NCBI RefSeq assembly: GCF_001642955.1
Contig: NZ_LWSK01000003.1
Coordinates: 1-64,000, forward strand
Direction of reading: 5' to 3'
Length of the DNA: 64,000 bases
Source: Rubripirellula obstinata
Lineage (GTDB): Bacteria > Planctomycetota > Planctomycetia > Pirellulales > Pirellulaceae
Shown here in pieces: positions 1-64,000 of the stretch (the first letter of the stretch is position 1; each line of letters starts with the position of its first letter). The position numbers and the translations under genes were made by a program. Under the pieces are notes generated by a model. That model was given only the letters and a program-made list of their open reading frames with translations. It was not told the DNA's origin and did not search any database.

Positions 1-55
1 TGGCTCGATAGCGATCGAGTCGCTCGGCCCAAACTTGGGCGAGAGTCGGCAACAT
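1..55 (-). CDS. Start of a gene running off the left edge, possibly an IS66-type TnpA
   Basis: Only the first 18 codons are visible, read leftward from an ATG whose A lies at 55. The peptide begins MLPTLAQVWAERLDRYRA. A strong Shine-Dalgarno AGGAGGT lies on the minus strand at 60-66, four bases before the ATG, which supports a genuine start. The WAERLDRYR stretch resembles the beginning of planctomycete IS66-group accessory proteins (TnpA), but too little is visible for a firm family call. A mobile-element gene would fit the debris to its right. Confidence 0.4.
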   Translation of the reverse strand, partial: MLPTLAQVWAERLDRYRA

Positions 56-722
56 GTTGACCTCCTGGGTTCGAGAAAACCCGCCAACCTATCACGCCGA
101 AAATTCATCCCCACGCCGAACGCTTACGTCTGTTGAGCTTGCATCGCCTGGTGGGCCTACTGAGGCAACCACGGTCGCCCCTCGGGTGATTCGGATGCTA
201 TCTGAGCTAGCACCTGGTTTCGGAGGCTCGGCGCTCCACGGTCCGGGGCAGAACCCCAATCGTTGTTGGATAGTGTTCATAATCTTCCTTTGTCGTGAGA
301 GAAATGGGAAAGCAAAGAGCCGATTTCAAACGTCTGGCTTTTACTAGGAACATAAAAGCAGCGTGCAAAAAGTAATCTGCTTCTACAAGTAACATGAAAG
401 CGACCGGTCAAAATCTTCGGCCACATTCGATAGAACCCGTTTTTTACGGGGGTTTGTCGTGTTTCCACGCTGGTGCAACCGCGTACGTGAATAGATAACG
501 CTATACGTAGAGATGCATGGCCTATGCCTAAGCCTTAGTGCAGCGCAGGGACGCCGATTCTTAGGACCAGCGAGACAAATCTGACCAGCTCGAAAATGGC
601 CGGTCTCACCAGTAACATAGAACGGACGTGCAGAAACGAGAAAACCCCCCTGAATCACTGCGATTCAGGGGGCAAATGGGATTCGATCGGACTGCTTACA
701 CCGAGTACGAAGAACAGAGCGA
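56..722. other. Gene-poor stretch, no coding signal
   Basis: Apart from the ribosome binding site of the leftmost gene and the hairpin at 646-672, I see no gene here. The small open frames have no ribosome binding site and no recognisable protein. It probably belongs to the mobile-element debris that occupies the first 1.8 kb. Confidence 0.5.
641..672 (-). terminator. Rho-independent terminator, minus strand
   Basis: An 11-bp perfect stem (646-656 with 662-672, arm CCCCCTGAATC) with a 5-base loop. On the minus strand it is followed by a T-run (AAAA at 641-644 on the plus strand). It would end transcription coming from the gene fragment at 723-846. Confidence 0.7.
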
Positions 723-846
723 CTAGAGCTCATGCAAGCGTCCCGCCCAGCCTTGGGCGACGGCTAGAATGTCGGCACGGGCGGCGGCGTCCAGGGATGC
801 CCACAGCGTCAGCAGCTCGGCGGTGTCCGCATCGTCGGTGGGGTGG
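723..846 (-). pseudogene. C-terminal fragment of an unidentified gene
   Basis: Read leftward, this frame encodes a peptide containing TAELLTLWASLDAAARADIL and ends at a TAG (723-725), 50 bases before a good terminator. Amino-acid composition and the correct distance to a terminator suggest a true gene 3' end. The upstream part shows no start codon with a ribosome binding site and no recognisable domain, so it is probably a remnant. The family is not identified. Similar short leucine/alanine-rich helical tails occur near planctomycete integrases, which would fit its neighbour. Confidence 0.35.
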
Positions 847-894
847 ATTTTGGGGTGGTTTTTAGATTGCCCCTCGTTTTCCCCGCTATTTGTT

Positions 895-920
895 GACGGG
901 TTCGAGTCCCTCCTTCGGTA
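895..920 (+). other. tRNA 3'-end-like sequence, possible attachment-site remnant
   Basis: GGGTTCGAGTCCC at 898-910 is a T-arm-like block with the loop TTCGAGT, followed by CTCCTTCGGTA, which resembles an acceptor 3' strand. Only three T-stem pairs form, and no matching 5' acceptor strand or anticodon arm lies upstream, so it is not a complete tRNA. It lies about 170 bases before a decayed tyrosine recombinase, the usual position of an att site made of a tRNA 3' end. This is inference. Confidence 0.3.
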
Positions 921-1093
921 CTTAGTAAATTACGGGGTTTTCGTCGTTTCGACGGAGACCCTGTTTTCATTGATTTCACCAGCAAGTGAAGTACAGGTGA
1001 ACTCGTTGCTTTTGTATTGGACCCTGCGTCGCTCGTCAGAGCCGACGGACGTACCCTAGGCTCTGCTCTTGCTCGCAAGCGGAGCCCCTCGCG

Positions 1094-1513
1094 ATGGCTT
1101 CCCTTGAGAAACAGAAAACGAGCAAATTTCGAGTTATTATTTTTTATGATGGCAAGCGATTCAAGTGATCACTTGAGACGACTAAAGAATCAGTCGCACT
1201 TGCACGCAAGCAAGAGATCGAAGAAACGCTCAGTCTGATCCGTCGAAATAGGATCAATGTTCCCGACGGGGTCAACTTCGTCGATTTCATCATGTCTGAT
1301 GGCGAACTTGACACTGCGAACACCGAGGCGGCAATCGAGTGTCCGGCATCGGGTGATTTAAGTCCAGGCACCGCTGCATCGAAGCGCTACAGCGACCAGC
1401 CCGAAACCGTTGCTCACAACCCATTGCTCTTTTGTGAAAGCACAGTCAGCAATCATCGACCAGTATTCCCAGACATCTTGCTACCATCAACAACGCTTTC
1501 TCAGCGTCGTTGA
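1094..1513 (+). pseudogene. Tyrosine recombinase (phage integrase) N-terminal remnant
   Basis: From the ATG at 1094 the frame reads MASLEKQKTSKFRVIIFYDG and continues KRFK, stops at TGA (1166-1168), then continues in the same frame with SLETTKESVALARKQEIEE and later VPDGVNFVDFIMSDG. This order (basic beta-strand arm-binding start, K-T-x-E-x-A helix, then VPDG and F-I-x-S-D-G) is what the N-termini of planctomycete tyrosine recombinases look like. The in-frame stop removes the rest of the helix. After about residue 75 the similarity fades and the frame ends at 1513 with no catalytic R/H/R/Y domain. It is a dead remnant of an integrative element. Confidence 0.5.
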
Positions 1514-1598
1514 CTAAGTTCTTTTCTTTGCAACCGTTGGACTAGGCAACCTCGCGGATGAATTCCACCGCAAGTATCTGAATCATCGTTTCACAACG

Positions 1599-1789
1599 CG
1601 ATGTTGGCGGCTACCTTCAAGGCTCCAAGTTTCCGGATCATCGGGGCTCTTGATGTGGGCACGTCCAATCAGCGCGTTGGCCTCTTTCCACCAGCCTTGG
1701 TTCGCCGCTTCAATGGCAAGCTGGAACGAAGATCGACTTTGGCGAGTTGCCACATCGATTCGTTGGAAGGCCCAGGAGCGTCATCCTGA
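1599..1789 (-). pseudogene. Gene fragment with helical-repeat-like peptide
   Basis: Read leftward, an open stretch without a start codon encodes a peptide containing FQLAIEAANQGWWKEANALI and ending SLEGSRQHRVVKR before a TGA. The alternation of small and aromatic residues resembles a tetratricopeptide-like helix pair, and composition looks coding. It begins right after an in-frame TGA, so it cannot be a whole gene. No function is proposed. Confidence 0.3.
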
Positions 1790-1803
1790 TGGCTATCCTT
1801 CTT

Positions 1804-2013
1804 CTATTGTTGCTTGGGTTTCCCCGCTTTTTGGCCACTCTTGGCTTGCAACTTATCCGTTTCGCCTGTCGCAGCCTGAGACTCTGCCACCATGCGAGTG
1901 TAAGCTTCCACGTCGCTTTCGGTGGCTCCCTCCATCACACTGGCAGGTTCCGACGTACCGCATCCGATGACCAACATCGAACCAACCACACAAACCAAAA
2001 ACAACCGTTTCAT
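1804..2013 (-). CDS. Small lipoprotein downstream of a DUF1559 gene
   Basis: A 69-residue protein starting MKRLFLVCVVGSMLVIGCG. The signal sequence ends in a lipobox (VIGC), so the mature protein should be lipid-anchored through Cys18. The rest is short, charged and rich in Ala/Ser/Lys, with no domain. I chose the ATG at 2013 because it gives the classic K-R then hydrophobic signal; nine extra codons upstream add nothing. It follows the DUF1559 gene (ends 2105) by 91 bases on the same strand, the usual planctomycete pairing, which recurs at 16995. Function unknown. Confidence 0.75.
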   Translation of the reverse strand: MKRLFLVCVVGSMLVIGCGTSEPASVMEGATESDVEAYTRMVAESQAATGETDKLQAKSGQKAGKPKQQ

Positions 2014-2104
2014 CGAAAACCTCAAGTCATAATCTGACAAACAAAAAAAATGCGGTCGCTTGCAAAGATGCAGGCAACCGCAAAGAAAACTAACCCGAAG
2101 TCAA

Positions 2105-3349
2105 TTAAAACTCTTCGTCGATGACTTCCTTGGACGCTCTGGTTCCCAATGCACCCCAAAAACCATAGGGACTCTCGCCGCCAGGATTTCGCCATTTGTA
2201 GACTCCCCCTGCGCTCTGGTCACCGGCTTCTACCGAATCGGTGATGAACTTGATCGCTCCGTCACCCATCAAGACGTGAACACCACCTTGGTGACGACTG
2301 GATGCGGAGTACCAACCGGAAAGGCCAGCGTTCTGCTCAGAACAAATCGGGCTGTTGGGTGGTTGAGCGGTGAAAAAGCCCGAGAAGTTTGGCAGATGGT
2401 CTGCCCATCGAAATCCACGGCCGTCCACCGAACCCACAGGCGTCGCGATGGCGGGATCAGGATTCCAAAACTGAGGGCGAAGAGGATCCGTCAAATTATC
2501 ACAATCATTGGGCGGGAAGTTTCGGACGAAAGACCAACCGCGAGACAACGCAATCGTGCGTGCATCCGAATCGCCAAGGTCGGTTGCGATTTCGCCAGCA
2601 GCGATTGTGTTAGAAAGTCCGTCTAGAATATCGCGGAAGCGGCGTTTTTCGTGGACGGTAAAAAAGCCACGTGCAGCCGATCGGAACTCCTCGGCAAGAG
2701 CGGGATTAACCGTCCCAATCGGCACACCGGCGGGCGGACCAGGATTGTACCAAGCTCCGTGATGAGCTCGTTCTGCTGAATCGCCGTAGCTTGCTGCGTA
2801 GTTGGTTCGACCCAGCGACGGCAAGCCTGTTCCCGGATCGCTTGGACAACGAAGCGCTGGGATTTGCGTCGCCCATGGCGTGTAAAGAATCTCGTCGGGG
2901 CTTGGTCCCATCGGTGAGAAATTGGCACCGCTGCGGAGGGCTTGCACGTTGGCGTTGCCACTGGGACCAGGCGGGGAATTCCCCAGCGCATCGACATTCA
3001 TTGGATTGGAAATTTGCTCCCAAATCGCTTGCTGCTCGATGAACGGAGTCAAGCCGACCAACCAGCTCAGCTTTCCATTGTTGGAGGTTTCCGATGGTCG
3101 CCAGTTAGCAGTCGTTACTGGGTCGGTCGTTCCGCCGCCCGAAATCGGCAACATTTTGTACGCCGAGTGGTAATTGTGGATCGCCAAACCAATCTGCTTG
3201 AAGTTGTTGCTACAACTCATGCGTCGTGCTGCTTCGCGGGCAGCTTGGACGGCGGGCAACAGAAGCCCCACCAATACGCCGATGATGGCGATGACCACCA
3301 GCAACTCCACAAGAGTGAAACCTGCTCTTTTTTCTCGCTTCGAGAACAT
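2105..3349 (-). CDS. DUF1559 pseudopilin-like protein
   Basis: 414 residues. The N-terminus has the type IV pilin/type II secretion prepilin motif GFTLVELLVVIAIIGVLVG followed by AVQAAREAARRMSCSNN, typical of the planctomycete DUF1559 family (SBP_bac_10-like, amplified to hundreds of copies in these genomes). The prepilin peptidase site is before FTLVE and the following 20 residues form the membrane helix. The C-terminus has the family's HQGGVHVLMGDGAIKFI motif. Members of the family are thought to be exported and surface-associated, but no biochemical role is established. It is divergent from the GH16 gene at 3641, with the TGTTAACA palindrome at 3488-3501 between them, so it may be co-regulated with galactan use. 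Its partner lipoprotein follows at 2013. Confidence 0.9.
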   Translation of the reverse strand: MFSKREKRAGFTLVELLVVIAIIGVLVGLLLPAVQAAREAARRMSCSNNFKQIGLAIHNYHSAYKMLPISGGGTTDPVTTANWRPSETSNNGKLSWLVGLTPFIEQQAIWEQISNPMNVDALGNSPPGPSGNANVQALRSGANFSPMGPSPDEILYTPWATQIPALRCPSDPGTGLPSLGRTNYAASYGDSAERAHHGAWYNPGPPAGVPIGTVNPALAEEFRSAARGFFTVHEKRRFRDILDGLSNTIAAGEIATDLGDSDARTIALSRGWSFVRNFPPNDCDNLTDPLRPQFWNPDPAIATPVGSVDGRGFRWADHLPNFSGFFTAQPPNSPICSEQNAGLSGWYSASSRHQGGVHVLMGDGAIKFITDSVEAGDQSAGGVYKWRNPGGESPYGFWGALGTRASKEVIDEEF

Positions 3350-3487
3350 GAAACCATTCCTTCATTTAGAAACACAGGGAATAAAGAAGACACCACTTCC
3401 ACCAAAGGAAGATGCGTCACTCGTCTCCGAACAATTCGCTATTGTGTTACAAAAACCTCGAAAAACGACCGCCGCCGAGAAATAGCT

Positions 3488-3501
3488 AATTGTTAACAAT
3501 T
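3488..3501. promoter_or_regulatory. Perfect 14-bp palindrome, candidate operator (TGTTAACA core)
   Basis: AATTGTTAACAATT is a perfect palindrome in the 291-bp gap between the divergent DUF1559 gene (start 3349) and GH16 gene (start 3641). The same core recurs at 12756, 29008, 44561, 55703 and 55900, always beside genes of the galactan locus. The GT-TA-AC geometry fits FadR-type GntR operators, and a GntR gene lies at 44693. The function is inferred from recurrence and position. Confidence 0.6.
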
Positions 3502-3640
3502 TGATTGTATACTCATTTTGCTTGCTACGCTATCCCTTTACTTTGACATTTCGTCATTAAAACAATCGACCATCGCCAGCGAGTGACCTGCACTCATCCC
3601 TTGAATTGCTTCGCCCTCCTTCGGACCCTTCGACAGATCC

Positions 3641-4561
3641 ATGATCAACGCTACCCGCACAAAATTTGCATTCCTGTTGCTCGTGTCGATCAGCACAACG
3701 TTTTGCGAATCGGCACACAGTCAATCGACCGCTCCCCAGGATGTCCCGCCGGAACCACCTGATGGCTATCAATGGGTCAAGAACGATGCGTTCAGTGACG
3801 AATTCAACGGGACCGAGTTAGACCAGGACAAGTGGCACGATCACCATCCAAGCTGGGTCGGGCGGCCACCGGGTAAGTTCATGCCGTCCAATGTCAGCGT
3901 TCGTGATGGTTATTTGCAGATCAAAAGCACCGTGCTGGATCCACCCCAAGGAGACTTCTCGATTGCGTGCGGTGCAGTCCAGTCGAAGTCTCAGGAGGCT
4001 TTGTACGGTTACTACGAATGCCGGATGAAGGCGTCGAGTGTTTCAACGTCGTCAACGTTCTGGCTAGCCGGCAAACCAAAACCGGTGCCCGGCGGAACGC
4101 TGCGTTTGGAGCTGGATATTCAAGAATCGATTGGCGACGCGCAGCGGTGGGAAGGCTTCAAGACACGCATGAACAGCAACACGCACATCACTTTCCTCGC
4201 TGAAAAGCAAGCAGCCGGTTCCGAACAAGACAAAACAGCGGAGCCAGAACCCAAGACGGCCAAAAAGGGAGATCACGTCAAGTTGAAATCCAACGTCAAT
4301 GAAGAATTCCATACCTACGGTTGCTGGTGGATCGATGCCAATTCCATGAAGTTCTACGCCGATGGAAAATACGCCTTCACGATCACGCCATCGACCGAGC
4401 TAGACCCGACTCCATTCGATCATCCCCTGTTCATGAACTTGGTATGCGAAACTTACTCGTGGGAAACGCCACCGACCCACGAAGACTTAGCCGATGATTC
4501 ACGCAACACGACGTACTACGACTGGGTTCGTTCGTACAAGCTGGTGAAACTAACTCAGTAG
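3641..4561 (+). CDS. GH16 beta-agarase/beta-porphyranase-like endo-hydrolase
   Basis: 306 residues with a signal peptide (residues 1-28, cut near AHSQS). The catalytic domain begins with SDEFNGTELDQDKWH (52-66) and WVGRPPGKF (72-80), the pattern seen in agarases and porphyranases of GH16. The catalytic motif ELDIQE gives Glu157 as nucleophile, Asp159, and Glu162 as acid/base, in the beta-bulge ExDxxE form. The domain runs to the end (YDWVRSYKLVKL), with no carbohydrate-binding module. It should cleave internal beta-1,4-galactosidic bonds of a red-algal galactan outside the cytoplasm. Agar versus porphyran specificity cannot be settled by eye. It is the first gene of the rightward block that continues with the sigma/FecR pair. 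Confidence 0.85.
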   Translation: MINATRTKFAFLLLVSISTTFCESAHSQSTAPQDVPPEPPDGYQWVKNDAFSDEFNGTELDQDKWHDHHPSWVGRPPGKFMPSNVSVRDGYLQIKSTVLDPPQGDFSIACGAVQSKSQEALYGYYECRMKASSVSTSSTFWLAGKPKPVPGGTLRLELDIQESIGDAQRWEGFKTRMNSNTHITFLAEKQAAGSEQDKTAEPEPKTAKKGDHVKLKSNVNEEFHTYGCWWIDANSMKFYADGKYAFTITPSTELDPTPFDHPLFMNLVCETYSWETPPTHEDLADDSRNTTYYDWVRSYKLVKLTQ

Positions 4562-4975
4562 CGACCGATCCGTGAACGTCGATCTGCTGATCGGCACTTT
4601 CGTCAGGGATTGCACAGAAATTGGCTCTGGCCAAAGCTGTAGGCGATCGGCAGATGGCTTCTTACGTGCGGAAGTGGATCTTGCTGAAGATCCCCATACA
4701 GAAGGATCTTTAACAAAGACCACGACGGTGGATTCTGATCAGCCGATCGCCTTCAATCAAAAAAATTCTGCACCGCCGTTTCGCAAGCTTGGGAAGCAGG
4801 CGAAAAGCGGCAGTGGCAAGCTGGATGCAGTAAAATCGTGAATCCTTCCAAGGCATTCATTCGGGTTCCTGACAATTTGGTTCGCCACCTATGGCGATAA
4901 TTTGGAGAGAATCGTTGATGAAAGCGCTCGGAATCGTAAGAGCGCTTCCTATCGGTCCGTCGGGAAAATTGAGCA
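4562..4975. other. Intergenic gap with a degenerate hairpin
   Basis: No gene seen. An imperfect inverted repeat at 4674-4723 (GTGGATCTTG... / ...TTTAACAAAGACCAC) is a decayed member of the REP-like family found intact at 32898 and 49537. A second short inverted repeat, AGCGCT around 4923-4946, lies closer to the sigma-factor gene. Confidence 0.5.
4674..4723. repeat. Degenerate REP-like hairpin (GTGGATCTTG family)
   Basis: Arms 4674-4693 and 4704-4723 pair with several mismatches. The arm sequence is close to that of the intact hairpins at 32898-32953 and 49537-49592, but it lacks the terminal GTAG/CTAC tetranucleotides on both sides. Confidence 0.45.
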
Positions 4976-5491
4976 GTGGATGGCAGTTCAGATGACGAGA
5001 ACTTTGTCGCTATGTTGACTTTGCATCAGAGTCGATTGCGGGGTTACATTTTGGCTTCGCTGGGGGACTATACAAATAGCCATGATGTGTTGCAGCGGAC
5101 CAATTTAACGATTTGGAAAAAGGCTGCTGAATACAACCGTGATCTGCCGTTTCTGCCGTGGGCCATGGGAATCGCCCGCTATGAGATTCTAGCTTTCCTC
5201 CGCGATCGAGGTCGCGAACGAATCGTGTTCCACTCGGACGTCGTTGAGATGATGATTGCAACCGAAGACTCGACTTTCGACGATTGGCACGGTAGCCAAC
5301 GCGAATTGCACGAATGCCTTCAAAATCTAAGTGAAAAAAACAAACGATTGCTGACGATGCGATATGCCCAGGGGAATTCGATCTCCAAAATCTCCGAGTC
5401 AACCGGACGGTCCCTTGATGCGATCAAGAGTCTCATGCTCCGGCTGCGGCGTTCGCTTCGTGACTGTATCGAAAAGAAACGACAACAATAA
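4976..5491 (+). CDS. ECF-type RNA polymerase sigma factor, Rhodopirellula family
   Basis: 171 residues from a GTG start. Region 2 spans about residues 10-85 (LHQSRLRGYILASLGDYTNS, then DVLQRTNLTIWKKAAEY), and region 4 about 115-168 with the helix-turn-helix ISKISESTGRSLDAIKSLML. The short linker and the FLPWAMGIARYEILAFLRD segment are typical of the planctomycete/verrucomicrobial sigma-70 subfamily (TIGR02989 type). It would direct RNA polymerase to a small set of promoters. A gene for a membrane FecR-like protein follows after only 12 bases, so the two form a sigma/anti-sigma-like unit placed between a GH16 and a GH29 gene, which suggests control of galactan-degrading genes. Confidence 0.85.
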   Translation: MDGSSDDENFVAMLTLHQSRLRGYILASLGDYTNSHDVLQRTNLTIWKKAAEYNRDLPFLPWAMGIARYEILAFLRDRGRERIVFHSDVVEMMIATEDSTFDDWHGSQRELHECLQNLSEKNKRLLTMRYAQGNSISKISESTGRSLDAIKSLMLRLRRSLRDCIEKKRQQ

Positions 5492-5503
5492 CAATAGCAT
5501 CCG

Positions 5504-7270
5504 ATGGCTCTAGCGATCATGACCGAAGAACAACAACGAATTGAAGAGTTGCTGGAACTTGCGTTGACGGGTGACATTACCTCTGAAGACAAAGAGGAAC
5601 TTAACGCGCTGCTTCGCGAGCACGAGAGCCTTCGTCGGTTTTCCAAAGCGTTTCTGCATTTCGATGCGATGTTAATGGATGAGTTGCAAGCGAATCAGAC
5701 AGCCGACCTATGGAATCAATTGCAATTCAATGCCGATGTGACCCAAAGCGTTGTGCCACAGACGCAACCAGAAGATGCGCAACTGAAAAATTCGCAACTG
5801 AAAAATTCGCAACTGGGAAAAGTGGAACGGGCAAAACGGCACGGGTCTTATCAATCGCCTTGGACCGCCTCCCTGGTTTTTCTGGTCGTCTGTGCGTCAC
5901 TAGTTGGAATCGTCTTCAGTTTGCAATTCCACCGGTTCACTGATTCAGATACCAACATTGAAGCTGCCAATTCCGAGGTGATCAACGACAAAAATCTGAC
6001 GCCGCCAAGCGGACTGGGATCGGATCGTTCGCAGAAAAACGCGTTAGCTTCGATCACGTTTGGTCACGAAGCGGTTTGGGAACCTGCCAAACAAACCGGT
6101 GATCATCTCTTCGCAGGGCCGCTAACGCTGAAATCGGGTTTTGGGCGGTTGCACACCGTGGAAGGGGTCGAGCTAATCCTTGACGCCCGCAAAGCTCCCG
6201 TGGTGCTAACTCTTGATCGCGACATGTCGGTCTGGGTCGATGGTGGTACCGTTTTGGCGACCGCCAATGAGGAGGGACTTGGTTTCGCGTTGCGTACGCC
6301 GACCATCAGTGTCGTCGACATTGGCACTGAGTTTGCCGTTTCGGTAAATGCGCAAGGGCATAGCGACGTCCAGGTTCTGCAGGGGGCAGTGACCTGTCTG
6401 CCTGCTGATGCACACCCACTTACGAATCGATCCATGTTGACCCCAGGTGACGCAGCCGTTTTTACCGATGCCAAGGCTCGCGAAGGGTTATCCCAGGCTG
6501 GTACTCCTGAAATTTTCAAGGACTTACGATCACAAATTAATTCAATCGAAAGCCTTGAATCATCAGAGCAACCCATTGCCTACGATGGATTCGACTACCC
6601 AGTTGGACGAATGCCACCAACACCTGGTGGCTTCGGGTTCCGTCGTGGTTGGTCTCGTCACGAGCTTCCCGATCAGGCTCCGCAGGCGGTGATTCGTCAA
6701 GGTTCGCATCTGACCCCACCAGCTTGGCTTGCTGCTGGAAGCGATCGTTACAGCGTTCACAGCCTTGCCGCATCGTCCGCACGGGAAATCGAGGAGGATT
6801 TCCCTGTGGATCAGGATCGAGATGTCTTCTTTAGCTTCCTGATGAACAAACGTGTCTTTCGGCGAGACGCTTACTCCGGTGCGGGGCTAGCGTTCTATCG
6901 AAGCGACAACGCAGAGCAGATCTTGGGAGTTGCAATCGACATGCGTGACAATTTGGTCGTCTATACCGGAGAGGATCGCTACAACAGTGGGCGTGCATTG
7001 CCACCCGAGACAACCTATCTAGTCGTGATCAAGGTTAGCTTGCGCGATCAGGAGCAAGACAATGTGTTCGCTTCGGCGTTTTCGCTGGACGACCCGCCAC
7101 AAGTCGTTGAACCGGAGCATTGGGATTCCGTGGGAATACCGACAGACCTTCCGCAATCGTTCACGGAAATCCGAACTTGGTGCGGCTTTACCGCCGTGGC
7201 CGCGTTTGACGAAATTCGCATCGGTCCAACATGGAAGTCCGTTGTCCCCATTCGCAAACTAGATCAGTAA
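5504..7270 (+). CDS. FecR-like membrane protein with C-terminal LamG-like domain
   Basis: 588 residues. The cytoplasmic N-terminus (1-115) is a charged helical region like those that bind sigma factors. One membrane helix follows at about 121-141 (TASLVFLVVCASLVGIVFSL). Outside the membrane lies a FecR domain (about 205-330, with TPTISVVDIGTEFAVSV and VLQGAV), and the C-terminal 250 residues form a beta-rich domain of the concanavalin/LamG kind (YDGFDYPVGRMPP... to FDEIRIGPTW). This arrangement is the common planctomycete partner of the preceding ECF sigma factor, and it could sense a polysaccharide or its fragments outside. A short in-frame repeat AQLKNSQLKNSQLGK lies just before the membrane helix. 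Sensing of galactan is inference. Confidence 0.8.
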   Translation: MALAIMTEEQQRIEELLELALTGDITSEDKEELNALLREHESLRRFSKAFLHFDAMLMDELQANQTADLWNQLQFNADVTQSVVPQTQPEDAQLKNSQLKNSQLGKVERAKRHGSYQSPWTASLVFLVVCASLVGIVFSLQFHRFTDSDTNIEAANSEVINDKNLTPPSGLGSDRSQKNALASITFGHEAVWEPAKQTGDHLFAGPLTLKSGFGRLHTVEGVELILDARKAPVVLTLDRDMSVWVDGGTVLATANEEGLGFALRTPTISVVDIGTEFAVSVNAQGHSDVQVLQGAVTCLPADAHPLTNRSMLTPGDAAVFTDAKAREGLSQAGTPEIFKDLRSQINSIESLESSEQPIAYDGFDYPVGRMPPTPGGFGFRRGWSRHELPDQAPQAVIRQGSHLTPPAWLAAGSDRYSVHSLAASSAREIEEDFPVDQDRDVFFSFLMNKRVFRRDAYSGAGLAFYRSDNAEQILGVAIDMRDNLVVYTGEDRYNSGRALPPETTYLVVIKVSLRDQEQDNVFASAFSLDDPPQVVEPEHWDSVGIPTDLPQSFTEIRTWCGFTAVAAFDEIRIGPTWKSVVPIRKLDQ

Positions 7271-7359
7271 TCGCGATTACCATCTTTGCGATCGTATCGA
7301 GGCTAGATTCAGACATCGACTTGCACTCATTCAATTTCCTCAAGATCCGCTGAACCATC

Positions 7360-9003
7360 ATGAATTCACTCTTTCGACCTGCGATTTTCCTATTCAGTTC
7401 TTTGCTGTGCAGTTGCGTCGGGTTCGCCCAGCAACCATCGACCCAATCGCCATCGACTCAGTCGCCATCGACTCAGCAACCATCGACTCAGCAACCACCG
7501 GGCCAGATTCCACCGAGCATCGAAGAGATTGATCAGGTCGCCGCATCGGGGCCGTTCACGGCGACTTGGAAGTCACTGGAAGGCTACGGAATTCCCGAGT
7601 GGTACAAGGACGCCAAACTTGGCATCTTCATTCACTGGGGTGTCTACAGTGTTCCGGCGTACGGAAGCGAGTGGTATCCGCGGAACATGTATATCGAGGC
7701 CGATGGCCCCCAGGGTGATGTCTTTCGTCACCACAAGAAGACTTGGGGTGATCAGTCCAAATTCGGTTACAAGGATTTCATTCCTATGTTTCAGGCCGAG
7801 AACTTTGACGCGGAATCCTGGCTAGCGCTCTTCAAGGAAGCGGGGGCGAAGTACATCGTTCCGGTTGCCGAGCACCATGATGGCTTTCCCATGTACGATT
7901 GCTCGTATACCCGCTGGGATGCGACCGAGATGGGACCGAAGCGTGACATTGTGGGTGAGCTTGCCAAGGCGTCAAAAGCAACCGGAATTAAGTTTGGTGT
8001 TAGTAGCCATCGTGCTTTTAACTGGGCTTTCTACCCACGCAACCAATCCTTCGACAACGCAAATCCACAGTACGAAGAATTCTACGGTCGCGCCATTCCT
8101 GCGTTGTTTGAGAAGGAAACGGTCGACTATCGAAACCACTACCCGCCCTACGATGACCAGTTTCGAGAAGAGTGGCTGCTGCGAACCGCTGAGTTGGTGA
8201 AAAAGTACGACCCTGATTTGGTCTGGTTTGACTTCGCGATCGCGGTTGACAAAGAAAAACCTTACGACCAACAAATGATGGTCGAAGAACTGCGTCGCTT
8301 TGCCGCTTACTACTACAACTTATCGGCGAGTCGTGGCAAAACGGGGATCATCAATTACAAATGGAATGCGTTTCCTGAACAAGCCGCTGTCTTGGATTTG
8401 GAACGCAGCAAGATGGACGCGATTCGTGAACCGTTCTGGCAAACCGATACGGCGGTTAGTTCAAGTTCATGGGGGTACACCGAAAACCAGCAGTATAAAA
8501 CGCCCGATCGATTGGTTGATGATTTGATTGACATCGTCGCAAAGAATGGCTGCCTACTGCTAAACATCGGCCCGCGTCCAGACGGCACCATTCCCGAACA
8601 GGACCAAGAAATCCTGCGGGAAATTGGTGGCTGGCTGAAGGTCAACGGCGAAGCGATCTATGGTTCGCGACCTTGGGAAACCTACGGTGAAGGCCCCACC
8701 GGGACTGCCACCGGCCACTTATCGGAAGACAAGAATAAACCGTTTACCGAGCATGACATTCGCTTTACTAAAAAAGGCGACGTGCTCTATGCGATCCCTT
8801 TGGAATGGCCGGCCAGCAATCAGGTAACGATCAAGACGCTCGGCAAGAGTTCGACACGGTACACCGATGCAATCAAATCAATCTCATTGCTGGGAAGCGA
8901 TGCCGAACTGCAATGGGATCGTAGCGAGGACGGATTGACGGTGACCTTACCGAGCGAACCATCCTGCAAGTATGCGTATGGTTTGAAAATCGAATCGCTG
9001 TAG
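7360..9003 (+). CDS. GH29 alpha-L-fucosidase family, possibly alpha-L-galactosidase
   Basis: 547 residues with a signal peptide (1-23, ends GFAQQ). A linker of five PSTQ(Q/S) repeats (25-48) follows, encoded by a 15-bp tandem repeat. The catalytic domain has GIFIHWGVYSVPAYGSEWY (88-106), EHHDGF (171-176) and YDPDLVWFDFA, in which Asp291 sits at the GH29 nucleophile position. Length and order fit the family. GH29 releases alpha-L-fucose. In this setting the sugar could be L-galactose, which differs from L-fucose only by the 6-hydroxyl and is half of porphyran once desulfated. The L-galactose-type pathway at 19593-24503 and the absence of other fucan enzymes support this, but substrate choice is inference. 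It lies between the sigma/FecR pair and a LacZ-like GH2. Confidence 0.85.
   Translation: MNSLFRPAIFLFSSLLCSCVGFAQQPSTQSPSTQSPSTQQPSTQQPPGQIPPSIEEIDQVAASGPFTATWKSLEGYGIPEWYKDAKLGIFIHWGVYSVPAYGSEWYPRNMYIEADGPQGDVFRHHKKTWGDQSKFGYKDFIPMFQAENFDAESWLALFKEAGAKYIVPVAEHHDGFPMYDCSYTRWDATEMGPKRDIVGELAKASKATGIKFGVSSHRAFNWAFYPRNQSFDNANPQYEEFYGRAIPALFEKETVDYRNHYPPYDDQFREEWLLRTAELVKKYDPDLVWFDFAIAVDKEKPYDQQMMVEELRRFAAYYYNLSASRGKTGIINYKWNAFPEQAAVLDLERSKMDAIREPFWQTDTAVSSSSWGYTENQQYKTPDRLVDDLIDIVAKNGCLLLNIGPRPDGTIPEQDQEILREIGGWLKVNGEAIYGSRPWETYGEGPTGTATGHLSEDKNKPFTEHDIRFTKKGDVLYAIPLEWPASNQVTIKTLGKSSTRYTDAIKSISLLGSDAELQWDRSEDGLTVTLPSEPSCKYAYGLKIESL
7432..7502 (+). repeat. 15-bp tandem repeats encoding a PSTQ linker
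   Basis: Successive units of the type CAGCAACCATCGACT encode QQPST/QSPST five times between the signal peptide and the GH29 catalytic domain. Such arrays expand and contract by slippage, so the linker length probably varies among strains. Confidence 0.7.
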
Positions 9004-9051
9004 TTTCTATCGGGGTTCTTGGGCGAATTCAGTAGCTGATGACCAAGATCC

Positions 9052-12627
<3,576 letters not shown>

Positions 12628-12751
12628 CGCTGGAAAAGAGCTCTTCGCGGAGCATCTCGGGCCGTTTGCCCTGAAATCTCCCAGGCATAATCCGTGGCAC
12701 AAGGATTCGCTGAAATGGCGTAAAACCCCGGCTGCCACATGAACTAAAGCT

Positions 12752-12767
12752 AAATTGTCAACAATTT
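12752..12767. promoter_or_regulatory. Candidate operator, TGTTAACA family with one central change
   Basis: AAATTGTCAACAATTT is an 8+8 palindrome with one central mismatch. It lies between the GH2 gene (ends 12627) and the PEP-CTERM gene (starts 12890). It differs from the perfect site at 3488 only by C for T in the core. Confidence 0.55.
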
Positions 12768-12889
12768 ACAGAAAACGTCAATTATCAGTATTTTCACCGC
12801 CACCATGTAGCGAACGGGGGAGAAGTACGTAAGAGACGCCATTTGTAGGCGTTTGTGCGCACAAATTCTCCAAGTAAAAGGCATCAACA

Positions 12890-13660
12890 ATGGTACGAAG
12901 CTTCTCAAAACTCTCCCTTATTCTGGCCAGCGTAACGCTGCTTAGCGTCGCTATCGGCTCGTCCGCCAATGCGGCAATGGTGACTCTGTATGACTCTGAT
13001 TTCACCACTGCCGACGGATTCACCGAAGGTGCCGACATCAATGGCATTGATGGTTGGACCGCGCAAGTCCAACTTGATTCGTTCAACGTCGGTAGCAACG
13101 GTGAAGTTCAATTTGCCAACTTTGTGCGTGGCTACAATGCTGCCACGGCATTCGCGGTCGGCGACACGATCGAAATTACGGCCAGCGTCAAATCGATCGG
13201 TGGGAACAACCCCGGCTTTGATGCCAACATTTTCAGTTTAGGATTGACTAGCGGCACCGACCTGGGGACTCTCGGTAACGAGGCTGGAGTTCTGCTCGGT
13301 GGACAGGGCTCTAATTTTCGGCTTGCGACTCAGTCCAATGCTGGCCGAACCGATGCCGGCACCATTGACACCGCATTTCACGATTTGACGACCAGCATTA
13401 CCAAGTCTGCCACTGCGAATCAGTTTGACGTAACGGGAAGCTTCAACGGCGTGAGTTTGACACCGTTCACTGTGACCAACGCAGGCTTGTACAGTGCGAG
13501 CACTGTCAACACGGTTATCTTTTCGCAAGGCCAAACCAATGTTGGCGGCATTGCCCTTGATTCCCTGAACGTGACGGTCACCGCCATTCCAGAACCCTCC
13601 TCAATGGCCTTGGTTGGCCTAGGTGGAATTGGAATGTTAGTTCGTCGCCGTCGCCGATAG
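12890..13660 (+). CDS. PEP-CTERM sorted secreted protein
   Basis: 256 residues. An N-terminal signal (1-28, ends SANAAM) precedes a beta-rich body without catalytic motifs (YDSDFTTADGFTEGADINGI onward). The C-terminus is a classic PEP-CTERM tail: IPEPSSM, a short hydrophobic helix (ALVGLGGIGMLV) and RRRRR. Such tails direct the protein to an exosortase-like system for processing or anchoring at the cell surface. The body resembles all-beta sandwich domains that often bind carbohydrate, but I cannot assign it. The candidate operator 120 bases upstream and the position between GH2 and GH16 genes suggest expression with the galactan enzymes. Confidence 0.8.
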   Translation: MVRSFSKLSLILASVTLLSVAIGSSANAAMVTLYDSDFTTADGFTEGADINGIDGWTAQVQLDSFNVGSNGEVQFANFVRGYNAATAFAVGDTIEITASVKSIGGNNPGFDANIFSLGLTSGTDLGTLGNEAGVLLGGQGSNFRLATQSNAGRTDAGTIDTAFHDLTTSITKSATANQFDVTGSFNGVSLTPFTVTNAGLYSASTVNTVIFSQGQTNVGGIALDSLNVTVTAIPEPSSMALVGLGGIGMLVRRRRR

Positions 13661-13679
13661 CAACCCTTTGTTGCAGTCG

Positions 13680-13722
13680 AGCCTGGTTCGTGTTTGGAAA
13701 CAAATCGAGCCAGGCTTTTTTT
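13680..13722 (+). terminator. Rho-independent terminator after the PEP-CTERM gene
   Basis: AGCCTGGTTCG (13680-13690) pairs with CGAGCCAGGCT (13706-13716), with one G-T pair, and a run of seven T follows (13716-13722). It lies 20 bases after the PEP-CTERM stop, which separates that gene from the GH16 gene downstream. Confidence 0.8.
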
Positions 13723-13807
13723 AGCTCCGACCCTTGTTCGTCTTCCCTGGCTTGCCTGCCCCTGGCTCGTCCGACTCGGTCGAACCGAACTCATTTCGTT
13801 GGATATC

Positions 13808-15550
13808 ATGTCGTCGCTCCGTAATTTTATCCTTTTAGCGGTTTGCATCCTAGCAATCTCGGTTGCCAGCGGTGCTGAACCGGTTCCCACCCAAGGTCTC
13901 TTGCTGTGGCTGGATGCCGATGAACCAGCATCATTGTCGGTGGATGGCCAAGGGAATGTGCAGGCTTGGAAGTGTAAGGCGAATCCTAAAAACGAATTGA
14001 CGGTCAACGGCAATGGCCGGATTCATCGAATCGAGAACGCTGTCGCCGGAAACGATGCGATCGAATTTGATGGCAACGCATCTCTTCGACAATCCGCACT
14101 GAAAAACGAGCTTGGCAATCTGTCGATCTTTGTGGTCAGCCGCCGGCAATCCGGCGGTGATGACATCGCTGATAACATCGCTGATGATGGCGACACTTGG
14201 CAGCGTCTGGTTTCATCGACACCGGGGCCTGGGATTCCCGACACCGACGCGCCTGGATTCTTCGTCGTTTCGCAGGTCGGCAAAAAAGGAAAGTCGGTCG
14301 CCTATAAAACTCAAGTCAGTGAAGCGTTCCCGCAACAGGCTTCTGCCCAAACGCTTTCGATCGCAGGCAGCGCGGCACACGGCGCACAGCGTTTTCAAGG
14401 CCAGATCTGCGAGGTGCTGATCTACGATCGTCACTTCCAAGACGAAGCGTCGATCCACGCCATTCGATCTTACCTAGCAAAGAAATGGAACGCACAACTT
14501 ACTGCTTACCAGAACGGTTGGACGCGTACCGGCGACCTGCCCAACCCACCGGTTCGTATCAGCGACACCTTGCCACTTTCGGATCAAAATGATCTTGGTG
14601 GCTGGGTGCCCGTGGCGAGCGTCAGCGATGAATTCGATGGCAGTCAATTGAACCAGGACAAATGGATGCCGCGAAGCCCGTATTGGCTGGGCCGACCGCC
14701 AGCGTTCTTTCACGAAAGCAACGTGAAAGTATCCGATGGGCAACTGCATCTGACGTTTCGTAAGGGCGAAGTTCCCGAAATGGCGGACAAAGAGGAATAT
14801 CACACCTACACATCGGCCTACGTTCGCAGCAAGCAAGCGATCAAGTACGGTTACTATGAAGTGCGTGCGAAACCGATGTCATCGGCGGCATCGAGTTCCT
14901 TCTGGCTGTCGGGCCGCGAAAACAAATTCTGGACCGAGATTGACGTCTTCGAAATCGGAGCCGGCGCGAAAGGCTTCGAGCGAAAATACAACATGCACGT
15001 GCATGTCTTTGAGACGCCGAAAGAAAAACGGCACTGGGATCAGGGTGCCGTCTGGTTGTCACCTTGGGATTTGGATAGTGACTACCACGTCTACGGCCTG
15101 CAGTGGGATCAGCACAAAATCATTTGGTTCGTCGATGGTGTGCCCGTCGCGCGGATGGAGAACACGGATTGGCATAACTCGTTAAACGTGATCGTGGATA
15201 CCGAGTCGATGTTCAATTGGTTCGGACAGATCGACGATGCGGACCTGCCGTCGACTTATTCGATCGACTACATCCGCGGTTGGCAACGAAAATCTCCGGC
15301 ACCGGAGGACTCACTCGATGAATTCTTAACTTCGTTGACAGATCAGACGGAAGACACACCATCGGTTCTAGGTCAACAGCGAGATTGGACCGACATCACC
15401 GGCCGCCACACGATCACAGCAACCGCCATCGCCATCCAACAAGGTTGGGTCAAACTGAAACTCAGCAACGGCACGATGAAGGATGTACCAATCGATCGAC
15501 TCAGCAAAGATGACCAGCAGCTTCTGAAGCGATCCCCATCGAAAGAATGA
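13808..15550 (+). CDS. LamG - GH16 - SHD1 fusion, agarase/porphyranase-like
   Basis: 580 residues from the ATG at 13808 (signal MSSLRNFILLAVCILAISVA). Three parts: a LamG/concanavalin-like domain (about 25-228, starting QGLLLWLDADEP); a GH16 domain (about 270-515) with SDEFDGSQLNQDKW, YWLGRPPAFF and the catalytic motif EIDVFE (Glu377 nucleophile, Asp379, Glu382 acid/base); and a C-terminal SHD1-like domain (about 525-575, WTDITGRHTITA... to VPIDRLSKDDQQLL), a small module frequent in planctomycete secreted proteins. The LamG part probably binds polysaccharide. The SHD1 role is unknown. The enzyme should act as an endo-beta-galactanase on agar or porphyran. A terminator precedes it, so it has its own promoter. 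Confidence 0.85.
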   Translation: MSSLRNFILLAVCILAISVASGAEPVPTQGLLLWLDADEPASLSVDGQGNVQAWKCKANPKNELTVNGNGRIHRIENAVAGNDAIEFDGNASLRQSALKNELGNLSIFVVSRRQSGGDDIADNIADDGDTWQRLVSSTPGPGIPDTDAPGFFVVSQVGKKGKSVAYKTQVSEAFPQQASAQTLSIAGSAAHGAQRFQGQICEVLIYDRHFQDEASIHAIRSYLAKKWNAQLTAYQNGWTRTGDLPNPPVRISDTLPLSDQNDLGGWVPVASVSDEFDGSQLNQDKWMPRSPYWLGRPPAFFHESNVKVSDGQLHLTFRKGEVPEMADKEEYHTYTSAYVRSKQAIKYGYYEVRAKPMSSAASSSFWLSGRENKFWTEIDVFEIGAGAKGFERKYNMHVHVFETPKEKRHWDQGAVWLSPWDLDSDYHVYGLQWDQHKIIWFVDGVPVARMENTDWHNSLNVIVDTESMFNWFGQIDDADLPSTYSIDYIRGWQRKSPAPEDSLDEFLTSLTDQTEDTPSVLGQQRDWTDITGRHTITATAIAIQQGWVKLKLSNGTMKDVPIDRLSKDDQQLLKRSPSKE

Positions 15551-15796
15551 CAACTTGGCAAACAGCCCCGACTAATCCGAGCAGTTGTTGAAGATCAAGC
15601 AAGCAAGATAGGGTTTCCTAGACGAACTACCTGGCACCTTTGACCTGACCACCCCATCGATTTGTTTTAGCAGTTTCCTCCGTTCTACCCGGTCGAATTA
15701 TCGCTACCAACGGACTGTGCTCTGGAGACAATAACTAACGACTATTAGCAGTTTATTTTTTTGGGTTTCCCTTATCTCGTCATTTTGGAGTTAAGC

Positions 15797-17008
15797 ATGG
15801 TTAGGCGTCATCGTCTTGGGTTTACATTGGTCGAACTGCTGGTGGTCATTGCCATCATCGGTGTGTTGGTGGGGCTGTTGTTACCCGCCGTACAGGCCGC
15901 TCGCGAAGCAGCGCGGCGAATGAGTTGCAGCAACAATTTCAAACAAATCGGATTGGCGATTCACAATTACCACTCTGCCTACAACCGTTTGCCGCAGCAT
16001 TTGGGAGGAACGACTTCCGACATCAGCAATGCCTTTAACGTCTCACTGCTCAATCCCGGCCACAACCGATTAGAACTGAGTGCGACGGTAGGCCTGACGC
16101 CATTTATGGAACAGCAGGCATTGTGGGAACAAATCAGCAACCCGTTCCGCCCTGAGGGATCAACGACGTTCAGCTTTTCGGCGATGGGTCCCTGTCCTAA
16201 CATGGCGATCGCCAACCATGGGGTCACTCGTTACGACCCCTGGATGACGGAATTGCCAATGTTGCGTTGCCCCAGTGATCCAGGCATTGGTTTGCCTGGG
16301 CAAGGACGCACCAATTATGCAGTCTGTTTAGGCGACGCCGCACACAAGGGAGCAACAGGAGCCCTGGACCACGATGGGTCCTCAACGACCGATCTAGCCC
16401 AGGACACTCGTGCTGCACAGCGAGGTGTGTTTGTGCCTCGATTTAAAACTGCTTTTCGAGACGTCTTGGATGGGTTGTCCAACACAATCTGCATGGGCGA
16501 AATCGTTACCGACTTGGGGGATAACGATGTTCGCACCGTGGCCACCGAGTCGGGCGGCAACCTGTTCGGTGACAACGGAGCGATGTTGTGCAACGGTTTT
16601 CGCGACCCAACGCGTCCACAATTTTGGGGCAGCGGCACTCAACAGGGCACCGCCGAAGAACGCCGTGGACTCAAATGGGCCTATGGTCGAATCTTTTATT
16701 CTGGGATGAACACAATCCTGCCGCCCAACCGGGAGGTGTGCATGAGCGGGATGGGTCCCAACCTCCACAACTTCGAAGGCGTTTGTCCGCCCAGCAGTCG
16801 TCACCAAGGTGGTTGCCATGTGTTAATGACCGACGGTGCCATTAAGTTTGTGACGGATTCCATCGAAGCGGGAAACAGCAATAGCCGGCAAGTTCGCCGC
16901 GAAGCGACTGTGACCAATTACTTACCCGGCGGTTCCGAGAGCCCGTTTGGTTTGTGGGGATCTTTGGGGACTCGAGCATCGAAGGAGGTGATCGATGCTG
17001 AGTTCTAA
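15797..17008 (+). CDS. DUF1559 pseudopilin-like protein (second copy)
   Basis: 403 residues from the ATG at 15797, which has GGAG nine bases upstream and starts MVRRHRLGFTLVELLVVIAI. This is the prepilin-type N-terminus of the DUF1559 family. The body has GRTNYAVCLGDAAHKG and FRDVLDGLSNTICMGEIVTD, and the end has SSRHQGGCHVLMTDGAIKF. It matches the copy at 2105 closely in the first 60 residues and in the SNTI.GEI and HQGG.HVLM.DG blocks. Presumed exported and surface-associated; function unestablished. The next gene (lipoprotein) overlaps its 3' end by 14 bases, so the two are translationally linked. Confidence 0.9.
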   Translation: MVRRHRLGFTLVELLVVIAIIGVLVGLLLPAVQAAREAARRMSCSNNFKQIGLAIHNYHSAYNRLPQHLGGTTSDISNAFNVSLLNPGHNRLELSATVGLTPFMEQQALWEQISNPFRPEGSTTFSFSAMGPCPNMAIANHGVTRYDPWMTELPMLRCPSDPGIGLPGQGRTNYAVCLGDAAHKGATGALDHDGSSTTDLAQDTRAAQRGVFVPRFKTAFRDVLDGLSNTICMGEIVTDLGDNDVRTVATESGGNLFGDNGAMLCNGFRDPTRPQFWGSGTQQGTAEERRGLKWAYGRIFYSGMNTILPPNREVCMSGMGPNLHNFEGVCPPSSRHQGGCHVLMTDGAIKFVTDSIEAGNSNSRQVRREATVTNYLPGGSESPFGLWGSLGTRASKEVIDAEF

Positions 17009-17213
17009 TCGACATCCCATGTCTCGCTCTGCTTGCTTCTTGGCTTTCATCGGCGTGGTCACCCTAAGCCTAGCGGGGTGTGATCAATCCAACGAAGGCG
17101 TCGTGACGCCCAAGAGCGAGATTGATCAATACTTAGAAGACAACCCCGACGCCCAAGAGGCGGCCGACAAGATGTTTCAAGCGCCTGGCGGCGCGGCCAA
17201 AGACAAGTCTTAA
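16995..17213 (+). CDS. Small lipoprotein paired with the DUF1559 gene
   Basis: 72 residues. The ATG at 16995 has an excellent Shine-Dalgarno (GAAGGAGGTG at 16980-16989) inside the end of the DUF1559 gene. An alternative ATG at 17019 would give the more compact signal MSRSACFLAFIGVVTLSLAG. The lipobox LAGC marks the lipidated Cys. The mature part is about 45 residues, acidic then Ala/Gly/Lys-rich. It mirrors the lipoprotein at 1804 in size, composition and pairing, although the sequences differ. Function unknown. Confidence 0.8.
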   Translation: MLSSNRHPMSRSACFLAFIGVVTLSLAGCDQSNEGVVTPKSEIDQYLEDNPDAQEAADKMFQAPGGAAKDKS

Positions 17214-17218
17214 ATCCT

Positions 17219-19579
17219 TTGACGCATCGCAAACTTCAGATCGAATCGCTCGAAGGTCGGCGGCTTCTTGCTGTTACGTCCTCCGAACTGCTTGCCATCG
17301 GTGTCCAGCAACGAACCGTTGATGCGATCGAAAGCAGTTCGATGCGGGATGATTTTCTGGATCAAGAAATCTTGGCGACGGTCGTGTCAGCCATTGCCAG
17401 TTCCAAGGTTCCCGTCGGTGTTACCGATGTGATCGATACCGACGCCGGGTTGTTGACGATCGCCACCGGTGGTCCAGGTCGGACCTATCACATCGTTGGT
17501 GATCGAGTTTTGGCTGACGGAACCGAGATCGATGTTCCCCCCGATACGACCATCTACGTCGAAGGCAGTATCTACAAGCGGGGCCAATTCGCGGACGTTC
17601 AGAATCTGACCCTCGAAAACACCGGTTCCGACGCCGACCTAATCTTCCGCGTTCGTGAAGACAACGTTCAACTTATCGGAATCGACAATGCGTTGTTGCA
17701 TAGCAACCCGGACCTAGCCAGTACCGCCGGTCACGCGACGGCGGTTTACATCGCTGGTAGCGCTGAAAACGTCGTGGTCGACGGGTTCGAAATTGCCCAC
17801 GTTTGGGAAGGCATGACTGCTCGTTACGGAGCCAAAGATATCTTGTTCATCAACAACCATATCCGCGACACCGTCAATCGTGCGATCTGGATGTTGGGTT
17901 CAGAAGATTCGTCCGTGGTTCACAACTTCGTTGTCAACGCGGGTGCTGATACCATTGATTTTGATGCCTTTACCGACGCCAATGTTGCTTACGAAAACAT
18001 ATCGATCGGCGCTGGACGCTTCGCTGGCTTTGTCGAAGAAGCCGCACATGACAGTTTCTTTGTGCGCAACCAGGCTTTGATCGTGGATCTAAACAACCCC
18101 AACCGCCGCTTCATGCTGGGATGGGCCGACAACGGAACGACTCAAAAAATATTCGACAATTCAGGACTGCAGACGACTGACAACTACTTCATCGAAAACC
18201 TTAGCTTTGACGACAACACGGTTCAACGATCCAACGGACACTTCTTTGCGAAGTCGGGCGAAGGTGGCAAAGGTCCGAGCTACTTTTGGGCGAATCAGGG
18301 TTTTGGCGGAACCGGACAGTCCACGGAGTTTTTTGCCAATTCCCAGTGGCTCGATTTCGTTCCCATCGTCGGTGGCACCGACAACTCGGTCAACGGAACT
18401 CGCCTGCTCGCAGAGCTCAACGCGATGTATAACGGTTCGATCATCGTTGATCTTGAAATTGATGAACACGACGACGACTTTTCAGTCGGCGACCTTTCAA
18501 TTCGTGAAGCCATCGACCTGGCTGGTGGTCTAACCCATCCTCCGCAAATCACATTTTCTGACGCGGTACTCGCTGGCGAATATGTCGATTTCGGTGATGC
18601 GCCGGAATCTTTCCGGACATCGATCGTCCGATACGGTCCAGCGCATTTGGCGATCGGACCACGTCTAGGATCGCTGCGTGACGGCGAAACCAACGGACAA
18701 CCTACGCCGATTGCCGACGGAGAAGGGGTTGATGATGATGGAGTGTTGTTCGGTCGAATCGTTGCTGGAAACGCGGCGGGAATCAATGTCGATCTACAAA
18801 ACGCTGCCAGCGCGCATGTCGACGCTTGGATCGACTTTGACCAGGACGGAGCATTCAACGATGATGAGAGAATCCTTAATAAAGCGGCGGTCGGTGCCGG
18901 TGTGCAAACGCTGAACTACACGGTTCCTTCGGAAGCGTTGTCCGGGCAAACCGTCGCGCGTGTCCGAGTCAGTTCCGATGGAGAGCTTGCTGCGTTGGGG
19001 GTCGCCGCGGATGGCGAAGTCGAAGACTACTTGGTGACAGTAGGCCCGGTCGCTAGCGTTTCAGGTTGGGTGGTCAATTCCGGTCAACCGACTCGTTCAG
19101 AATTGACATCGATTGAGATTCAATTTGATTCGATGGTGGATCCCGTCGCCAGCGATTTCGTGCTGCGTCATTCAACCACCGGCGTCGCCGTAACCGGGAT
19201 TGCAGTGGTCAATGACAGTGACGCTGTGTCGACTCGATCGACATTGACCTTCACCGGCGGAGCTTTCGTCATCACGGGCACCCAGCCCAGTGTCTTACCA
19301 ACGCTGGCTGACGGAGCCTATGAACTAAGTTATCGCCCGACGCTTGATCAAAGCGATTCTGTCATCCCGATCGATCATTTGTTTCGCCTGTTTGGACTCA
19401 CCGACGTGGGCGATGGCAACCGGACGGTAGGCTTAAGTGACTTCGCGGCGTTTCGTTCGGTGTTTGGTAGTGCATCAACCGACAACAACTTCCGCAGCGA
19501 TCTGGACGCTGACCGAAATGGAATGATCGGCTTGAGCGACTTCGCCGCCTTTCGAGCTAATTTCGGTTTGGGCCAATAG
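17219..19579 (+). CDS. Surface beta-helix protein with GEVED domain and dockerin-like tail
   Basis: 786 residues from a TTG start five bases after the lipoprotein stop. The N-terminus MTHRKLQIESLEGRRLLAV has the LExRxLLA motif of planctomycete surface proteins. Residues about 80-370 form a right-handed parallel beta-helix (NVVVDGFEIAHVWEGMTARY, ILFINNHIRDTVNRAIWMLG), the fold of polysaccharide lyases and glycan-binding proteins. A GEVED domain follows (about 455-605, DFGDAPESFRTS... to DGEVEDYLVTV), then a beta domain, then a dockerin-like pair of calcium loops at 725-785 (VGLSDFAAFRSVFG and IGLSDFAAFRANFG). No catalytic residues are evident. Its location in the GH16 block suggests binding or cleaving an algal glycan; lyase activity is speculation. 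The same GEVED plus tail ends the GH16 protein at 56108. Confidence 0.75.
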   Translation: MTHRKLQIESLEGRRLLAVTSSELLAIGVQQRTVDAIESSSMRDDFLDQEILATVVSAIASSKVPVGVTDVIDTDAGLLTIATGGPGRTYHIVGDRVLADGTEIDVPPDTTIYVEGSIYKRGQFADVQNLTLENTGSDADLIFRVREDNVQLIGIDNALLHSNPDLASTAGHATAVYIAGSAENVVVDGFEIAHVWEGMTARYGAKDILFINNHIRDTVNRAIWMLGSEDSSVVHNFVVNAGADTIDFDAFTDANVAYENISIGAGRFAGFVEEAAHDSFFVRNQALIVDLNNPNRRFMLGWADNGTTQKIFDNSGLQTTDNYFIENLSFDDNTVQRSNGHFFAKSGEGGKGPSYFWANQGFGGTGQSTEFFANSQWLDFVPIVGGTDNSVNGTRLLAELNAMYNGSIIVDLEIDEHDDDFSVGDLSIREAIDLAGGLTHPPQITFSDAVLAGEYVDFGDAPESFRTSIVRYGPAHLAIGPRLGSLRDGETNGQPTPIADGEGVDDDGVLFGRIVAGNAAGINVDLQNAASAHVDAWIDFDQDGAFNDDERILNKAAVGAGVQTLNYTVPSEALSGQTVARVRVSSDGELAALGVAADGEVEDYLVTVGPVASVSGWVVNSGQPTRSELTSIEIQFDSMVDPVASDFVLRHSTTGVAVTGIAVVNDSDAVSTRSTLTFTGGAFVITGTQPSVLPTLADGAYELSYRPTLDQSDSVIPIDHLFRLFGLTDVGDGNRTVGLSDFAAFRSVFGSASTDNNFRSDLDADRNGMIGLSDFAAFRANFGLGQ

Positions 19580-19592
19580 ATCGTTTGTTGTC

Positions 19593-20612
19593 CTAAGAAA
19601 GGTCAACGTGGATCTTTGTAAACTCGCCTGGCTTGTCGCTCCAACGCTTTAGGATTTCCGGTGCCGATGCCAAGGGAACCGTTGCGGTGATCACGTCATC
19701 GACCGGGAATTTGCCAGATTCCAGCAGTTGGATCACCGCTGCGAAATCCTCGGGAAGCGCGTTGCGTGAACCGAGTATGTCGATTTCTTTCATGACAAAG
19801 AGCTTTGTTTCGTAATCCACCGGTGCCTTCGCATACCCGATGTAAACAACGCGGCCGGCAAAGCAGACTTCGTCGACGGCACTGCGGAAGGTTTGCGGCA
19901 GCCCAACGGCCTCCACGATCACGTCCGGCCCTCGATCGTCAGTGAGCTGGCGTAATCGGTCATGCAACGATTCGGATTGTGAGTTGATCCCGATCGTTGC
20001 TCCGCATTTCTTTCCCAATTCCAACTTCGAATCGTCAACATCAATGGCGATCACCATTGCTCCGCGCGCCGCCGCACCCGCGATCACTCCCAGCCCAATG
20101 GCTCCGCAACCAAACACGGCAACCGTTTCATCACGCAACACTCGACCTCGGGCCACCGCATGAAACCCGACCGTGATCGGCTCGACAAGGGCAAGTTCGG
20201 TGATCGACAAAGTGGAGGATGCGATCAGTTTTTGCCAGGGTGCAGTAAAGAACTCCGACAACGCACCGTTTCGTTGAACGCCGAGCGTTTCATTGTGTTG
20301 GCAGCAATTCGTGCGCCCCACTCGACATGCTGCGCACGTACCACAGGCAGTGTAAGGCAGGACCAAGACATTTTGCCCAATCCGCAGTTCATCCGGTACG
20401 TCCGATCCTATTGACTCGATCGTTGCTCCGATCTCGTGTCCCGGAATTCGGGGATAGCTGACCAAAGGGTTCAGCCCACGGAACGTGCTTAAGTCACTCC
20501 CGCACAAACCCACCCGCTGGACTTTCAATAAAACTTCGTCCGGTGCAGGGGTGGGGCGATCGAGTTCAACAACACTTGTGCTGCCCGGATCGTCAATTTG
20601 TAACGCCTTCAT
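19593..20612 (-). CDS. Zinc MDR dehydrogenase, probable L-galactonate 5-dehydrogenase
   Basis: 339 residues from the ATG at 20612 ([10 protein letters not shown]), 14 bases after the lactonase gene; a TTG at 20630 is a weaker alternative. The zinc-binding [10 protein letters not shown], the [10 protein letters not shown] block, the structural-zinc cysteines ([15 protein letters not shown]) and the Rossmann motif [13 protein letters not shown] define a medium-chain zinc dehydrogenase. In Bacteroides a homologous gene beside a cog3618 lactonase and an aldo/keto reductase oxidises L-galactonate to D-tagaturonate. The same trio stands here, with a tagaturonate epimerase, so this role is proposed. 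L-fuconate is the main alternative substrate. Confidence 0.8.
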
Positions 20613-20626
20613 TTGAATCTGTACTT

Positions 20627-21466
20627 TCAATTGGGTATTTGTACGCCATACGCTTTTGCTGCGCTTGCGCCAAAAAATGCACTCTGTTCGGCTTGTGAAA
20701 GTTCGGCAGCAAACCGGTTAGCGATCTGGAACCAGCGTTTGTATTCGGACGCGATCAGGCACACCGGCCAATCCGACCCAAACATCAGCCGCTGGGGGCC
20801 GAACGCTTCCAGTACGGTTTCCCAGTAGGGCAGCAAATCGTTTGCGGTCCACGCGCCGTGGTCGGCTTCGGTAACAAGACCAGAGAACTTGCAAAAGACA
20901 TTCGGACGTTTGGCAATGTCGATGATGTTTGAACGCCAAGGTTCGAGTTGTTTTTCCCGAATACGCGGCTTCGCAATATGGTCTAGGATGAAGGTTTGAT
21001 CTGGATGGAGATCAATGAACTTCGTCGCGACGGGAAGATGCTTCTCAAAAATCAAGATGTCGTAGGCGAGGCCATAGTCTCGCAACAACTTCACGCCACG
21101 ATTGAAATCTTCCCCGAGCAAGAACGAGTCATCGGGTTCATCTTGAACGACATGGCGCAGGGCCTTTAGCTTTGGCCGCTCCGAAACAGCATCCAACTGG
21201 CTTTGGACGTTTGCATGTCGAAGCGGCACCCAGCCCACAACGCCCAAAATGAAGTCGTTTGCATCACCGTAGTCGAGCAAAAATTCTGTTTCCTCAAACG
21301 ACTGCCTCGCTTGCACGGATACCACGCCATCAATTCCCACGCTGTCGATTTCCTGCTTTAGGTTAGCGGGAGTAAAATCGCGTCGCAGTTGGTCCATCGA
21401 ATCATCGATCCAACCGTAATCGGCGGGGTCGTAATTCCAAAAATGGTGATGGGAATCAATTTTCAT
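20627..21466 (-). CDS. Amidohydrolase-2 lactonase, L-galactono/L-fucono-lactonase type
   Basis: 279 residues, starting [20 protein letters not shown]. The HxH metal motif, the HIAKP block (about residue 162) and [10 protein letters not shown] are those of cog3618 amidohydrolases (TIM barrel, PF04909). Characterised members hydrolyse L-fucono-1,5- and L-galactono-1,5-lactones. It would open the lactone made by the aldo/keto reductase upstream (23005) to the aldonate used by the dehydrogenase downstream. Length (279) is normal for the family. The whole group 24503-19593 is on one strand and reads as one operon. Confidence 0.85.
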
Positions 21467-21504
21467 CGCATTGCTTTCAAGAGTGTCGTCATCGCTGCTG
21501 CTGC

Positions 21505-21939
21505 TTACACAATCGGTGTAACGCCCTTCTTGATGATGATGTTTCCGTACTTGGCGGTTTCCCCCGTCATTAACACCGCTGTCGCGATCCTTGCGCGTTC
21601 ATAAAAAGCAAAGCGATCAAGTCGCGTAATCGCGGGAGCGTCAGGAGCATGCTTGGAGATGGAAACGAGGTAAGATGCCTCGACCGAATCATCCAATGTG
21701 TCGGGCGAGACGGCTGCCATCATGATCAACGGGTTATCCACGTACGCATCAAGCTCCATCAGTGGCAAGATGGCGTCAAGCAACGCGGCGATTCCAATTC
21801 CATCCGCCCGCAACACGCGGTCGTTGAATTGGTGGCCAGGAAAATGAGCATCCGCGAGCACAAGTTCCTCGCCATGCCCCATGCGATAGATTTCAGCCAA
21901 CAGTTCAGGAGACAGCAGAGGTGAGATACCTTTAAGCAT
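21505..21939 (-). CDS. fucU: RbsD/FucU family sugar mutarotase
   Basis: 144 residues, start MLKGISPLLSPELLAEIYRM. The pattern LKGI...L...L...GHGEELVLADAHFPG with the catalytic His in MGHGEE, and the end YGNIIIKKGV, define the RbsD/FucU fold. FucU members interconvert the anomers of L-fucose. L-galactose has the same ring stereochemistry, so the enzyme could supply the anomer needed by the dehydrogenase encoded next to it. The start overlaps the end of the aldo/keto reductase gene by 8 bases, a sign of translational coupling. Gene name by family; L-fucose versus L-galactose not resolved. Confidence 0.85.
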   Translation of the reverse strand: MLKGISPLLSPELLAEIYRMGHGEELVLADAHFPGHQFNDRVLRADGIGIAALLDAILPLMELDAYVDNPLIMMAAVSPDTLDDSVEASYLVSISKHAPDAPAITRLDRFAFYERARIATAVLMTGETAKYGNIIIKKGVTPIV

Positions 21940-23005
21940 GATCGTTCACGGCCAAGTAGGGATAGTCTTCAGCGATCAACCCGCTGTTCTTCAATTCGCT
22001 CCAAAACGCATCCGCTGGTTTTGCATGAACCAACGAAACATTTTGGGCGATACGTCCGGGGCGGCTGCTATTAAGCGCCGTCGCAATCACACCAGGTGGC
22101 GACATACCAAAGGCGACACAGGCTTCGGCAGGCGAGACTTGGTGCCGGGCACAGATGTCATGAAATTTCGCTCGCCATTTCAATAGCGATTGATCTTCGG
22201 CAGATTCACCCGTGATCTTTCGATAGTCAAAGAAGTCTTCCCCGATCAAGAATCCTGAATTGAAGACCGCTGAATTGATCACCGAGATATTCCGCTTGCG
22301 AAGCGATTCAACAAAATCCAACAGATCTTGTGAATGCTCGTAGATTGTCAGGCTGGTTGCGAGCATGACCCAGTCTAGGTCGTAGGTGTCGCAAAGCCGC
22401 TGCGACACGCGCCAGTCCTTCGACCCGACGCCGATCGCCGAAACCGTGCCACGGTCCTTCAGCTCGAACAATGCTTGATAGGCTCCACCAAGATCGTCCC
22501 ATCGCGCGCTAGCGTCTGACTCATCAACGGCCGAGGCTAGATACTCGTCTGGATCGTGTACCGAAACGATTTGTGGTTGATAGGGTGCGAGCAACTCACA
22601 GCCCTGTTCCCAACATCGAAGCATACCGTCGTAACTGATGTCTTGGACGGCGTCATGCTTTAGGTCGACCCAAGCACCAGGTTCGAATGTCGGTTCAGAA
22701 CCCACAAGCGGCACTCTCCGCCAGCCAAGCTTGTTGCTGATCAAAATGTCCTGCTGATCGATACCAAGCTGCGTCAGCGCCGCAGCCATGCACTCCAGTG
22801 CAAGCCCCGCTCCGTACTTACCCGCCGAGTCCGCCACCACGACGCCAGTCGATTGGGTAAACCACTGTGACACGATTTCTCGCTTTACCTCGTCGCCAAT
22901 TGCCTGATACAGGTTGCCCAAAGCGCTGGAACCAAAAATGATTGGTGGCAACTGCAAGGCGGTCGTCCCGAGTTGAGATGTCGTTGAATTGGTTTGCATT
23001 GACAT
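21932..23005 (-). CDS. Aldo/keto reductase, probable L-galactose (L-fucose) 1-dehydrogenase
   Basis: 357 residues. The aldo/keto reductase tetrad is visible: Asp in VVADSAGKYGAG, Tyr in the same block, Lys in DILISNKLGWRR and His in IVSVHDPDEY. AIGVGSKDW and the C-terminal LNSSRPGRIAQNV cofactor loop complete the fold. Close relatives oxidise L-fucose, L-galactose or D-threo-aldoses at C1 to the lactone. With the lactonase, the MDR dehydrogenase and the tagaturonate epimerase in the same operon, L-galactose is the most coherent substrate. A second start (ATG at 22999) would shorten it by two residues. Confidence 0.82.
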   Translation of the reverse strand: MSMQTNSTTSQLGTTALQLPPIIFGSSALGNLYQAIGDEVKREIVSQWFTQSTGVVVADSAGKYGAGLALECMAAALTQLGIDQQDILISNKLGWRRVPLVGSEPTFEPGAWVDLKHDAVQDISYDGMLRCWEQGCELLAPYQPQIVSVHDPDEYLASAVDESDASARWDDLGGAYQALFELKDRGTVSAIGVGSKDWRVSQRLCDTYDLDWVMLATSLTIYEHSQDLLDFVESLRKRNISVINSAVFNSGFLIGEDFFDYRKITGESAEDQSLLKWRAKFHDICARHQVSPAEACVAFGMSPPGVIATALNSSRPGRIAQNVSLVHAKPADAFWSELKNSGLIAEDYPYLAVNDHA

Positions 23006-23023
23006 TCGCCGTGTGAGTTGGCT

Positions 23024-23227
23024 GTAGTGGACGAGGCAACGAGCTGACGTTTACCCACAACTCAACCTCTTAACGTAGCCACAAGCTGCCAGCTTGTTAG
23101 CTGATTGTCAGTTTAGCTCACAAGCTGGCAGCTTGTGGCTACGTTTGCCGACTTGTGGGTAGCTGACAGGAGGCAACGAGTCCCCGTCCGTTGCCGCATG
23201 AAAAGGACTCGTTGCCTCGTCCACTAC
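23024..23227. repeat. Nested REP-like hairpins between two operon genes
   Basis: Outer arms GTAGTGGACGAGGCAACGAG (23024-23043) and its complement (23208-23227) enclose a second hairpin at 23073-23144 (25-bp arms, ACGTAGCCACAAGCTGCCAG and complement), plus another AGGCAACGAGTCC arm at 23171. The inner element looks inserted into an older one. Ends are GTAG...CTAC as in the other members. Confidence 0.7.
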
Positions 23228-23252
23228 CTTGAAATCAAATCTTGTTAAAACA

Positions 23253-24503
23253 CTAGCCAACGAACAGCGGGCGTAAGTGCCGCTCGAAGATATTCTTGGT
23301 CACCTCGCCGCCCACGATCGCTGCGTTGGACTTCAGCAGGTCGGTGTAACGTGATCCATGCTTCGCCGCGACCTTGAACGACACGTGCAGAAGTTGGCGC
23401 ATGTGCGGGTTGAAGTGTTCGTTGCTTTGAATGTGGCGAATTGCACTCGCCATCCGTTGCCCAGTCCATTGGTTGACTGTATCGGCGGCCGGCAGCTTGG
23501 TGTGGTCGATATCGATGACGCTGGCGTAAGGAGCACAGAATTCATCGACATGCTCAAGAGCATAGGCGTAGATCTCTTTGGTGAGTTTAAGACCATCACC
23601 GCCCGCTTCGGCCAGCCCGATGATCTCCTCCAGCCATGTCGTGCCGGCGGTTTTCAGATGCAATCCAGCCCCGGTGCGCTGCAAGCATTCGCGAATGATC
23701 GGATAGAGACTGAATTTATCGCTGCCACTGTGAACGCTAAGTTTCAACGTCTTCGGCAAACCATACGTCTTGACTGCATGTGCAATCACGGACACGTCAT
23801 CGTTGAACTCTCTCGCGAACTGCTTGAGATCGCCGACGTAATCGACTCCCTTGTTGAATCGACCGGTGAACTTTGGTGCGATCGTTTGCACAGGGACGCC
23901 TTCGTCTGCGATCGCTGCCAAAATCACCAGCAGCTCCGGTGGTGTCTGAGGCGCATCGGTTTCATCCATCGATATTTCCGCGATGGTATTGTCGTCGCCC
24001 TTGGTGTCAACAATGTGCCGATAGATGGCTCCGGCCTCGTTCACCGCCAACAGGTATTGCTCCGCCACACGCAACACGTCTTCTTTGGTCACCTCAAGCG
24101 GTGCCGACATTCCGTCGATCTGGAGTGAACCGACCAGTTCTGGGTGCCGGTCGACGAATGCTGCGACGTCATCGGGCGAAGCAGGTTTGCCAATTGAGTC
24201 GGCCACATCGATTGTGAAAAAATCGCTGCACGGCAAAAACGGTTCGACGGTCGTCAACTGAATATGGTCGGCATCAACATGCCAAGACTTATCCCAGCCG
24301 AGTTGCTCGACGGCGCTCTTGGCGGCATCAAACACGCTTTGTGGCTGTGAACCGACGAACGTGTGCTCACGGTTGGACTTGTTCCATACAGGTGTCACAT
24401 CGACACCCTCGTCGGCAAGTAATTGAAAGGCTCGCAATTGAGCCACTGCCTGATGGGCGAAACGATCGCCCACGCCAAACGTGTATTTCTCGATGGGGAG
24501 CAT
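23253..24503 (-). CDS. uxaE: Tagaturonate epimerase family (UxaE-like)
   Basis: 416 residues, start MLPIEKYTFGVGDRFAHQAV. The pattern GVGDRFAHQ, the WHVDADHI block, EISMDETDAPQTPPELL, IAPKFTGRFNKGVDYVGD and LSVHSGSDKFSLYPI, with the end GSRYTDLLK, match the tagaturonate/fructuronate epimerase family (UxaE). The enzyme interconverts D-tagaturonate and D-fructuronate in the cytoplasm. It is first in the operon ending at 19593, so tagaturonate made by the last enzyme would enter the fructuronate/mannonate route to KDG. This joins L-galactose and hexuronate catabolism. UxuB and UxuA are not in the window. A divergent AraC gene starts 156 bases away. Confidence 0.8.
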   Translation of the reverse strand: MLPIEKYTFGVGDRFAHQAVAQLRAFQLLADEGVDVTPVWNKSNREHTFVGSQPQSVFDAAKSAVEQLGWDKSWHVDADHIQLTTVEPFLPCSDFFTIDVADSIGKPASPDDVAAFVDRHPELVGSLQIDGMSAPLEVTKEDVLRVAEQYLLAVNEAGAIYRHIVDTKGDDNTIAEISMDETDAPQTPPELLVILAAIADEGVPVQTIAPKFTGRFNKGVDYVGDLKQFAREFNDDVSVIAHAVKTYGLPKTLKLSVHSGSDKFSLYPIIRECLQRTGAGLHLKTAGTTWLEEIIGLAEAGGDGLKLTKEIYAYALEHVDEFCAPYASVIDIDHTKLPAADTVNQWTGQRMASAIRHIQSNEHFNPHMRQLLHVSFKVAAKHGSRYTDLLKSNAAIVGGEVTKNIFERHLRPLFVG

Positions 24504-24659
24504 GTATTTTATTTCCTAAGCAAGTTTAGTGACTCGCCTAATTGTCTCCGCATTAAACTGGTGTTCCATAGCCAAGATTGACATTTGCATGTCTATTCTT
24601 AACATTGAAAAATGCCTTAGGTTCTTTGGCGTGTCCGAGAAAAATCGAACGAGCAAACG

Positions 24660-25580
24660 ATGCCTACAGACTCCCAGCCTGAACTGAATCAGTCGGATCC
24701 GGCGTTCATATCGGATCAAGTTTCGCAAGCGCGCCGGTACTACTTGGACTTGAACCCTTCGACCAACGACGCTCTGACGGTCGTTTGCGGAGGCGTGGAG
24801 CGGACGCGAGCAGATTATGTGATCAGCCGTGATTGTTTTCCCTATTTCGGGATGGAATTGGTTACCGAAGGTCGTGGCGAAGTGTGGCTGGGAGATCGCA
24901 ACTTCTCACTGACGCCGGGAGTCATGTTTGCCTATGGACCGCAAACACCCCACCGAATTGTCAGCCGGCCCGAATTCCACATGCGTAAGTACTTTGTGGA
25001 CTTTACTGGGCATGAAGCCGAGGCCGCTCTTCGTCAGACGGGTTTACTCTCAGGCAGCACGCTTCTTGCGACCCGAATGCATGAACTCGTCGCACTCTTC
25101 GAGATGCTCGATCGCGAAGCACGCATCGACGGCGAAATCGCAGGGGAAGTTTGTAGGCATGTGTTGCAACTTTTGTTTGCCAAGATCCGACAATGCTGCC
25201 TTGCGGAATCGCCCACGATGCCTCGCGCCTATGAGACTTACGAACGTGTCCGTGAGCATATCGAAAAGCATTTCCTGCGATTGAAGAACGTTGATGAAGT
25301 TGCGGCGGAATGCGACATCACACCGGTCCACCTGTCGCGACTATTTCGTCGCTTTGGAGGCATTGGTGCTTATCGTTTTTTGCTCCGAAAAAAAATGAAT
25401 CGGGCCGCAGAAATGCTGTTGGAAGAACGACTGCTGGTCAAACAGGTCGCAGAGGAGCTTGATTTTTCTGATGCGTTTCAGTTTTCTCGCGCCTTCAAAC
25501 GCATCTACGGAATTCCTCCCAATCAATTGGTTGAATCTCGCCAAGCGGCTCTTGAAGCCATTAAGCGATCAAGCTCTTGA
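24660..25580 (+). CDS. AraC-family transcription regulator
   Basis: 306 residues. An N-terminal cupin-type sensor (about 15-160, with [20 protein letters not shown] and [15 protein letters not shown]) precedes the two-helix-turn-helix DNA-binding domain (about 200-295): [20 protein letters not shown] and FRRFGG, then [20 protein letters not shown] and [12 protein letters not shown]. The gene is divergent from the L-galactose-type operon (24503 leftward), so it probably regulates it, sensing the sugar or an intermediate through the cupin. Length is typical. Confidence 0.88.
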
Positions 25581-25693
25581 CGACGTGACCGTGGACATCA
25601 GTCAAGCGGAAATCACGGCCCTGATATCGGTACGTCAGGCGCTGGTGGTCGCGTTGGCAACCAGGAAGACGAGTATTGTTTTCATGACATGAC

Positions 25694-27403
25694 CTACTCT
25701 TTTGGTTTGCGGCCTAGCGCTGCGTCCTGTTCATCTGCCACGTAGTAAGGGTTGTCTTTGATCGCTTGCAGTGTTTCAGCCGATATCTTTGCTGCCTTGA
25801 TCCTTGATTGCGGCGTATCGTCCCAAAATTCTTTCGCGACACGATTGATGTTCGCGATCGCAGACTTCACCTCGGGGTCATCGACTTGTTCGGGGCGTGC
25901 TGCTCCGGCTTGCTCGCGAAGGTCCGCAAGTTGTTTCTTTAGCAACACCAATTCGGCTGCGTAGGATGGGTCGTCGATCACGTTGTTCATCTCTTGCGGG
26001 TCTTTTTCCAGATCGTACAGTTCCCAGCCCGGCGGGGTGGCGATCTCGCCGAACGGATTCTGCCGCGCGTCATAGGGGATCGGAGTGCCGGTGAAAAACA
26101 GCAACTTGAATCGCTTGGTGCGGATGCCCAGGTGCGCGGGAACTTCGTGGTGGATCATGTGCATCCAGTACTGATAGTACGCAGCCTCTTTCCAGTTCGC
26201 AGGTTCGTCGCCAGTCGTTATCAGCGACGCAAAACTCTTTCCCTGCATCACGTCGGGTGCTTTTCCGCCGGCAAAGTCGATCAGAGTCGGCGCGAAGTCG
26301 ATGTTTTCAATGATCGAATCGTTCACGCTGCCGGCCGAAACAGACTTGGGGTAGCGCACGATCAGCGGCATCTTCAGTGACTCCTCGTAGCCCCAGCGTT
26401 TGTCCATGTAGTCGTGTTCACCAAGCCAAAATCCTTGATCGCCCGTGTAGACGATCAACGTGTTGTCCAACTGGTCGGTGTCTTCAAGATGCTTGATCAC
26501 GCGAGCGAGGTTGTCGTCGACACCTTTGACGCAGCGCAGGTAGCGTTTGAGATAGTATTGATAGCCACGGCTGGTCGCTTCGTTTGCCGAAAATTTGTCG
26601 TCGAATCCGCCGTAGCGAAAGTAGTTTCGGCGGAGGTTGCGACCGCTGACCGAAGTGCCGATGTACGGGGTCAATTCGTCGTTGGCACCGCGAGTGGCGA
26701 TGGAACCATGATTGCCCGGACTATACATGCTGGCCGGTTCAGGAATAAACGTGTCGGCCAAGTAGGATTCATAGCGAGGCGCGTAGTCAAACATGTCATG
26801 CGGCGCTTTGTAGTGCAGCATCAGAAAAAACGGTTTCTGGTCGTCCCGCTCCGCTAACCATTTTAATGTCGAGTCGGTGATCACGTCGCTGGAGTGACCT
26901 TGGGTAAGCATCGGTTTCTGTTGGCCTCGTACTCGGAATCGCGGGTCAAAGTACTCGCCTTGTCCGATCAAAACTTGGTAGTGGTCAAATGCTTCGGGAC
27001 GATCGTGCAAATGCCACTTTCCGATGATCGCGGTTTGGTAACCGGCATCGTTCATCGCGTGGGCAAGGTATTGACGCTCCGCCGGCACGCCACCCATCAA
27101 CGTGTGACATCCGACCATGTGCGGGTACTGCCCCGTGATGATGCTGGCCCGACTGGGAACACAGATCGAATTGGTGCAGACGACGTTGTTGAATCGCATC
27201 CCTTCGGCAGCCAACCGGTCGATGGTGGGCGTGGGATTCAGCGCTGCCAGCCGACTGCCGTAGGCACCGATGGCTTGCGAAGTGTGATCGTCCGACATCA
27301 CGAACAAGACGTTCGGCCGGGCGGAGTTTGTCGATTCGTCACCGGCGAAGGCTGTCGAGCAAAGTGCGAGTGCGGCGATCAGGAAGCAGTTGAGTTGTAT
27401 CAT
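25694..27403 (-). CDS. Secreted S1 sulfatase, formylglycine type
   Basis: 569 residues with a signal peptide (1-20, ends STAFA). Metal ligands are in FVMSDDHTS (Asp38-Asp39). The maturation motif is CVPSR with Cys81 as the residue converted to formylglycine, followed by [10 protein letters not shown]. Further blocks are [16 protein letters not shown] and [19 protein letters not shown]. This is a type I sulfatase of the S1 family, the group that desulfates algal galactans; a 6-sulfate on L-galactose is a likely target here. An anaerobic-type or FGE maturase must be elsewhere. Its ATG overlaps the stop of the BNR_4 gene (ATGA), so the two are co-translated. The S1 subfamily cannot be given by eye. 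Confidence 0.9.
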
Positions 27404-28812
27404 GGATTTTGTTCATGGGTGTTGTTGGATGAACGGTTGTTGACGTTTTCGACGAACCCGACTGCGTCCAGGTCATAGTCAGCATAGGTACGAAACTCGC
27501 CTCGGTTCCAAAGAACAATGCGATTGTCTCCGTCACGGACAATGACCGGGCGAATGTTGCAAACCGGCGAATTCTGCGTGACGGCTTCCCAAACAATCGA
27601 ATGGATATCGTCGGTCACACCTACTTTGGCACGGTAGATTTCATGCTTCCCGCCAATCTCTTTCGCCGTTTTCGGGTCGACGTCGGTTGAGATGAAAACG
27701 ACGCTCGGATCGCTCGGGTCCAGTGTGATCAGCCCCGTGTAGCTGGACTCGTTCGTGTAAAGGCAATTTCCGGCGTAGGCAACTTCACGGTCGTGCCACT
27801 TTTCGCCGTCCCATGACGCAATGCGATAACGATGATCTTCGTTGCTGATGTACAAGGTGTAGCCAATGTGAGGATGCCCCTTGCCGTCGACCGTGATCGA
27901 ACTGGTCCAGGCCGCATTCGCAGCACTCTTTCCAGGCCCGCCGCGACTGATTCCGCTACCTTGATAGACTCGTTCCGCTTCACGAGGGGAAAGTGGTCCA
28001 TCGGTCGCTAGATTCTTAATCACAGTCCCGTCCGCTTTGTAAAAGTTGCCCTCTCGAAACTCGAAATAGTAGATGCTATTGCCATACACTCGTGGATGCG
28101 CGTCGGTAACACTCACATAGATCGAGTCTTTTCCATTGCCGGAATACCTTGCGTAGGGACGATTCCGCTGACCACCTTCATTCTTAAAAAAGTGGACTGG
28201 TTCGCTCCAAGTCTTGCCGTGGTCGGTGGAAGTCACGAAGGTCGGATTGAAATTAATGCCCCGGTAAAAATTGTAGAGCCTCTTCTCGTCGTCAAGCTCG
28301 TAGAGATTCATGTACGTGACACGATCCTTGGGATTCGGGGACGTCCGCTGATGCTTGACTTCATCGCTCCATTTCAGCGGGTCAGACGGATCGGAAATGC
28401 GTGAGTAGTGAAACTTGTCGCGATTGTGCTTCGCATAAGTCGCCAACACACTGCCGTCGGGCCGAACATGAAACACCGGCGAATTGTGATCGTCTCTAGA
28501 AAAATTATCTTGCATCGTTACCGTGCCGATCGACTGCTTCTGCACTAGATCGTAAACACCAACCGTCGCCGGTCCGGAGCCGTTTCCTGCGACTGAGCCA
28601 ATGAACAACTTGCCGTTTTGGGCAATGACCCGCGGATCTTGAAACCAACACCAACCGGTGTTTCGCGCAAAGACCGTGAACTTGTGGTCGTCCTTTGGGG
28701 TAGTCGTCTTCACCGACTCAGTCGTGCCCCCAACCTGTTCGGCGTGGACTTCGAGGCAAAACATGCAGCAAAGTAAAAGCGGGATGGTGGCGACGTAGAT
28801 CAAGCGATTCAT
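27400..28812 (-). CDS. Secreted BNR_4 beta-propeller protein, possible glycan lyase/hydrolase
   Basis: 470 residues from the ATG at 28812 (signal MNRLIYVATIPLLLCCMFCL, cut near VHAEQ). The body is a BNR_4-type beta-propeller (PF15892): NTGWCWFQDPRVI, FSRDDHNSPVFHVRPDGSVL, KFHYSRISDPSDPLKWS and FNPTFVTSTDHGKTW, with several Asp-box-like turns. The family occurs in algal polysaccharide loci, and some BNR-fold members are lyases or rhamnosidases. No catalytic assignment can be made here. It is coupled by a 4-base overlap to the sulfatase gene, so the pair probably act on the same glycan. Confidence 0.75.
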   Translation of the reverse strand: MNRLIYVATIPLLLCCMFCLEVHAEQVGGTTESVKTTTPKDDHKFTVFARNTGWCWFQDPRVIAQNGKLFIGSVAGNGSGPATVGVYDLVQKQSIGTVTMQDNFSRDDHNSPVFHVRPDGSVLATYAKHNRDKFHYSRISDPSDPLKWSDEVKHQRTSPNPKDRVTYMNLYELDDEKRLYNFYRGINFNPTFVTSTDHGKTWSEPVHFFKNEGGQRNRPYARYSGNGKDSIYVSVTDAHPRVYGNSIYYFEFREGNFYKADGTVIKNLATDGPLSPREAERVYQGSGISRGGPGKSAANAAWTSSITVDGKGHPHIGYTLYISNEDHRYRIASWDGEKWHDREVAYAGNCLYTNESSYTGLITLDPSDPSVVFISTDVDPKTAKEIGGKHEIYRAKVGVTDDIHSIVWEAVTQNSPVCNIRPVIVRDGDNRIVLWNRGEFRTYADYDLDAVGFVENVNNRSSNNTHEQNP

Positions 28813-28888
28813 TGTGATGATTGCCAATCGTGGTGGGTTGTTCTTTTATCCTCAGTACTTTTGGCGAGGGCCGTGCGATACCTCCGCT

Positions 28889-28942
28889 GCCAGGCGCTTC
28901 CACTGCCAGACGCTTCCGTTGCCTGGCGCTTCCACTGCCAGG
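28889..28942. repeat. 16-bp tandem repeat, 3.4 copies
   Basis: Units GCCAGGCGCTTCCACT, GCCAGACGCTTCCGTT and GCCTGGCGCTTCCACT follow each other directly, then GCCAGG. They lie 77 bases upstream of the BNR_4 start and 64 bases from the candidate operator. Confidence 0.75.
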
Positions 28943-29005
28943 CCACGCACAGACTTGGAAAGAAAACGCCTGAAAGGTCCTTGCAACAGGAACCGCCGAC
29001 TGTAG

Positions 29006-29018
29006 GATGTTAACAATC
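29006..29018. promoter_or_regulatory. Candidate operator, TGTTAACA core
   Basis: GATGTTAACAATC contains the core at 29008-29015 with near-symmetrical flanks. It is placed between the divergent BNR_4/sulfatase unit and the SSS symporter/GH16 unit, where one site could control both. Confidence 0.55.
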
Positions 29019-29236
29019 AACAGTGGGCTGTACAAGGATCGGGCCGCGATTTGCGGCATTTTAGCGTACGCCAAACGTTCTATTTGGCCCATCAAGCGAA
29101 CTGCGGCACCACAGGCGTCACCCAACCGCTCTGACAGATCGCGAAAATGTAAAGGTCGCATTCTCGGCAGACTGCCCGCAATTTGCACCGCCTTCGTTCA
29201 GAACAACGATTGCCTCCGCCGGATTTCAATCTCTCC

Positions 29237-30973
29237 ATGAATGTTCTCGAAGTCGCACTGTTCATTTTCGCAGTCGTAGGCGTGATCGCCTTGGGAATCT
29301 GGAAAAGCAAGGGGGATGATGGCGACGATTCCAACGATGCCTCGGACTACTTTCTCGCCGGTCGCGGCCTGACTTGGTGGTTGGTGGGTTTCTCGTTGAT
29401 CGCGGCCAACATTTCGACAGAGCAGTTTGTCGGCATGTCGGGCGCTTCGGCTAACTGGTTGGGAATGGCTATCGCGTCCTATGAATGGATGGCCGCCGTC
29501 ACGCTGATCTTCGTCGCGTTTTGGTTCCTGCCCAGGTTTCTGAAAGCCGGGCTATACACAATTCCCGAGTTCCTTGAGTATCGCTTTGACGGCGTCGCTC
29601 GATTGGCAATGGCGATTCCCGCCATCGTGACCTTGGTGTTTGTTACGACGTCTTCGGTCATCTTCTCCGGTGCCAAATTTGTTTCAGAGTATTACAACAC
29701 CGTTCCGGTGCTGAATAACCTGACCGCGATGTGTTGGTTGATCGCAACCTTTGCCGCTGTCTACGTTTTCATCGGCGGACTGAAAGCATGTGCCTGGACG
29801 GACCTGATCTGGGGCGCTGCTTTGATTGTTGGCGGAGCGATCGTGATGTACCTGGCCTTTGATCGTTTGGCCGAAGCCCCTGCCTCTGAACTCTTTGAAA
29901 CCAAAGTTGCTAATTCCGATGCGACGCTGGAACAAATTGAGGCCGCCGGCGCTTGGGAACGATTCATGCTACTCAATGATGGAGTCAACGGCGAAGCCGA
30001 GGCACGCAACGGGCCCAACGGTTCGGGTGGTAAGGTTCACATGGTGCGTCCCAAGGAAGATTCAGACATCCCCTGGACAGCGCTTCTGATTGGCCTTTGG
30101 ATTCCCAACTTTTTCTACTGGGGTTTGAATCAGTACATTGTTCAGCGGACGCTCGGATCAAAGTCGCTTGCTGAAGGTCAAAAGGGAATCGTTTTCGCTG
30201 CGTTCTTGAAGCTGTTGATCCCGTTCCTTGTTGTGATTCCAGGCATCCTGGCCTTCAATCTGTATAGCGCTGACCTACTGAACGCGACGACTGGCCAATA
30301 CGACTATGACCGTGCGTTTCCGGTGTTGGTCCGAAACCTGATCAAACCGATGCCGTTGATTTCCTGGTTTGTCCTGGCGGCTCTGTGTGGTGCGGTGATC
30401 AGTTCCCTTGCATCGATGTTGAACTCAGCGTCAACGATCGCCACGATGGATTTATATGCGAAATTTACTGGCGAAAGGGACCAGAAAAAGCTGGTCAAGG
30501 TGGGGCGTTTCTTTGTCGTGCTATTCGTCATTCTGGCGGGAATCGTGGCTCCCAGGTTGGACAATTTTGAGAGCATCTTTGCCTACATCCAAGAGTTCCA
30601 GGGTTTCATTTCGTCTGGGTTCGTGGCCGTCTTTATTTTCGGTTTCTTCTCACCAAGAACCCCACGCTACTTTGGAGCGGTGGGAATCGGATTGAACGTG
30701 GTTGCCTATGGAGCTTTCAAATGGTTCCTCGGTCCGATCATGGTGGAAAACGGATGGTGGTACGCCGATAAAATGGCCTTCCTAGATCGAATGGCAATCT
30801 GCTTTTTCATCGTCATGCTGGCAGGAATAATCCTGACACTCGTCAAGCCAATGAAGACACCTGTCGTGCTGCCAGTCAACGAGAACATTGAACTAGAAAC
30901 CTCTCAGGGTGCCAAAGTTGTGGGTGTCGTTGTTGTGATTGCAACGATCACCCTCTATGCCATCTTTTGGTAG
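29237..30973 (+). CDS. Sodium:solute symporter (SSS family), sugar type
   Basis: 578 residues from the ATG at 29237 (MNVLEVALFIFAVVGVIALG). About 14 membrane helices can be read. The SSS signatures are present: DYFLAGRGLTWWLVGFSLIA then ANISTEQFVGMSG, the LYTIPEFLEYRF block, FYWGLNQYIVQRTLGSKSLA (FYW-NQ-Q-R pattern of the SGLT branch) and ISSLASMLNSASTIATMDLY. It should import a sugar with sodium across the inner membrane. It sits 63 bases before a GH16 gene on the same strand, so a galactose, 6-O-methyl-galactose or small oligosaccharide is a plausible cargo. The cargo is inference. Confidence 0.9.
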   Translation: MNVLEVALFIFAVVGVIALGIWKSKGDDGDDSNDASDYFLAGRGLTWWLVGFSLIAANISTEQFVGMSGASANWLGMAIASYEWMAAVTLIFVAFWFLPRFLKAGLYTIPEFLEYRFDGVARLAMAIPAIVTLVFVTTSSVIFSGAKFVSEYYNTVPVLNNLTAMCWLIATFAAVYVFIGGLKACAWTDLIWGAALIVGGAIVMYLAFDRLAEAPASELFETKVANSDATLEQIEAAGAWERFMLLNDGVNGEAEARNGPNGSGGKVHMVRPKEDSDIPWTALLIGLWIPNFFYWGLNQYIVQRTLGSKSLAEGQKGIVFAAFLKLLIPFLVVIPGILAFNLYSADLLNATTGQYDYDRAFPVLVRNLIKPMPLISWFVLAALCGAVISSLASMLNSASTIATMDLYAKFTGERDQKKLVKVGRFFVVLFVILAGIVAPRLDNFESIFAYIQEFQGFISSGFVAVFIFGFFSPRTPRYFGAVGIGLNVVAYGAFKWFLGPIMVENGWWYADKMAFLDRMAICFFIVMLAGIILTLVKPMKTPVVLPVNENIELETSQGAKVVGVVVVIATITLYAIFW

Positions 30974-31036
30974 CCAACACTGTCTCTCAGAAAACCAAAT
31001 CATCCATTCGACAAACCTCCAATCTGCTAGGAAACC

Positions 31037-31921
31037 ATGTTTAAGTCCTCTCCCTTTGCTGCGGTCGCGATCGCATTACTGGTTCTTTGTCACTGCAATG
31101 AATGCGCTGCCCAGCCCGAACCGCCCACCGGAAAAAACTGGCAACTGGTACCGGAGTTGTCCGACGAGTTTGACGGCGACAGTCTCGATACAAAAAAGTG
31201 GTCGGCTGATCCCGAAGGACATCCGGCTTTGGACTGGATCGGACGACCACCGGGTTTGTTTTTGGAGCGAGCCGTTCGACTGCGCGACGGGATGATGGAA
31301 ATTTTGGTTGGCAAACTGCCCAAGCCAGTCGTATCGAACAAGTATAAGGAACCAGCGACCTATCTGTACCACGGCGGCATCGTGCGTGCCGTGGTACCAA
31401 CATCGGTGGGGCACTACTACGAGTGCCGAATGAAAATGAACAAGACGGAAATGGGCGGCGGATTTTGGATCATGTCGCGGGGCACGCCAGGAAAAAAGCA
31501 CGAAATTGACATTACCGAGTCGGTCGGGCACCTCTCCGAAAAATCCCAGGCATGGGCGAAACACTGGGACGCGATCATGCACTCCAATGCGATCCGCAGA
31601 ACAACCCCTCTGAACCCGGAGGCTGAACAACATCAGAACGCTAAGCATCTAGAGGAAAAAAATTCGGATCGCTTTTTTCGCTATGCGTGCTGGTGGGAAA
31701 GTCCCAAAGAGTTGAAATTCTATCTGGACGGGGAATACGTCTATTCGATTGAACCGCCGGTCGATTTCGATCAGGAAATGTTCCTACAGCTTTCAATCGA
31801 GTGCTACGACTGGAACCCCATTCCTGACGACGGCGGCCTGGTCGTCAGTGCCACGGTGCAAGACCGAACCACATTGATTGACTATGTGCGAACCTACAAA
31901 CTGGTCGACGCCAATCAATGA
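31037..31921 (+). CDS. GH16 beta-agarase/beta-porphyranase-like hydrolase
   Basis: 294 residues with a signal peptide (1-25, ends ECAAQ). The domain has LSDEFDGDSLDTKKW, DWIGRPPGLF and YYECRMKMNKTEMGGGFWIM, with the catalytic motif EIDITE (Glu156 nucleophile, Asp158, Glu161 acid/base). The end DYVRTYKLVD mirrors the GH16 at 3641, and the two are the most alike of the four GH16 genes. A single-domain secreted endo-hydrolase of a red-algal galactan. It lies downstream of the SSS symporter and is probably in its operon. Confidence 0.85.
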   Translation: MFKSSPFAAVAIALLVLCHCNECAAQPEPPTGKNWQLVPELSDEFDGDSLDTKKWSADPEGHPALDWIGRPPGLFLERAVRLRDGMMEILVGKLPKPVVSNKYKEPATYLYHGGIVRAVVPTSVGHYYECRMKMNKTEMGGGFWIMSRGTPGKKHEIDITESVGHLSEKSQAWAKHWDAIMHSNAIRRTTPLNPEAEQHQNAKHLEEKNSDRFFRYACWWESPKELKFYLDGEYVYSIEPPVDFDQEMFLQLSIECYDWNPIPDDGGLVVSATVQDRTTLIDYVRTYKLVDANQ

Positions 31922-31986
31922 GTTCGACCATAGTCGCCCGACCGCTCCGCCAGTCGGTGACGTTCGATCGATAAGTGGCGGTTTTC

Positions 31987-32041
31987 GTAGTGGACGAGGT
32001 TACGAGTCCTTCACGCTGGGACTCGTAACCTCGTCCACTAC
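31987..32041. repeat. REP-like perfect hairpin (GTAGTGGACGAGG family)
   Basis: GTAGTGGACGAGGTTACGAG with complementary right arm ending CTCGTCCACTAC, and a loop of about 9 bases. It lies between the convergent GH16 and esterase genes, where it could also act as a bidirectional terminator. Confidence 0.75.
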
Positions 32042-32063
32042 GCCAATCATTGATCGAACATTG

Positions 32064-32867
32064 CTAGTCAAGCTGGGCAGCAAAGAATCGCAAGGTGTCT
32101 TCGACGTGGGTCGCCCAATAAGGCCACTCATGGCAGCCCGGATGCTCTTGGAAATCATGGGCAATGCCTTGATTCACCAGCGCATTGTGGAGGGAGCGGT
32201 TGTACTCGATTAGCTCATCCTGATCGCCGCAATCAAATCGAAACGGTGGCAACCGGTCGGCATTGCGGAGCATGACTTGCAGGACCGAACGTGCTGATCC
32301 CGGATCGCCATAGTGTGAAAGATCCTCTTCCACAAACAGCTTCATCTGATCGAAGTCGGTGATCGAAGAGTGTCCTGCAAAGGCGGCATAGTGCTGCGGG
32401 TAGGCCGCACCCAGACGCAGCGCACCGTAACCGCCCATCGATAGCCCCGCGATGAATTGTGGCGAAGCCGACGTCACCGGCAGTCCCGCTTCGATGACCG
32501 CGGCGGGAACGTCATCGACAATCCATTTCTCAAAATTTCGATCGTTGTGTGGCAGGTAAGCTGTGCCATCGAACATCAGCCCGTCGGAGGGCATCGCAAT
32601 GATCATCGGCGGGATCTCACCCGAGTTGATCATTCGCTGAGCGGTCCGGTGAACGCCCGCTTTCTGCGACCACACCCAATGACTGCCGTAAACCCCATGC
32701 AGCAACGTGACCAGCGGCAGCGGTGTGTTGTTGTTCGCCGCCTGGTCCGGCACAAACACGGTTAGGTCGCCACGTCCGATCAGGTTCGGTGTCTTCACCG
32801 TGATGTAGCGCAGGTTGTCCGATTCGTATTCGGCAGCGGAAACTTCAATCGTGCGAAATGGTGGCAT
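32064..32867 (-). CDS. Esterase-D / S-formylglutathione-hydrolase-like esterase
   Basis: 267 residues, no signal peptide. An alpha/beta hydrolase of the PF00756 esterase family: LVTLLHGVYGSHWVW (oxyanion region), IAGLSMGGYGALRLG with the nucleophilic Ser, DCGDQDELIEYNRSLH with the acid and HEWPYWATH with the catalytic His. This family includes S-formylglutathione hydrolase and acyl-sugar esterases. It is the last gene of the leftward unit with the zinc alcohol dehydrogenase and the P450 system. P450 demethylation releases formaldehyde, so a role in formaldehyde removal is attractive but unproven. Deacylation of a sugar is the alternative. Confidence 0.8.
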   Translation of the reverse strand: MPPFRTIEVSAAEYESDNLRYITVKTPNLIGRGDLTVFVPDQAANNNTPLPLVTLLHGVYGSHWVWSQKAGVHRTAQRMINSGEIPPMIIAMPSDGLMFDGTAYLPHNDRNFEKWIVDDVPAAVIEAGLPVTSASPQFIAGLSMGGYGALRLGAAYPQHYAAFAGHSSITDFDQMKLFVEEDLSHYGDPGSARSVLQVMLRNADRLPPFRFDCGDQDELIEYNRSLHNALVNQGIAHDFQEHPGCHEWPYWATHVEDTLRFFAAQLD

Positions 32868-32897
32868 GATTGCTTAGATTCTAGAAATGGTCGGTAG

Positions 32898-32994
32898 GTA
32901 GTGGATCTTGTTAAAGATCCTGCCGCATTGGGATCTTTAACAAGATCCACTACGGTTTTGCATTGGGATCTTTAACAAGATCCACTACGGTTTT
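32898..32994. repeat. REP-like hairpin with a 35-bp direct duplication of its right arm
   Basis: GTAGTGGATCTTGTTAAAGA starts the left arm, and the first right arm ends with CTAC at 32953. The unit from GCATTGGGATC to GGTTTT (32925-32959) is then repeated exactly at 32960-32994. The element separates the alcohol dehydrogenase from the esterase gene. Confidence 0.75.
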
Positions 32995-32996
32995 GT

Positions 32997-34103
32997 TCAA
33001 TCAAACAGTATGACGCCTTTGGCGATTCGACCTTCGTGCATGTCGTCGAATGCTTGCTCCAAATCTTCCAGCGCATAGGTCCGACTGATCATTTCATCGA
33101 GCAGCAGGTCGCCTTTGGCATACAGGTCCAGCAGGATCGGAAGATCAATGTTCGGCCTGCAACCGCCGTAAAGCGGATTGATATAAACCTTATCCCATTC
33201 AAAGAGATTCATGTCGAAGTTTATTTCCTGTTCGATTCCGGACGCCTGTACTGCCACCCCGCCCGATCGAATCATTGCCAGAGGCGCTGCGCCGAGCGAG
33301 GGAACCGCTGTTGCTTCGACCGCCACATCCGCACCGATTCCGCCGCATAGCGTTTCTACCTGCTTCGCTGCCCGCAGCAGACCGACATCGTTTCGATCCG
33401 CCTGAATCGTGTGAGTGGCCCCGAACTGTTTGGCGAGTTCCAGCCGCGTCTGACTGAGATCAATCGCGATCACCATTTTGGCTCCGGCAATGCGGCATCC
33501 TTGAATAGCGTTCAGGCCGACTCCGCCACAACCGATCACGACGGTCGTATCACCCGCCTTGACCTTGCCTGAATTGACGGCCGATCCGTAACCCGTCATC
33601 ACGCCGCAACCGATGATGCAGGCCGAAGACCAAGGTATCTCAACATGAATGGGAATGATTGCCTGTTCCCGAACGACAGCCAGTCGGGTCATGGTTCCCA
33701 GCGCGAACGAACGCTCGATCGGGCGGCCATGGTGCTGTGTCGATTCAGGATCAGCGTGACCGCGGGCGGGAGCGGGAGCTGTCACCGTGTTGTTGACTTG
33801 GCATAGGTTTTGGTGGCCGCGAACACACATCGGGCAGGTCATGCAGGGAATCGCCCAGTTCAACAAGACGCGGTCACCGACCTGGCAAGTCGTGACTCCT
33901 TGACCCACAGCCGAAACCACACCGGCTCCCTCATGTCCCATCACCACGGGTCGATCCCAGGTCATGGAATCATAATCGGTGTGGCAGATTCCCGAGGCCT
34001 TGATATCGACCGCCACCTCTCCGGGACCAGGGACACCGACTTCGATGATTTCGATCGAATAGCCTCCCTTGGAATCGCTGACGGCTGCTTTGGTAGATTG
34101 CAT
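32997..34103 (-). CDS. Zinc alcohol dehydrogenase of the P450 demethylation cluster
   Basis: 368 residues. Zinc ligands are in SGICHTDYDS and VVMGHEGAGVV, the structural-zinc cysteines in CMTCPMCVRGHQNLC, and the Rossmann motif is VIGCGGVGLNAIQG. Length and the GHADPESTQHHG insertion place it near class-III-like or NDMA-dependent zinc MDR enzymes. In Zobellia and Formosa an alcohol dehydrogenase gene accompanies the P450/ferredoxin system for 6-O-methyl-D-galactose, and this gene occupies the same place. It might oxidise the released formaldehyde or hemiacetal product; the reaction is not established by sequence. Confidence 0.85.
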   Translation of the reverse strand: MQSTKAAVSDSKGGYSIEIIEVGVPGPGEVAVDIKASGICHTDYDSMTWDRPVVMGHEGAGVVSAVGQGVTTCQVGDRVLLNWAIPCMTCPMCVRGHQNLCQVNNTVTAPAPARGHADPESTQHHGRPIERSFALGTMTRLAVVREQAIIPIHVEIPWSSACIIGCGVMTGYGSAVNSGKVKAGDTTVVIGCGGVGLNAIQGCRIAGAKMVIAIDLSQTRLELAKQFGATHTIQADRNDVGLLRAAKQVETLCGGIGADVAVEATAVPSLGAAPLAMIRSGGVAVQASGIEQEINFDMNLFEWDKVYINPLYGGCRPNIDLPILLDLYAKGDLLLDEMISRTYALEDLEQAFDDMHEGRIAKGVILFD

Positions 34104-34147
34104 GCTGAGTGCTTATTTCTTTGAAACTTCTCGGTGATCGTCATTTC

Positions 34148-34220
34148 GTAGGCCGTGTGGAGCTTTGCGACACACGGCAAATACGCACTGCCGTGTGTCG
34201 CGGAGCTCCACACGGCCTAC
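34148..34220. repeat. REP-like hairpin, separate arm sequence
   Basis: GTAGGCCGTGTGGAGCT at the left pairs with AGCTCCACACGGCCTAC at the right, with an inner stem GACACACGGCA/TGCCGTGTGTC. The ends are again GTAG and CTAC, but the arms belong to neither of the other two families. It lies between the P450 and alcohol dehydrogenase genes. Confidence 0.7.
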
Positions 34221-34222
34221 TT

Positions 34223-35359
34223 TCAGGAAACGAATTTTATGCGTGCCGACTTATAGCCGACCTGCCGGGAATACGAGGACTCTTCTTCGATTTCTGGTAC
34301 GGCTTCGATGAATTCGATCTTGTCCAGTTGGTCGCAGACTTCATGAAGCAGTGACCGAACAATCAGCCGTGCTTGATGCTGGCCCAGACAGTTGTGCGCG
34401 CCGAACCCGAACCCGACATGGGGGTTGGGAGCGCGATCAAGTACGACTTCGTCTGGGTTATCGAAAATGGTCTCGTCGCGATTGGCCGACGGCCAGCAGA
34501 GACCGATTCGCTCGCCGGCTTCGACCTGATGTCCCAGCACTTCGGTGGCGTGGGGACAGGTCCGTGAGATGATCGTCACCGGGCTGACGTAGCGAACGAA
34601 CTCTTCGGTCGCCGTCGTGATGTGCATCTCGTCTTCACGCAAAAACTCAATCGCTTCGGGGTGTTCGGCCAGATAGACCAGAATACTGCTGATCGTATTG
34701 ATCACCGTATCGCGTCCACCGGCAAACGCCATGTTGGCATAGCCGTGCTTTTCTTCCATCGTCAGCTTGCGGTCGCGGAAGTCGATGCGATTGAGAATGC
34801 TGAAGAAATCGTCGCCATCGGAGCCTTGCATCTCCTCGTACTTACTGAAGATGTACTTATCAACTTCGGAACCCTTTGACCCAAGCTGGGCATCGCGAAA
34901 GATATGCACGCCCCACCCGATCCAGATCTCAGCTTCGCTTTGCGGCAGCCCCAGCAATTGGGCCAGACCACGCGATTGCAGCGGCACGGCAAACTCCCGC
35001 ACCACTTCGACCTCACCGTTTGCCGCAGCATTCTTAACCATGCCAGCCACCAGTTTTCGCATCTCGGCCTGATACTCTGGCTGTTGCGGCTTGCGGTAAA
35101 TCGGTTCAACGAGCGCTCGATAATCCGTATGTTCGGGCGGATCGGTTTCGATCGGCAGTTGACGCACGTTGCGAACATGGGCCTCGGAATGCAGCACGAT
35201 CATCATCGGATTGTCGTTGCTGAAAGTTTTGGTGTCCTTGCACGTTTTGCGAATGTCCTGCAAACGCAACACCAGCGGAACCTCTTTTCCCTCGGCCGTC
35301 GCAGTCTTCACTCCGCTCTGCTGGCGGTCTTCACGAAACGGATCGATATGCTCAGGCAT
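34223..35359 (-). CDS. Cytochrome P450, probable 6-O-methyl-D-galactose demethylase
   Basis: 378 residues, soluble bacterial P450. I-helix oxygen-activating segment AFAGGRDT (211-218), K-helix EEFVR (Glu253-x-x-Arg256), and heme loop FGFGAHNCLG with the thiolate Cys324. The length is short but within range for bacterial enzymes. It lies downstream of ferredoxin and ferredoxin-reductase genes with a short overlap (8 bases with the reductase), giving a complete electron chain in one operon. The same three-gene set demethylates 6-O-methyl-D-galactose from porphyran in marine Bacteroidetes, releasing D-galactose and formaldehyde. The galactan context here argues for that substrate; it is an inference from context. 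Confidence 0.88.
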   Translation of the reverse strand: MPEHIDPFREDRQQSGVKTATAEGKEVPLVLRLQDIRKTCKDTKTFSNDNPMMIVLHSEAHVRNVRQLPIETDPPEHTDYRALVEPIYRKPQQPEYQAEMRKLVAGMVKNAAANGEVEVVREFAVPLQSRGLAQLLGLPQSEAEIWIGWGVHIFRDAQLGSKGSEVDKYIFSKYEEMQGSDGDDFFSILNRIDFRDRKLTMEEKHGYANMAFAGGRDTVINTISSILVYLAEHPEAIEFLREDEMHITTATEEFVRYVSPVTIISRTCPHATEVLGHQVEAGERIGLCWPSANRDETIFDNPDEVVLDRAPNPHVGFGFGAHNCLGQHQARLIVRSLLHEVCDQLDKIEFIEAVPEIEEESSYSRQVGYKSARIKFVS

Positions 35360-36668
35360 TGCTTTCCTCTTTGGCAGATTGAAGAAGTTCTTTGGGCGTG
35401 ATGTTGGTGTCAGTGATCAATTCAAGCCGGGGACACATTCCGGTCGGGATCAGTTTGCCCGCAACCGCATAGGCACGGGCATCGTTGATCGCATCGACCG
35501 CAAGAAGACGGCCTTGTTTCAGGTACCACGCCGAAAACGATTCACCAAGTTTGGCGGAACCGCGAATCAAACATTGATCGAAGCCAGTCGATACACCGGC
35601 AATTTGAAGCTTGACGTCGTACTGGTCCGACCAGAACCACGGCATCGTGTTCTGTTTGACCGGTTTTCCTAAGATCGAGGCAGCGACGGTCTTGGCTTGG
35701 TCGAGTGCGTTTTGTACGGATTCGATTCGCAGTTGTGCCGAGTAGATCGGGTGAAACTGATTGCAGCAGTCACCCATCGCGTAAATATCCGGATCACTGG
35801 TCTGGTTGTACTCGTTCACACGGACGCCGTTGTCCACGTCCAGTCCAGCCTGCCGGGCCAACTGATCGTTCGGTGCGGCCCCCGCGCCGACGACCACAAA
35901 ATCTGCGGTGAAGTCCGAGCCGTTTTCGGTCCGTACAACCAGTCGCCCCTCGACTTCATCGACCGCCGTCACGTTCACACTCGTGTGCAGTTCCACCCCA
36001 TGATGACGATGCATCGCCTCGAAAAACCGAGAAACGTCAAGCGATGTGACGCGTGACAGGACGCGTTCCATTCGCTCGAGCACGGCGACGCGAACGCCAA
36101 GTTTGCGCAGCGAGGCGGCGAATTCAAGTCCGATAAAACCGGCTCCAATCACGACCACGCAACGATCACTGCGAATCCGATCGCGAATGACATCGGCCTG
36201 AGCAGCGGTTTGCAGAGTCAGCACATCCGGGTGGTCGATGCCTGGGATGGGCGGACGACGATGCGTCGATCCGGTTGCCAGTGCCAAGACGTCATAGGGG
36301 ATCGTTTCGCCGCCCAGACAAACCTGCTTCGCCTGGCGGTCAATCGATTCGACGCGTTTGCCCAACCGCATCTCGATTGAATTCTCACGATAAAAATTCT
36401 CCGGCCGAATGAACTGCAAAGGCTCGGGGGCTGCCGGGTTGAGATAAGTTTTCGACAGCGGCGGACGATGATAGGGCGCGTGCGGTTCATCGCCGATCAC
36501 TGTGATTTCGACAGGGATCTTTCCGGACCGTCCTGCATGCGTTAGCGAGACACACAACTGGGCCGCCGAATGCCCAGATCCCACGATGACGCATTTTTTC
36601 TGCTCAGCGTTCTGTTCAGCATTCTGCTCAGCGATTGTTGTTTCAGCGCTCATTGGTTCAGCGCTCAT
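35352..36668 (-). CDS. FAD-dependent ferredoxin reductase of the P450 system
   Basis: 438 residues. After a short repeated lead (AEQNAEQNAEQ) come the FAD motif CVIVGSGHSAAQLC, the PPLSKTYL block, the LALATGSTHRRPPIPG block, the NAD-binding VVIGAGFIGLEFAASLRKLG and the second FAD motif VNEYNQTSDPDIYAMGDCC. It belongs to the rhodocoxin/putidaredoxin reductase group, which takes electrons from NAD(P)H to a 2Fe-2S ferredoxin. Its start overlaps the ferredoxin stop (ATGA), and its end overlaps the P450 start. The first ten codons contain alternative starts (second ATG at 36653). Confidence 0.9.
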   Translation of the reverse strand: MSAEPMSAETTIAEQNAEQNAEQKKCVIVGSGHSAAQLCVSLTHAGRSGKIPVEITVIGDEPHAPYHRPPLSKTYLNPAAPEPLQFIRPENFYRENSIEMRLGKRVESIDRQAKQVCLGGETIPYDVLALATGSTHRRPPIPGIDHPDVLTLQTAAQADVIRDRIRSDRCVVVIGAGFIGLEFAASLRKLGVRVAVLERMERVLSRVTSLDVSRFFEAMHRHHGVELHTSVNVTAVDEVEGRLVVRTENGSDFTADFVVVGAGAAPNDQLARQAGLDVDNGVRVNEYNQTSDPDIYAMGDCCNQFHPIYSAQLRIESVQNALDQAKTVAASILGKPVKQNTMPWFWSDQYDVKLQIAGVSTGFDQCLIRGSAKLGESFSAWYLKQGRLLAVDAINDARAYAVAGKLIPTGMCPRLELITDTNITPKELLQSAKEESNA

Positions 36669-36976
36669 TGACCAACGACGCGAACAACAAGCCCATCGAG
36701 TTCAGGCGTCAATTTCACCTGGCACCCAAGCCGACTGTTATCGGTCGCATTGTCTTCCAGCTCTAGCATGCCTTGCTCGATGTCCGTCGCCGGCCCAACC
36801 TTGTCGATCCATTGGGGATCGATATGGACGTGACAGGTCGCACAAGAAGCCACACCGCCGCAGTCACCTAGGATTCCCTCGACTTGATTCGTAACGGCAG
36901 CCTGCATCAGGTTAGGCTCATCGCTGTTGACAACAACCTCGTCGCCAGAAGGAGTAACGTAAGTGACTTTGGGCAT
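36665..36976 (-). CDS. Adrenodoxin-type 2Fe-2S ferredoxin
   Basis: 103 residues from the ATG at 36976 (MPKVTYVTPSGDEVVV). The cluster ligands are Cys39, Cys45, Cys48 (CGGVASCATC) and Cys85 (SRLGCQV), the C-x5-C-x2-C...C pattern of vertebrate-type/putidaredoxin ferredoxins. The upstream 37 codons of the open frame do not look like part of the protein, so I excluded them. It shuttles electrons from the reductase to the P450 encoded next. The AraC gene ends 115 bases upstream on the same strand. Confidence 0.9.
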   Translation of the reverse strand: MPKVTYVTPSGDEVVVNSDEPNLMQAAVTNQVEGILGDCGGVASCATCHVHIDPQWIDKVGPATDIEQGMLELEDNATDNSRLGCQVKLTPELDGLVVRVVGQ

Positions 36977-37090
36977 GGATGGTCTTTTCAAAAGAGGTAA
37001 CGATCGCATTTGTTCAGTCGTGTCATCGTAGAAGCGCCATGCCAGTGGTTCTACGCCTGTCGTCACCTGAACGCATACTATCTTCACGTC

Positions 37091-37930
37091 TTACTTTGAG
37101 CGGTAGCTTCGCGGTGCGACTTTGTAGCGTGCCAAGAAGAGACGATTGAAGTTGGCGAGGTTATTGAATCCGCAGTTAAAAGCGATCTCGGATACAGCTC
37201 GCTCGCTTTCCAGCAGTTCGCGTGCGGCTCGACTGAGACGCAATTCAATCACGTACTGCTGAAAGGTCTTGCCCAGTCGTTGGCGAAAGTAGCGGCTAAG
37301 TGATTGAGGGTGGAGGCCGGCAACTTGGGACGCATCAGCCAAGCTGATGGTTTCCTGCCAGTGGGCATCGATGTAGGTCAGAACCTGCTGAAGTCGTTCG
37401 TCCTGTTCGATGTTTTTCGGTGCCATAAAATCATGGCTTGCCATCTGCCGTCGCTGCTGGTCGCGACCGAGAATATCCATCAGTTCAAGCAGCAGACTGA
37501 GACGCAGCAGGCCGGTTGGGGCTTTGAATAAACGTGTCATGACGCGGCAGCCTGCTTTGCGTGCCGCTTCTGAAAAACGCAACCCGCGCGCCGAATCCTG
37601 AATCAATTGCCCAATGGACCTGCATTCAGGAAGGTCAAAGAACCCTTCGCCCAGGGCATCCCGATGGAATTGCACCACGCGCGAATGGGCGTTGCCGCTC
37701 TTCCAATTCTTGTAACGATGCGGCAGGCCCGGCCCAAACATAGTCAGATCGCCGGCAGCATACGTTTCGAAGCAATCACCGATCAGCACTTCTCCGCTGC
37801 TGGCCAGGATCTGCGTGATTTCAATTTCCGGATGACAATGGTGCGGGAAGTCGAAGTCAGTATCTTTCCACTCCAGGCAGCGGAACGATGCCTGTTCATC
37901 AGCGACGACTTTTTCGTAGACCATTTTCAT
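37091..37930 (-). CDS. AraC-family regulator upstream of the P450 operon
   Basis: 279 residues from the ATG at 37930 (MKMVYEKVVADEQASF); a TTG at 37945 would add five. The N-terminal cupin (about 15-110) has FPHHCHPEIEITQIL and MFGPGLPHRYKN, in which the histidines could bind metal or ligand. The C-terminal double helix-turn-helix (about 180-278) has TISLADASQVAGLHPQSLSR, YFRQRLGKTFQQYV and VSEIAFNCGFNNLANFNRLF. It is co-directional with, and just upstream of, ferredoxin-reductase-P450, and is the likely controller of the demethylation genes, and perhaps of the divergent GH2 gene at 38073. Confidence 0.88.
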   Translation of the reverse strand: MKMVYEKVVADEQASFRCLEWKDTDFDFPHHCHPEIEITQILASSGEVLIGDCFETYAAGDLTMFGPGLPHRYKNWKSGNAHSRVVQFHRDALGEGFFDLPECRSIGQLIQDSARGLRFSEAARKAGCRVMTRLFKAPTGLLRLSLLLELMDILGRDQQRRQMASHDFMAPKNIEQDERLQQVLTYIDAHWQETISLADASQVAGLHPQSLSRYFRQRLGKTFQQYVIELRLSRAARELLESERAVSEIAFNCGFNNLANFNRLFLARYKVAPRSYRSK

Positions 37931-38072
37931 GGTGGTATCTATCAAACTGAAGTACTGAGCATGCCGTCAATGAGGTGAAGATAGTATAGCTTTCGGTGAG
38001 CGAAAGCGTAGTTGATTATTGGCAGTAAAGTAGATTGATTGGTTCGTCTTCACCCCCTGAACTGGACACTCA

Positions 38073-40613
38073 ATGTCGAAACGATTCTTTCTCGTCGCTG
38101 CGTCGCTCTTCCTTCTGTTTTCCGGCCTGCATGCGATCGGTTCACCCAGAGAAACGGATGACTTCAATTTCGGCTGGCAGTTTCACTTGGGAGAAATCAA
38201 GGACGCCAACGCTGCCGCGAATGACTCCGATATTGATTGGCAAGCGATCAGGCTGCCTCATGACTGGAGCATCATCGAGTCCTACCAACAAGAAAACACT
38301 GGCGCGAGTACGGGTTTCTTGCCTGGTGGGATCGGCTGGTATCAAAAGAGTTTTTTGCTGCCCGAATCGGATCGTGGAAAAACGATTTGGGTAGAGTTCG
38401 ATGGTGTGTATTGCAAGTCAGAGGTGTGGATCAACGGCCAGCGTTTGGGTTTTCGACCCAGCGGCTACAGCAGCTTTTCTTATGACCTGACTGAGTTTCT
38501 GAACTTCGGCCAGAAAGCGAATGTCATGACCGTCAAGGTCGATCACTCGGCCTATCTGGATTCCCGCTGGTATACCGGATCGGGGATCTACAGGAACGTC
38601 CGGCTGGTGAAAACATCCCCCGTCCATATTCCGCAGTGGGGCGTGCAAGTCACGACTCCAAACGTGGACGCCGTTTCCGCCGACGTTCAAGTACGGGCAA
38701 GCGTCGTCGGCCCTGACGGCGACAACGCTGAGCTACAGATCAGCATCATTGACTCTGACGGAACGGTCGTCGCGACGAAGGTGGCCAACGAATCTGACGG
38801 ACAATTCGAGAGCACCATCGCCGTGTCGATGCCCGACCTTTGGAGCGTCGATACGCCCAATCTGTACATCGCTCGGACCACCGTCAAACTCAATGGATCG
38901 GTGGTCGATGAAACGGAAACCAAGTTTGGCATTCGCTCGTTCAACTTTGATGCGAACAAAGGTTTTTCCCTCAACGGCGAATCGATGAAAATCAAAGGTG
39001 TCAACTTGCACCATGACGCCGGTGCGGTCGGCGCGGCCGTACCCAAAGCGATTTGGGAAGACCGTGTTAGGAAGCTCAAGTCCATCGGGGGCAATGCGAT
39101 CCGCATGTCTCACAATCCGCACTCCGTCGAATTGATGGACGTCTGCGATGAAATGGGCATGCTGGTCATCGATGAATTTTTTGACGAGTGGCACATCCCC
39201 AAAGACAAAAGCATCGTCTACGTGGGCGACAACAAAGCGAAGGGTCTGGATATCGCGCGGGGATACAGCGAGTATTTCGATGAGTGGGCTCAGCGCGATC
39301 TGAAAGATCTGATCCGACGAGACTTTAATCATCCGTCGGTCATCATCTGGAGCATCGGCAACGAGATTGAATGGACATTCCCGAAGTATTCGCAGGCTTT
39401 CAAAATCCTAAACCCCGATGCCGTCGCGCACGAAACGCCGCCTGTCTTTGATCCTGAAAAGGTGAAACCAGTGATCGATCAATTGACCGGTGGCAACGAT
39501 CCACTGGCGAGTACCGCGATGCAGCTATCCGCTTGGGTCAAAGAAATGGATACCTCGCGACCGGTCACTTGTGGCAGCGTTCGACCGGCGATCGCAGCGG
39601 CCAGCGGCTATGCGGACGCCGTTGATATCCTTGGGTTCAATTACCGAGCCGAATGCTACGATATTGCTCATCAAACCTATCCCGACCTAAAGATCATCGG
39701 GTCTGAAAACTGGGGCGCGTATTCAGAATGGAAGAGTGTCAAGGATCGCGACTTCGTCAGCGGAATGTTTGCCTGGACCGGGTTCGCTTACCTCGGCGAA
39801 GCAGGGCCGTGGCCACGAAAGGGACTCAATCTGGCGTTCTTTGACTTCGCCGGTTCCAAGACGCCGCGAGGACACTTTTTTGAATGCTTGTGGAAAGACG
39901 AGCCGAAGGTCTACATGGTCACGACTCCGGCAGCCGAATCCGAGTACTCTTACTCCGATTCGACGGGTTGGTCGTTCGAGATGCAGATGCTGCCGCCGCC
40001 ACTTTGGGGTGACCTTCGCAGATGGGAATGGTATCGCGTCAACGAACATTGGGCCTATGAAGACGGTGAAGACATCGTCGTTCAGGTCTACACCAACTGT
40101 GATCAAGCCGAGCTTTTCCTCGACGGCAACAGCCTTGGTAGGCAAGCGTTGGCGGATTTTCCTGATGACCATGTCATCAAGTGGCTGGTTCCGTACGACC
40201 GCGGAAAGCTCGTCGTCAAAGGCTTCAACGATGGAAAAGCCGTCGAAGAGTTCTCCCTTGAAACGCCGGGGACACCCGCAAGGATCGAATTGGCTTGCGA
40301 CAATGAAATCCTGATCGCGGATCGATACGATGTCGTGCGCGTCACGGTCCAACTACAAGACAAGCTGGGACGCCCCATCACCAACTTGGAAACTCCGGTC
40401 ACGTTTCAATTGTCGGGGCCTGCCGAATTATTGGCGGTCGACAACGGATCTGAAAACAACATCCAGTCTCATTATCAGAGCACCGTTGGGACGAACAACG
40501 GGCGAGCGAGCGCGTTGATTCGAGCGGGCGACGAAGTGGGAACATGCAAGTTGACGGTGTCCGCAGGAAGCAATCTCAGCAATACGCTGAAATTGAAAAT
40601 CGTGTCACCGTAG
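38073..40613 (+). CDS. GH2 beta-galactosidase, short type
   Basis: 846 residues with a signal peptide (1-23, ends LHAIG). Domains: N-terminal sugar-binding jelly roll (about 28-190, FNFGWQFHLG, LPHDWSIIESY, FDGVYCKSEVWINGQRLGF), Ig-like domain, TIM barrel (about 300-600) with SIGNEIEW (acid/base Glu431) and IIGSENWG (Glu545 in the nucleophile position), a DUF4982-like and an invasin/Ig-like C-terminus (ARIELACDNEILIADRYDVV onward). It should release beta-D-galactose, possibly 6-O-methylated, from porphyran or agar oligosaccharides. It is convergent with a paralogue at 40625 and divergent from the AraC/P450 operon, so it may feed methyl-galactose to that pathway. Confidence 0.9.
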   Translation: MSKRFFLVAASLFLLFSGLHAIGSPRETDDFNFGWQFHLGEIKDANAAANDSDIDWQAIRLPHDWSIIESYQQENTGASTGFLPGGIGWYQKSFLLPESDRGKTIWVEFDGVYCKSEVWINGQRLGFRPSGYSSFSYDLTEFLNFGQKANVMTVKVDHSAYLDSRWYTGSGIYRNVRLVKTSPVHIPQWGVQVTTPNVDAVSADVQVRASVVGPDGDNAELQISIIDSDGTVVATKVANESDGQFESTIAVSMPDLWSVDTPNLYIARTTVKLNGSVVDETETKFGIRSFNFDANKGFSLNGESMKIKGVNLHHDAGAVGAAVPKAIWEDRVRKLKSIGGNAIRMSHNPHSVELMDVCDEMGMLVIDEFFDEWHIPKDKSIVYVGDNKAKGLDIARGYSEYFDEWAQRDLKDLIRRDFNHPSVIIWSIGNEIEWTFPKYSQAFKILNPDAVAHETPPVFDPEKVKPVIDQLTGGNDPLASTAMQLSAWVKEMDTSRPVTCGSVRPAIAAASGYADAVDILGFNYRAECYDIAHQTYPDLKIIGSENWGAYSEWKSVKDRDFVSGMFAWTGFAYLGEAGPWPRKGLNLAFFDFAGSKTPRGHFFECLWKDEPKVYMVTTPAAESEYSYSDSTGWSFEMQMLPPPLWGDLRRWEWYRVNEHWAYEDGEDIVVQVYTNCDQAELFLDGNSLGRQALADFPDDHVIKWLVPYDRGKLVVKGFNDGKAVEEFSLETPGTPARIELACDNEILIADRYDVVRVTVQLQDKLGRPITNLETPVTFQLSGPAELLAVDNGSENNIQSHYQSTVGTNNGRASALIRAGDEVGTCKLTVSAGSNLSNTLKLKIVSP

Positions 40614-40624
40614 TGGCAACCCCA

Positions 40625-43195
40625 TCACTTCACCCTCAACTCGATTTCGTTGCTTTGCATTTCGCCTGCGCGAGCACGAATCGTGGCGGTTCCGGGCTTC
40701 TGGTTCGACTGGACGATCAGCAAACAACGTCCCTGATGCGTTTGCACCCGATCGGATTGGTATTGAACGACGGTTGTTCCTGATCCGTTATCAACGCCGA
40801 GTGACCGTACTGCACCGTCCACTTCAAAGACTACTTCGGATTCAATGGACCGGACGGCAATGCCGTTCTCATCGACCACCTGGGCTACGACGTGAGCGAC
40901 ATCGTTGCCATCCGCTTCAAGCGAGGATCTATCGATCGTTAGCTTGATCGAACGAGGTGTCCCAGCGGTTTGCAGTTGATCGCTCGCCGAAGATGTACGA
41001 GCAACCAAGTCGCCCGACTCAAAAGGCACCGCCCACTTGAAGATGCGATCGGGGAAATCAGACAGGCTCTTGACCCCCAGCGATCGATTGTTCAACAACA
41101 GCTCGACACGATCGCTATTGGCGTAGACTTCTGCCACGATCGTTTGACCCGTTTCATAATTCCAGTGACGATTGACCTTGTGCCAATTCCATGTTCGCCT
41201 GGTCCAGGCGTCGGCTGGCTCCGTCGCAACGATCCCGGTTTCCTTGTCGATCTTATAGTCCGAATCATCCAAGGCTTGCGTCGCTAGGTAAACGTGCGGC
41301 TGATCGCTCCACAGTGTTTTCATTAAGTGATAAGACGGCTTCTCGAATCCGGCGGTATCGATCAGACCGCTGAGCACGCCTTTCCGCGGCCATGCACCAT
41401 TGGCCTCGCCCATGTAATCGGCTCCCGTCCAAAGAAACACGCCCGAGATGAAAGGACGTTCTAGCACTGCTTTCCACTCATGCCATTGACCAAGGTTTTC
41501 GGTTCCCATGACGATCTTCTCTGGATAGTTTCGACGAGCGAAATCGTAGACGACTCGTCGATAGCTGTAGCCGACGACGTCCAACGCGTCGGTGTAACCC
41601 GAGGCATGGCTGACTGATGGCAAAATGCAATTGGCGGTCACCGGACGCGTCGTGTCCATCTGCTTGGTCCAGCGCGACAGCTTCATCGCAGTATCGGCAA
41701 GAACGTACTTCCCCGGCTCGGTGGAATCGAGCCGCTTGCGAACTTCGTCGGGGGAAAGATGCGGAGGCGTCCAGAAGTAGTTTCCCTTCGCGTCAGCATC
41801 GAAGTAACCCGATGCTTCTCGATAGCGGGGATACGTCCATTCGATCTCGTTCCCAATACTCCACTGGAAAATGCAGGGATGATTGCGATCGCGAAGCATG
41901 GTCGCCTTCAAATCACTCTCAGCCCAGTCTTGAAAAAACTCAGCGTGACCGCGCGTGATCCGATCATCATGATTCTCCATCATGTTCAGTCGCTTGTCTT
42001 TTGGATTGTCCCATTCGTCATAGAACTCTTCCTGAACCAGCAAACCCATCTCGTCGCAAAGATCAAGGAACTCCGATGATGCTGGATTGTGAGCCGTTCG
42101 AATCGCGTTGCAGCCAGCGGCGATTAGCTTTGCAAAACGTCTCTTCCAAACTCCCTTGGGCACCGCCGCGCCGACCAAGCCTGCTGCATGATGAAGGCAC
42201 ACGCCTTTGATCAGCGTCGGTTTGCCATTGATCGAAAAACCGGTGTCACGATCGAATCGAATGGTTCGGATTCCAAACCGCGTCCGATAGGAATCAATGA
42301 CGCTTCCTTCGTTGACGATCGAGATTTCGGCAACGTAAAGATTCGGGTCGCTGATGTCCCAAAGTTTGGGCGAATCAACCGAAAGTATCTGCTCGGCGGT
42401 CCGGGTGGTCTGGGCAGGAATCGTCTCGTCGCTACTTTGTTGGGCAACGACGTTTTGCTGATCGTCAAAAATTTTGGTAACGACTTGAATCGACTTTGGC
42501 TTAGCAAACGCATTCTTGACGTCGATGTCGATCTCAATCGTTGCACTTTCCTGTGACACGGTTGGAGTTCGAATGAACGTTCCCCAAACCGGGACATGCA
42601 ACTTGTTGGTCGTGACAAGATCGACGTTTCGATAGATTCCGGATCCGGTGTACCAGCGACTGTCTGCATACCGCGAGTGGTCGACTTTCACCGCCACCAC
42701 GTTGTCCTCGCCCGAAGCGTTCAAATACGGCGTGATGTCAAAGTTGAATGGAGAATAGCCAAACGGATGAAACCCAAGTTTTTCACCATTGATCCAAACT
42801 TCGGCACGATTGTAAACGCCATCAAAACACAAGTAGACGAGCTGGTCCTCGCCAACATCGACCTTGAAATGCTTGCGATACCATCCCACACCGCCGGGCA
42901 GATACCCTCCGCAACCTTCCAAATCCTTACTGAACGGCGATTCCACGCTCCAGTCGTGCGGCAACCGCAATACACGCCAATCAGAATCATCGTACTGAAG
43001 CGTCTGCGCTGGATCATCTAGTAATGGATCGTCTTGTAACGAGAACTTCCAACCCGAATTGAAATCACTCACTCGGGTGCCGTCATCACCATCACAAGAA
43101 ACGCAGACGAAGCCAACGACGATCGAAGCCAACCATCGAACAAGACCGTCAGCAAAGCGGTTGATGGAATTTGAAAGAGTTGTTTTGGTTGACAT
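40625..43195 (-). CDS. GH2 beta-galactosidase, short type, lipoprotein-like
   Basis: 856 residues. The leader (LVRWLASIVVGFVCVSCDGD) suggests a lipoprotein with Cys at the cleavage site. Domains match the GH2 at 38073: jelly roll (LPHDWSVESPFSKDLEGCGG, FDGVYNRAEVWINGEKLGF), TIM barrel with QWSIGNEIEW (acid/base) and VMGTENLGQWHEW (nucleophile region), then Ig-like C-terminal domains. The two proteins are alike throughout and are encoded tail to tail, 11 bases apart. This one follows the GH117 gene (43299) on the same strand with a gap of 103 bases, so exo-acting GH117 and GH2 would alternate along the oligosaccharide. Confidence 0.9.
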   Translation of the reverse strand: MSTKTTLSNSINRFADGLVRWLASIVVGFVCVSCDGDDGTRVSDFNSGWKFSLQDDPLLDDPAQTLQYDDSDWRVLRLPHDWSVESPFSKDLEGCGGYLPGGVGWYRKHFKVDVGEDQLVYLCFDGVYNRAEVWINGEKLGFHPFGYSPFNFDITPYLNASGEDNVVAVKVDHSRYADSRWYTGSGIYRNVDLVTTNKLHVPVWGTFIRTPTVSQESATIEIDIDVKNAFAKPKSIQVVTKIFDDQQNVVAQQSSDETIPAQTTRTAEQILSVDSPKLWDISDPNLYVAEISIVNEGSVIDSYRTRFGIRTIRFDRDTGFSINGKPTLIKGVCLHHAAGLVGAAVPKGVWKRRFAKLIAAGCNAIRTAHNPASSEFLDLCDEMGLLVQEEFYDEWDNPKDKRLNMMENHDDRITRGHAEFFQDWAESDLKATMLRDRNHPCIFQWSIGNEIEWTYPRYREASGYFDADAKGNYFWTPPHLSPDEVRKRLDSTEPGKYVLADTAMKLSRWTKQMDTTRPVTANCILPSVSHASGYTDALDVVGYSYRRVVYDFARRNYPEKIVMGTENLGQWHEWKAVLERPFISGVFLWTGADYMGEANGAWPRKGVLSGLIDTAGFEKPSYHLMKTLWSDQPHVYLATQALDDSDYKIDKETGIVATEPADAWTRRTWNWHKVNRHWNYETGQTIVAEVYANSDRVELLLNNRSLGVKSLSDFPDRIFKWAVPFESGDLVARTSSASDQLQTAGTPRSIKLTIDRSSLEADGNDVAHVVAQVVDENGIAVRSIESEVVFEVDGAVRSLGVDNGSGTTVVQYQSDRVQTHQGRCLLIVQSNQKPGTATIRARAGEMQSNEIELRVK

Positions 43196-43298
43196 CAGAT
43201 CCAGCCTTGTTTTGGCATCGGAGAAACCCTTGTTTGGCTTCGTAGAAAGATTGAGGAACAGCGCGTCATGTTGAAGTGCGACTACTCTTCAGACGACG

Positions 43299-44471
43299 CT
43301 ACTTACTTGCTTCACCCGGCGCGGTGTGACTTTTTTTAGTCTTGGACGTAAAGCGGCGAATGTACTGGTAGTGCCACGAGTGATATTTGTGGGTCAGTCC
43401 CCATCGCAGAATTTCAGTTGGCTCCTTTTCCGTATCAGCAGCACGGTTCAGGCCGATCGCGTGCGGAGCGTCTTTGATGACCGACATGATCTCAAAGTTG
43501 ATGCCATCAGGAGCCCACTGGATCGTGTTTTTCTCGGGACCATCGGTCGTGATCAGTGAAGCGATTCCGCCGTTGTAGGGCCACACGCAAACCTCGTGAC
43601 CACTGTTGCTGACCGGGTTGTAGGGGCTCTTGATGTAAGGCCCTTTTGGATTGTCGGCGACCGCAACCCCGTGGCGAATTTGACGACCACCAAACGTGAT
43701 CGCTTCTCCCATCTGTTCGCCCTTGTAGTAAAGATAGAACTTTCCCTTGAACGGCAAGATGCAAGGGTCGTGGACCTTGTGACTATCGAAGTCGCCCTTC
43801 TTGATGACCTTGAAGCGGTTGTCTTCATCGCCTTCCCAGACGCCGTTGGCGGCGGGACTGAGGATCGGTTCTTTGCTTTTGGTCCAAGGGCCGTTGGGGG
43901 AATCGGACCATGCAAGTCCAACTTGGTTTTTGACGCGAACGTTGTAGGGCGACTTCACTGTTTGGTAACACAGGTAGTACATTCCATCGTGCTTCATGAT
44001 CTCGCAAGTGAACACCGACCGATCGTCGTACGCGCCCGGTTCGCCACGTGGGACCGCGAGACCTTGTTCGTCCCAAGTGATGCCATCGTCGCTGGTGGCG
44101 TACCAAAGATCGCATCGATCCCACGGGAACACTTTGTCTTTGTCGTGATCGCCACCGAATCCTTGAGTCGGCCCGACACCGCGGGAGTACCAAACGTAGT
44201 ACTTGCCATCCTCTTTGATCATGGCACTGGGATCGCGGCGGATGATGCCTTCTTCATAGGCGAGGTCACCCTTCAAGTCCTGGGTCTCAAATTCAACGTA
44301 CCAATCATTGCCAATGTCGGGCCACTGCAGAGCACGCTTGGATGCTGCGCTGAGTTTGTCCGGGTTGGTAATGCCGAGAAAGTCGACTTGTTCTGGCGTC
44401 GGCAGGGTCGCAACCTGTCCCCAAGCGGTTGAGTAAAGAAAGAGGGTAACGGCAATCGTTGGCAGTCGCAT
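43299..44471 (-). CDS. GH117 alpha-1,3-(3,6-anhydro)-L-galactosidase
   Basis: 390 residues from the ATG at 44471, which opens a signal peptide (MRLPTIAVTLFLYSTAWGQ). The five-bladed propeller of GH117 is recognisable: EEGIIRRDPSAMIKEDGKYY then VWYSRGV, CDLWYATSDDGITWDEQG, RSVFTCEIMKHDGMYYLCYQ, KVHDPCILPFKGKFYLYYKG and SNSGHEVCVWPYNGGIASLI. The acid residues that act in this family lie in RRDPS and HDP. It should split 3,6-anhydro-L-galactose from the non-reducing end of neoagaro-oligosaccharides, feeding the pathway encoded at 45369-52318. It is divergent from the GntR gene, with a TGTTAACA palindrome in the gap. Confidence 0.88.
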   Translation of the reverse strand: MRLPTIAVTLFLYSTAWGQVATLPTPEQVDFLGITNPDKLSAASKRALQWPDIGNDWYVEFETQDLKGDLAYEEGIIRRDPSAMIKEDGKYYVWYSRGVGPTQGFGGDHDKDKVFPWDRCDLWYATSDDGITWDEQGLAVPRGEPGAYDDRSVFTCEIMKHDGMYYLCYQTVKSPYNVRVKNQVGLAWSDSPNGPWTKSKEPILSPAANGVWEGDEDNRFKVIKKGDFDSHKVHDPCILPFKGKFYLYYKGEQMGEAITFGGRQIRHGVAVADNPKGPYIKSPYNPVSNSGHEVCVWPYNGGIASLITTDGPEKNTIQWAPDGINFEIMSVIKDAPHAIGLNRAADTEKEPTEILRWGLTHKYHSWHYQYIRRFTSKTKKSHTAPGEASK

Positions 44472-44557
44472 TTGATCTCTCGGATTGCTGAGTGCATGGG
44501 GTGCATGAGGGGTATCCCGGCTAGATGAACCACCAAAAAGCCGTCTGGTCATATGTT

Positions 44558-44570
44558 GATTGTTAACAAG
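44558..44570. promoter_or_regulatory. Candidate operator, TGTTAACA core
   Basis: GATTGTTAACAAG, core at 44561-44568, lies 87 bases before the GH117 start and 123 bases before the GntR start. It is the site nearest to a FadR-type GntR gene, which is consistent with autoregulation. Confidence 0.6.
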
Positions 44571-44692
44571 ATAGCAGCTACAATCGTAGAATCAACTGCT
44601 CTGAGCAGCGAAACCAACACCACCGAAATCCGTCAAAGCGACCTGCTGACGACGGGATTGAACCAGATCAGCACGCCCTTAGAGGACTGAAT

Positions 44693-45295
44693 ATGCCCAT
44701 TTCACCGAAGACTGTTCGAGAACAGGTGACGAATCAAATCCGAGATGATTTGGTGTCTGGACGCTTCGAAGCGGGTTCGATGCTCCGTGAAATTGAACTG
44801 GCCAGCCGCTTGGGGGTCAGCCGCGGACCCGTTCGCGATGCCTTTATTCATCTTTCTCAGGAAGGCTATCTGGCGTACTACGCCAACCGTGGGGTGATGG
44901 TGCGGCACCCGCCTAATCCTGATGAGCGAACCTTTATTACGTCGATCCGCCAACAGATCGAAACACATGTGGTGGAAAACGGGATCCAAGACCTCACGGA
45001 TGAATCGTTTCAGAAGGTCGAAGCGGCGCTGGAGCGATTAAAAGAAGCGTGTGACGTTGGCAAGGCGACCGGAATTGCTCTGCGCGACATTGAGTTTCAT
45101 GAGTCGATCATGAGGGCTTGCGGTGGAGAAGACCTGGTGGGTGCTTGGCGACAACTTTGCTCGCGAATGTTGCTTTCGTATTCGCGGCATGACAATTATC
45201 AGCAAACGTATCAAGAACACCTTGAGATCTTCACTTCATTGTCCGCCCGAAGTGTGAAGCGAACGGTCAAGGCGCTCAAAGCAAACATCAAGTAG
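44693..45295 (+). CDS. GntR-family regulator (FadR/FCD-like)
   Basis: 200 residues. The winged helix-turn-helix is at about 8-70 (VREQVTNQIRDDLVSGRFEA, LASRLGVSRGPVRDAFIHLS). The C-terminal helical domain (about 85-195, with IEFHESIMRACGGEDLVGAW) is FCD-like and probably binds a sugar acid with a metal. It is somewhat short for the class (usually 210-240). It is divergent from a GH117 gene and upstream of the anhydrogalactose pathway. The palindrome with a GT-TA-AC core in front of it and at five other places fits the operators of this class, so I propose it as the regulator of those sites. Confidence 0.85.
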   Translation: MPISPKTVREQVTNQIRDDLVSGRFEAGSMLREIELASRLGVSRGPVRDAFIHLSQEGYLAYYANRGVMVRHPPNPDERTFITSIRQQIETHVVENGIQDLTDESFQKVEAALERLKEACDVGKATGIALRDIEFHESIMRACGGEDLVGAWRQLCSRMLLSYSRHDNYQQTYQEHLEIFTSLSARSVKRTVKALKANIK

Positions 45296-45368
45296 CAAGC
45301 AGGCATCTTCGATCGCGCTGCCTCATTTTTAATCAACCGGTTCTCTTTCACGCGAAAGATTCGTCTCT

Positions 45369-46538
45369 ATGTTTATCGGTATCTTGGCGGCTCTTATTGC
45401 GGGGACCATGCTGGGTCTCTACGCGCTTCCTGGGAAATTTACCAGCGACTTTGAGGAAGAAAACAAGTGGAGTTTGTTTTTCATTTTGACGATGTTTGCG
45501 GTTCCCTTGATTGCAACGTTCGGTTTGATGAAAGGCGTCGGGGCAATCTATTCTGAGATTGATTCAAGCATCCTGATCACCATGATCGTGTCCAGCTTCC
45601 TGTGGGGTGTGGGTGTGATGATGTGGGGTAAGGCCATTGATCACATTGGTATGTCGCTCGGATTTTCTCTGTTCATTGGGACCGTGATTTTAGTTGGCAG
45701 CGTGTTGCCGCTGGGGATCGCCATTTCCAAAGGCCAACCACTGCCGTCGACGCCAACACTGATCGCCATCCTAATCGGGATCGCGATTGTGTTGATGGGA
45801 GTGCTGTCCAATGGAAAAGCTGGGTTGAAACGCGAAGCAGATGAAATGGCGCTAAAGGCTGGTGAAGCGAAGGCTGGTGAAGCGAGGGCTGGCGAAGGAT
45901 CAGCGGGTGAAGGATCAGCGGGCGACAGCGAAACAGCCAAGCCCAAGTCGTATGCGATTGGAATTCTGATCGCTGTCACGGGTGGTTTGTTGGCGACGGG
46001 ATTCAATGTCGCGTTTACCTACGGTGCAGGGCCGCTGGCAGACGCAGTCAAAGCGAACGGCAATCCAGGCTGGATGACCGCGATGGCCGTGATGTTGCCC
46101 GTCTTTCTAAGCGGCGGCGTCGCGATGACCGTCTATTTCCTGATTCAATTGTCCAAAAAGAAGGCTTGGGGAAAATTCAAAACTCCTGCGTTCGGGAAGA
46201 ACTTTGTTTTGATCTTCATCATGGCAGTGTTTCACTATGCCGCTTCGGCGATGTATGCCTTTGCCGCTGATAGCCTGGGTGCAAACGGTCCAGTGGTGGT
46301 CTACGCCATCTTCAATACAACCTGTCTGGTCGTCGCGGTTGTTAGCGGCATCTTGACGGGTGAATGGACCAAGGCATCACCGCAGGCGAAGCGATGGCTT
46401 TACACGGGGCTGACCTGCATGGTTGTCGGCGTGCTGGTGTTGGCCTACGGCCAGACGCTCGATCAACCGACCGCCGTCGAAACCACAGTTGAAACCGCAG
46501 CCAATTCTTTCATGAACTTGCACCAAGTGGGAGCTTAA
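45369..46538 (+). CDS. RhaT-like sugar permease (DMT superfamily)
   Basis: 389 residues with about ten membrane helices. MFIGILAALIAGTMLGLYAL then PGKFTSDFEEENKWSLFF, and the middle and end (GIGIAIVLMGVLSN-like, MAVFHYAASAMYAF) resemble the L-rhamnose/H+ symporter family (PF06379). Between helices 5 and 6 lies a low-complexity insertion of AGE/AGEGS units (about residues 160-190) encoded by 12-15-bp repeats. It begins the rightward unit leading to epimerase, dehydrogenases and cycloisomerase, so 3,6-anhydro-L-galactose is a sensible cargo. The cargo is inference. Confidence 0.8.
   Translation: MFIGILAALIAGTMLGLYALPGKFTSDFEEENKWSLFFILTMFAVPLIATFGLMKGVGAIYSEIDSSILITMIVSSFLWGVGVMMWGKAIDHIGMSLGFSLFIGTVILVGSVLPLGIAISKGQPLPSTPTLIAILIGIAIVLMGVLSNGKAGLKREADEMALKAGEAKAGEARAGEGSAGEGSAGDSETAKPKSYAIGILIAVTGGLLATGFNVAFTYGAGPLADAVKANGNPGWMTAMAVMLPVFLSGGVAMTVYFLIQLSKKKAWGKFKTPAFGKNFVLIFIMAVFHYAASAMYAFAADSLGANGPVVVYAIFNTTCLVVAVVSGILTGEWTKASPQAKRWLYTGLTCMVVGVLVLAYGQTLDQPTAVETTVETAANSFMNLHQVGA
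45853..45927 (+). repeat. Short tandem repeats inside the RhaT-like gene
   Basis: Units such as GCTGGTGAAGCGAAG and GCGGGTGAAGGATCA repeat in frame and encode AGEAKAGEARAGEGSAGEGS in the cytoplasmic loop between helices 5 and 6. Confidence 0.65.
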
Positions 46539-46542
46539 TTCG

Positions 46543-47595
46543 GTGAACCTATCCAAAGATCCCTTTGGCGAAGTCGATGGTGAGGCAGTGGACCTGTTCA
46601 CCTTGCAAAACGACAATGGCGTCACCATCAAGGTGACCACCTACGGCGGCACGGTGACGTCGATGGTGGTGCCGGACCGGGACGGAAATCGCAGCGACAT
46701 CGTCTGTGGGTTTGACACCCTGGATGGCTACTTTGCTGACGAGTACAAAAAGAATTCGCCCTATTTCGGATGTCTGGTTGGACGCTACGCGGCGCGAATC
46801 AAAGATGGCAAGTTCACCGTCGATGGCACCGATCATCAAGTCGCCACCAACGATGGTCCCAATCACTTGCATGGCGGGGTGAAGGGGTTTGATAAGCGAG
46901 TTTGGCAGGTTGTCAAAACAGCACAGGACAATGATTCCGTTTCACTAACTTTGTCATTGGATAGCCCCGATGGTGAGGAGTCATTTCCAGGGAACTTAAA
47001 GGTTGTCGTCGAGTACCGCTTGACCAACGACAACGAAATTCAAATCAAGTACCAAGCCGAAACTGACAAAACGACGCCTGTTTCCTTGACCAATCACACC
47101 TATTTCAACCTGAACGGGTTCGCAGACAAAGTCCTCGATCACGTTTTGCAGTTAAGCAGTGATCGCATCCTGGTGCCCGACGAAACCAATGTTCCGGTAG
47201 GCGAGGAAGCACCGGTTGCCGGCACTGCCGCCGACTTTAACCAGCCCAAGCGGATTGGCGATGCCTTTGACGAATTGCCGCTCGGGTTCGAGCACTTTTA
47301 TGCGCTCAACAAACCCGACGGATCGCTTCAAAAGGTGGCCGAGGTGAACGAGCCCACGACCGGTCGCAGATTGGAAGTTTTTTCAACCGAACCAGGGACT
47401 TTGTTCTACACCGGCAGGTATACCTCCGACAATTTGAAGCGTGAAAGTGGCGATCAATTTGGTCAGTTCCGTGCCTTCTGCGTCGAGACATCCAAGTATC
47501 CCAATGGCCCCAACATTGACGGAGCGCCCAAGAGCGTTCTGAAACCAGGTGAGAAGTACGACGAAATGACGGTCTACAAACTCAGTTGGACCTAG
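46543..47595 (+). CDS. galM: Aldose 1-epimerase (GalM-like mutarotase)
   Basis: 350 residues from a GTG start four bases after the RhaT-like stop. TYGGTVTSMVVPDRDGNRSD, YFGCLVGRYAARIKDGKF, PNHLHGGVKGFDKRVWQ (catalytic His), SLTNHTYFNLNG (second His) and the C-terminal catalytic Glu region (FCVETSKYPNGPNIDG) are those of the GalM family. It interconverts alpha and beta anomers of aldoses. There is no signal peptide, so it acts in the cytoplasm, where it could serve galactose released from galactan or anhydrogalactose. Close spacing indicates an operon with the permease. Confidence 0.88.
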   Translation: MNLSKDPFGEVDGEAVDLFTLQNDNGVTIKVTTYGGTVTSMVVPDRDGNRSDIVCGFDTLDGYFADEYKKNSPYFGCLVGRYAARIKDGKFTVDGTDHQVATNDGPNHLHGGVKGFDKRVWQVVKTAQDNDSVSLTLSLDSPDGEESFPGNLKVVVEYRLTNDNEIQIKYQAETDKTTPVSLTNHTYFNLNGFADKVLDHVLQLSSDRILVPDETNVPVGEEAPVAGTAADFNQPKRIGDAFDELPLGFEHFYALNKPDGSLQKVAEVNEPTTGRRLEVFSTEPGTLFYTGRYTSDNLKRESGDQFGQFRAFCVETSKYPNGPNIDGAPKSVLKPGEKYDEMTVYKLSWT

Positions 47596-47603
47596 GAACT
47601 TCT

Positions 47604-47669
47604 GTAGTGGACGCGGCCACGAGTCCCTCCACTTTCCCAACCGCTAGGACTCGTGGCCTCGTCCACTAC
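47604..47669. repeat. REP-like perfect hairpin (GTAGTGGACG family)
   Basis: GTAGTGGACGCGGCCACGAG at the left pairs with CTCGTGGCCTCGTCCACTAC at the right (one mismatch), with a loop of about 20 bases. It lies inside the operon between the epimerase and the MDR gene. Confidence 0.75.
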
Positions 47670-47694
47670 TATTATTCCCCCCAAGTAACAAAAC

Positions 47695-48708
47695 ATGAAA
47701 TCAGCGCAGTACAAGGGTGATCGAACGATTGCCGTCAGCAGCAGCGAAGCGATCAAACCGGGCCCCGGCGAGGCTCGTCTTGAAGTGGCTTACTGCGGTA
47801 TCTGCGGAACCGACATTCACATCTTTCACGGCGCGATGGACCAACGCGTTCAGATGCCACAGATCATCGGCCACGAAGCGTCGGCGGTTGTCGCCGAAAT
47901 CGGCGAAGGCGTCACAACGGTTGCGGTCGGCGATCGAGTCGCGGTCCGTCCGCTGCATTTCGGTGCTCCGTCAACCTTTGACAACGGATTCGCTCACGTT
48001 GGCAAAAACCTAAAGTTCATCGGGATCGACATGCCTGGCGGAATGCAATCGTCTTGGACGGTGCCCGCCTACACGCTGCACCATTTACCTGAGTCAATGG
48101 ACTTAACCCACGGTGCGATGATCGAACCCGCTGCGGTGGCGTGCCACGATGTCCGATTGGGCGAAGTCAAGCCAGGCGAAACCTGCGTGGTCATTGGCGG
48201 CGGCCCGATCGGACTGTTGATTGCACTGGTCGCATTGCACAAGGGTGCCACCGTCATCATGTCGGAAGTCAATCAAACTCGATTGGACCTAGCCGATTCG
48301 TTAGGGATCAAGGTTGTCAATCCGATCAAGCAGAATCTGCCCGCAGCGGTCAGCGAAATGACCGACGGAAAAATGGCCGATTGCGTGTTCGAGGTCTCTG
48401 GTTCGGCACCCGGCGTCGAGGTGATGACCGAATTGCCCAACGTTCGCGGTCGTATCGTGATGGTCGCGATTCACCCGGAACCCAAACCCGTCAATCTGTT
48501 CAAGTTTTTCTGGTCCGAAATCAAGATGATCGGTGCTCGACTTTACGAAGAAGAGGACTTTGATGAAGCGATCGCATTGGCCGCAAGTGGCAAGTTGCAT
48601 TTGGACAAACTGATCACCAAGGTCAGCCCCATTGATCAAGTCCAAGCGACCTTCGACGGGATCGACGCTAATCCCGATGGCATCAAGTATTTGATTCAGT
48701 GCAGCTAA
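47695..48708 (+). CDS. Zinc MDR dehydrogenase, probable 2-keto-3-deoxy-L-galactonate 5-dehydrogenase
   Basis: 337 residues. GICGTDIHIFHG and IIGHEASAVVAEI (catalytic zinc), and the Rossmann motif VIGGGPIGLLIALV, mark a zinc-type medium-chain dehydrogenase. The usual four-cysteine structural-zinc loop is missing (the region reads RPLHFGAPSTFDNGFAHVG), which sets it apart from the MDR at 19593. In agarolytic bacteria 2-keto-3-deoxy-L-galactonate is oxidised at C5 and then reduced to D-KDG. The neighbour at 48734 is KduD-like, which fits the second step, and this gene fits the first. The exact substrate is inference from neighbours. Confidence 0.78.
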   Translation: MKSAQYKGDRTIAVSSSEAIKPGPGEARLEVAYCGICGTDIHIFHGAMDQRVQMPQIIGHEASAVVAEIGEGVTTVAVGDRVAVRPLHFGAPSTFDNGFAHVGKNLKFIGIDMPGGMQSSWTVPAYTLHHLPESMDLTHGAMIEPAAVACHDVRLGEVKPGETCVVIGGGPIGLLIALVALHKGATVIMSEVNQTRLDLADSLGIKVVNPIKQNLPAAVSEMTDGKMADCVFEVSGSAPGVEVMTELPNVRGRIVMVAIHPEPKPVNLFKFFWSEIKMIGARLYEEEDFDEAIALAASGKLHLDKLITKVSPIDQVQATFDGIDANPDGIKYLIQCS

Positions 48709-48733
48709 ACACTTTCCTCAACTCATTGAACGC

Positions 48734-49504
48734 ATGACAACTCTTTCATCATTTGATCTCTCCGGTAAAACCGCTTTGGTCACCGGTTGTAAACGCGGCA
48801 TTGGCAAAGGCATGGCACTTGGCCTTGCGGAAGCCGGTGCCAACATCATCGGCGTCTCTGCATCGCTGGAAACCAGCGGCAGTGATGTCGAAAAAGAAGT
48901 CACAGCACTGGGGCGATCCTTCCAAGGTTATCAATGCGATTTTTCGGATCGTGCGGCGGTTTATGAATTCATCAAACAAGCCAAAGCGGATCACCCGACG
49001 ATCGACATTTTGGTCAACAACGCTGGCACGATCCTTCGCAAACCAGCCGCGGAACATCCTGACGATTACTGGGACAAGGTGATGGAAGTCAACTTGAACG
49101 CCCAGTTCGTGCTGGCACGTGAATTTGGCAAAGACATGGTTGCCAAGGGAAGTGGCAAGATCATTTTCACTGCGTCCTTGCTGACCTTCCAGGGTGGCAT
49201 CACGGTGCCCGGTTATGCAGCCAGCAAAGGCGGGATTGGTCAACTGACGATGGCGCTGGCCAACGAATGGGCCGGCAAAGGAGTGAACGTCAACGCGATC
49301 GCGCCCGGTTACATCGCAACGGACAACACCGAAGCACTGCGTGAGGATCCCGTCCGCAGCGAACAGATTCTCGGCCGTATTCCAGCCGGGCGCTGGGGCA
49401 ATGCTGATGACTTCAAAGGTCCGATCGTGTTCCTTGCCTCCGACGCGGCGCAGTATGTCCACGGGACCACGTTGCTGGTCGATGGCGGCTGGATGGGCCG
49501 TTAG
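48734..49504 (+). CDS. KduD-like short-chain dehydrogenase
   Basis: 256 residues. TGCKRGIGKGMALGLAEAGA (cofactor loop), ILVNNAGTI (NNAG), the catalytic Ser in ITVP/SLLTF region, YAASKGG (Tyr-x3-Lys) and the C-terminal GTTLLVDGGWM make it a classical SDR. The start FDLSGKTALVTG and overall length resemble 2-deoxy-D-gluconate 3-dehydrogenase/KduD proteins. KduD interconverts KDG and 2,5-diketo-3-deoxygluconate, which is the step needed to end the anhydrogalactose route at D-KDG. It starts 25 bases after the MDR stop, so the two are a pair. Confidence 0.83.
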   Translation: MTTLSSFDLSGKTALVTGCKRGIGKGMALGLAEAGANIIGVSASLETSGSDVEKEVTALGRSFQGYQCDFSDRAAVYEFIKQAKADHPTIDILVNNAGTILRKPAAEHPDDYWDKVMEVNLNAQFVLAREFGKDMVAKGSGKIIFTASLLTFQGGITVPGYAASKGGIGQLTMALANEWAGKGVNVNAIAPGYIATDNTEALREDPVRSEQILGRIPAGRWGNADDFKGPIVFLASDAAQYVHGTTLLVDGGWMGR

Positions 49505-49506
49505 TA

Positions 49507-49615
49507 CTTTGTCAAGAATCAGAACGAGGGTTGGCGGTAGTGGATCTTGTTAAAGATCCCAATGCGAATGGATCTTTAACAAGATCCACTACCCAAAAAC
49601 GTAATCTTGACAAAG
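49507..49615. repeat. REP-like hairpin (GTAGTGGATC family) inside a larger inverted repeat
   Basis: The perfect hairpin is 49537-49592 (GTAGTGGATCTTGTTAAAGA...CTAC). It is framed by CTTTGTCAAGA (49507-49517) and TCTTGACAAAG (49605-49615), extending the symmetry. It lies between the SDR and the aldehyde dehydrogenase gene. Confidence 0.75.
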
Positions 49616-49680
49616 CACTCGATATTTTCAATCAATTTTCAATCACCTACTTTTTTACTTGCTGAAGCGATCGTTTCCCC

Positions 49681-51159
49681 ATGACATTGTCCATGACAGA
49701 ATCCCGCCGTGGTGTTGAGCATTATCGAATGCTGATCCACGGTGAATTCAAAGATTCGGTATCCGGCCAAACGGTGGACGTGGCTAGCCCCACCACCGAA
49801 GAGGTGCTCTTTGCGGTGCCCGACGGAAGCAAAGAGGATGCCGTGATCGCGTTGGAATCCGCTCAGTCGGCGGCAAAATCCTGGGCAGCGACGCCTGCGG
49901 TGCAGCGTGGTGAAATTCTGGCGAAGTTTGCTGATTTGATTCGTACCAACCGTCAGCGGCTGGCAAAGATCTTGGTCAACGAGATGGGAAAAACCTACTC
50001 GCTAGCCCTGGGAGAAGTCGATGTTTCGGCGGACTTTATTAATTTCCCAGCCCAGGCGGCCAGACGTGTCGAAGGCGACATCCTTCCTTCTGATTCGCCC
50101 AACGAACACATCATGATTCACAAGGTGCCCTACGGTGTCACCGTGGGAATCGCAGCTTGGAATTTTCCGCTCGCGTTGTCGTGCCGAAAAATTGGTCCCG
50201 CACTGACGACCGGAAATGTCATGGTTATCAAACCACCCTTGGTGACGCCGGTCGCTGTTTTAGCGCTCGGCGAGCTGGCTTTGGAAGCGGGGATTCCTGC
50301 GGGTGTTTTGAATCTTGTCACTGGTGATGGTCCGACAATGGGCGAAGAATTGGTCACCAACAAGATCACTCGTTTGGTCTCCATGACTGGCTCCACACCG
50401 ACCGGGCAGCACATTTTCCGAGCGGCGGCCGAGCGGTTGACTGCCGTTCGCTTGGAACTCGGCGGCAAGGCTCCGTTTATCCTTTTGGAAGATGGAGACG
50501 TTGATAAAGCGGTGGACGCAGCCGTGGTTTCGCGGCATCTCAACAGCGGTCAAGTCTGTACTTGCCCCGAGCGGTTCTACATCCACGATGCTGTCTATGA
50601 AGAGTTTGTAAAGAAGTACTGTGCAGCGGTCGGAAAACTAAAAATTGGTGATCCGATGGAAGACAGTACTGATATCGGACCGAAGGTTAACGCTCATGAA
50701 ACCGATCGACTGGAACAAATCGTTCGCGATGCGGTTCAGGCGGGTGCCAAGTTGGAAGTGGGCGGGAAGCGTCCCGAGGGGGATCAGTTTAAGAAAGGCC
50801 ATTGGTATGAGCCGACCGTACTGACTCACTGCAATCACGACATGGCCGTGATGCGTGACGAAGTTTTTGGCGTCGTGAGTCCGGTGATGCGAGTGAGTAG
50901 TTACGACGAAGCACTCCGACTCGCCAATGACAGCGACTATGGCCTTGCCGCTTTTATTTTTACAAGCGACATGAGAAAGATCCAACGCGCAGTTCTTGAA
51001 CTCGAATTCGGAGAAATCTACGTCAATCGACCCATGGGGGAACAACGCCAAGGATTCCACAACGGGCACAAGCTCAGTGGAACCGGTGGCGAGGACGGAA
51101 AATACGGAATGGATAACTACCTCGAAAAGAAGACGATGTATGTCAACTTCGATCAATAG
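49681..51159 (+). CDS. Aldehyde dehydrogenase, probable 3,6-anhydro-L-galactose dehydrogenase
   Basis: 492 residues, full length for the ALDH superfamily. [20 protein letters not shown] (cofactor), [16 protein letters not shown] with the general-base Glu, and [15 protein letters not shown] with the catalytic Cys are present; [20 protein letters not shown] is near the end. In agarolytic Vibrio and others an aldehyde dehydrogenase oxidises 3,6-anhydro-L-galactose to the acid, and the gene sits next to a cycloisomerase of the enolase superfamily. The following gene here is exactly such an enzyme and overlaps the end of this one by 20 bases. Function assigned by that pairing. Confidence 0.83.
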
Positions 51160-52318
51160 CGACCACGCGGCCCGCCTGCCGGCTGTCCCCATGCCAGGAA
51201 ATTCTGCTGGGAATCAATATCATGAACCAGCGAAGATTGAATCAATCGTAACCCGATTGTTTTGTGTTCCCCTGCCGGAGGTTTTGTCGGATGCCAAACA
51301 CGGTGACCATACTCATTTCCAGCTAGTCACCGCAACGATTACGCTGGGTGATGGCAGTGTGGGCACCGGGTACACGTACACCGGAGGCAAAGGAGGTCAT
51401 GCGATCAAAGCCATGATCCAGCATGATTTGGCACCCGCGTTGATTGGCAAAGACGGTACTGCCGTTGAAAAAGTCAATGACTTCATGGAATGGCACATTC
51501 ACTATGTTGGTCGTGGTGGCATTGCATCGTTTGCCATGTCGGCGATCGATATCGCTCTTTGGGATATCCGCTGCAAGCAAGCCGGTGAGCCTCTTTGGAA
51601 GATGGCAGGCGGAGCCGGAAAAGATTGCTTGGCGTACTGCGGCGGAATCGATCTGATGTTCCCATTGGACAAGTTGCTTAATCAAATCCGCGGCTATCTG
51701 GCAAAGGGAATCAATGCGGTAAAGATCAAAATTGGACGCGAAAACCTTGACGAGGATATCGAGCGTATTAAGGCGGTACGCGAATTGATCGGCCCGAATA
51801 TCAAGTTCATGGTGGACGCCAACTATTCATTGACGGTCGATCAGGCAATCGAAGCGGCGACTCGGTTCAAACCGTATGACATCGCCTGGTTTGAAGAGCC
51901 CACGATTCCAGACGACTATCAAGGCTATGCAAGAATTGCCGAGGCGACCGGAATGCCGTTGGCCATGGGTGAGAATCTGCATACGATTCACGAGTTCGGC
52001 TACGCCCTGGAACAATCGAAGCTGTCGTTCATTCAGCCCGACGCATCGAATTGTGGCGGCATTACCGGATGGTTGGCTGCGGCCCAGTTGTCTCGCAAAT
52101 ACAACATTCCCGTTTGTTCGCATGGGATGCAAGAACTCCATGTGAGTCTAGTTTCAGCGCAATCCAACGGTGGCTGGCTGGAAGTGCATAGCTTCCCGAT
52201 CGACCAATACACCACCCGGCCGTTGGTCGTCGAAAATTCCCGCGCGGTCGCACCGGATGATCCAGGGACTGGGGTCACCTTCGATTGGGCGAAACTCTTG
52301 CCCTACGAGCAGAAGTAG
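51140..52318 (+). CDS. Enolase-superfamily 3,6-anhydro-L-galactonate cycloisomerase
   Basis: 392 residues from the ATG at 51140; a later ATG at 51191 is possible. It belongs to the mandelate racemase/muconate lactonising group: capping domain first, then the barrel with NAVKIKIGR (the KxK base), [10 protein letters not shown] and FEEPTIPDD and MGENLH (Asp/Glu metal ligands), and [12 protein letters not shown] (His/Glu end). Such an enzyme beside an aldehyde dehydrogenase opens the anhydro ring to give 2-keto-3-deoxy-L-galactonate in agarolytic bacteria. The context (two GH117 genes, ALDH) makes this the best reading; other sugar-acid dehydratases are the alternative. Confidence 0.82.
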
Positions 52319-52596
52319 GCCGTGACCAATCGACCTGGGTTCGAGCGAAGTACGTCAAGCCACGAAGCCAGTCTCTCCTTTGGACGCGAGACGCTGCGAC
52401 GAGCAGAACAATTCTCGGGTGGCTCATCTGTGCCTCACAAGAATATTGACTTTCGTTGTCGCCATGTCACACATCAACACCCCTGGGCGTCTGAAGTCGC
52501 AATTTACCTGTGAGTCGCAGCCACACATTTAGACGCAAGCATTCTGTTAGAGACTGCTTGTGACCACATCCAAGTTTTCATGCAGTGAGGAACCGA

Positions 52597-54144
52597 ATGA
52601 CTGACAAAGACATTCCAGCGGCCAGCATCACGACGGATGACCAAACCCACGAGTTGCCTGTGGTGCCAACGCAATTCATTTATCCGTTTGTGCTTGTCAC
52701 GACGCTTTTCGCGCTGTGGGGATTCGCCAACGACGTGACCAACCCTTTAGTCGCGGTGTTCAAAGATGTCTTTGTCATCGATAACGCTCAAAGTACGTGG
52801 GTGCAAATGGCGTTTTACGGAGGGTACGCCACCATGGCGCTGCCGGCGGCGATCTTCATCCGCAAGTTTTCCTACAAGTCCGGGATCATTGTAGGTTTGT
52901 TGCTTTACGCGACGGGTGCCCTGCTATCGGTCCCTGCTGCTTCAGGCGCGAACTTCAATCTGTTTATCATTGCACTCTATATTCTGACCTTTGGGCTCGC
53001 ATTTTTGGAGACAACGGCGAATCCTTACATCTTGTCGATGGGACCGGCGGAAACATCGACTCGTCGTCTCAACTTGGCTCAAGCCTTCAATCCCGTTGGT
53101 TCGCTCACTGGGATGTTCATTGCCGGCACGGTCATTCTCTCTACGATCCAAGTCGAGGACTTTAAGAGCGATGTGAATGGTTTTCATGACGAACTCAGAT
53201 CGGCAGCGGTAGAGAATCAAGAATACAAGATTCTTCCCTTTCTCAAGTCGAAAGAGCGCGAACGATCCAATGATGCGAACGTCAAAGCCTATGTCACAAA
53301 CTTGGCTCCTGATGCCCAGGACGTTGCCTCGACTGCGTTACAAGATTTTAAGGACGGGAAGATTGCTTCCTTTCAGGGCAAAACTCATTCCGAACTACAG
53401 AAGCATGATCTAAAGATTGTTTCGATGCCCTACATGGTGATTGGCTTTATCGTCATCGGCGTGATGATTGTTTTCATTCTGACGAAGATGCCCGACACCA
53501 GTCCGCAGGGTGATGAGCATGATCTTCATTTCGGTAGGACCGTTGGCAGATTGATGAAAAATCCCCGTTACGTGGGAGGCGTGATTGCGCAAATGTTCTA
53601 TGTGGGAGCGCAGATCATGTGCTGGACGTTCATTATTCAGTACGCTGAAAACGCTTTGGGGATCGATAAGGCGACAGCGCAGAATCACAACATCCTGGCG
53701 ATGGTCATCTTCCTCTTCAGTCGATTCATCTGCACTTTCTTCCTGAAATATATCTCGCCAGGAAGGCTGCTGATGGTACTCAGTCTCGGTGGGCTCGCCT
53801 GCACGCTTGGCGCAATTCATTTGGAAGGCATGGCCGGACTCTATTCCCTGATTGCTGTTTCCGCCTGCATGTCGCTGATGTTCCCAACCATTTATGGATT
53901 GGCACTCGACGGTGTCGGTGAAGATGCCAAGCTGGGTTCGGCGGGCCTGATCTTTGCCATCGTCGGCGGGGCCTTCATGCCGCGTTTGCAGGGTCAGATT
54001 CTCGACTTAGACTCTTTCATGGGAACCACGGCGATCCGGGGATCATTTTATCTGCCAGCACTTTGCTTTGTGGTGATTGCCATCTACGGAATTGTTTGCT
54101 GGAACCGTAGGAAAGCTCCAATCTCCAAAGGCGAACTCGCTTAG
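52597..54144 (+). CDS. FucP-like sugar:H+ permease (MFS)
   Basis: 515 residues from the ATG at 52597, with GAGGA seven bases upstream. Twelve membrane helices. YPFVLVTTLFALWGFANDVT (helix 1 with the Asn-Asp of FucP), WVQMAFYGGYATMALPAAIF, FLETTANPYILSMG and LNLAQAFNPVGSLTGMFIAG are diagnostic of the FGHS/FucP branch. A long cytoplasmic loop (about 195-275) is inserted between helices 6 and 7. FucP carries L-fucose and also L-galactose, which fits the L-galactose-type pathway. It lies 278 bases after the cycloisomerase gene and may have its own promoter. Confidence 0.88.
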   Translation: MTDKDIPAASITTDDQTHELPVVPTQFIYPFVLVTTLFALWGFANDVTNPLVAVFKDVFVIDNAQSTWVQMAFYGGYATMALPAAIFIRKFSYKSGIIVGLLLYATGALLSVPAASGANFNLFIIALYILTFGLAFLETTANPYILSMGPAETSTRRLNLAQAFNPVGSLTGMFIAGTVILSTIQVEDFKSDVNGFHDELRSAAVENQEYKILPFLKSKERERSNDANVKAYVTNLAPDAQDVASTALQDFKDGKIASFQGKTHSELQKHDLKIVSMPYMVIGFIVIGVMIVFILTKMPDTSPQGDEHDLHFGRTVGRLMKNPRYVGGVIAQMFYVGAQIMCWTFIIQYAENALGIDKATAQNHNILAMVIFLFSRFICTFFLKYISPGRLLMVLSLGGLACTLGAIHLEGMAGLYSLIAVSACMSLMFPTIYGLALDGVGEDAKLGSAGLIFAIVGGAFMPRLQGQILDLDSFMGTTAIRGSFYLPALCFVVIAIYGIVCWNRRKAPISKGELA

Positions 54145-54295
54145 GAACTGTCGAATGTCCCGGTTGAATTCGACTTAGTCCGCTGGGAGAAATCGCGGCA
54201 GCAATACAAGAACGCAGCAATACAAGTAACTTTCCCAGTCGTCGCATGTTGATACTTGCGGAGAGGTTTAGGTTCTTGTCCTCTTATGTTTTCAC

Positions 54296-55600
54296 TCATT
54301 CAAGATTTGCATCTTCGATGCGTTTGCGTTGCTCGTGATTCAGGCCCTGCTTGAAGTAAACATCATGCTTAATAAACGCGCGATGACGTTTCATGTCCGA
54401 ATCGTGGACGTCTTGGCTGAGGTCACAGTCGAACCGCGCAAGAACGGCGTGGTTCTGACTCCATTGGGTGTAGTTGTTGAAGTGAGAAATTCCCCAGGTG
54501 ATGCCACGCCCATCGGTTGTGTTGGTGAACGCATCGGGGACATAGGGGCCAGCGGCAATGGGCATCAACTGGACCATCGAAGCAATCTCGAAGTTGACGC
54601 CGTCTTTGGCAAATTGAATCGTGTTGTGTTCGTTCCCGTCGCCGTGAACCATCGCCGCGATGCCGTCTTGAAACGGAAACAATGACGTTTCATGACCGGA
54701 ACTAAGAACGGGATTAAGAGGGTGCTTTTCAAAAGGCCCGAGCGGATCGTCAGCAATCGCCAATCCCTGCATCCGCACTAAGTCTGGATCGCCATCGGAA
54801 TCAGATTTGTAGTACAGATAGATCTTGTCGTTGTGGACAAGCGGATAGGGATCGTGAATCGAGTATTGGTCCCAATCGCCTGGGGCACCGTTGGGAATCA
54901 CGATCTTGTTGTGTGGCGTCCAGGGACCATCAGGAGAATCCGCGTAAGAGACCGCGACGGGACAATCGTCCCCGCGCGTGCCGCTCGCTTCCATAAAGCC
55001 TTGGTAGTAGAGGTAGTATTTCCCCTTCCAAAACAGGATGTCAGTGGTGGTCACACTTCGCCAACCGACTTGTGGTTTAGAAGGGCGTGGGATCGCGACG
55101 CCTTGTTCGGTCCAGTTGAAACCGTCTTCGCTGGTCGCGTACCAGATATCGGCCAAATCCCAATCACTCGATGGAATGGTGTCGGTGCATTTCTGTGGAC
55201 CTTGGGGCGGGACAGGCGTGTGACGGTGCGTGTACCAAACGTAGTACTTCCCGTTTGCAAGAATCACCTTGGACGGATCGCGACGGGAAATCGTTCCGTC
55301 ATGATCGTTGTAGTCAAAGCCGTTCAGTTGCGTGTACTTAAACAGCGAATAGAGTTCGTTGTCTTCCGGGCGAGGTGCTAAGTAGGCGGTGTAGTTCCGC
55401 TCCATCGCCGCGCTCATCGGACGATCAGGCTTCTGCTTGGGCAACACAAAGGGAAAGCCAGGCGACGTTGCTTCAGGCACCGCTTGTGGTGTTGTTTTCG
55501 GTGCTGTTTCCGGTGCTGCTTTCGCTTGAGGCGGTTCCGCCTCGCAAGCGTGTAGCGAAAAGAAGGTGGCGAGCACGAGAAAGACTATTGCGAATTTCAT
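54296..55600 (-). CDS. GH117 alpha-1,3-(3,6-anhydro)-L-galactosidase, second copy
   Basis: 434 residues from the ATG at 55600 (signal MKFAIVFLVLATFFSLHACE). A Pro/Ala/Thr-rich segment (QAKAAPETAPKTTPQAVPEA) separates the signal from the propeller. GTISRRDPSKVILANGKYYV then WYTHRH, DIWYATSEDGFNWTEQGVAI, RSVTTTDILFWKGKYYLYYQ, SIHDPYPLVHNDKIYLYYKS and SSGHETSLFPFQDGIAAMVH align with the copy at 43299. Both should release anhydro-L-galactose from neoagaro-oligosaccharides. Differences around the HDP and GHE loops suggest different chain-length or substitution preference. A TGTTAACA site lies about 103 bases upstream. Confidence 0.87.
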   Translation of the reverse strand: MKFAIVFLVLATFFSLHACEAEPPQAKAAPETAPKTTPQAVPEATSPGFPFVLPKQKPDRPMSAAMERNYTAYLAPRPEDNELYSLFKYTQLNGFDYNDHDGTISRRDPSKVILANGKYYVWYTHRHTPVPPQGPQKCTDTIPSSDWDLADIWYATSEDGFNWTEQGVAIPRPSKPQVGWRSVTTTDILFWKGKYYLYYQGFMEASGTRGDDCPVAVSYADSPDGPWTPHNKIVIPNGAPGDWDQYSIHDPYPLVHNDKIYLYYKSDSDGDPDLVRMQGLAIADDPLGPFEKHPLNPVLSSGHETSLFPFQDGIAAMVHGDGNEHNTIQFAKDGVNFEIASMVQLMPIAAGPYVPDAFTNTTDGRGITWGISHFNNYTQWSQNHAVLARFDCDLSQDVHDSDMKRHRAFIKHDVYFKQGLNHEQRKRIEDANLE

Positions 55601-55698
55601 CCCGGTTCTTTGTTGTTCGTACGCGATGCGCCTCCCACAAGCCGTGGCGGCATTGAAACGGTAGGACTCCGACGTGAGAGAAGCTGACGCCAAAATGC

Positions 55699-55713
55699 TA
55701 ATTGTTAACATTG
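55699..55713. promoter_or_regulatory. Candidate operator, TGTTAACA core
   Basis: TAATTGTTAACATTG, core 55703-55710, lies 103 bases before the start of the leftward GH117 gene. Confidence 0.55.
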
Positions 55714-55895
55714 TGTTCGGTCCACGCCGATTGTCAAGGACTTTCAGCGACTCAGCGCAGGACGACTCAGCGGTTCAAGATCCTTGCTTAGCCGGACTTT
55801 AAGTCTAAATGGCAATCCCCATCCTTGTCTTTAAGTCGCGTCGCTCCGTCATCTTTTCCTGGAAGTCGAAGTTTTGTAGGCTCAGATGACATTGT

Positions 55896-55909
55896 GAATT
55901 GTTAACATA
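55896..55909. promoter_or_regulatory. Candidate operator, TGTTAACA core
   Basis: GAATTGTTAACATA, core 55900-55907, lies 201 bases before the start of the rightward GH16 gene and 197 bases from the other site. Confidence 0.55.
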
Positions 55910-56107
55910 TGGAAAGGGTCTTCTATTTGACCCATGGTTGGCAAGCAAAGGATCAAGGCCTTTCGACGGCTCCAGCGAAATTCAAATCCATCGCTTTCCC
56001 AGTACAAGTCCAATCGCCAACAACGATCAGGCTACGAGAAGTCAATGCTAGATTTCATTTTCGCGTTGTCAGGTGTGACTTCAAAAAATCGATCCCGCCG
56101 AAAGTCG

Positions 56108-58528
56108 ATGAGCATCTGCCGGCGAATTAAAAAAGTAGAACTGCTGGAATCGCGAATCCTGTTGGCTGGGCTGGCGGATGCCGAGTGGTCAGTTCTGCCT
56201 GTTCCAGCTGATGCGGGCAACGGATTGGAGTGGAGACTTGCGACGGAACTATCTGATGAATTCAACGAGGACACGATTGGCACCGTTGCTGATCAACTAC
56301 AGAAAACCTCGGGGGTTCTCGATTGGAACATCGCTCCAGACCATGACGACAGCATCAAGTGGGTGGATTCCAAACCAGACGGATGGCTCGGCCCGGGGGC
56401 GACGTATTTCGACAAGAACAAACCGGCTAGTGATAAGAACTATGAAATCCAGAACAGCAAATTGATCATCTCAGCGACGAAAGTGCCGCTGGACCAACAA
56501 GTGACCAACCTTTTAGAGCCGGAATTCACGCGATCAGTTTATACCAGTTACATCACGTCGAAACACAAGTTCGGCCCCGGGACATTCACCGAAGCCTTGA
56601 TTCGGACTTCATCCACGAAGGTTTCCACCAACTTTTGGACGCTCAGCGATAGCAACGAAACCGAAATCGACGTGGTTGAAGTTTACGGTGACGGGAATTG
56701 GTTTCCTCGTCGACCATCCAGTAACGTTCATATCTTCAAACGAGGTGGTGACGGCGGAAACAATAATAGCGACCAAGTTCATCATGTTCACCAACAAAGT
56801 CTTGCTGGTCAGTGGACTCGATGGGGTGTTGATTGGAAATCAACCACGGAACTGGATTTCTACATCAACGGACAATTGGTTCGGCAGTTGGATTTGGCAA
56901 CCGGCAATAACGTGGTTTACAACGAAAACGGCGAAGTCGTCACCAGTGCTAATTGCGATTCTTTGACTCAAAGCACCTGCATGGGCACCGACGGGTACAA
57001 CTGGGACGCGACCAGCCAATTCCTAAACGAAGACATGCGATTGATTTTTGACTTGGAAGCTCATTCGTGGCGGGGAGAAGATGGGATTCCTTCGGATGCT
57101 GACTTGGCCAATCCGAGCGTCAATCAGATGCAAGTCGAATGGGTACGCACCTATCAACGAATCGTCGCCAATCAACCGGCATCCGGCGTGCCGATTGTCC
57201 AAGGGTCCGCCCAACAAGGCCGAGCGTTAATGGTCGACACTAGCGGAATCCAAGATCCAAATGGATTGGGGGAATTTGTCTATCAATGGATGCGTGACGG
57301 TGTCAACATTTCGGGCGCGAACGCATCAACCTATGTCCTTTCCAACGGCGATATCGACAGCACTGTTTCGTTACAGATCGCGTTTATCGATGGCGGTGGT
57401 AGCGAGGAATTCGTTTTCAGTGACGACGTCGGACCAGTCTTTCCTCGTGACATCGACAGTGACTTTGGCGATGCTCCCGAGTCTTTTGGAACTCGTTTTG
57501 CCGACGACGGCCCTTCTCACGCAGCAACCGGACCGCGACTAGGTCAGCGACGCGACGTTGATCCCGATGGATTCCCTTCAACCAGCGCCACCGGCGACGA
57601 CGATTCGAGTTTGAGTGATGAAGACGGAGTCATGTTTGGCGGCATCACCCCCAACGGTTCGCAAGCTGCCGTCAATGTCGATGTGCAGCAAGATGCGGTC
57701 AATATCGACGGACAGCAAGCTGCTGTCAACATCGATGGACAGCAAACTGCCAGCCCCCGGATTGATGCTTGGATTGACTTTGATCAAAGCAACAACTTCA
57801 CATCTAACGAAAAGATTCTTGACGGTGTCGCCGTTTCTGGCGGTTTGCAAACGCTGAACTACGACCTGCCTGCGGGACTGACTGCGGGTGACCGCTATGC
57901 CAGGGTTCGGATTAGTTCAATCGGCGGGCTTTCACCGACCGGGTTCGCGCCCGACGGTGAGGTCGAAGACTATCTGATTTCCGTTGACGCCCCCAAAGTC
58001 GAAGCGATCACTGTCAATGGAGGCGATGCTCAGCGGTCTTCCCTGGATTCGGTGACAGTAACTTTTGATCGCGATGTCGAAATAGACCAGTCCGGATTAG
58101 GAGCATTTCAAGTTTTGAACTTGGACACGCTTCAGTCGGTTGATCACAAGGTGAGTGTCCAAATGCTGGATGGGCGGACCGTGGTCGACCTGTCATTCAC
58201 ACCGTCAACGTCTTCCGTCAATGAATACGGAAGTTTGGAAACCGCGAATTACAAACTGGTCATTCTTTCATCGCGTCTTTCGTCAGCGACAGTTTCGATG
58301 ACGGGCGACCATATCTTTGGCGACCACAATCCCACCGATGCATTCTTCCGCAAATACGGCGACATCAATGGCGACGACGCCGTCGGACTGACCGACTTTG
58401 CAGGATTCCGAGGATCGTTTGGAAAAGCAGTTGGTGAACCTGGATATCAAGTAGGTCTCGATGTCGATGGTGACGGGAGAATCGGCTTGAAGGAATTCGC
58501 GGCATTTCGCGTTAGCTTTGGAACTTGA
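56108..58528 (+). CDS. Large surface GH16 with GEVED domain and dockerin-like tail
   Basis: 806 residues from the ATG at 56108. The N-terminus MSICRRIKKVELLESRILLA has the LExRxLLA motif of planctomycete surface proteins. The GH16 domain (about 40-365) has LATELSDEFNEDTIG and the motif EIDVVE (Glu186 nucleophile, Asp188, Glu191 acid/base). Then an Ig-like domain (about 375-455), a GEVED domain (about 460-640, DFGDAPESFGTR... to DGEVEDYLISV) with a small repeat VNIDGQQ(A/T)A, a second beta domain and a calcium-loop tail (GDINGDDAVGLTDFAGFRG and DVDGDGRIGLKEFAAFRV). It should be an endo-galactanase held at the cell surface. The same C-terminal set ends the beta-helix protein at 17219. A start further upstream (55934) is possible but lacks support. 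Confidence 0.82.
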   Translation: MSICRRIKKVELLESRILLAGLADAEWSVLPVPADAGNGLEWRLATELSDEFNEDTIGTVADQLQKTSGVLDWNIAPDHDDSIKWVDSKPDGWLGPGATYFDKNKPASDKNYEIQNSKLIISATKVPLDQQVTNLLEPEFTRSVYTSYITSKHKFGPGTFTEALIRTSSTKVSTNFWTLSDSNETEIDVVEVYGDGNWFPRRPSSNVHIFKRGGDGGNNNSDQVHHVHQQSLAGQWTRWGVDWKSTTELDFYINGQLVRQLDLATGNNVVYNENGEVVTSANCDSLTQSTCMGTDGYNWDATSQFLNEDMRLIFDLEAHSWRGEDGIPSDADLANPSVNQMQVEWVRTYQRIVANQPASGVPIVQGSAQQGRALMVDTSGIQDPNGLGEFVYQWMRDGVNISGANASTYVLSNGDIDSTVSLQIAFIDGGGSEEFVFSDDVGPVFPRDIDSDFGDAPESFGTRFADDGPSHAATGPRLGQRRDVDPDGFPSTSATGDDDSSLSDEDGVMFGGITPNGSQAAVNVDVQQDAVNIDGQQAAVNIDGQQTASPRIDAWIDFDQSNNFTSNEKILDGVAVSGGLQTLNYDLPAGLTAGDRYARVRISSIGGLSPTGFAPDGEVEDYLISVDAPKVEAITVNGGDAQRSSLDSVTVTFDRDVEIDQSGLGAFQVLNLDTLQSVDHKVSVQMLDGRTVVDLSFTPSTSSVNEYGSLETANYKLVILSSRLSSATVSMTGDHIFGDHNPTDAFFRKYGDINGDDAVGLTDFAGFRGSFGKAVGEPGYQVGLDVDGDGRIGLKEFAAFRVSFGT

Positions 58529-58839
58529 TCGCGATGTTCAGGTAGCGGGTGTCCGAACCGTGATTTCGGCTAAGCGATGGAAGTCTTTGTGATTGAGTAT
58601 CAGCAAAGGAGTGACCTCAGGCTCAATCATGACGGGACGAAAACGCGACGCAGCGACAGGTTCCAGTCTTCATGACGTCGCCGGGGCACCGATCATTGCA
58701 CTGATTTGATTGGGCAAGAAAAAAGGGTCAGGAGCCGTTTTGGCGATCTGCGCAGATACCATCGCCTGCCCCGCCAATTTAGCTCCTGCCCATTTTCTAT
58801 TCGCCCTCAATCGAGAGCAGGTCGATCAAATGCCAGATG
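58529..58839. other. Convergent gap with an inverted repeat
   Basis: Between two convergent genes. The only structure seen is the hairpin at 58719-58800. Confidence 0.5.
58719..58800. terminator. Bidirectional terminator-like hairpin
   Basis: GGGTCAGGAGC (58725-58735) pairs with GCTCCTGCCC (about 58782-58791) with one bulge, and an inner GGCGAT/ATCGCC pairing. It has an A-run on its left side (a T-run for the minus strand) and ATTTTCTATT on its right, suited to end both converging transcripts. Confidence 0.5.
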
Positions 58840-59901
58840 TTAATTGGCTTGGGCAACCTGACGATCAACCTCCATTTTGTCGCCGTCATGCATGATTTGG
58901 CGAGCCATCAGGATGACGCGATCGTTTACCTTCACCGGGACACCTTGGACGGTGATCTGCGAGCCTTCTTCCAGACTGCGATCAAACGTCGTCTTGGGGC
59001 CCAAGTCCACCATCATGGTCTTGCCATTCTTGGTATTGACCTTGGCCAATTGGTGTTGCTGCCCACGGACCTTCACCGTTTTCGTCTTCTCGACGGTTCC
59101 TTGGAACTTCTTGCCGTTTCGGTCAATCGTGATCGTGCCGTCTTTAAGAGAGGCTTCGGTTGCAACGAACAGTGGCTTGTCGCCGACCTTGACTGCGTGG
59201 CCATTGGCCGTCAATTGGTCGCCTTCGGAAACACTGACCGATTCGGCGGGTCCAAGATCGATCGGCATGGACTGCCCGCTTGGTACTTGGACGGATGCAA
59301 GTAAGTGCTTGCGATCTCGAACATTAACGGTCTTCGTATCGACGACTTCGCCCGACAATTGCATCAGAGTTGATTTCATCTGCTTTTGTTGGTTCTGGGC
59401 TTGCTGCTTCGATTCTTGCTGGCCTTCACCGTCTTCGTTGAAGGTGTAGTAGTCGAAGTCTTCGTAAAAGCCATCGCCGTCGGTGTCGCTGTAGAACGCG
59501 TAGGCATCGTATAGGCCATCGTCGTCCGTGTCGTAGTAGTTCGAGTAGTAATCGTTGTCCCAATAGCTGTAGCCGTCATCGTAGTAATCATAGAACCAGT
59601 CGCTATCGCTATCTTCATCTTCATAGCCGTAGTCGCTGTACAGGTTCCAGTCGTTGTCGGCATCGCTGTCGGTCAACTCATCGGCGTACGACCAGGTTTC
59701 ATTATCCCAGCGTCCGACGGCTTCATCGGTCGGGTTGTAGTCGTTTCCGTCAAACCATTCCGATACGTCATACCATGCGTCATCTTCGTAGTATCGGGTG
59801 TTGCTGCCAAACTCATCAGCTTGCACCAGAGCCGTGGGCGTCATCATTGCAGCACCGATAATACCAGCAAGGATGGCTCGTTTCTTTTGTCGCATTGTCA
59901 T
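58840..59901 (-). CDS. Secreted Asp/Tyr-rich protein with duplicated C-terminal repeat
   Basis: 353 residues from the ATG at 59901 (MTMRQKKRAILAGIIGAAMM), preceded by GGAGAA at good distance. A signal peptide ends near VQADE. Residues about 30-150 are extremely rich in Asp, Tyr, Trp and Ser (for example DSDWFYDYYDDGYSYWDNDY) and include DTDDDG/DTDGDG turns like calcium-binding type-3 repeats. The C-terminal part (about 180-350) is two copies of an SH3-like beta module: GEVVDTKTVNVRDRKHLLAS and GTVEKTKTVKVRGQQHQLAK, each followed by a (I/V)DLGP line and a GDQLTANG- or GSQITVQG-type turn. No family assigned. It may be a calcium-dependent extracellular matrix or surface protein. Confidence 0.75.
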   Translation of the reverse strand: MTMRQKKRAILAGIIGAAMMTPTALVQADEFGSNTRYYEDDAWYDVSEWFDGNDYNPTDEAVGRWDNETWSYADELTDSDADNDWNLYSDYGYEDEDSDSDWFYDYYDDGYSYWDNDYYSNYYDTDDDGLYDAYAFYSDTDGDGFYEDFDYYTFNEDGEGQQESKQQAQNQQKQMKSTLMQLSGEVVDTKTVNVRDRKHLLASVQVPSGQSMPIDLGPAESVSVSEGDQLTANGHAVKVGDKPLFVATEASLKDGTITIDRNGKKFQGTVEKTKTVKVRGQQHQLAKVNTKNGKTMMVDLGPKTTFDRSLEEGSQITVQGVPVKVNDRVILMARQIMHDGDKMEVDRQVAQAN

Positions 59902-60184
59902 TTTGTTCTCCATGTTCGATTGGAAAATTAAGTCCACACGCTGTGGGCTTGTTTAATCAATGAATGGTTGCAAACCCGATGCCAATACGGAGTTTGACGG
60001 CGTTTCAGATGGCGAACTGACCTGGATCGACAGGCCTGGTGCTTGGTTGACGATCAAGTCGAGCGATTTCGAAGCGGTTCATTGTTGTTTGTGAGATGGG
60101 GTTTGTGAGATGAGGTTCTGCGAAAGTGGGGGGACATCGATTTGATTGCTGCCGGATTAGTGTCGTTACTCATCCCGTTTGATT

Positions 60185-60204
60185 CCGTGGGTCAAGACCC
60201 ACGG
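60185..60204. repeat. 20-bp perfect palindrome
   Basis: CCGTGGGTCAAGACCCACGG forms an 8-bp stem, or 9 bp with the centre, and is of the kind of short palindrome repeated in planctomycete intergenic DNA. Confidence 0.6.
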
Positions 60205-60357
60205 CACCGTGCTGACGCCCCATCCGGGGCTAAGGAACGTACAACTTTTTTATAGTCGCCTTTCGCTCGGGACGTCGCATCAGTTACTGCGTCTTAGGCC
60301 TGGAGGGCCGGAAGCTTCCTGCCGGGTGCGCGAGCACCCGGATGGCTGCCCCAAATC

Positions 60358-60395
60358 AATTCTCTGTAACTAATTCTCTGTAACTAATTCTCTGG
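60358..60395. repeat. 14-bp tandem repeat
   Basis: AATTCTCTGTAACT repeats exactly twice, followed by a partial third copy (AATTCTCTGG). Confidence 0.7.
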
Positions 60396-60745
60396 CTGCG
60401 TTTGGCCTATAAATTGCCCCATGTCAACATCGGCGTCGCAGGATGAAGTTCTGCCGATCGCCTTACTGTCAACAAATCGCTCGTCGCCATCGAAGCGACC
60501 AGCCCGCCCGGTTTGGCGACAAGGACGAAGCTGTCACGAGCCAAGCAAAGCCGTGACCTTGACTGGAGCTGACCCTGACTGGACAGCGGCACTTTGGATT
60601 AGCCGCAGTTTTAGCGAGAGCAACCGTGGCGAATGCCAAAACGGCTAATACGCTCGGCGCTGTTCCAAAGGCACGCTGTCCAGCTAACCATCTTTGCAAA
60701 AGCCAAACCCAACAACGAACCCCATGACACCGACGGAGCCTGAAT

Positions 60746-60985
60746 ATGCTTGCTGACTTTAGTATTTGGACACTCGACGACCCCGCGATGCACGACGACA
60801 TGCAACTCGTTCGCGAAACACTGGACGAACGCGGCCTGGAATACACGATGAACAGAATGTCCACGTCTGTGGAAGGATCGCTTACGCAGATAAGCGAATC
60901 AATCGAGGCATGTCGGCAAAAGCTAGCCGTCAAACACAATCGCCTATTGATCCAAATCACTTTTGATGATGATCGTTCAAAGTAG
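60746..60985 (+). CDS. MTH1187/YkoF-type thiamine-binding-like protein
   Basis: 79 residues, start MLADFSIWTLDDPAMHDDMQ. The pattern LADFSI..., LDERGLEYTMNRMSTSVEGS and the end LLIQITFDDDRSK match the MTH1187 family (PF01910), a ferredoxin-like fold of about 95-100 residues. Some members bind thiamine or hydroxymethylpyrimidine, but most are unstudied. It is shorter than usual by 15-20 residues, mainly between the two halves. It stands alone between a repeat-rich gap and a leftward dehydrogenase gene, with no thiamine genes around it. Confidence 0.7.
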   Translation: MLADFSIWTLDDPAMHDDMQLVRETLDERGLEYTMNRMSTSVEGSLTQISESIEACRQKLAVKHNRLLIQITFDDDRSK

Positions 60986-61044
60986 GCGTAAAGATCGCTG
61001 GCAGTTGAGAGACAGGTGGCACGCGCGTCCACTGTCGTATCGCG

Positions 61045-62070
61045 TTAGACGTTGGCTACTGCCTGTTCAGCGTTAATTCTGTTTTTGCGATTACCGCGGG
61101 TGAAGGCAACGATATTGTCAACGGTGGTGTCGATGATTCGTTGAACCGCTTCGCGTGTGTTGAAAGCGCTGTGCGGCGTCACCACAACATTTCGCATTCG
61201 AATCAACACCTGATCGACCAACAGCGTATCGAGTGAATGATGTTGTTCGTAAACGCGTCGCAACAGTTCGGCTTCTTCCCGGATGACGGGCTCCTCTGAA
61301 AGTACATCCAGCCCGGCGGCGGCCAAGTTGCCTTCGGCCAGCGATCGCAACATCGCTCGTTCATCGACCAAAGCTCCACGAGCAGTATTGATCAACACCG
61401 CTCCGCGTTTCATCAGCTTGAATTGGTCTGCGCCAATTAAGTGCTTCGTTTTGGCTGACCCCGGCACGTGCAAGCTGACCACGTCCGATTGTTTTAGCAA
61501 TTCATCAAATTCGACGTAGTCAAAGCCAAACTTTTCTGCTGCGTCGGCGTTGGGTTGCAAATCAAAGGCAATGACATTCATTCCGAATCCATGTGCAATG
61601 CGGATGACGTGCTGTCCGATATTACCGGTCCCGATCACGCCAAACGTTTTTCCCTCCAGATCAAAACCCTGAAGCCCACGCGGCGAGAAGTCGCCCTTGC
61701 GAGTTCGGTCGATTGCTTCTTCAAGTCGGTGGCTAATCGTCAACAGTAAACCAAAGGTGTGCTCGGCCACCGTCGCCGACCCGTATTCAGGAACGTTGCA
61801 GATCGCAATCTCTCGATCATTGCAATGATCCATGTCAATGTGATCGAACCCGGTCGATCGAGTTGCGATCAGTTTCAGGTGATCGAATTTCTTCAGCGTT
61901 TCATCGTCCAGATCGGAGTAGACAAAGGTGGAGATGACGTCGGCATCTGAAAATTGAGACGCATTCTGGGCAGTCAGGCTATCGGCGGTCAGCGTGAGTT
62001 CGTGGTCCTCGCGAAGTCGTTCAAACGTTTCTCGTTCCCAGTCTTCCACGTCAAAAATTGTGATGTTCAT
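61045..62070 (-). CDS. D-isomer 2-hydroxyacid dehydrogenase (D-lactate dehydrogenase-like)
   Basis: 341 residues from the ATG at 62070 (MNITIFDVEDWERETFERLR). The NAD motif is FGVIGTGNIGQHVIRIAHGF, the Arg of the active site is in NTARGALVDERAML, the Glu in DVLSEEPVIRE and the His in VVTPHSAFNTREA. The STGFDHIDMD and AEHTFGLLL blocks complete the family pattern, closest to fermentative D-lactate dehydrogenase (LdhA). It would reduce pyruvate or a similar 2-keto acid with NADH. There is no operon partner; the gap upstream is repeat-rich. Pyruvate is the best guess for substrate. Confidence 0.85.
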   Translation of the reverse strand: MNITIFDVEDWERETFERLREDHELTLTADSLTAQNASQFSDADVISTFVYSDLDDETLKKFDHLKLIATRSTGFDHIDMDHCNDREIAICNVPEYGSATVAEHTFGLLLTISHRLEEAIDRTRKGDFSPRGLQGFDLEGKTFGVIGTGNIGQHVIRIAHGFGMNVIAFDLQPNADAAEKFGFDYVEFDELLKQSDVVSLHVPGSAKTKHLIGADQFKLMKRGAVLINTARGALVDERAMLRSLAEGNLAAAGLDVLSEEPVIREEAELLRRVYEQHHSLDTLLVDQVLIRMRNVVVTPHSAFNTREAVQRIIDTTVDNIVAFTRGNRKNRINAEQAVANV

Positions 62071-62447
62071 CGAAGTCCCATCGGTAGGTGGTTGTATTTG
62101 CAATGAGATCAAACGCACGCAAACTCCGCGCCGAACATGCTTGCTTTAGTACACAACTAGCATCGCAATTAGGACACTTCTCGATGAACGCAACCATCCG
62201 CCTCCACCTCGCAGCCGGCCCCAGCACGACGCGCGGGGCGATGCCCACGCCGTGAAGGGTTTCTAAACTGTTTAACCGCGTGGGCATCGCCCCGCGCGTC
62301 CATGCGGGGCGAAACGCGCGGGGCGATGCCCACGCGGCTAAACGAATTAACACGTGTTTTCCGGGACCAAAACGCTTCAGCGCGTTGGGTGGAATCCCTT
62401 GGAAAATTCGCTCTGGATGCTATTTACAGAAACCTAAAGGGTGGCGT
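62071..62447. other. Repeat-bearing gap upstream of the dehydrogenase gene
   Basis: No gene seen. It contains the three 20-22-bp copies described at 62231-62336 and must also contain the promoter for the leftward dehydrogenase. Confidence 0.5.
62231..62336. repeat. Three GC-rich 20-22-bp copies, two direct and one inverted
   Basis: GCGCGGGGCGATGCCCACGC occurs at 62231-62250, as its complement at about 62278-62298, and again at 62316-62335. The first two form a hairpin with a 27-base loop, and the second and third form another. Confidence 0.75.
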
Positions 62448-63470
62448 TCACCGAGAATCGATCATGCCACCGCGTGTTCGTGCGTGCCACCAAAGATGCG
62501 GTAACGTGACCACCGCGTAGGCAATAAACGCAAAGGCTGCGAACTGATCAGCGGAAGGTCCAAAGAACAGCTTCGAGAGCTCGAATCGATTCCCACCAAA
62601 CCTACCCATCCAAAGAAACAAAGCGACTGCCAAAATCGGAATGGTTGCGAGCAATGTTGCCAGCACTGTTGCAGGTCGGTCGTTTCGTTCAGTTTCGGTC
62701 ATCAGGTGAACCGTTGACTTGACTGCGTGCCAACCACCAACGTAAAGCCCGATAAAAAACAGTGGATGCATCACGAAGGCACAGGCGGCTAGCACGATCG
62801 TTTCGATCCACCATTGTCGCACATGCCCAACGCCACGAAACGCCAGCACGGTATGAGAAGCAATTGCCAAGAAAAGAATCCCTGTGCTTGCCGACCTCGC
62901 TACGTTGATGCCAACAAATTGAGGTGTCGCAAGAGTCAACCCGTTGACATGAAGGACATCTTGGCACAACCCAAGAAATGCGATCGATTCATTCCAGTGG
63001 ATCGCGATTGGCAATCCAACAACGACAGTCCCACGAGCGATGACGGCGAGCGTAGCGAAGGAAGCAAAGCGACTTCTTGGTAAGTCTTCGAATCCAAAAT
63101 GAATTCCGGCTAGAAGCAAGAAGGCTGCAATGGCAACGCTTGGAGCCAAAACAAGCGATACTGCCGACACGAATAACAGCGCCAGATAGTAGAATGCCAA
63201 GTTCCATCGACGTTGTCGAATTCCGACTTGCAAAAGCTGCCAAGGATCAGCGGCACCGTGCAGCATTCCGATGGTTAAGAAGCCCAGGTTCAAGGCGAAC
63301 GCAGGCGACTTCCAGGAATAGGAGCAGATGATCTCCGCCAAAGCCAGGATGGCAAATGCCGTTAGCATTCGAAGGACATAACTACGTCGCCACCGCCAGT
63401 CGCGTGGACTGACGATGACGTCGCTCAGCGATTTGAATTCGCAGTTGTAAACGTGCAATGGATGCTCCAC
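62448..63470 (-). CDS. blh: Brp/Blh-family beta-carotene 15,15'-dioxygenase
   Basis: 340 residues, membrane protein with about eight to nine helices. The conserved histidines of the family are in GMLHGAADPWQLLQ, AGIHFGFEDLP, YVGGWHAVKSTVHLM and VTLPHLWWHARTR. Brp/Blh enzymes cleave beta-carotene to two retinals in the membrane. The gene follows, 11 bases downstream on the same strand, a gene for the C-terminal half of a microbial rhodopsin, so it makes the chromophore for that rhodopsin. The start MEHPLHVYNCEF is the only one close to the end of the rhodopsin gene. Confidence 0.88.
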   Translation of the reverse strand: MEHPLHVYNCEFKSLSDVIVSPRDWRWRRSYVLRMLTAFAILALAEIICSYSWKSPAFALNLGFLTIGMLHGAADPWQLLQVGIRQRRWNLAFYYLALLFVSAVSLVLAPSVAIAAFLLLAGIHFGFEDLPRSRFASFATLAVIARGTVVVGLPIAIHWNESIAFLGLCQDVLHVNGLTLATPQFVGINVARSASTGILFLAIASHTVLAFRGVGHVRQWWIETIVLAACAFVMHPLFFIGLYVGGWHAVKSTVHLMTETERNDRPATVLATLLATIPILAVALFLWMGRFGGNRFELSKLFFGPSADQFAAFAFIAYAVVTLPHLWWHARTRGGMIDSR

Positions 63471-63481
63471 GTAGTCACTGG

Positions 63482-64000
63482 TTATTTGGCGAGCACCGGT
63501 GCCGGACGACCACTCGATTCCTGGTCACCGTAGAAATCATCGGGAGTCAAATCGGGAACATCGCCGCGTGTGACCGCTTCCCAACTGCACTCATCCATTG
63601 CGGGCTGAAAACCTTCGGCGGCCGATTGGAAGGTGGCTACTCGCGCGAGCATCGCACCGTAAATCACTTTTGAAACAACGTCGCAGAACGTGAAGATGAA
63701 TTGACGACTCACAGCACCACCGGCGTTGAACGCAAAGGCAGGCATCGCGATCGCGATTCCGTAGGCGGTCCAGGATCCAACGAAGAGCCACCAAATTCCT
63801 CGCATCACATTTCGAGCTCTGGCATGCATGTGATCGGTTCGGTCGAATACGTCTTTTTTCACCGAGTAAAGGATGTAGGCGAAAGCGACCCAACCGAGCA
63901 GATAAAAGGTCCAAAAGTAGAATCGCGAACTCGGATCGCCGAGGGTTGGGTGGAAACCACCCTCAAAAAACTGCGCGGTGTAACTAAAGTAAATCATCGC
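63482..64000 (-). CDS. Microbial rhodopsin, C-terminal part, cut by the window edge
   Basis: Open to the right edge; only about 172 residues are visible. They contain helix E (FYFWTFYLLGWVAFAYILYS), helix F (GIWWLFVGSWTAYGIAIAMP) and helix G (RQFIFTFCDVVSKVIYGAML), in which the Asp and Lys of DVVSK are the counter-residue and the retinal Schiff-base lysine, as in bacteriorhodopsin-type proteins. Helix F has Trp-x-x-Tyr-Gly where many pumps have Trp-x-x-Tyr-Pro. The pump-type residues of helix C lie beyond the window, so proton pump, chloride pump or sensor cannot be told apart. The Blh gene follows at once. Confidence 0.85.
   Translation of the reverse strand, partial: AMIYFSYTAQFFEGGFHPTLGDPSSRFYFWTFYLLGWVAFAYILYSVKKDVFDRTDHMHARARNVMRGIWWLFVGSWTAYGIAIAMPAFAFNAGGAVSRQFIFTFCDVVSKVIYGAMLARVATFQSAAEGFQPAMDECSWEAVTRGDVPDLTPDDFYGDQESSGRPAPVLAK

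Follow-up and report, generated by a model that had tools for sequence, protein, structure and literature searches.

The porphyran polysaccharide utilization locus (PUL) of Bacteroides plebeius combines a GH16 porphyranase with GH29 and GH2 enzymes and an S1_11-type L-galactose-6-sulfatase, and appears without P450 demethylation in the available part of its description (PMC12316285). The accessible part of the report on the 6-O-methyl-galactose demethylase system (PMC10033563) describes a P450, a ferredoxin and a reductase with a neighboring alcohol dehydrogenase (ADH) and esterase. Agar-degrading planctomycetes are already known, according to the available part of an account of Algisphaera agarilytica (PMC4042473), and P450-bearing agarose loci in Planctomycetota have been mentioned in print; the literature searched, mostly non-subscription papers, yielded no description of such a porphyran/agar locus in a planctomycete at the level of genes. 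The window analyzed here, a 64-kb stretch of the Rubripirellula obstinata genome, shares the components named above with both systems, but differs from the B. plebeius locus in having a P450 chain and an operon for anhydro-L-galactose (AHG).

Judging from its sequence, the window very probably carries a planctomycete region for porphyran/agar catabolism. Galactan-type genes span 3641-58528 (Table 1). The original prediction had placed the left border at 1804; the galactan genes begin at 3641, and what lies before them is a DUF1559 gene and a short ORF resembling a lipoprotein gene, with no galactan enzymes. Pfam scans covered 40 window proteins; there are 65 ORFs of at least 150 aa, the remainder being mostly overlapping frames. 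Pfam, phmmer and motif analyses recovered the enzymes that had been predicted, namely four GH16, two GH117, three GH2, one GH29 and one formylglycine-type sulfatase, and the P450/ferredoxin/reductase chain was confirmed by Pfam domains, the haem-Cys motif, the ferredoxin C-x5-C-x2-C motif and PDB entry 6g5o. Profile matches likewise bore out an L-galactose-type set of four enzymes, an AHG pathway in a seven-gene operon, three transporters (SSF, RhaT-like and FucP-like, the last above its NCBIfam cut-off) and ECF/FecR, AraC and GntR regulators, although the FecR match is weak and under the cut-off. The top PDB match was the expected enzyme for five of the nine proteins compared, which supports the red-galactan reading. 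Gene overlaps tie together sulfatase and BNR_4, ADHa and lactonase, and P450, reductase and ferredoxin. Genome-wide, Pfam gave four GH16 matches in 6.58 Mb, three of them inside these 64 kb (P ~4e-6 under uniform scatter). Gene content, nearest relatives, catalytic motifs and module conservation were established directly, and the activities, substrates, localization and regulation given below are predictions.

Table 1. Features of the window, ordered by position
Feature	Coordinates	Strand	Basis
GH16a, porphyranase-like	3641..4561	+	Pfam GH16; PDB 4awd; motif ELDIQE
ECF sigma factor	4976..5491	+	Pfam
Large protein	5504..7270	+	weak FecR match (20.4 bits, under cut-off)
GH29, candidate alpha-L-galactosidase or fucosidase	7360..9003	+	Pfam
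GH2a, LacZ-type	9343..12627	+	Pfam
GH16b, LamG-like N part (under cut-off), SHD1	13694..15550	+	Pfam; motif EIDVFE
Secreted protein: LExRxLL start motif, beta-helix-like body, GEVED, dockerin-like end	17219..19579	+	GEVED Pfam; body read from sequence
Zinc ADH (ADHa), candidate L-galactonate 5-dehydrogenase	19593..20630	-	Pfam; 4-bp overlap with lactonase
Amidohydrolase lactonase, L-fuconolactonase-like	20627..21466	-	profile match 288 bits, cut-off 400
Aldo-keto reductase (AKR), candidate L-galactose dehydrogenase	21932..23005	-	Pfam
UxaE family, tagaturonate epimerase	23253..24503	-	Pfam
AraC-type regulator 1	24660..25580	+	Pfam
Sulfatase, exo-L-galactose-6-sulfatase-like	25694..27403	-	PDB 7lha, CVPSR
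BNR_4 protein, overlaps sulfatase gene by 4 bp	27400..28827	-	Pfam BNR_4
SSF sodium:solute symporter	29183..30973	+	Pfam
GH16c	31037..31921	+	motif EIDITE; similarity to GH16a
Esterase	32064..32867	-	profile matches
Zinc ADH of demethylation module	32997..34103	-	profile matches
P450	34223..35359	-	Pfam; haem-Cys motif; overlapping gene set
Ferredoxin reductase (FdR)	35352..36668	-	overlaps P450 and ferredoxin genes
Ferredoxin (Fd)	36665..37087	-	C-x5-C-x2-C motif
AraC-type regulator 2	37091..37945	-	Pfam
GH2b	38073..40613	+	Pfam
GH2c	40625..43195	-	Pfam
GH117a, 3,6-anhydro-alpha-L-galactosidase-like	43299..44552	-	top PDB 3p2n, 690 bits
AHG operon, seven genes	44693..52318	+	Pfam, NCBIfam
GntR (AHG operon)	starts 44693	+	
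RhaT-like transporter (AHG operon)	starts 45369	+	
Aldose 1-epimerase (AHG operon)	starts 46543	+	
ADHc (AHG operon)	starts 47695	+	
KduD-like (AHG operon)	starts 48734	+	
AHG dehydrogenase, AHGD (AHG operon)	starts 49681	+	
Cycloisomerase, ACI (AHG operon)	starts 51158	+	top PDB 5xd7, 615 bits
FucP-like MFS transporter, candidate L-galactose carrier	52585..54144	+	TIGR00885 510 bits, cut-off 280
GH117b	54296..55711	-	top PDB 4u6d, 708 bits
GH16d, agarase-like, LExRxLL start motif, GEVED, dockerin-like end	55934..58528	+	Pfam, PDB, motif

The polymer would be cut by secreted GH16 enzymes, of which one resembles porphyranases, one resembles agarases and two are related. All four carry the ExDxxE motif, and similarity together with this motif predicts the porphyranase- or agarase-type GH16 expected of a red-galactan locus. 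GH16c, which has no Pfam match, is 30% identical to GH16a over 317 residues, and GH16d is closest in the PDB to an entry named 'GH16 hydrolase', with beta-agarase D second. From the chain end, GH29 (after desulfation) and GH117 would in turn free L-galactose and anhydro-L-galactose, while the GH2 enzymes, of which GH2b and GH2c are 43% identical, would take off D-galactose or 6-O-methyl-D-galactose. The GH117 proteins gave GH43/GH32-type Pfam matches (at 43299 and 54296) and were placed among GH117 enzymes by phmmer; the PDB comparison makes GH117a the predicted anhydro-L-galactosidase expected of such a locus, and two uncharacterized GH117-type proteins are nearest to GH117b.

The sulfatase, whose top PDB match is the exo-L-galactose-6-sulfatase 7lha (E 2.7e-165) and which carries the formylglycine motif, is predicted to be an S1_11-type L-galactose-6-sulfatase and would strip the 6-sulfate from terminal L-galactose. 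Its closest relative is 80% identical (in genome G544), the others among the matches listed being 61% or less. Relatives occur at 1e-120 in 112 of the 241 genomes of the family Pirellulaceae (five candidates per genome scored) and UxaE in 102, so that both are weak markers, and we rejected the sulfatase as a porphyran marker because it is too common. The original prediction named neither the BNR_4 and beta-helix-like proteins nor the P450-adjacent ADH and esterase nor the lack of a hexonate dehydratase. The BNR_4 protein gave no match in the PDB comparison and scored only 22 bits with the alpha-rhamnosidase BT3686 model of NCBIfam, whose cut-off is 700, so that clear membership of this GH145-like family was not found. 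It was rejected as a conserved sulfatase partner, since an orthologue of the window sulfatase adjoins none of its seven closest family relatives (57-67%); in one genome (G533) sulfatases of 25-30% identity surround the relative. An ACI match is present in five of the seven genomes with the closest BNR_4 relatives, a co-occurrence that is suggestive only. The beta-helix-like protein is present in 2 of 241 family genomes and gave a weak dockerin-like match alone in the PDB (E 0.022); its homologue in G520 has GH115_C above and Beta_helix under the cut-off. Single-sequence structure predictions of the two proteins were unusable (mean pLDDT 33.5 for BNR_4 and 33.3 for the beta-helix-like protein). 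That BNR_4 founds a new glycosidase family taking the L-sugar off the desulfated end, and that the dockerin-bearing beta-helix-like protein acts on galactan as an enzyme of a new type, is a speculation we consider unlikely to hold.

Once imported, L-galactose would be oxidized to a lactone, followed by ring opening, oxidation to tagaturonate and epimerization. However, the region had been called nearly complete, and this is not supported because neither mannonate dehydratase (UxuA) nor altronate dehydratase (UxaA) gave a Pfam match in the genome, which leaves the L-galactose branch without a recognized dehydratase on its route to KDG. The search covered UxuA, UxaA and MR_MLE_C; the genome's three MR_MLE_C matches held no other likely dehydratase, save one unassigned protein, and there was none near UxaE among eight proteins from three relatives. 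This missing hexuronate dehydratase is one reason to ask whether only the AHG/GH117 half serves agar, the GH29-AKR-lactonase-UxaE-FucP half serving L-fucose from fucoidan or another polymer and standing beside it by accident. GH29, the FucP-like carrier and the L-fuconolactonase-like lactonase are fucose-type families. A FucP-like MFS carrier and AKR adjoin UxaE in G542, G575 and G556, and a GH29 homologue (57-62%) adjoins UxaE and AKR in the latter two; G556 has this module without an ACI match, so that it may serve another polymer. We nevertheless regard this as unlikely, because the adjoining sulfatase is nearest to an exo-L-galactose-6-sulfatase, because in Zobellia russellii the P450 module has GH29, a lactonase and an ADH as neighbors, and because UxaE suits galactonate-type chemistry and not 6-deoxy sugars.

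In the AHG operon, which holds AHG dehydrogenase and cycloisomerase together, AHG would pass through these two enzymes and then ADHc and KduD towards KDG; in ACI, nine positions of the motif for the enolase-type site are present. The gene order recurs in the 12 other Pirellulaceae regions examined, sometimes without the aldose epimerase or RhaT, and partly in Bacteroidota, Kiritimatiellota and an Akkermansiaceae MAG. The cycloisomerase slot is filled by one of two enzyme types, the second of which occurs in 9 of the 12 other regions and is 44-51% identical to the window ACI. The flanking AHGD and ADHc stay 67-91% identical while the two cycloisomerase types are about 45% identical, which indicates replacement in place.

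The top PDB match of the P450 is 6g5o (333 bits; runner-up 144), which we take to be a 6-O-methyl-galactose demethylase. With its ferredoxin and reductase, this P450 is a predicted enzyme of that kind, and the intracellular chain would demethylate 6-O-methyl-galactose, the ADH and esterase probably handling the formaldehyde released. The ADH and esterase genes for a candidate thiol-dependent formaldehyde detoxification are present, but the available part of a study of relatives detected no formaldehyde activity for the ADH encoded next to the P450, and it did not settle what the ADH-esterase pair does in Zobellia and Formosa (PMC10033563). Among the 241 family genomes, the complete P450, Fd, FdR, ADH and esterase set was seen in this one alone. 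Outside the family, 10 of 12 regions have both ADH and esterase next to the P450. The recurrence of the pair here and in three further non-Bacteroidota genomes makes it more likely that it truly takes part in demethylation. The P450 groups with that of a Phycisphaera-like planctomycete (62% identity) and is 42-46% identical to nine aligned Bacteroidota P450s.

For import, L-galactose may enter by the FucP-like transporter, AHG by the RhaT-like one and a D-galactose sugar by the SSF symporter. The predicted absence of SusC/SusD was confirmed in the 40 window proteins scanned with Pfam; the region works like a PUL, yet is not one in the strict Bacteroidota sense. DUF1559 pilin-like genes were considered as a SusC/SusD replacement, but their motif matches (seven over 680 kb, spread across 3 of 12 galactan regions with five from a single region, versus 0 of 17 other regions in 466 kb) are too few and too uneven for a claim.

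Genome comparison with related planctomycetes, a check that had been proposed, did not show the whole region conserved. It is a mosaic of modules with differing ancestry, and the AHG and L-galactose modules stand apart in relatives' genomes. Homologues of GH16c lie near AHG operons in G575, G544 and two further genomes (47-49%) and in a fifth (45%), and the core conserved in relatives (AHG operon, GH117 and GH16c) has no P450 or BNR_4. This core would suit a locus for agar only, using porphyran incompletely and keeping the sulfatase, P450 and GH29 for minor decorations; GH16a, however, is far nearer to the beta-porphyranase 4awd (240 bits) than to the agarases 6hy3 (75 bits) and 1o4y (55 bits), which makes such a locus quite improbable. 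That assembly or binning put a foreign contig into a planctomycete genome is scarcely credible, although the draft has 307 contigs and a contamination estimate of 2.07% and several parts have their nearest relatives outside the family, since the AHG genes except ACI are nearest to same-genus genomes, the contig bears planctomycete features throughout (DUF1559, GEVED and Planc_extracel-type starts) and its composition is even.

The porphyran/agar reading yields a locus concrete enough for testing without SusC/SusD. It poses two questions: why the cycloisomerase alone was exchanged in a stable operon, and how L-galactose use is completed without UxuA or UxaA. If the proposals for BNR_4, the beta-helix-like protein and the two-cycloisomerase operon are true, planctomycete galactan digestion was assembled separately and is no copy of the Bacteroidota system. 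The AHG operon genes, from GntR, RhaT and aldose epimerase to ADHc, KduD, AHGD and ACI, are shared with same-family planctomycetes and the Akkermansiaceae MAG. With the available description of the dual L-glucose/L-galactose pathway of Luteolibacter LG18 (PMC12632266), the window shares a predicted conversion of L-galactose via L-galactonate to tagaturonate; LG18, however, has tagaturonate reductase and altronate dehydratase where the window has UxaE in a genome lacking a UxaA match. The porphyran/agar loci of Zobellia and relatives share GH16, GH117, GH2, GH29 and AHG genes with the window, and also the P450-Fd-FdR-ADH-esterase set, which in Z. russellii and relatives adjoins GH29, lactonase and an MFS carrier. 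In contrast to them, the window combines the lack of SusC/SusD in the proteins scanned with ECF/FecR regulation, secreted proteins bearing GEVED/dockerin-like parts and LExRxLL starts, and AKR and UxaE in its L-galactose part.

The window (bases 1-64000) belongs to a contig of 146,689 bases in a planctomycete genome of 6.58 Mb and 307 contigs, one of a family of 241 genomes that by its features is probably Pirellulaceae. We scanned 40 of its proteins against Pfam, and the ferredoxin and the bacteriorhodopsin-type protein separately. Every enzyme group that the original prediction had listed for a porphyran/agar utilisation region was found, the fourth GH16 protein (GH16c) by motif, since it has no Pfam match, yet carries the catalytic motif. 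Three of the four GH16 Pfam matches in the whole genome lie inside the window (P about 4e-6), and thus their clustering is not due to chance.

Features of the region and its surroundings (window positions unless a record is named)
Feature	Position	Remark
DUF1559 pilin-like proteins	2105-3349; 15761-17008	beside or within region
GH16a	3641	
Small PEP-CTERM protein	12890-13660	between GH2a and GH16b
Beta-helix-like protein	17219..19579	
Sulfatase	25694..27403	
BNR_4 protein	27400..28827	
GH16c	31037-31921	
Esterase, ADH	32064..34103	P450 module
P450, ferredoxin reductase, ferredoxin	34223..37087	P450 module
GH117a	43299	
AHG operon	44693..52318	
GH117b	54296	
GH16d	55934	
Secreted-looking protein	58840-59937	very Asp/Tyr-rich; no Pfam match
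Bacteriorhodopsin-type protein	62448-64000	gene runs to contig base 64582 (L217); Pfam 106 bits
KduD-like gene of G533	G533_C1 2769452	
1349-aa ORF (L180)	G544:C10 234753-238802	

Nine window proteins were then compared with the PDB by sequence search. The P450 gave its best match, at 333 bits against 144 for the second, to 6g5o, an entry titled just 'Cytochrome P450', which we take to be the Zobellia 6-O-methyl-galactose demethylase. The cycloisomerase (ACI) of the 3,6-anhydro-L-galactose (AHG) operon matched 5xd7, GH117a matched 3p2n, GH16a the porphyranase 4awd, and the sulfatase the exo-L-galactose-6-sulfatase 7lha. For GH16d, a GH16 hydrolase and beta-agarase D ranked above porphyranase A, and GH117b was closest to 4u6d and 4u6b, each deposited as a hypothetical protein. 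The same search gave no match for the BNR_4 protein and only a weak dockerin match for the beta-helix-like protein. The MFS carrier scored above the NCBIfam cut-off for the L-fucose:proton symporter.

The BNR_4 and sulfatase genes overlap by 4 bp. At 1e-40, BNR_4 was matched in 24 of the 241 family genomes, the window's included, and the 57-67% relatives in seven of them have neighbours that differ from the window's. Near one BNR_4 homologue, the L180 ORF resembles the Cas9 N-terminus by reading. The beta-helix-like protein, which has a GEVED and dockerin-like end in common with GH16d, has one family homologue (G520, 45% identity); this matches Beta_helix slightly under the cut-off and lies on a different contig from the AHG operon of that genome. 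An enrichment of DUF1559 pilin-like genes near galactan loci is suggestive but unproven.

ACI was matched at 1e-80 in 26 of the 241 family genomes, exactly once in each, and in four of 392 genomes of a phylum-wide draw, the window's included. A first type (68-100% identity) occurs in four of the 26 (the window's genome, G555, G575 and G542), and a second type (43-51%) in 22. Mapping the AHG operon in 12 further regions of the family showed the first type in three and the second in nine; the second occupies the same operon slot in G433, G533, G545, G524, G515, G520, G535, G544 and G430. Across these regions, identity to the window was 67-85% for AHG dehydrogenase (AHGD), 71-91% for ADHc and 44-51% for the second-type ACI. 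KduD was 82-93% identical, but 39% in the otherwise similar operon of G533, perhaps a second in-place exchange. The aldose epimerase was unmatched in four of the 12 mapped operons (G545, G535, G544 and G430), and RhaT in that of G430.

The tree of AHGD, with 27 rows, unites four genomes of the first type and four of the second at 100/98; that of ADHc, with 26 rows, unites nine rows from the family at 99/98. For ACI, the tree of 40 rows (excluding L001 and L005, which were too incomplete) splits the two types at 100/100, with a program warning that long branches meet between them, and places the window, G555 and G575 (99/95) among Kiritimatiellota and Bacteroidota; the join of this group with one row of each phylum is weak (93/85). 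The nearest ACIs among the 80 named matches listed are three from Kiritimatiellota (82-84%); no planctomycete is named in any title of the list, which may lack records close to the window's genome. Kiritimatiellota AHGD is only 52% identical to the window's. ACI alone was thus replaced in place within the operon. The G542 ACI may represent a second replacement event.

The second-type ACI of G545 scored higher against 2ovl (381 bits), its nearest structure, from Streptomyces, than against 5xd7 (347 bits). 2ovl starts with IERVRTD, and so does the SCO3480 primer when read as protein from PMC9706016, which establishes the SCO3480 enzyme as an ACI. Nine motif positions are identical in five second-type sequences. 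By these comparisons, both types are probably cycloisomerases.

The L-galactose genes for ADH, lactonase, AKR and UxaE are grouped together in the window. A cluster in G542 (MFS, AKR, ADH at 36%, UxaE, AraC1 and sulfatase at 53%) is separated from the AHG operon by about 40 kb. UxaE, GH29, AKR and MFS are adjacent in G575 and in G556, a genome without an ACI match at 1e-80; the family search found no UxaE match in G555. Neither UxuA nor UxaA was found in the window's genome, with positive controls for each in five of 14 genomes. MR_MLE_C has three matches in the genome: ACI, enolase (by sequence) and one other.

At 1e-60, the P450 was matched in 11 of the 241 family genomes, the window's included. 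The ten others, 42-47% identical, had no ADH, esterase or reductase nearby in the mapped surroundings, and one (G515) had a ferredoxin; two surroundings were short (the G522 contig is 8.8 kb, and the G515 P450 lies 0.6 kb from a contig end). These ten P450s are possibly other demethylases. Outside the family, we searched 40 genomes, drawn from 40 of the 80 ACI loci plus L082 and minus L005, and 31 had a match. In ten of 12 mapped regions the P450 has ADH and esterase as neighbours (ADH missing in L198 and L234), and the reductase was matched in ten (missing in L196 and L197). A P450 tree of 21 rows (G556, G600 and G522 left out as split or not entered; G523 twice) joined the window to G356, a Phycisphaera-like planctomycete outside the family, at 100/100, separate from nine Bacteroidota rows. 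According to PMC10033563, ADH and esterase occur near such P450s, and two of the ADHs lack formaldehyde activity.

A beta-carotene 15,15'-dioxygenase-type protein (88 bits) adjoins the bacteriorhodopsin-type protein, and the two, 4 kb away from the galactan region, would make up a light-driven rhodopsin pair.

PMC12316285 describes P450 demethylation in agarose loci from Pseudomonadota, Bacteroidota and Planctomycetota, and PMC4807772 reports that porphyranase and GH117 genes are patchily distributed among planctomycetes. The region is a genuine planctomycete equivalent of known red-galactan loci, mosaic in make-up.
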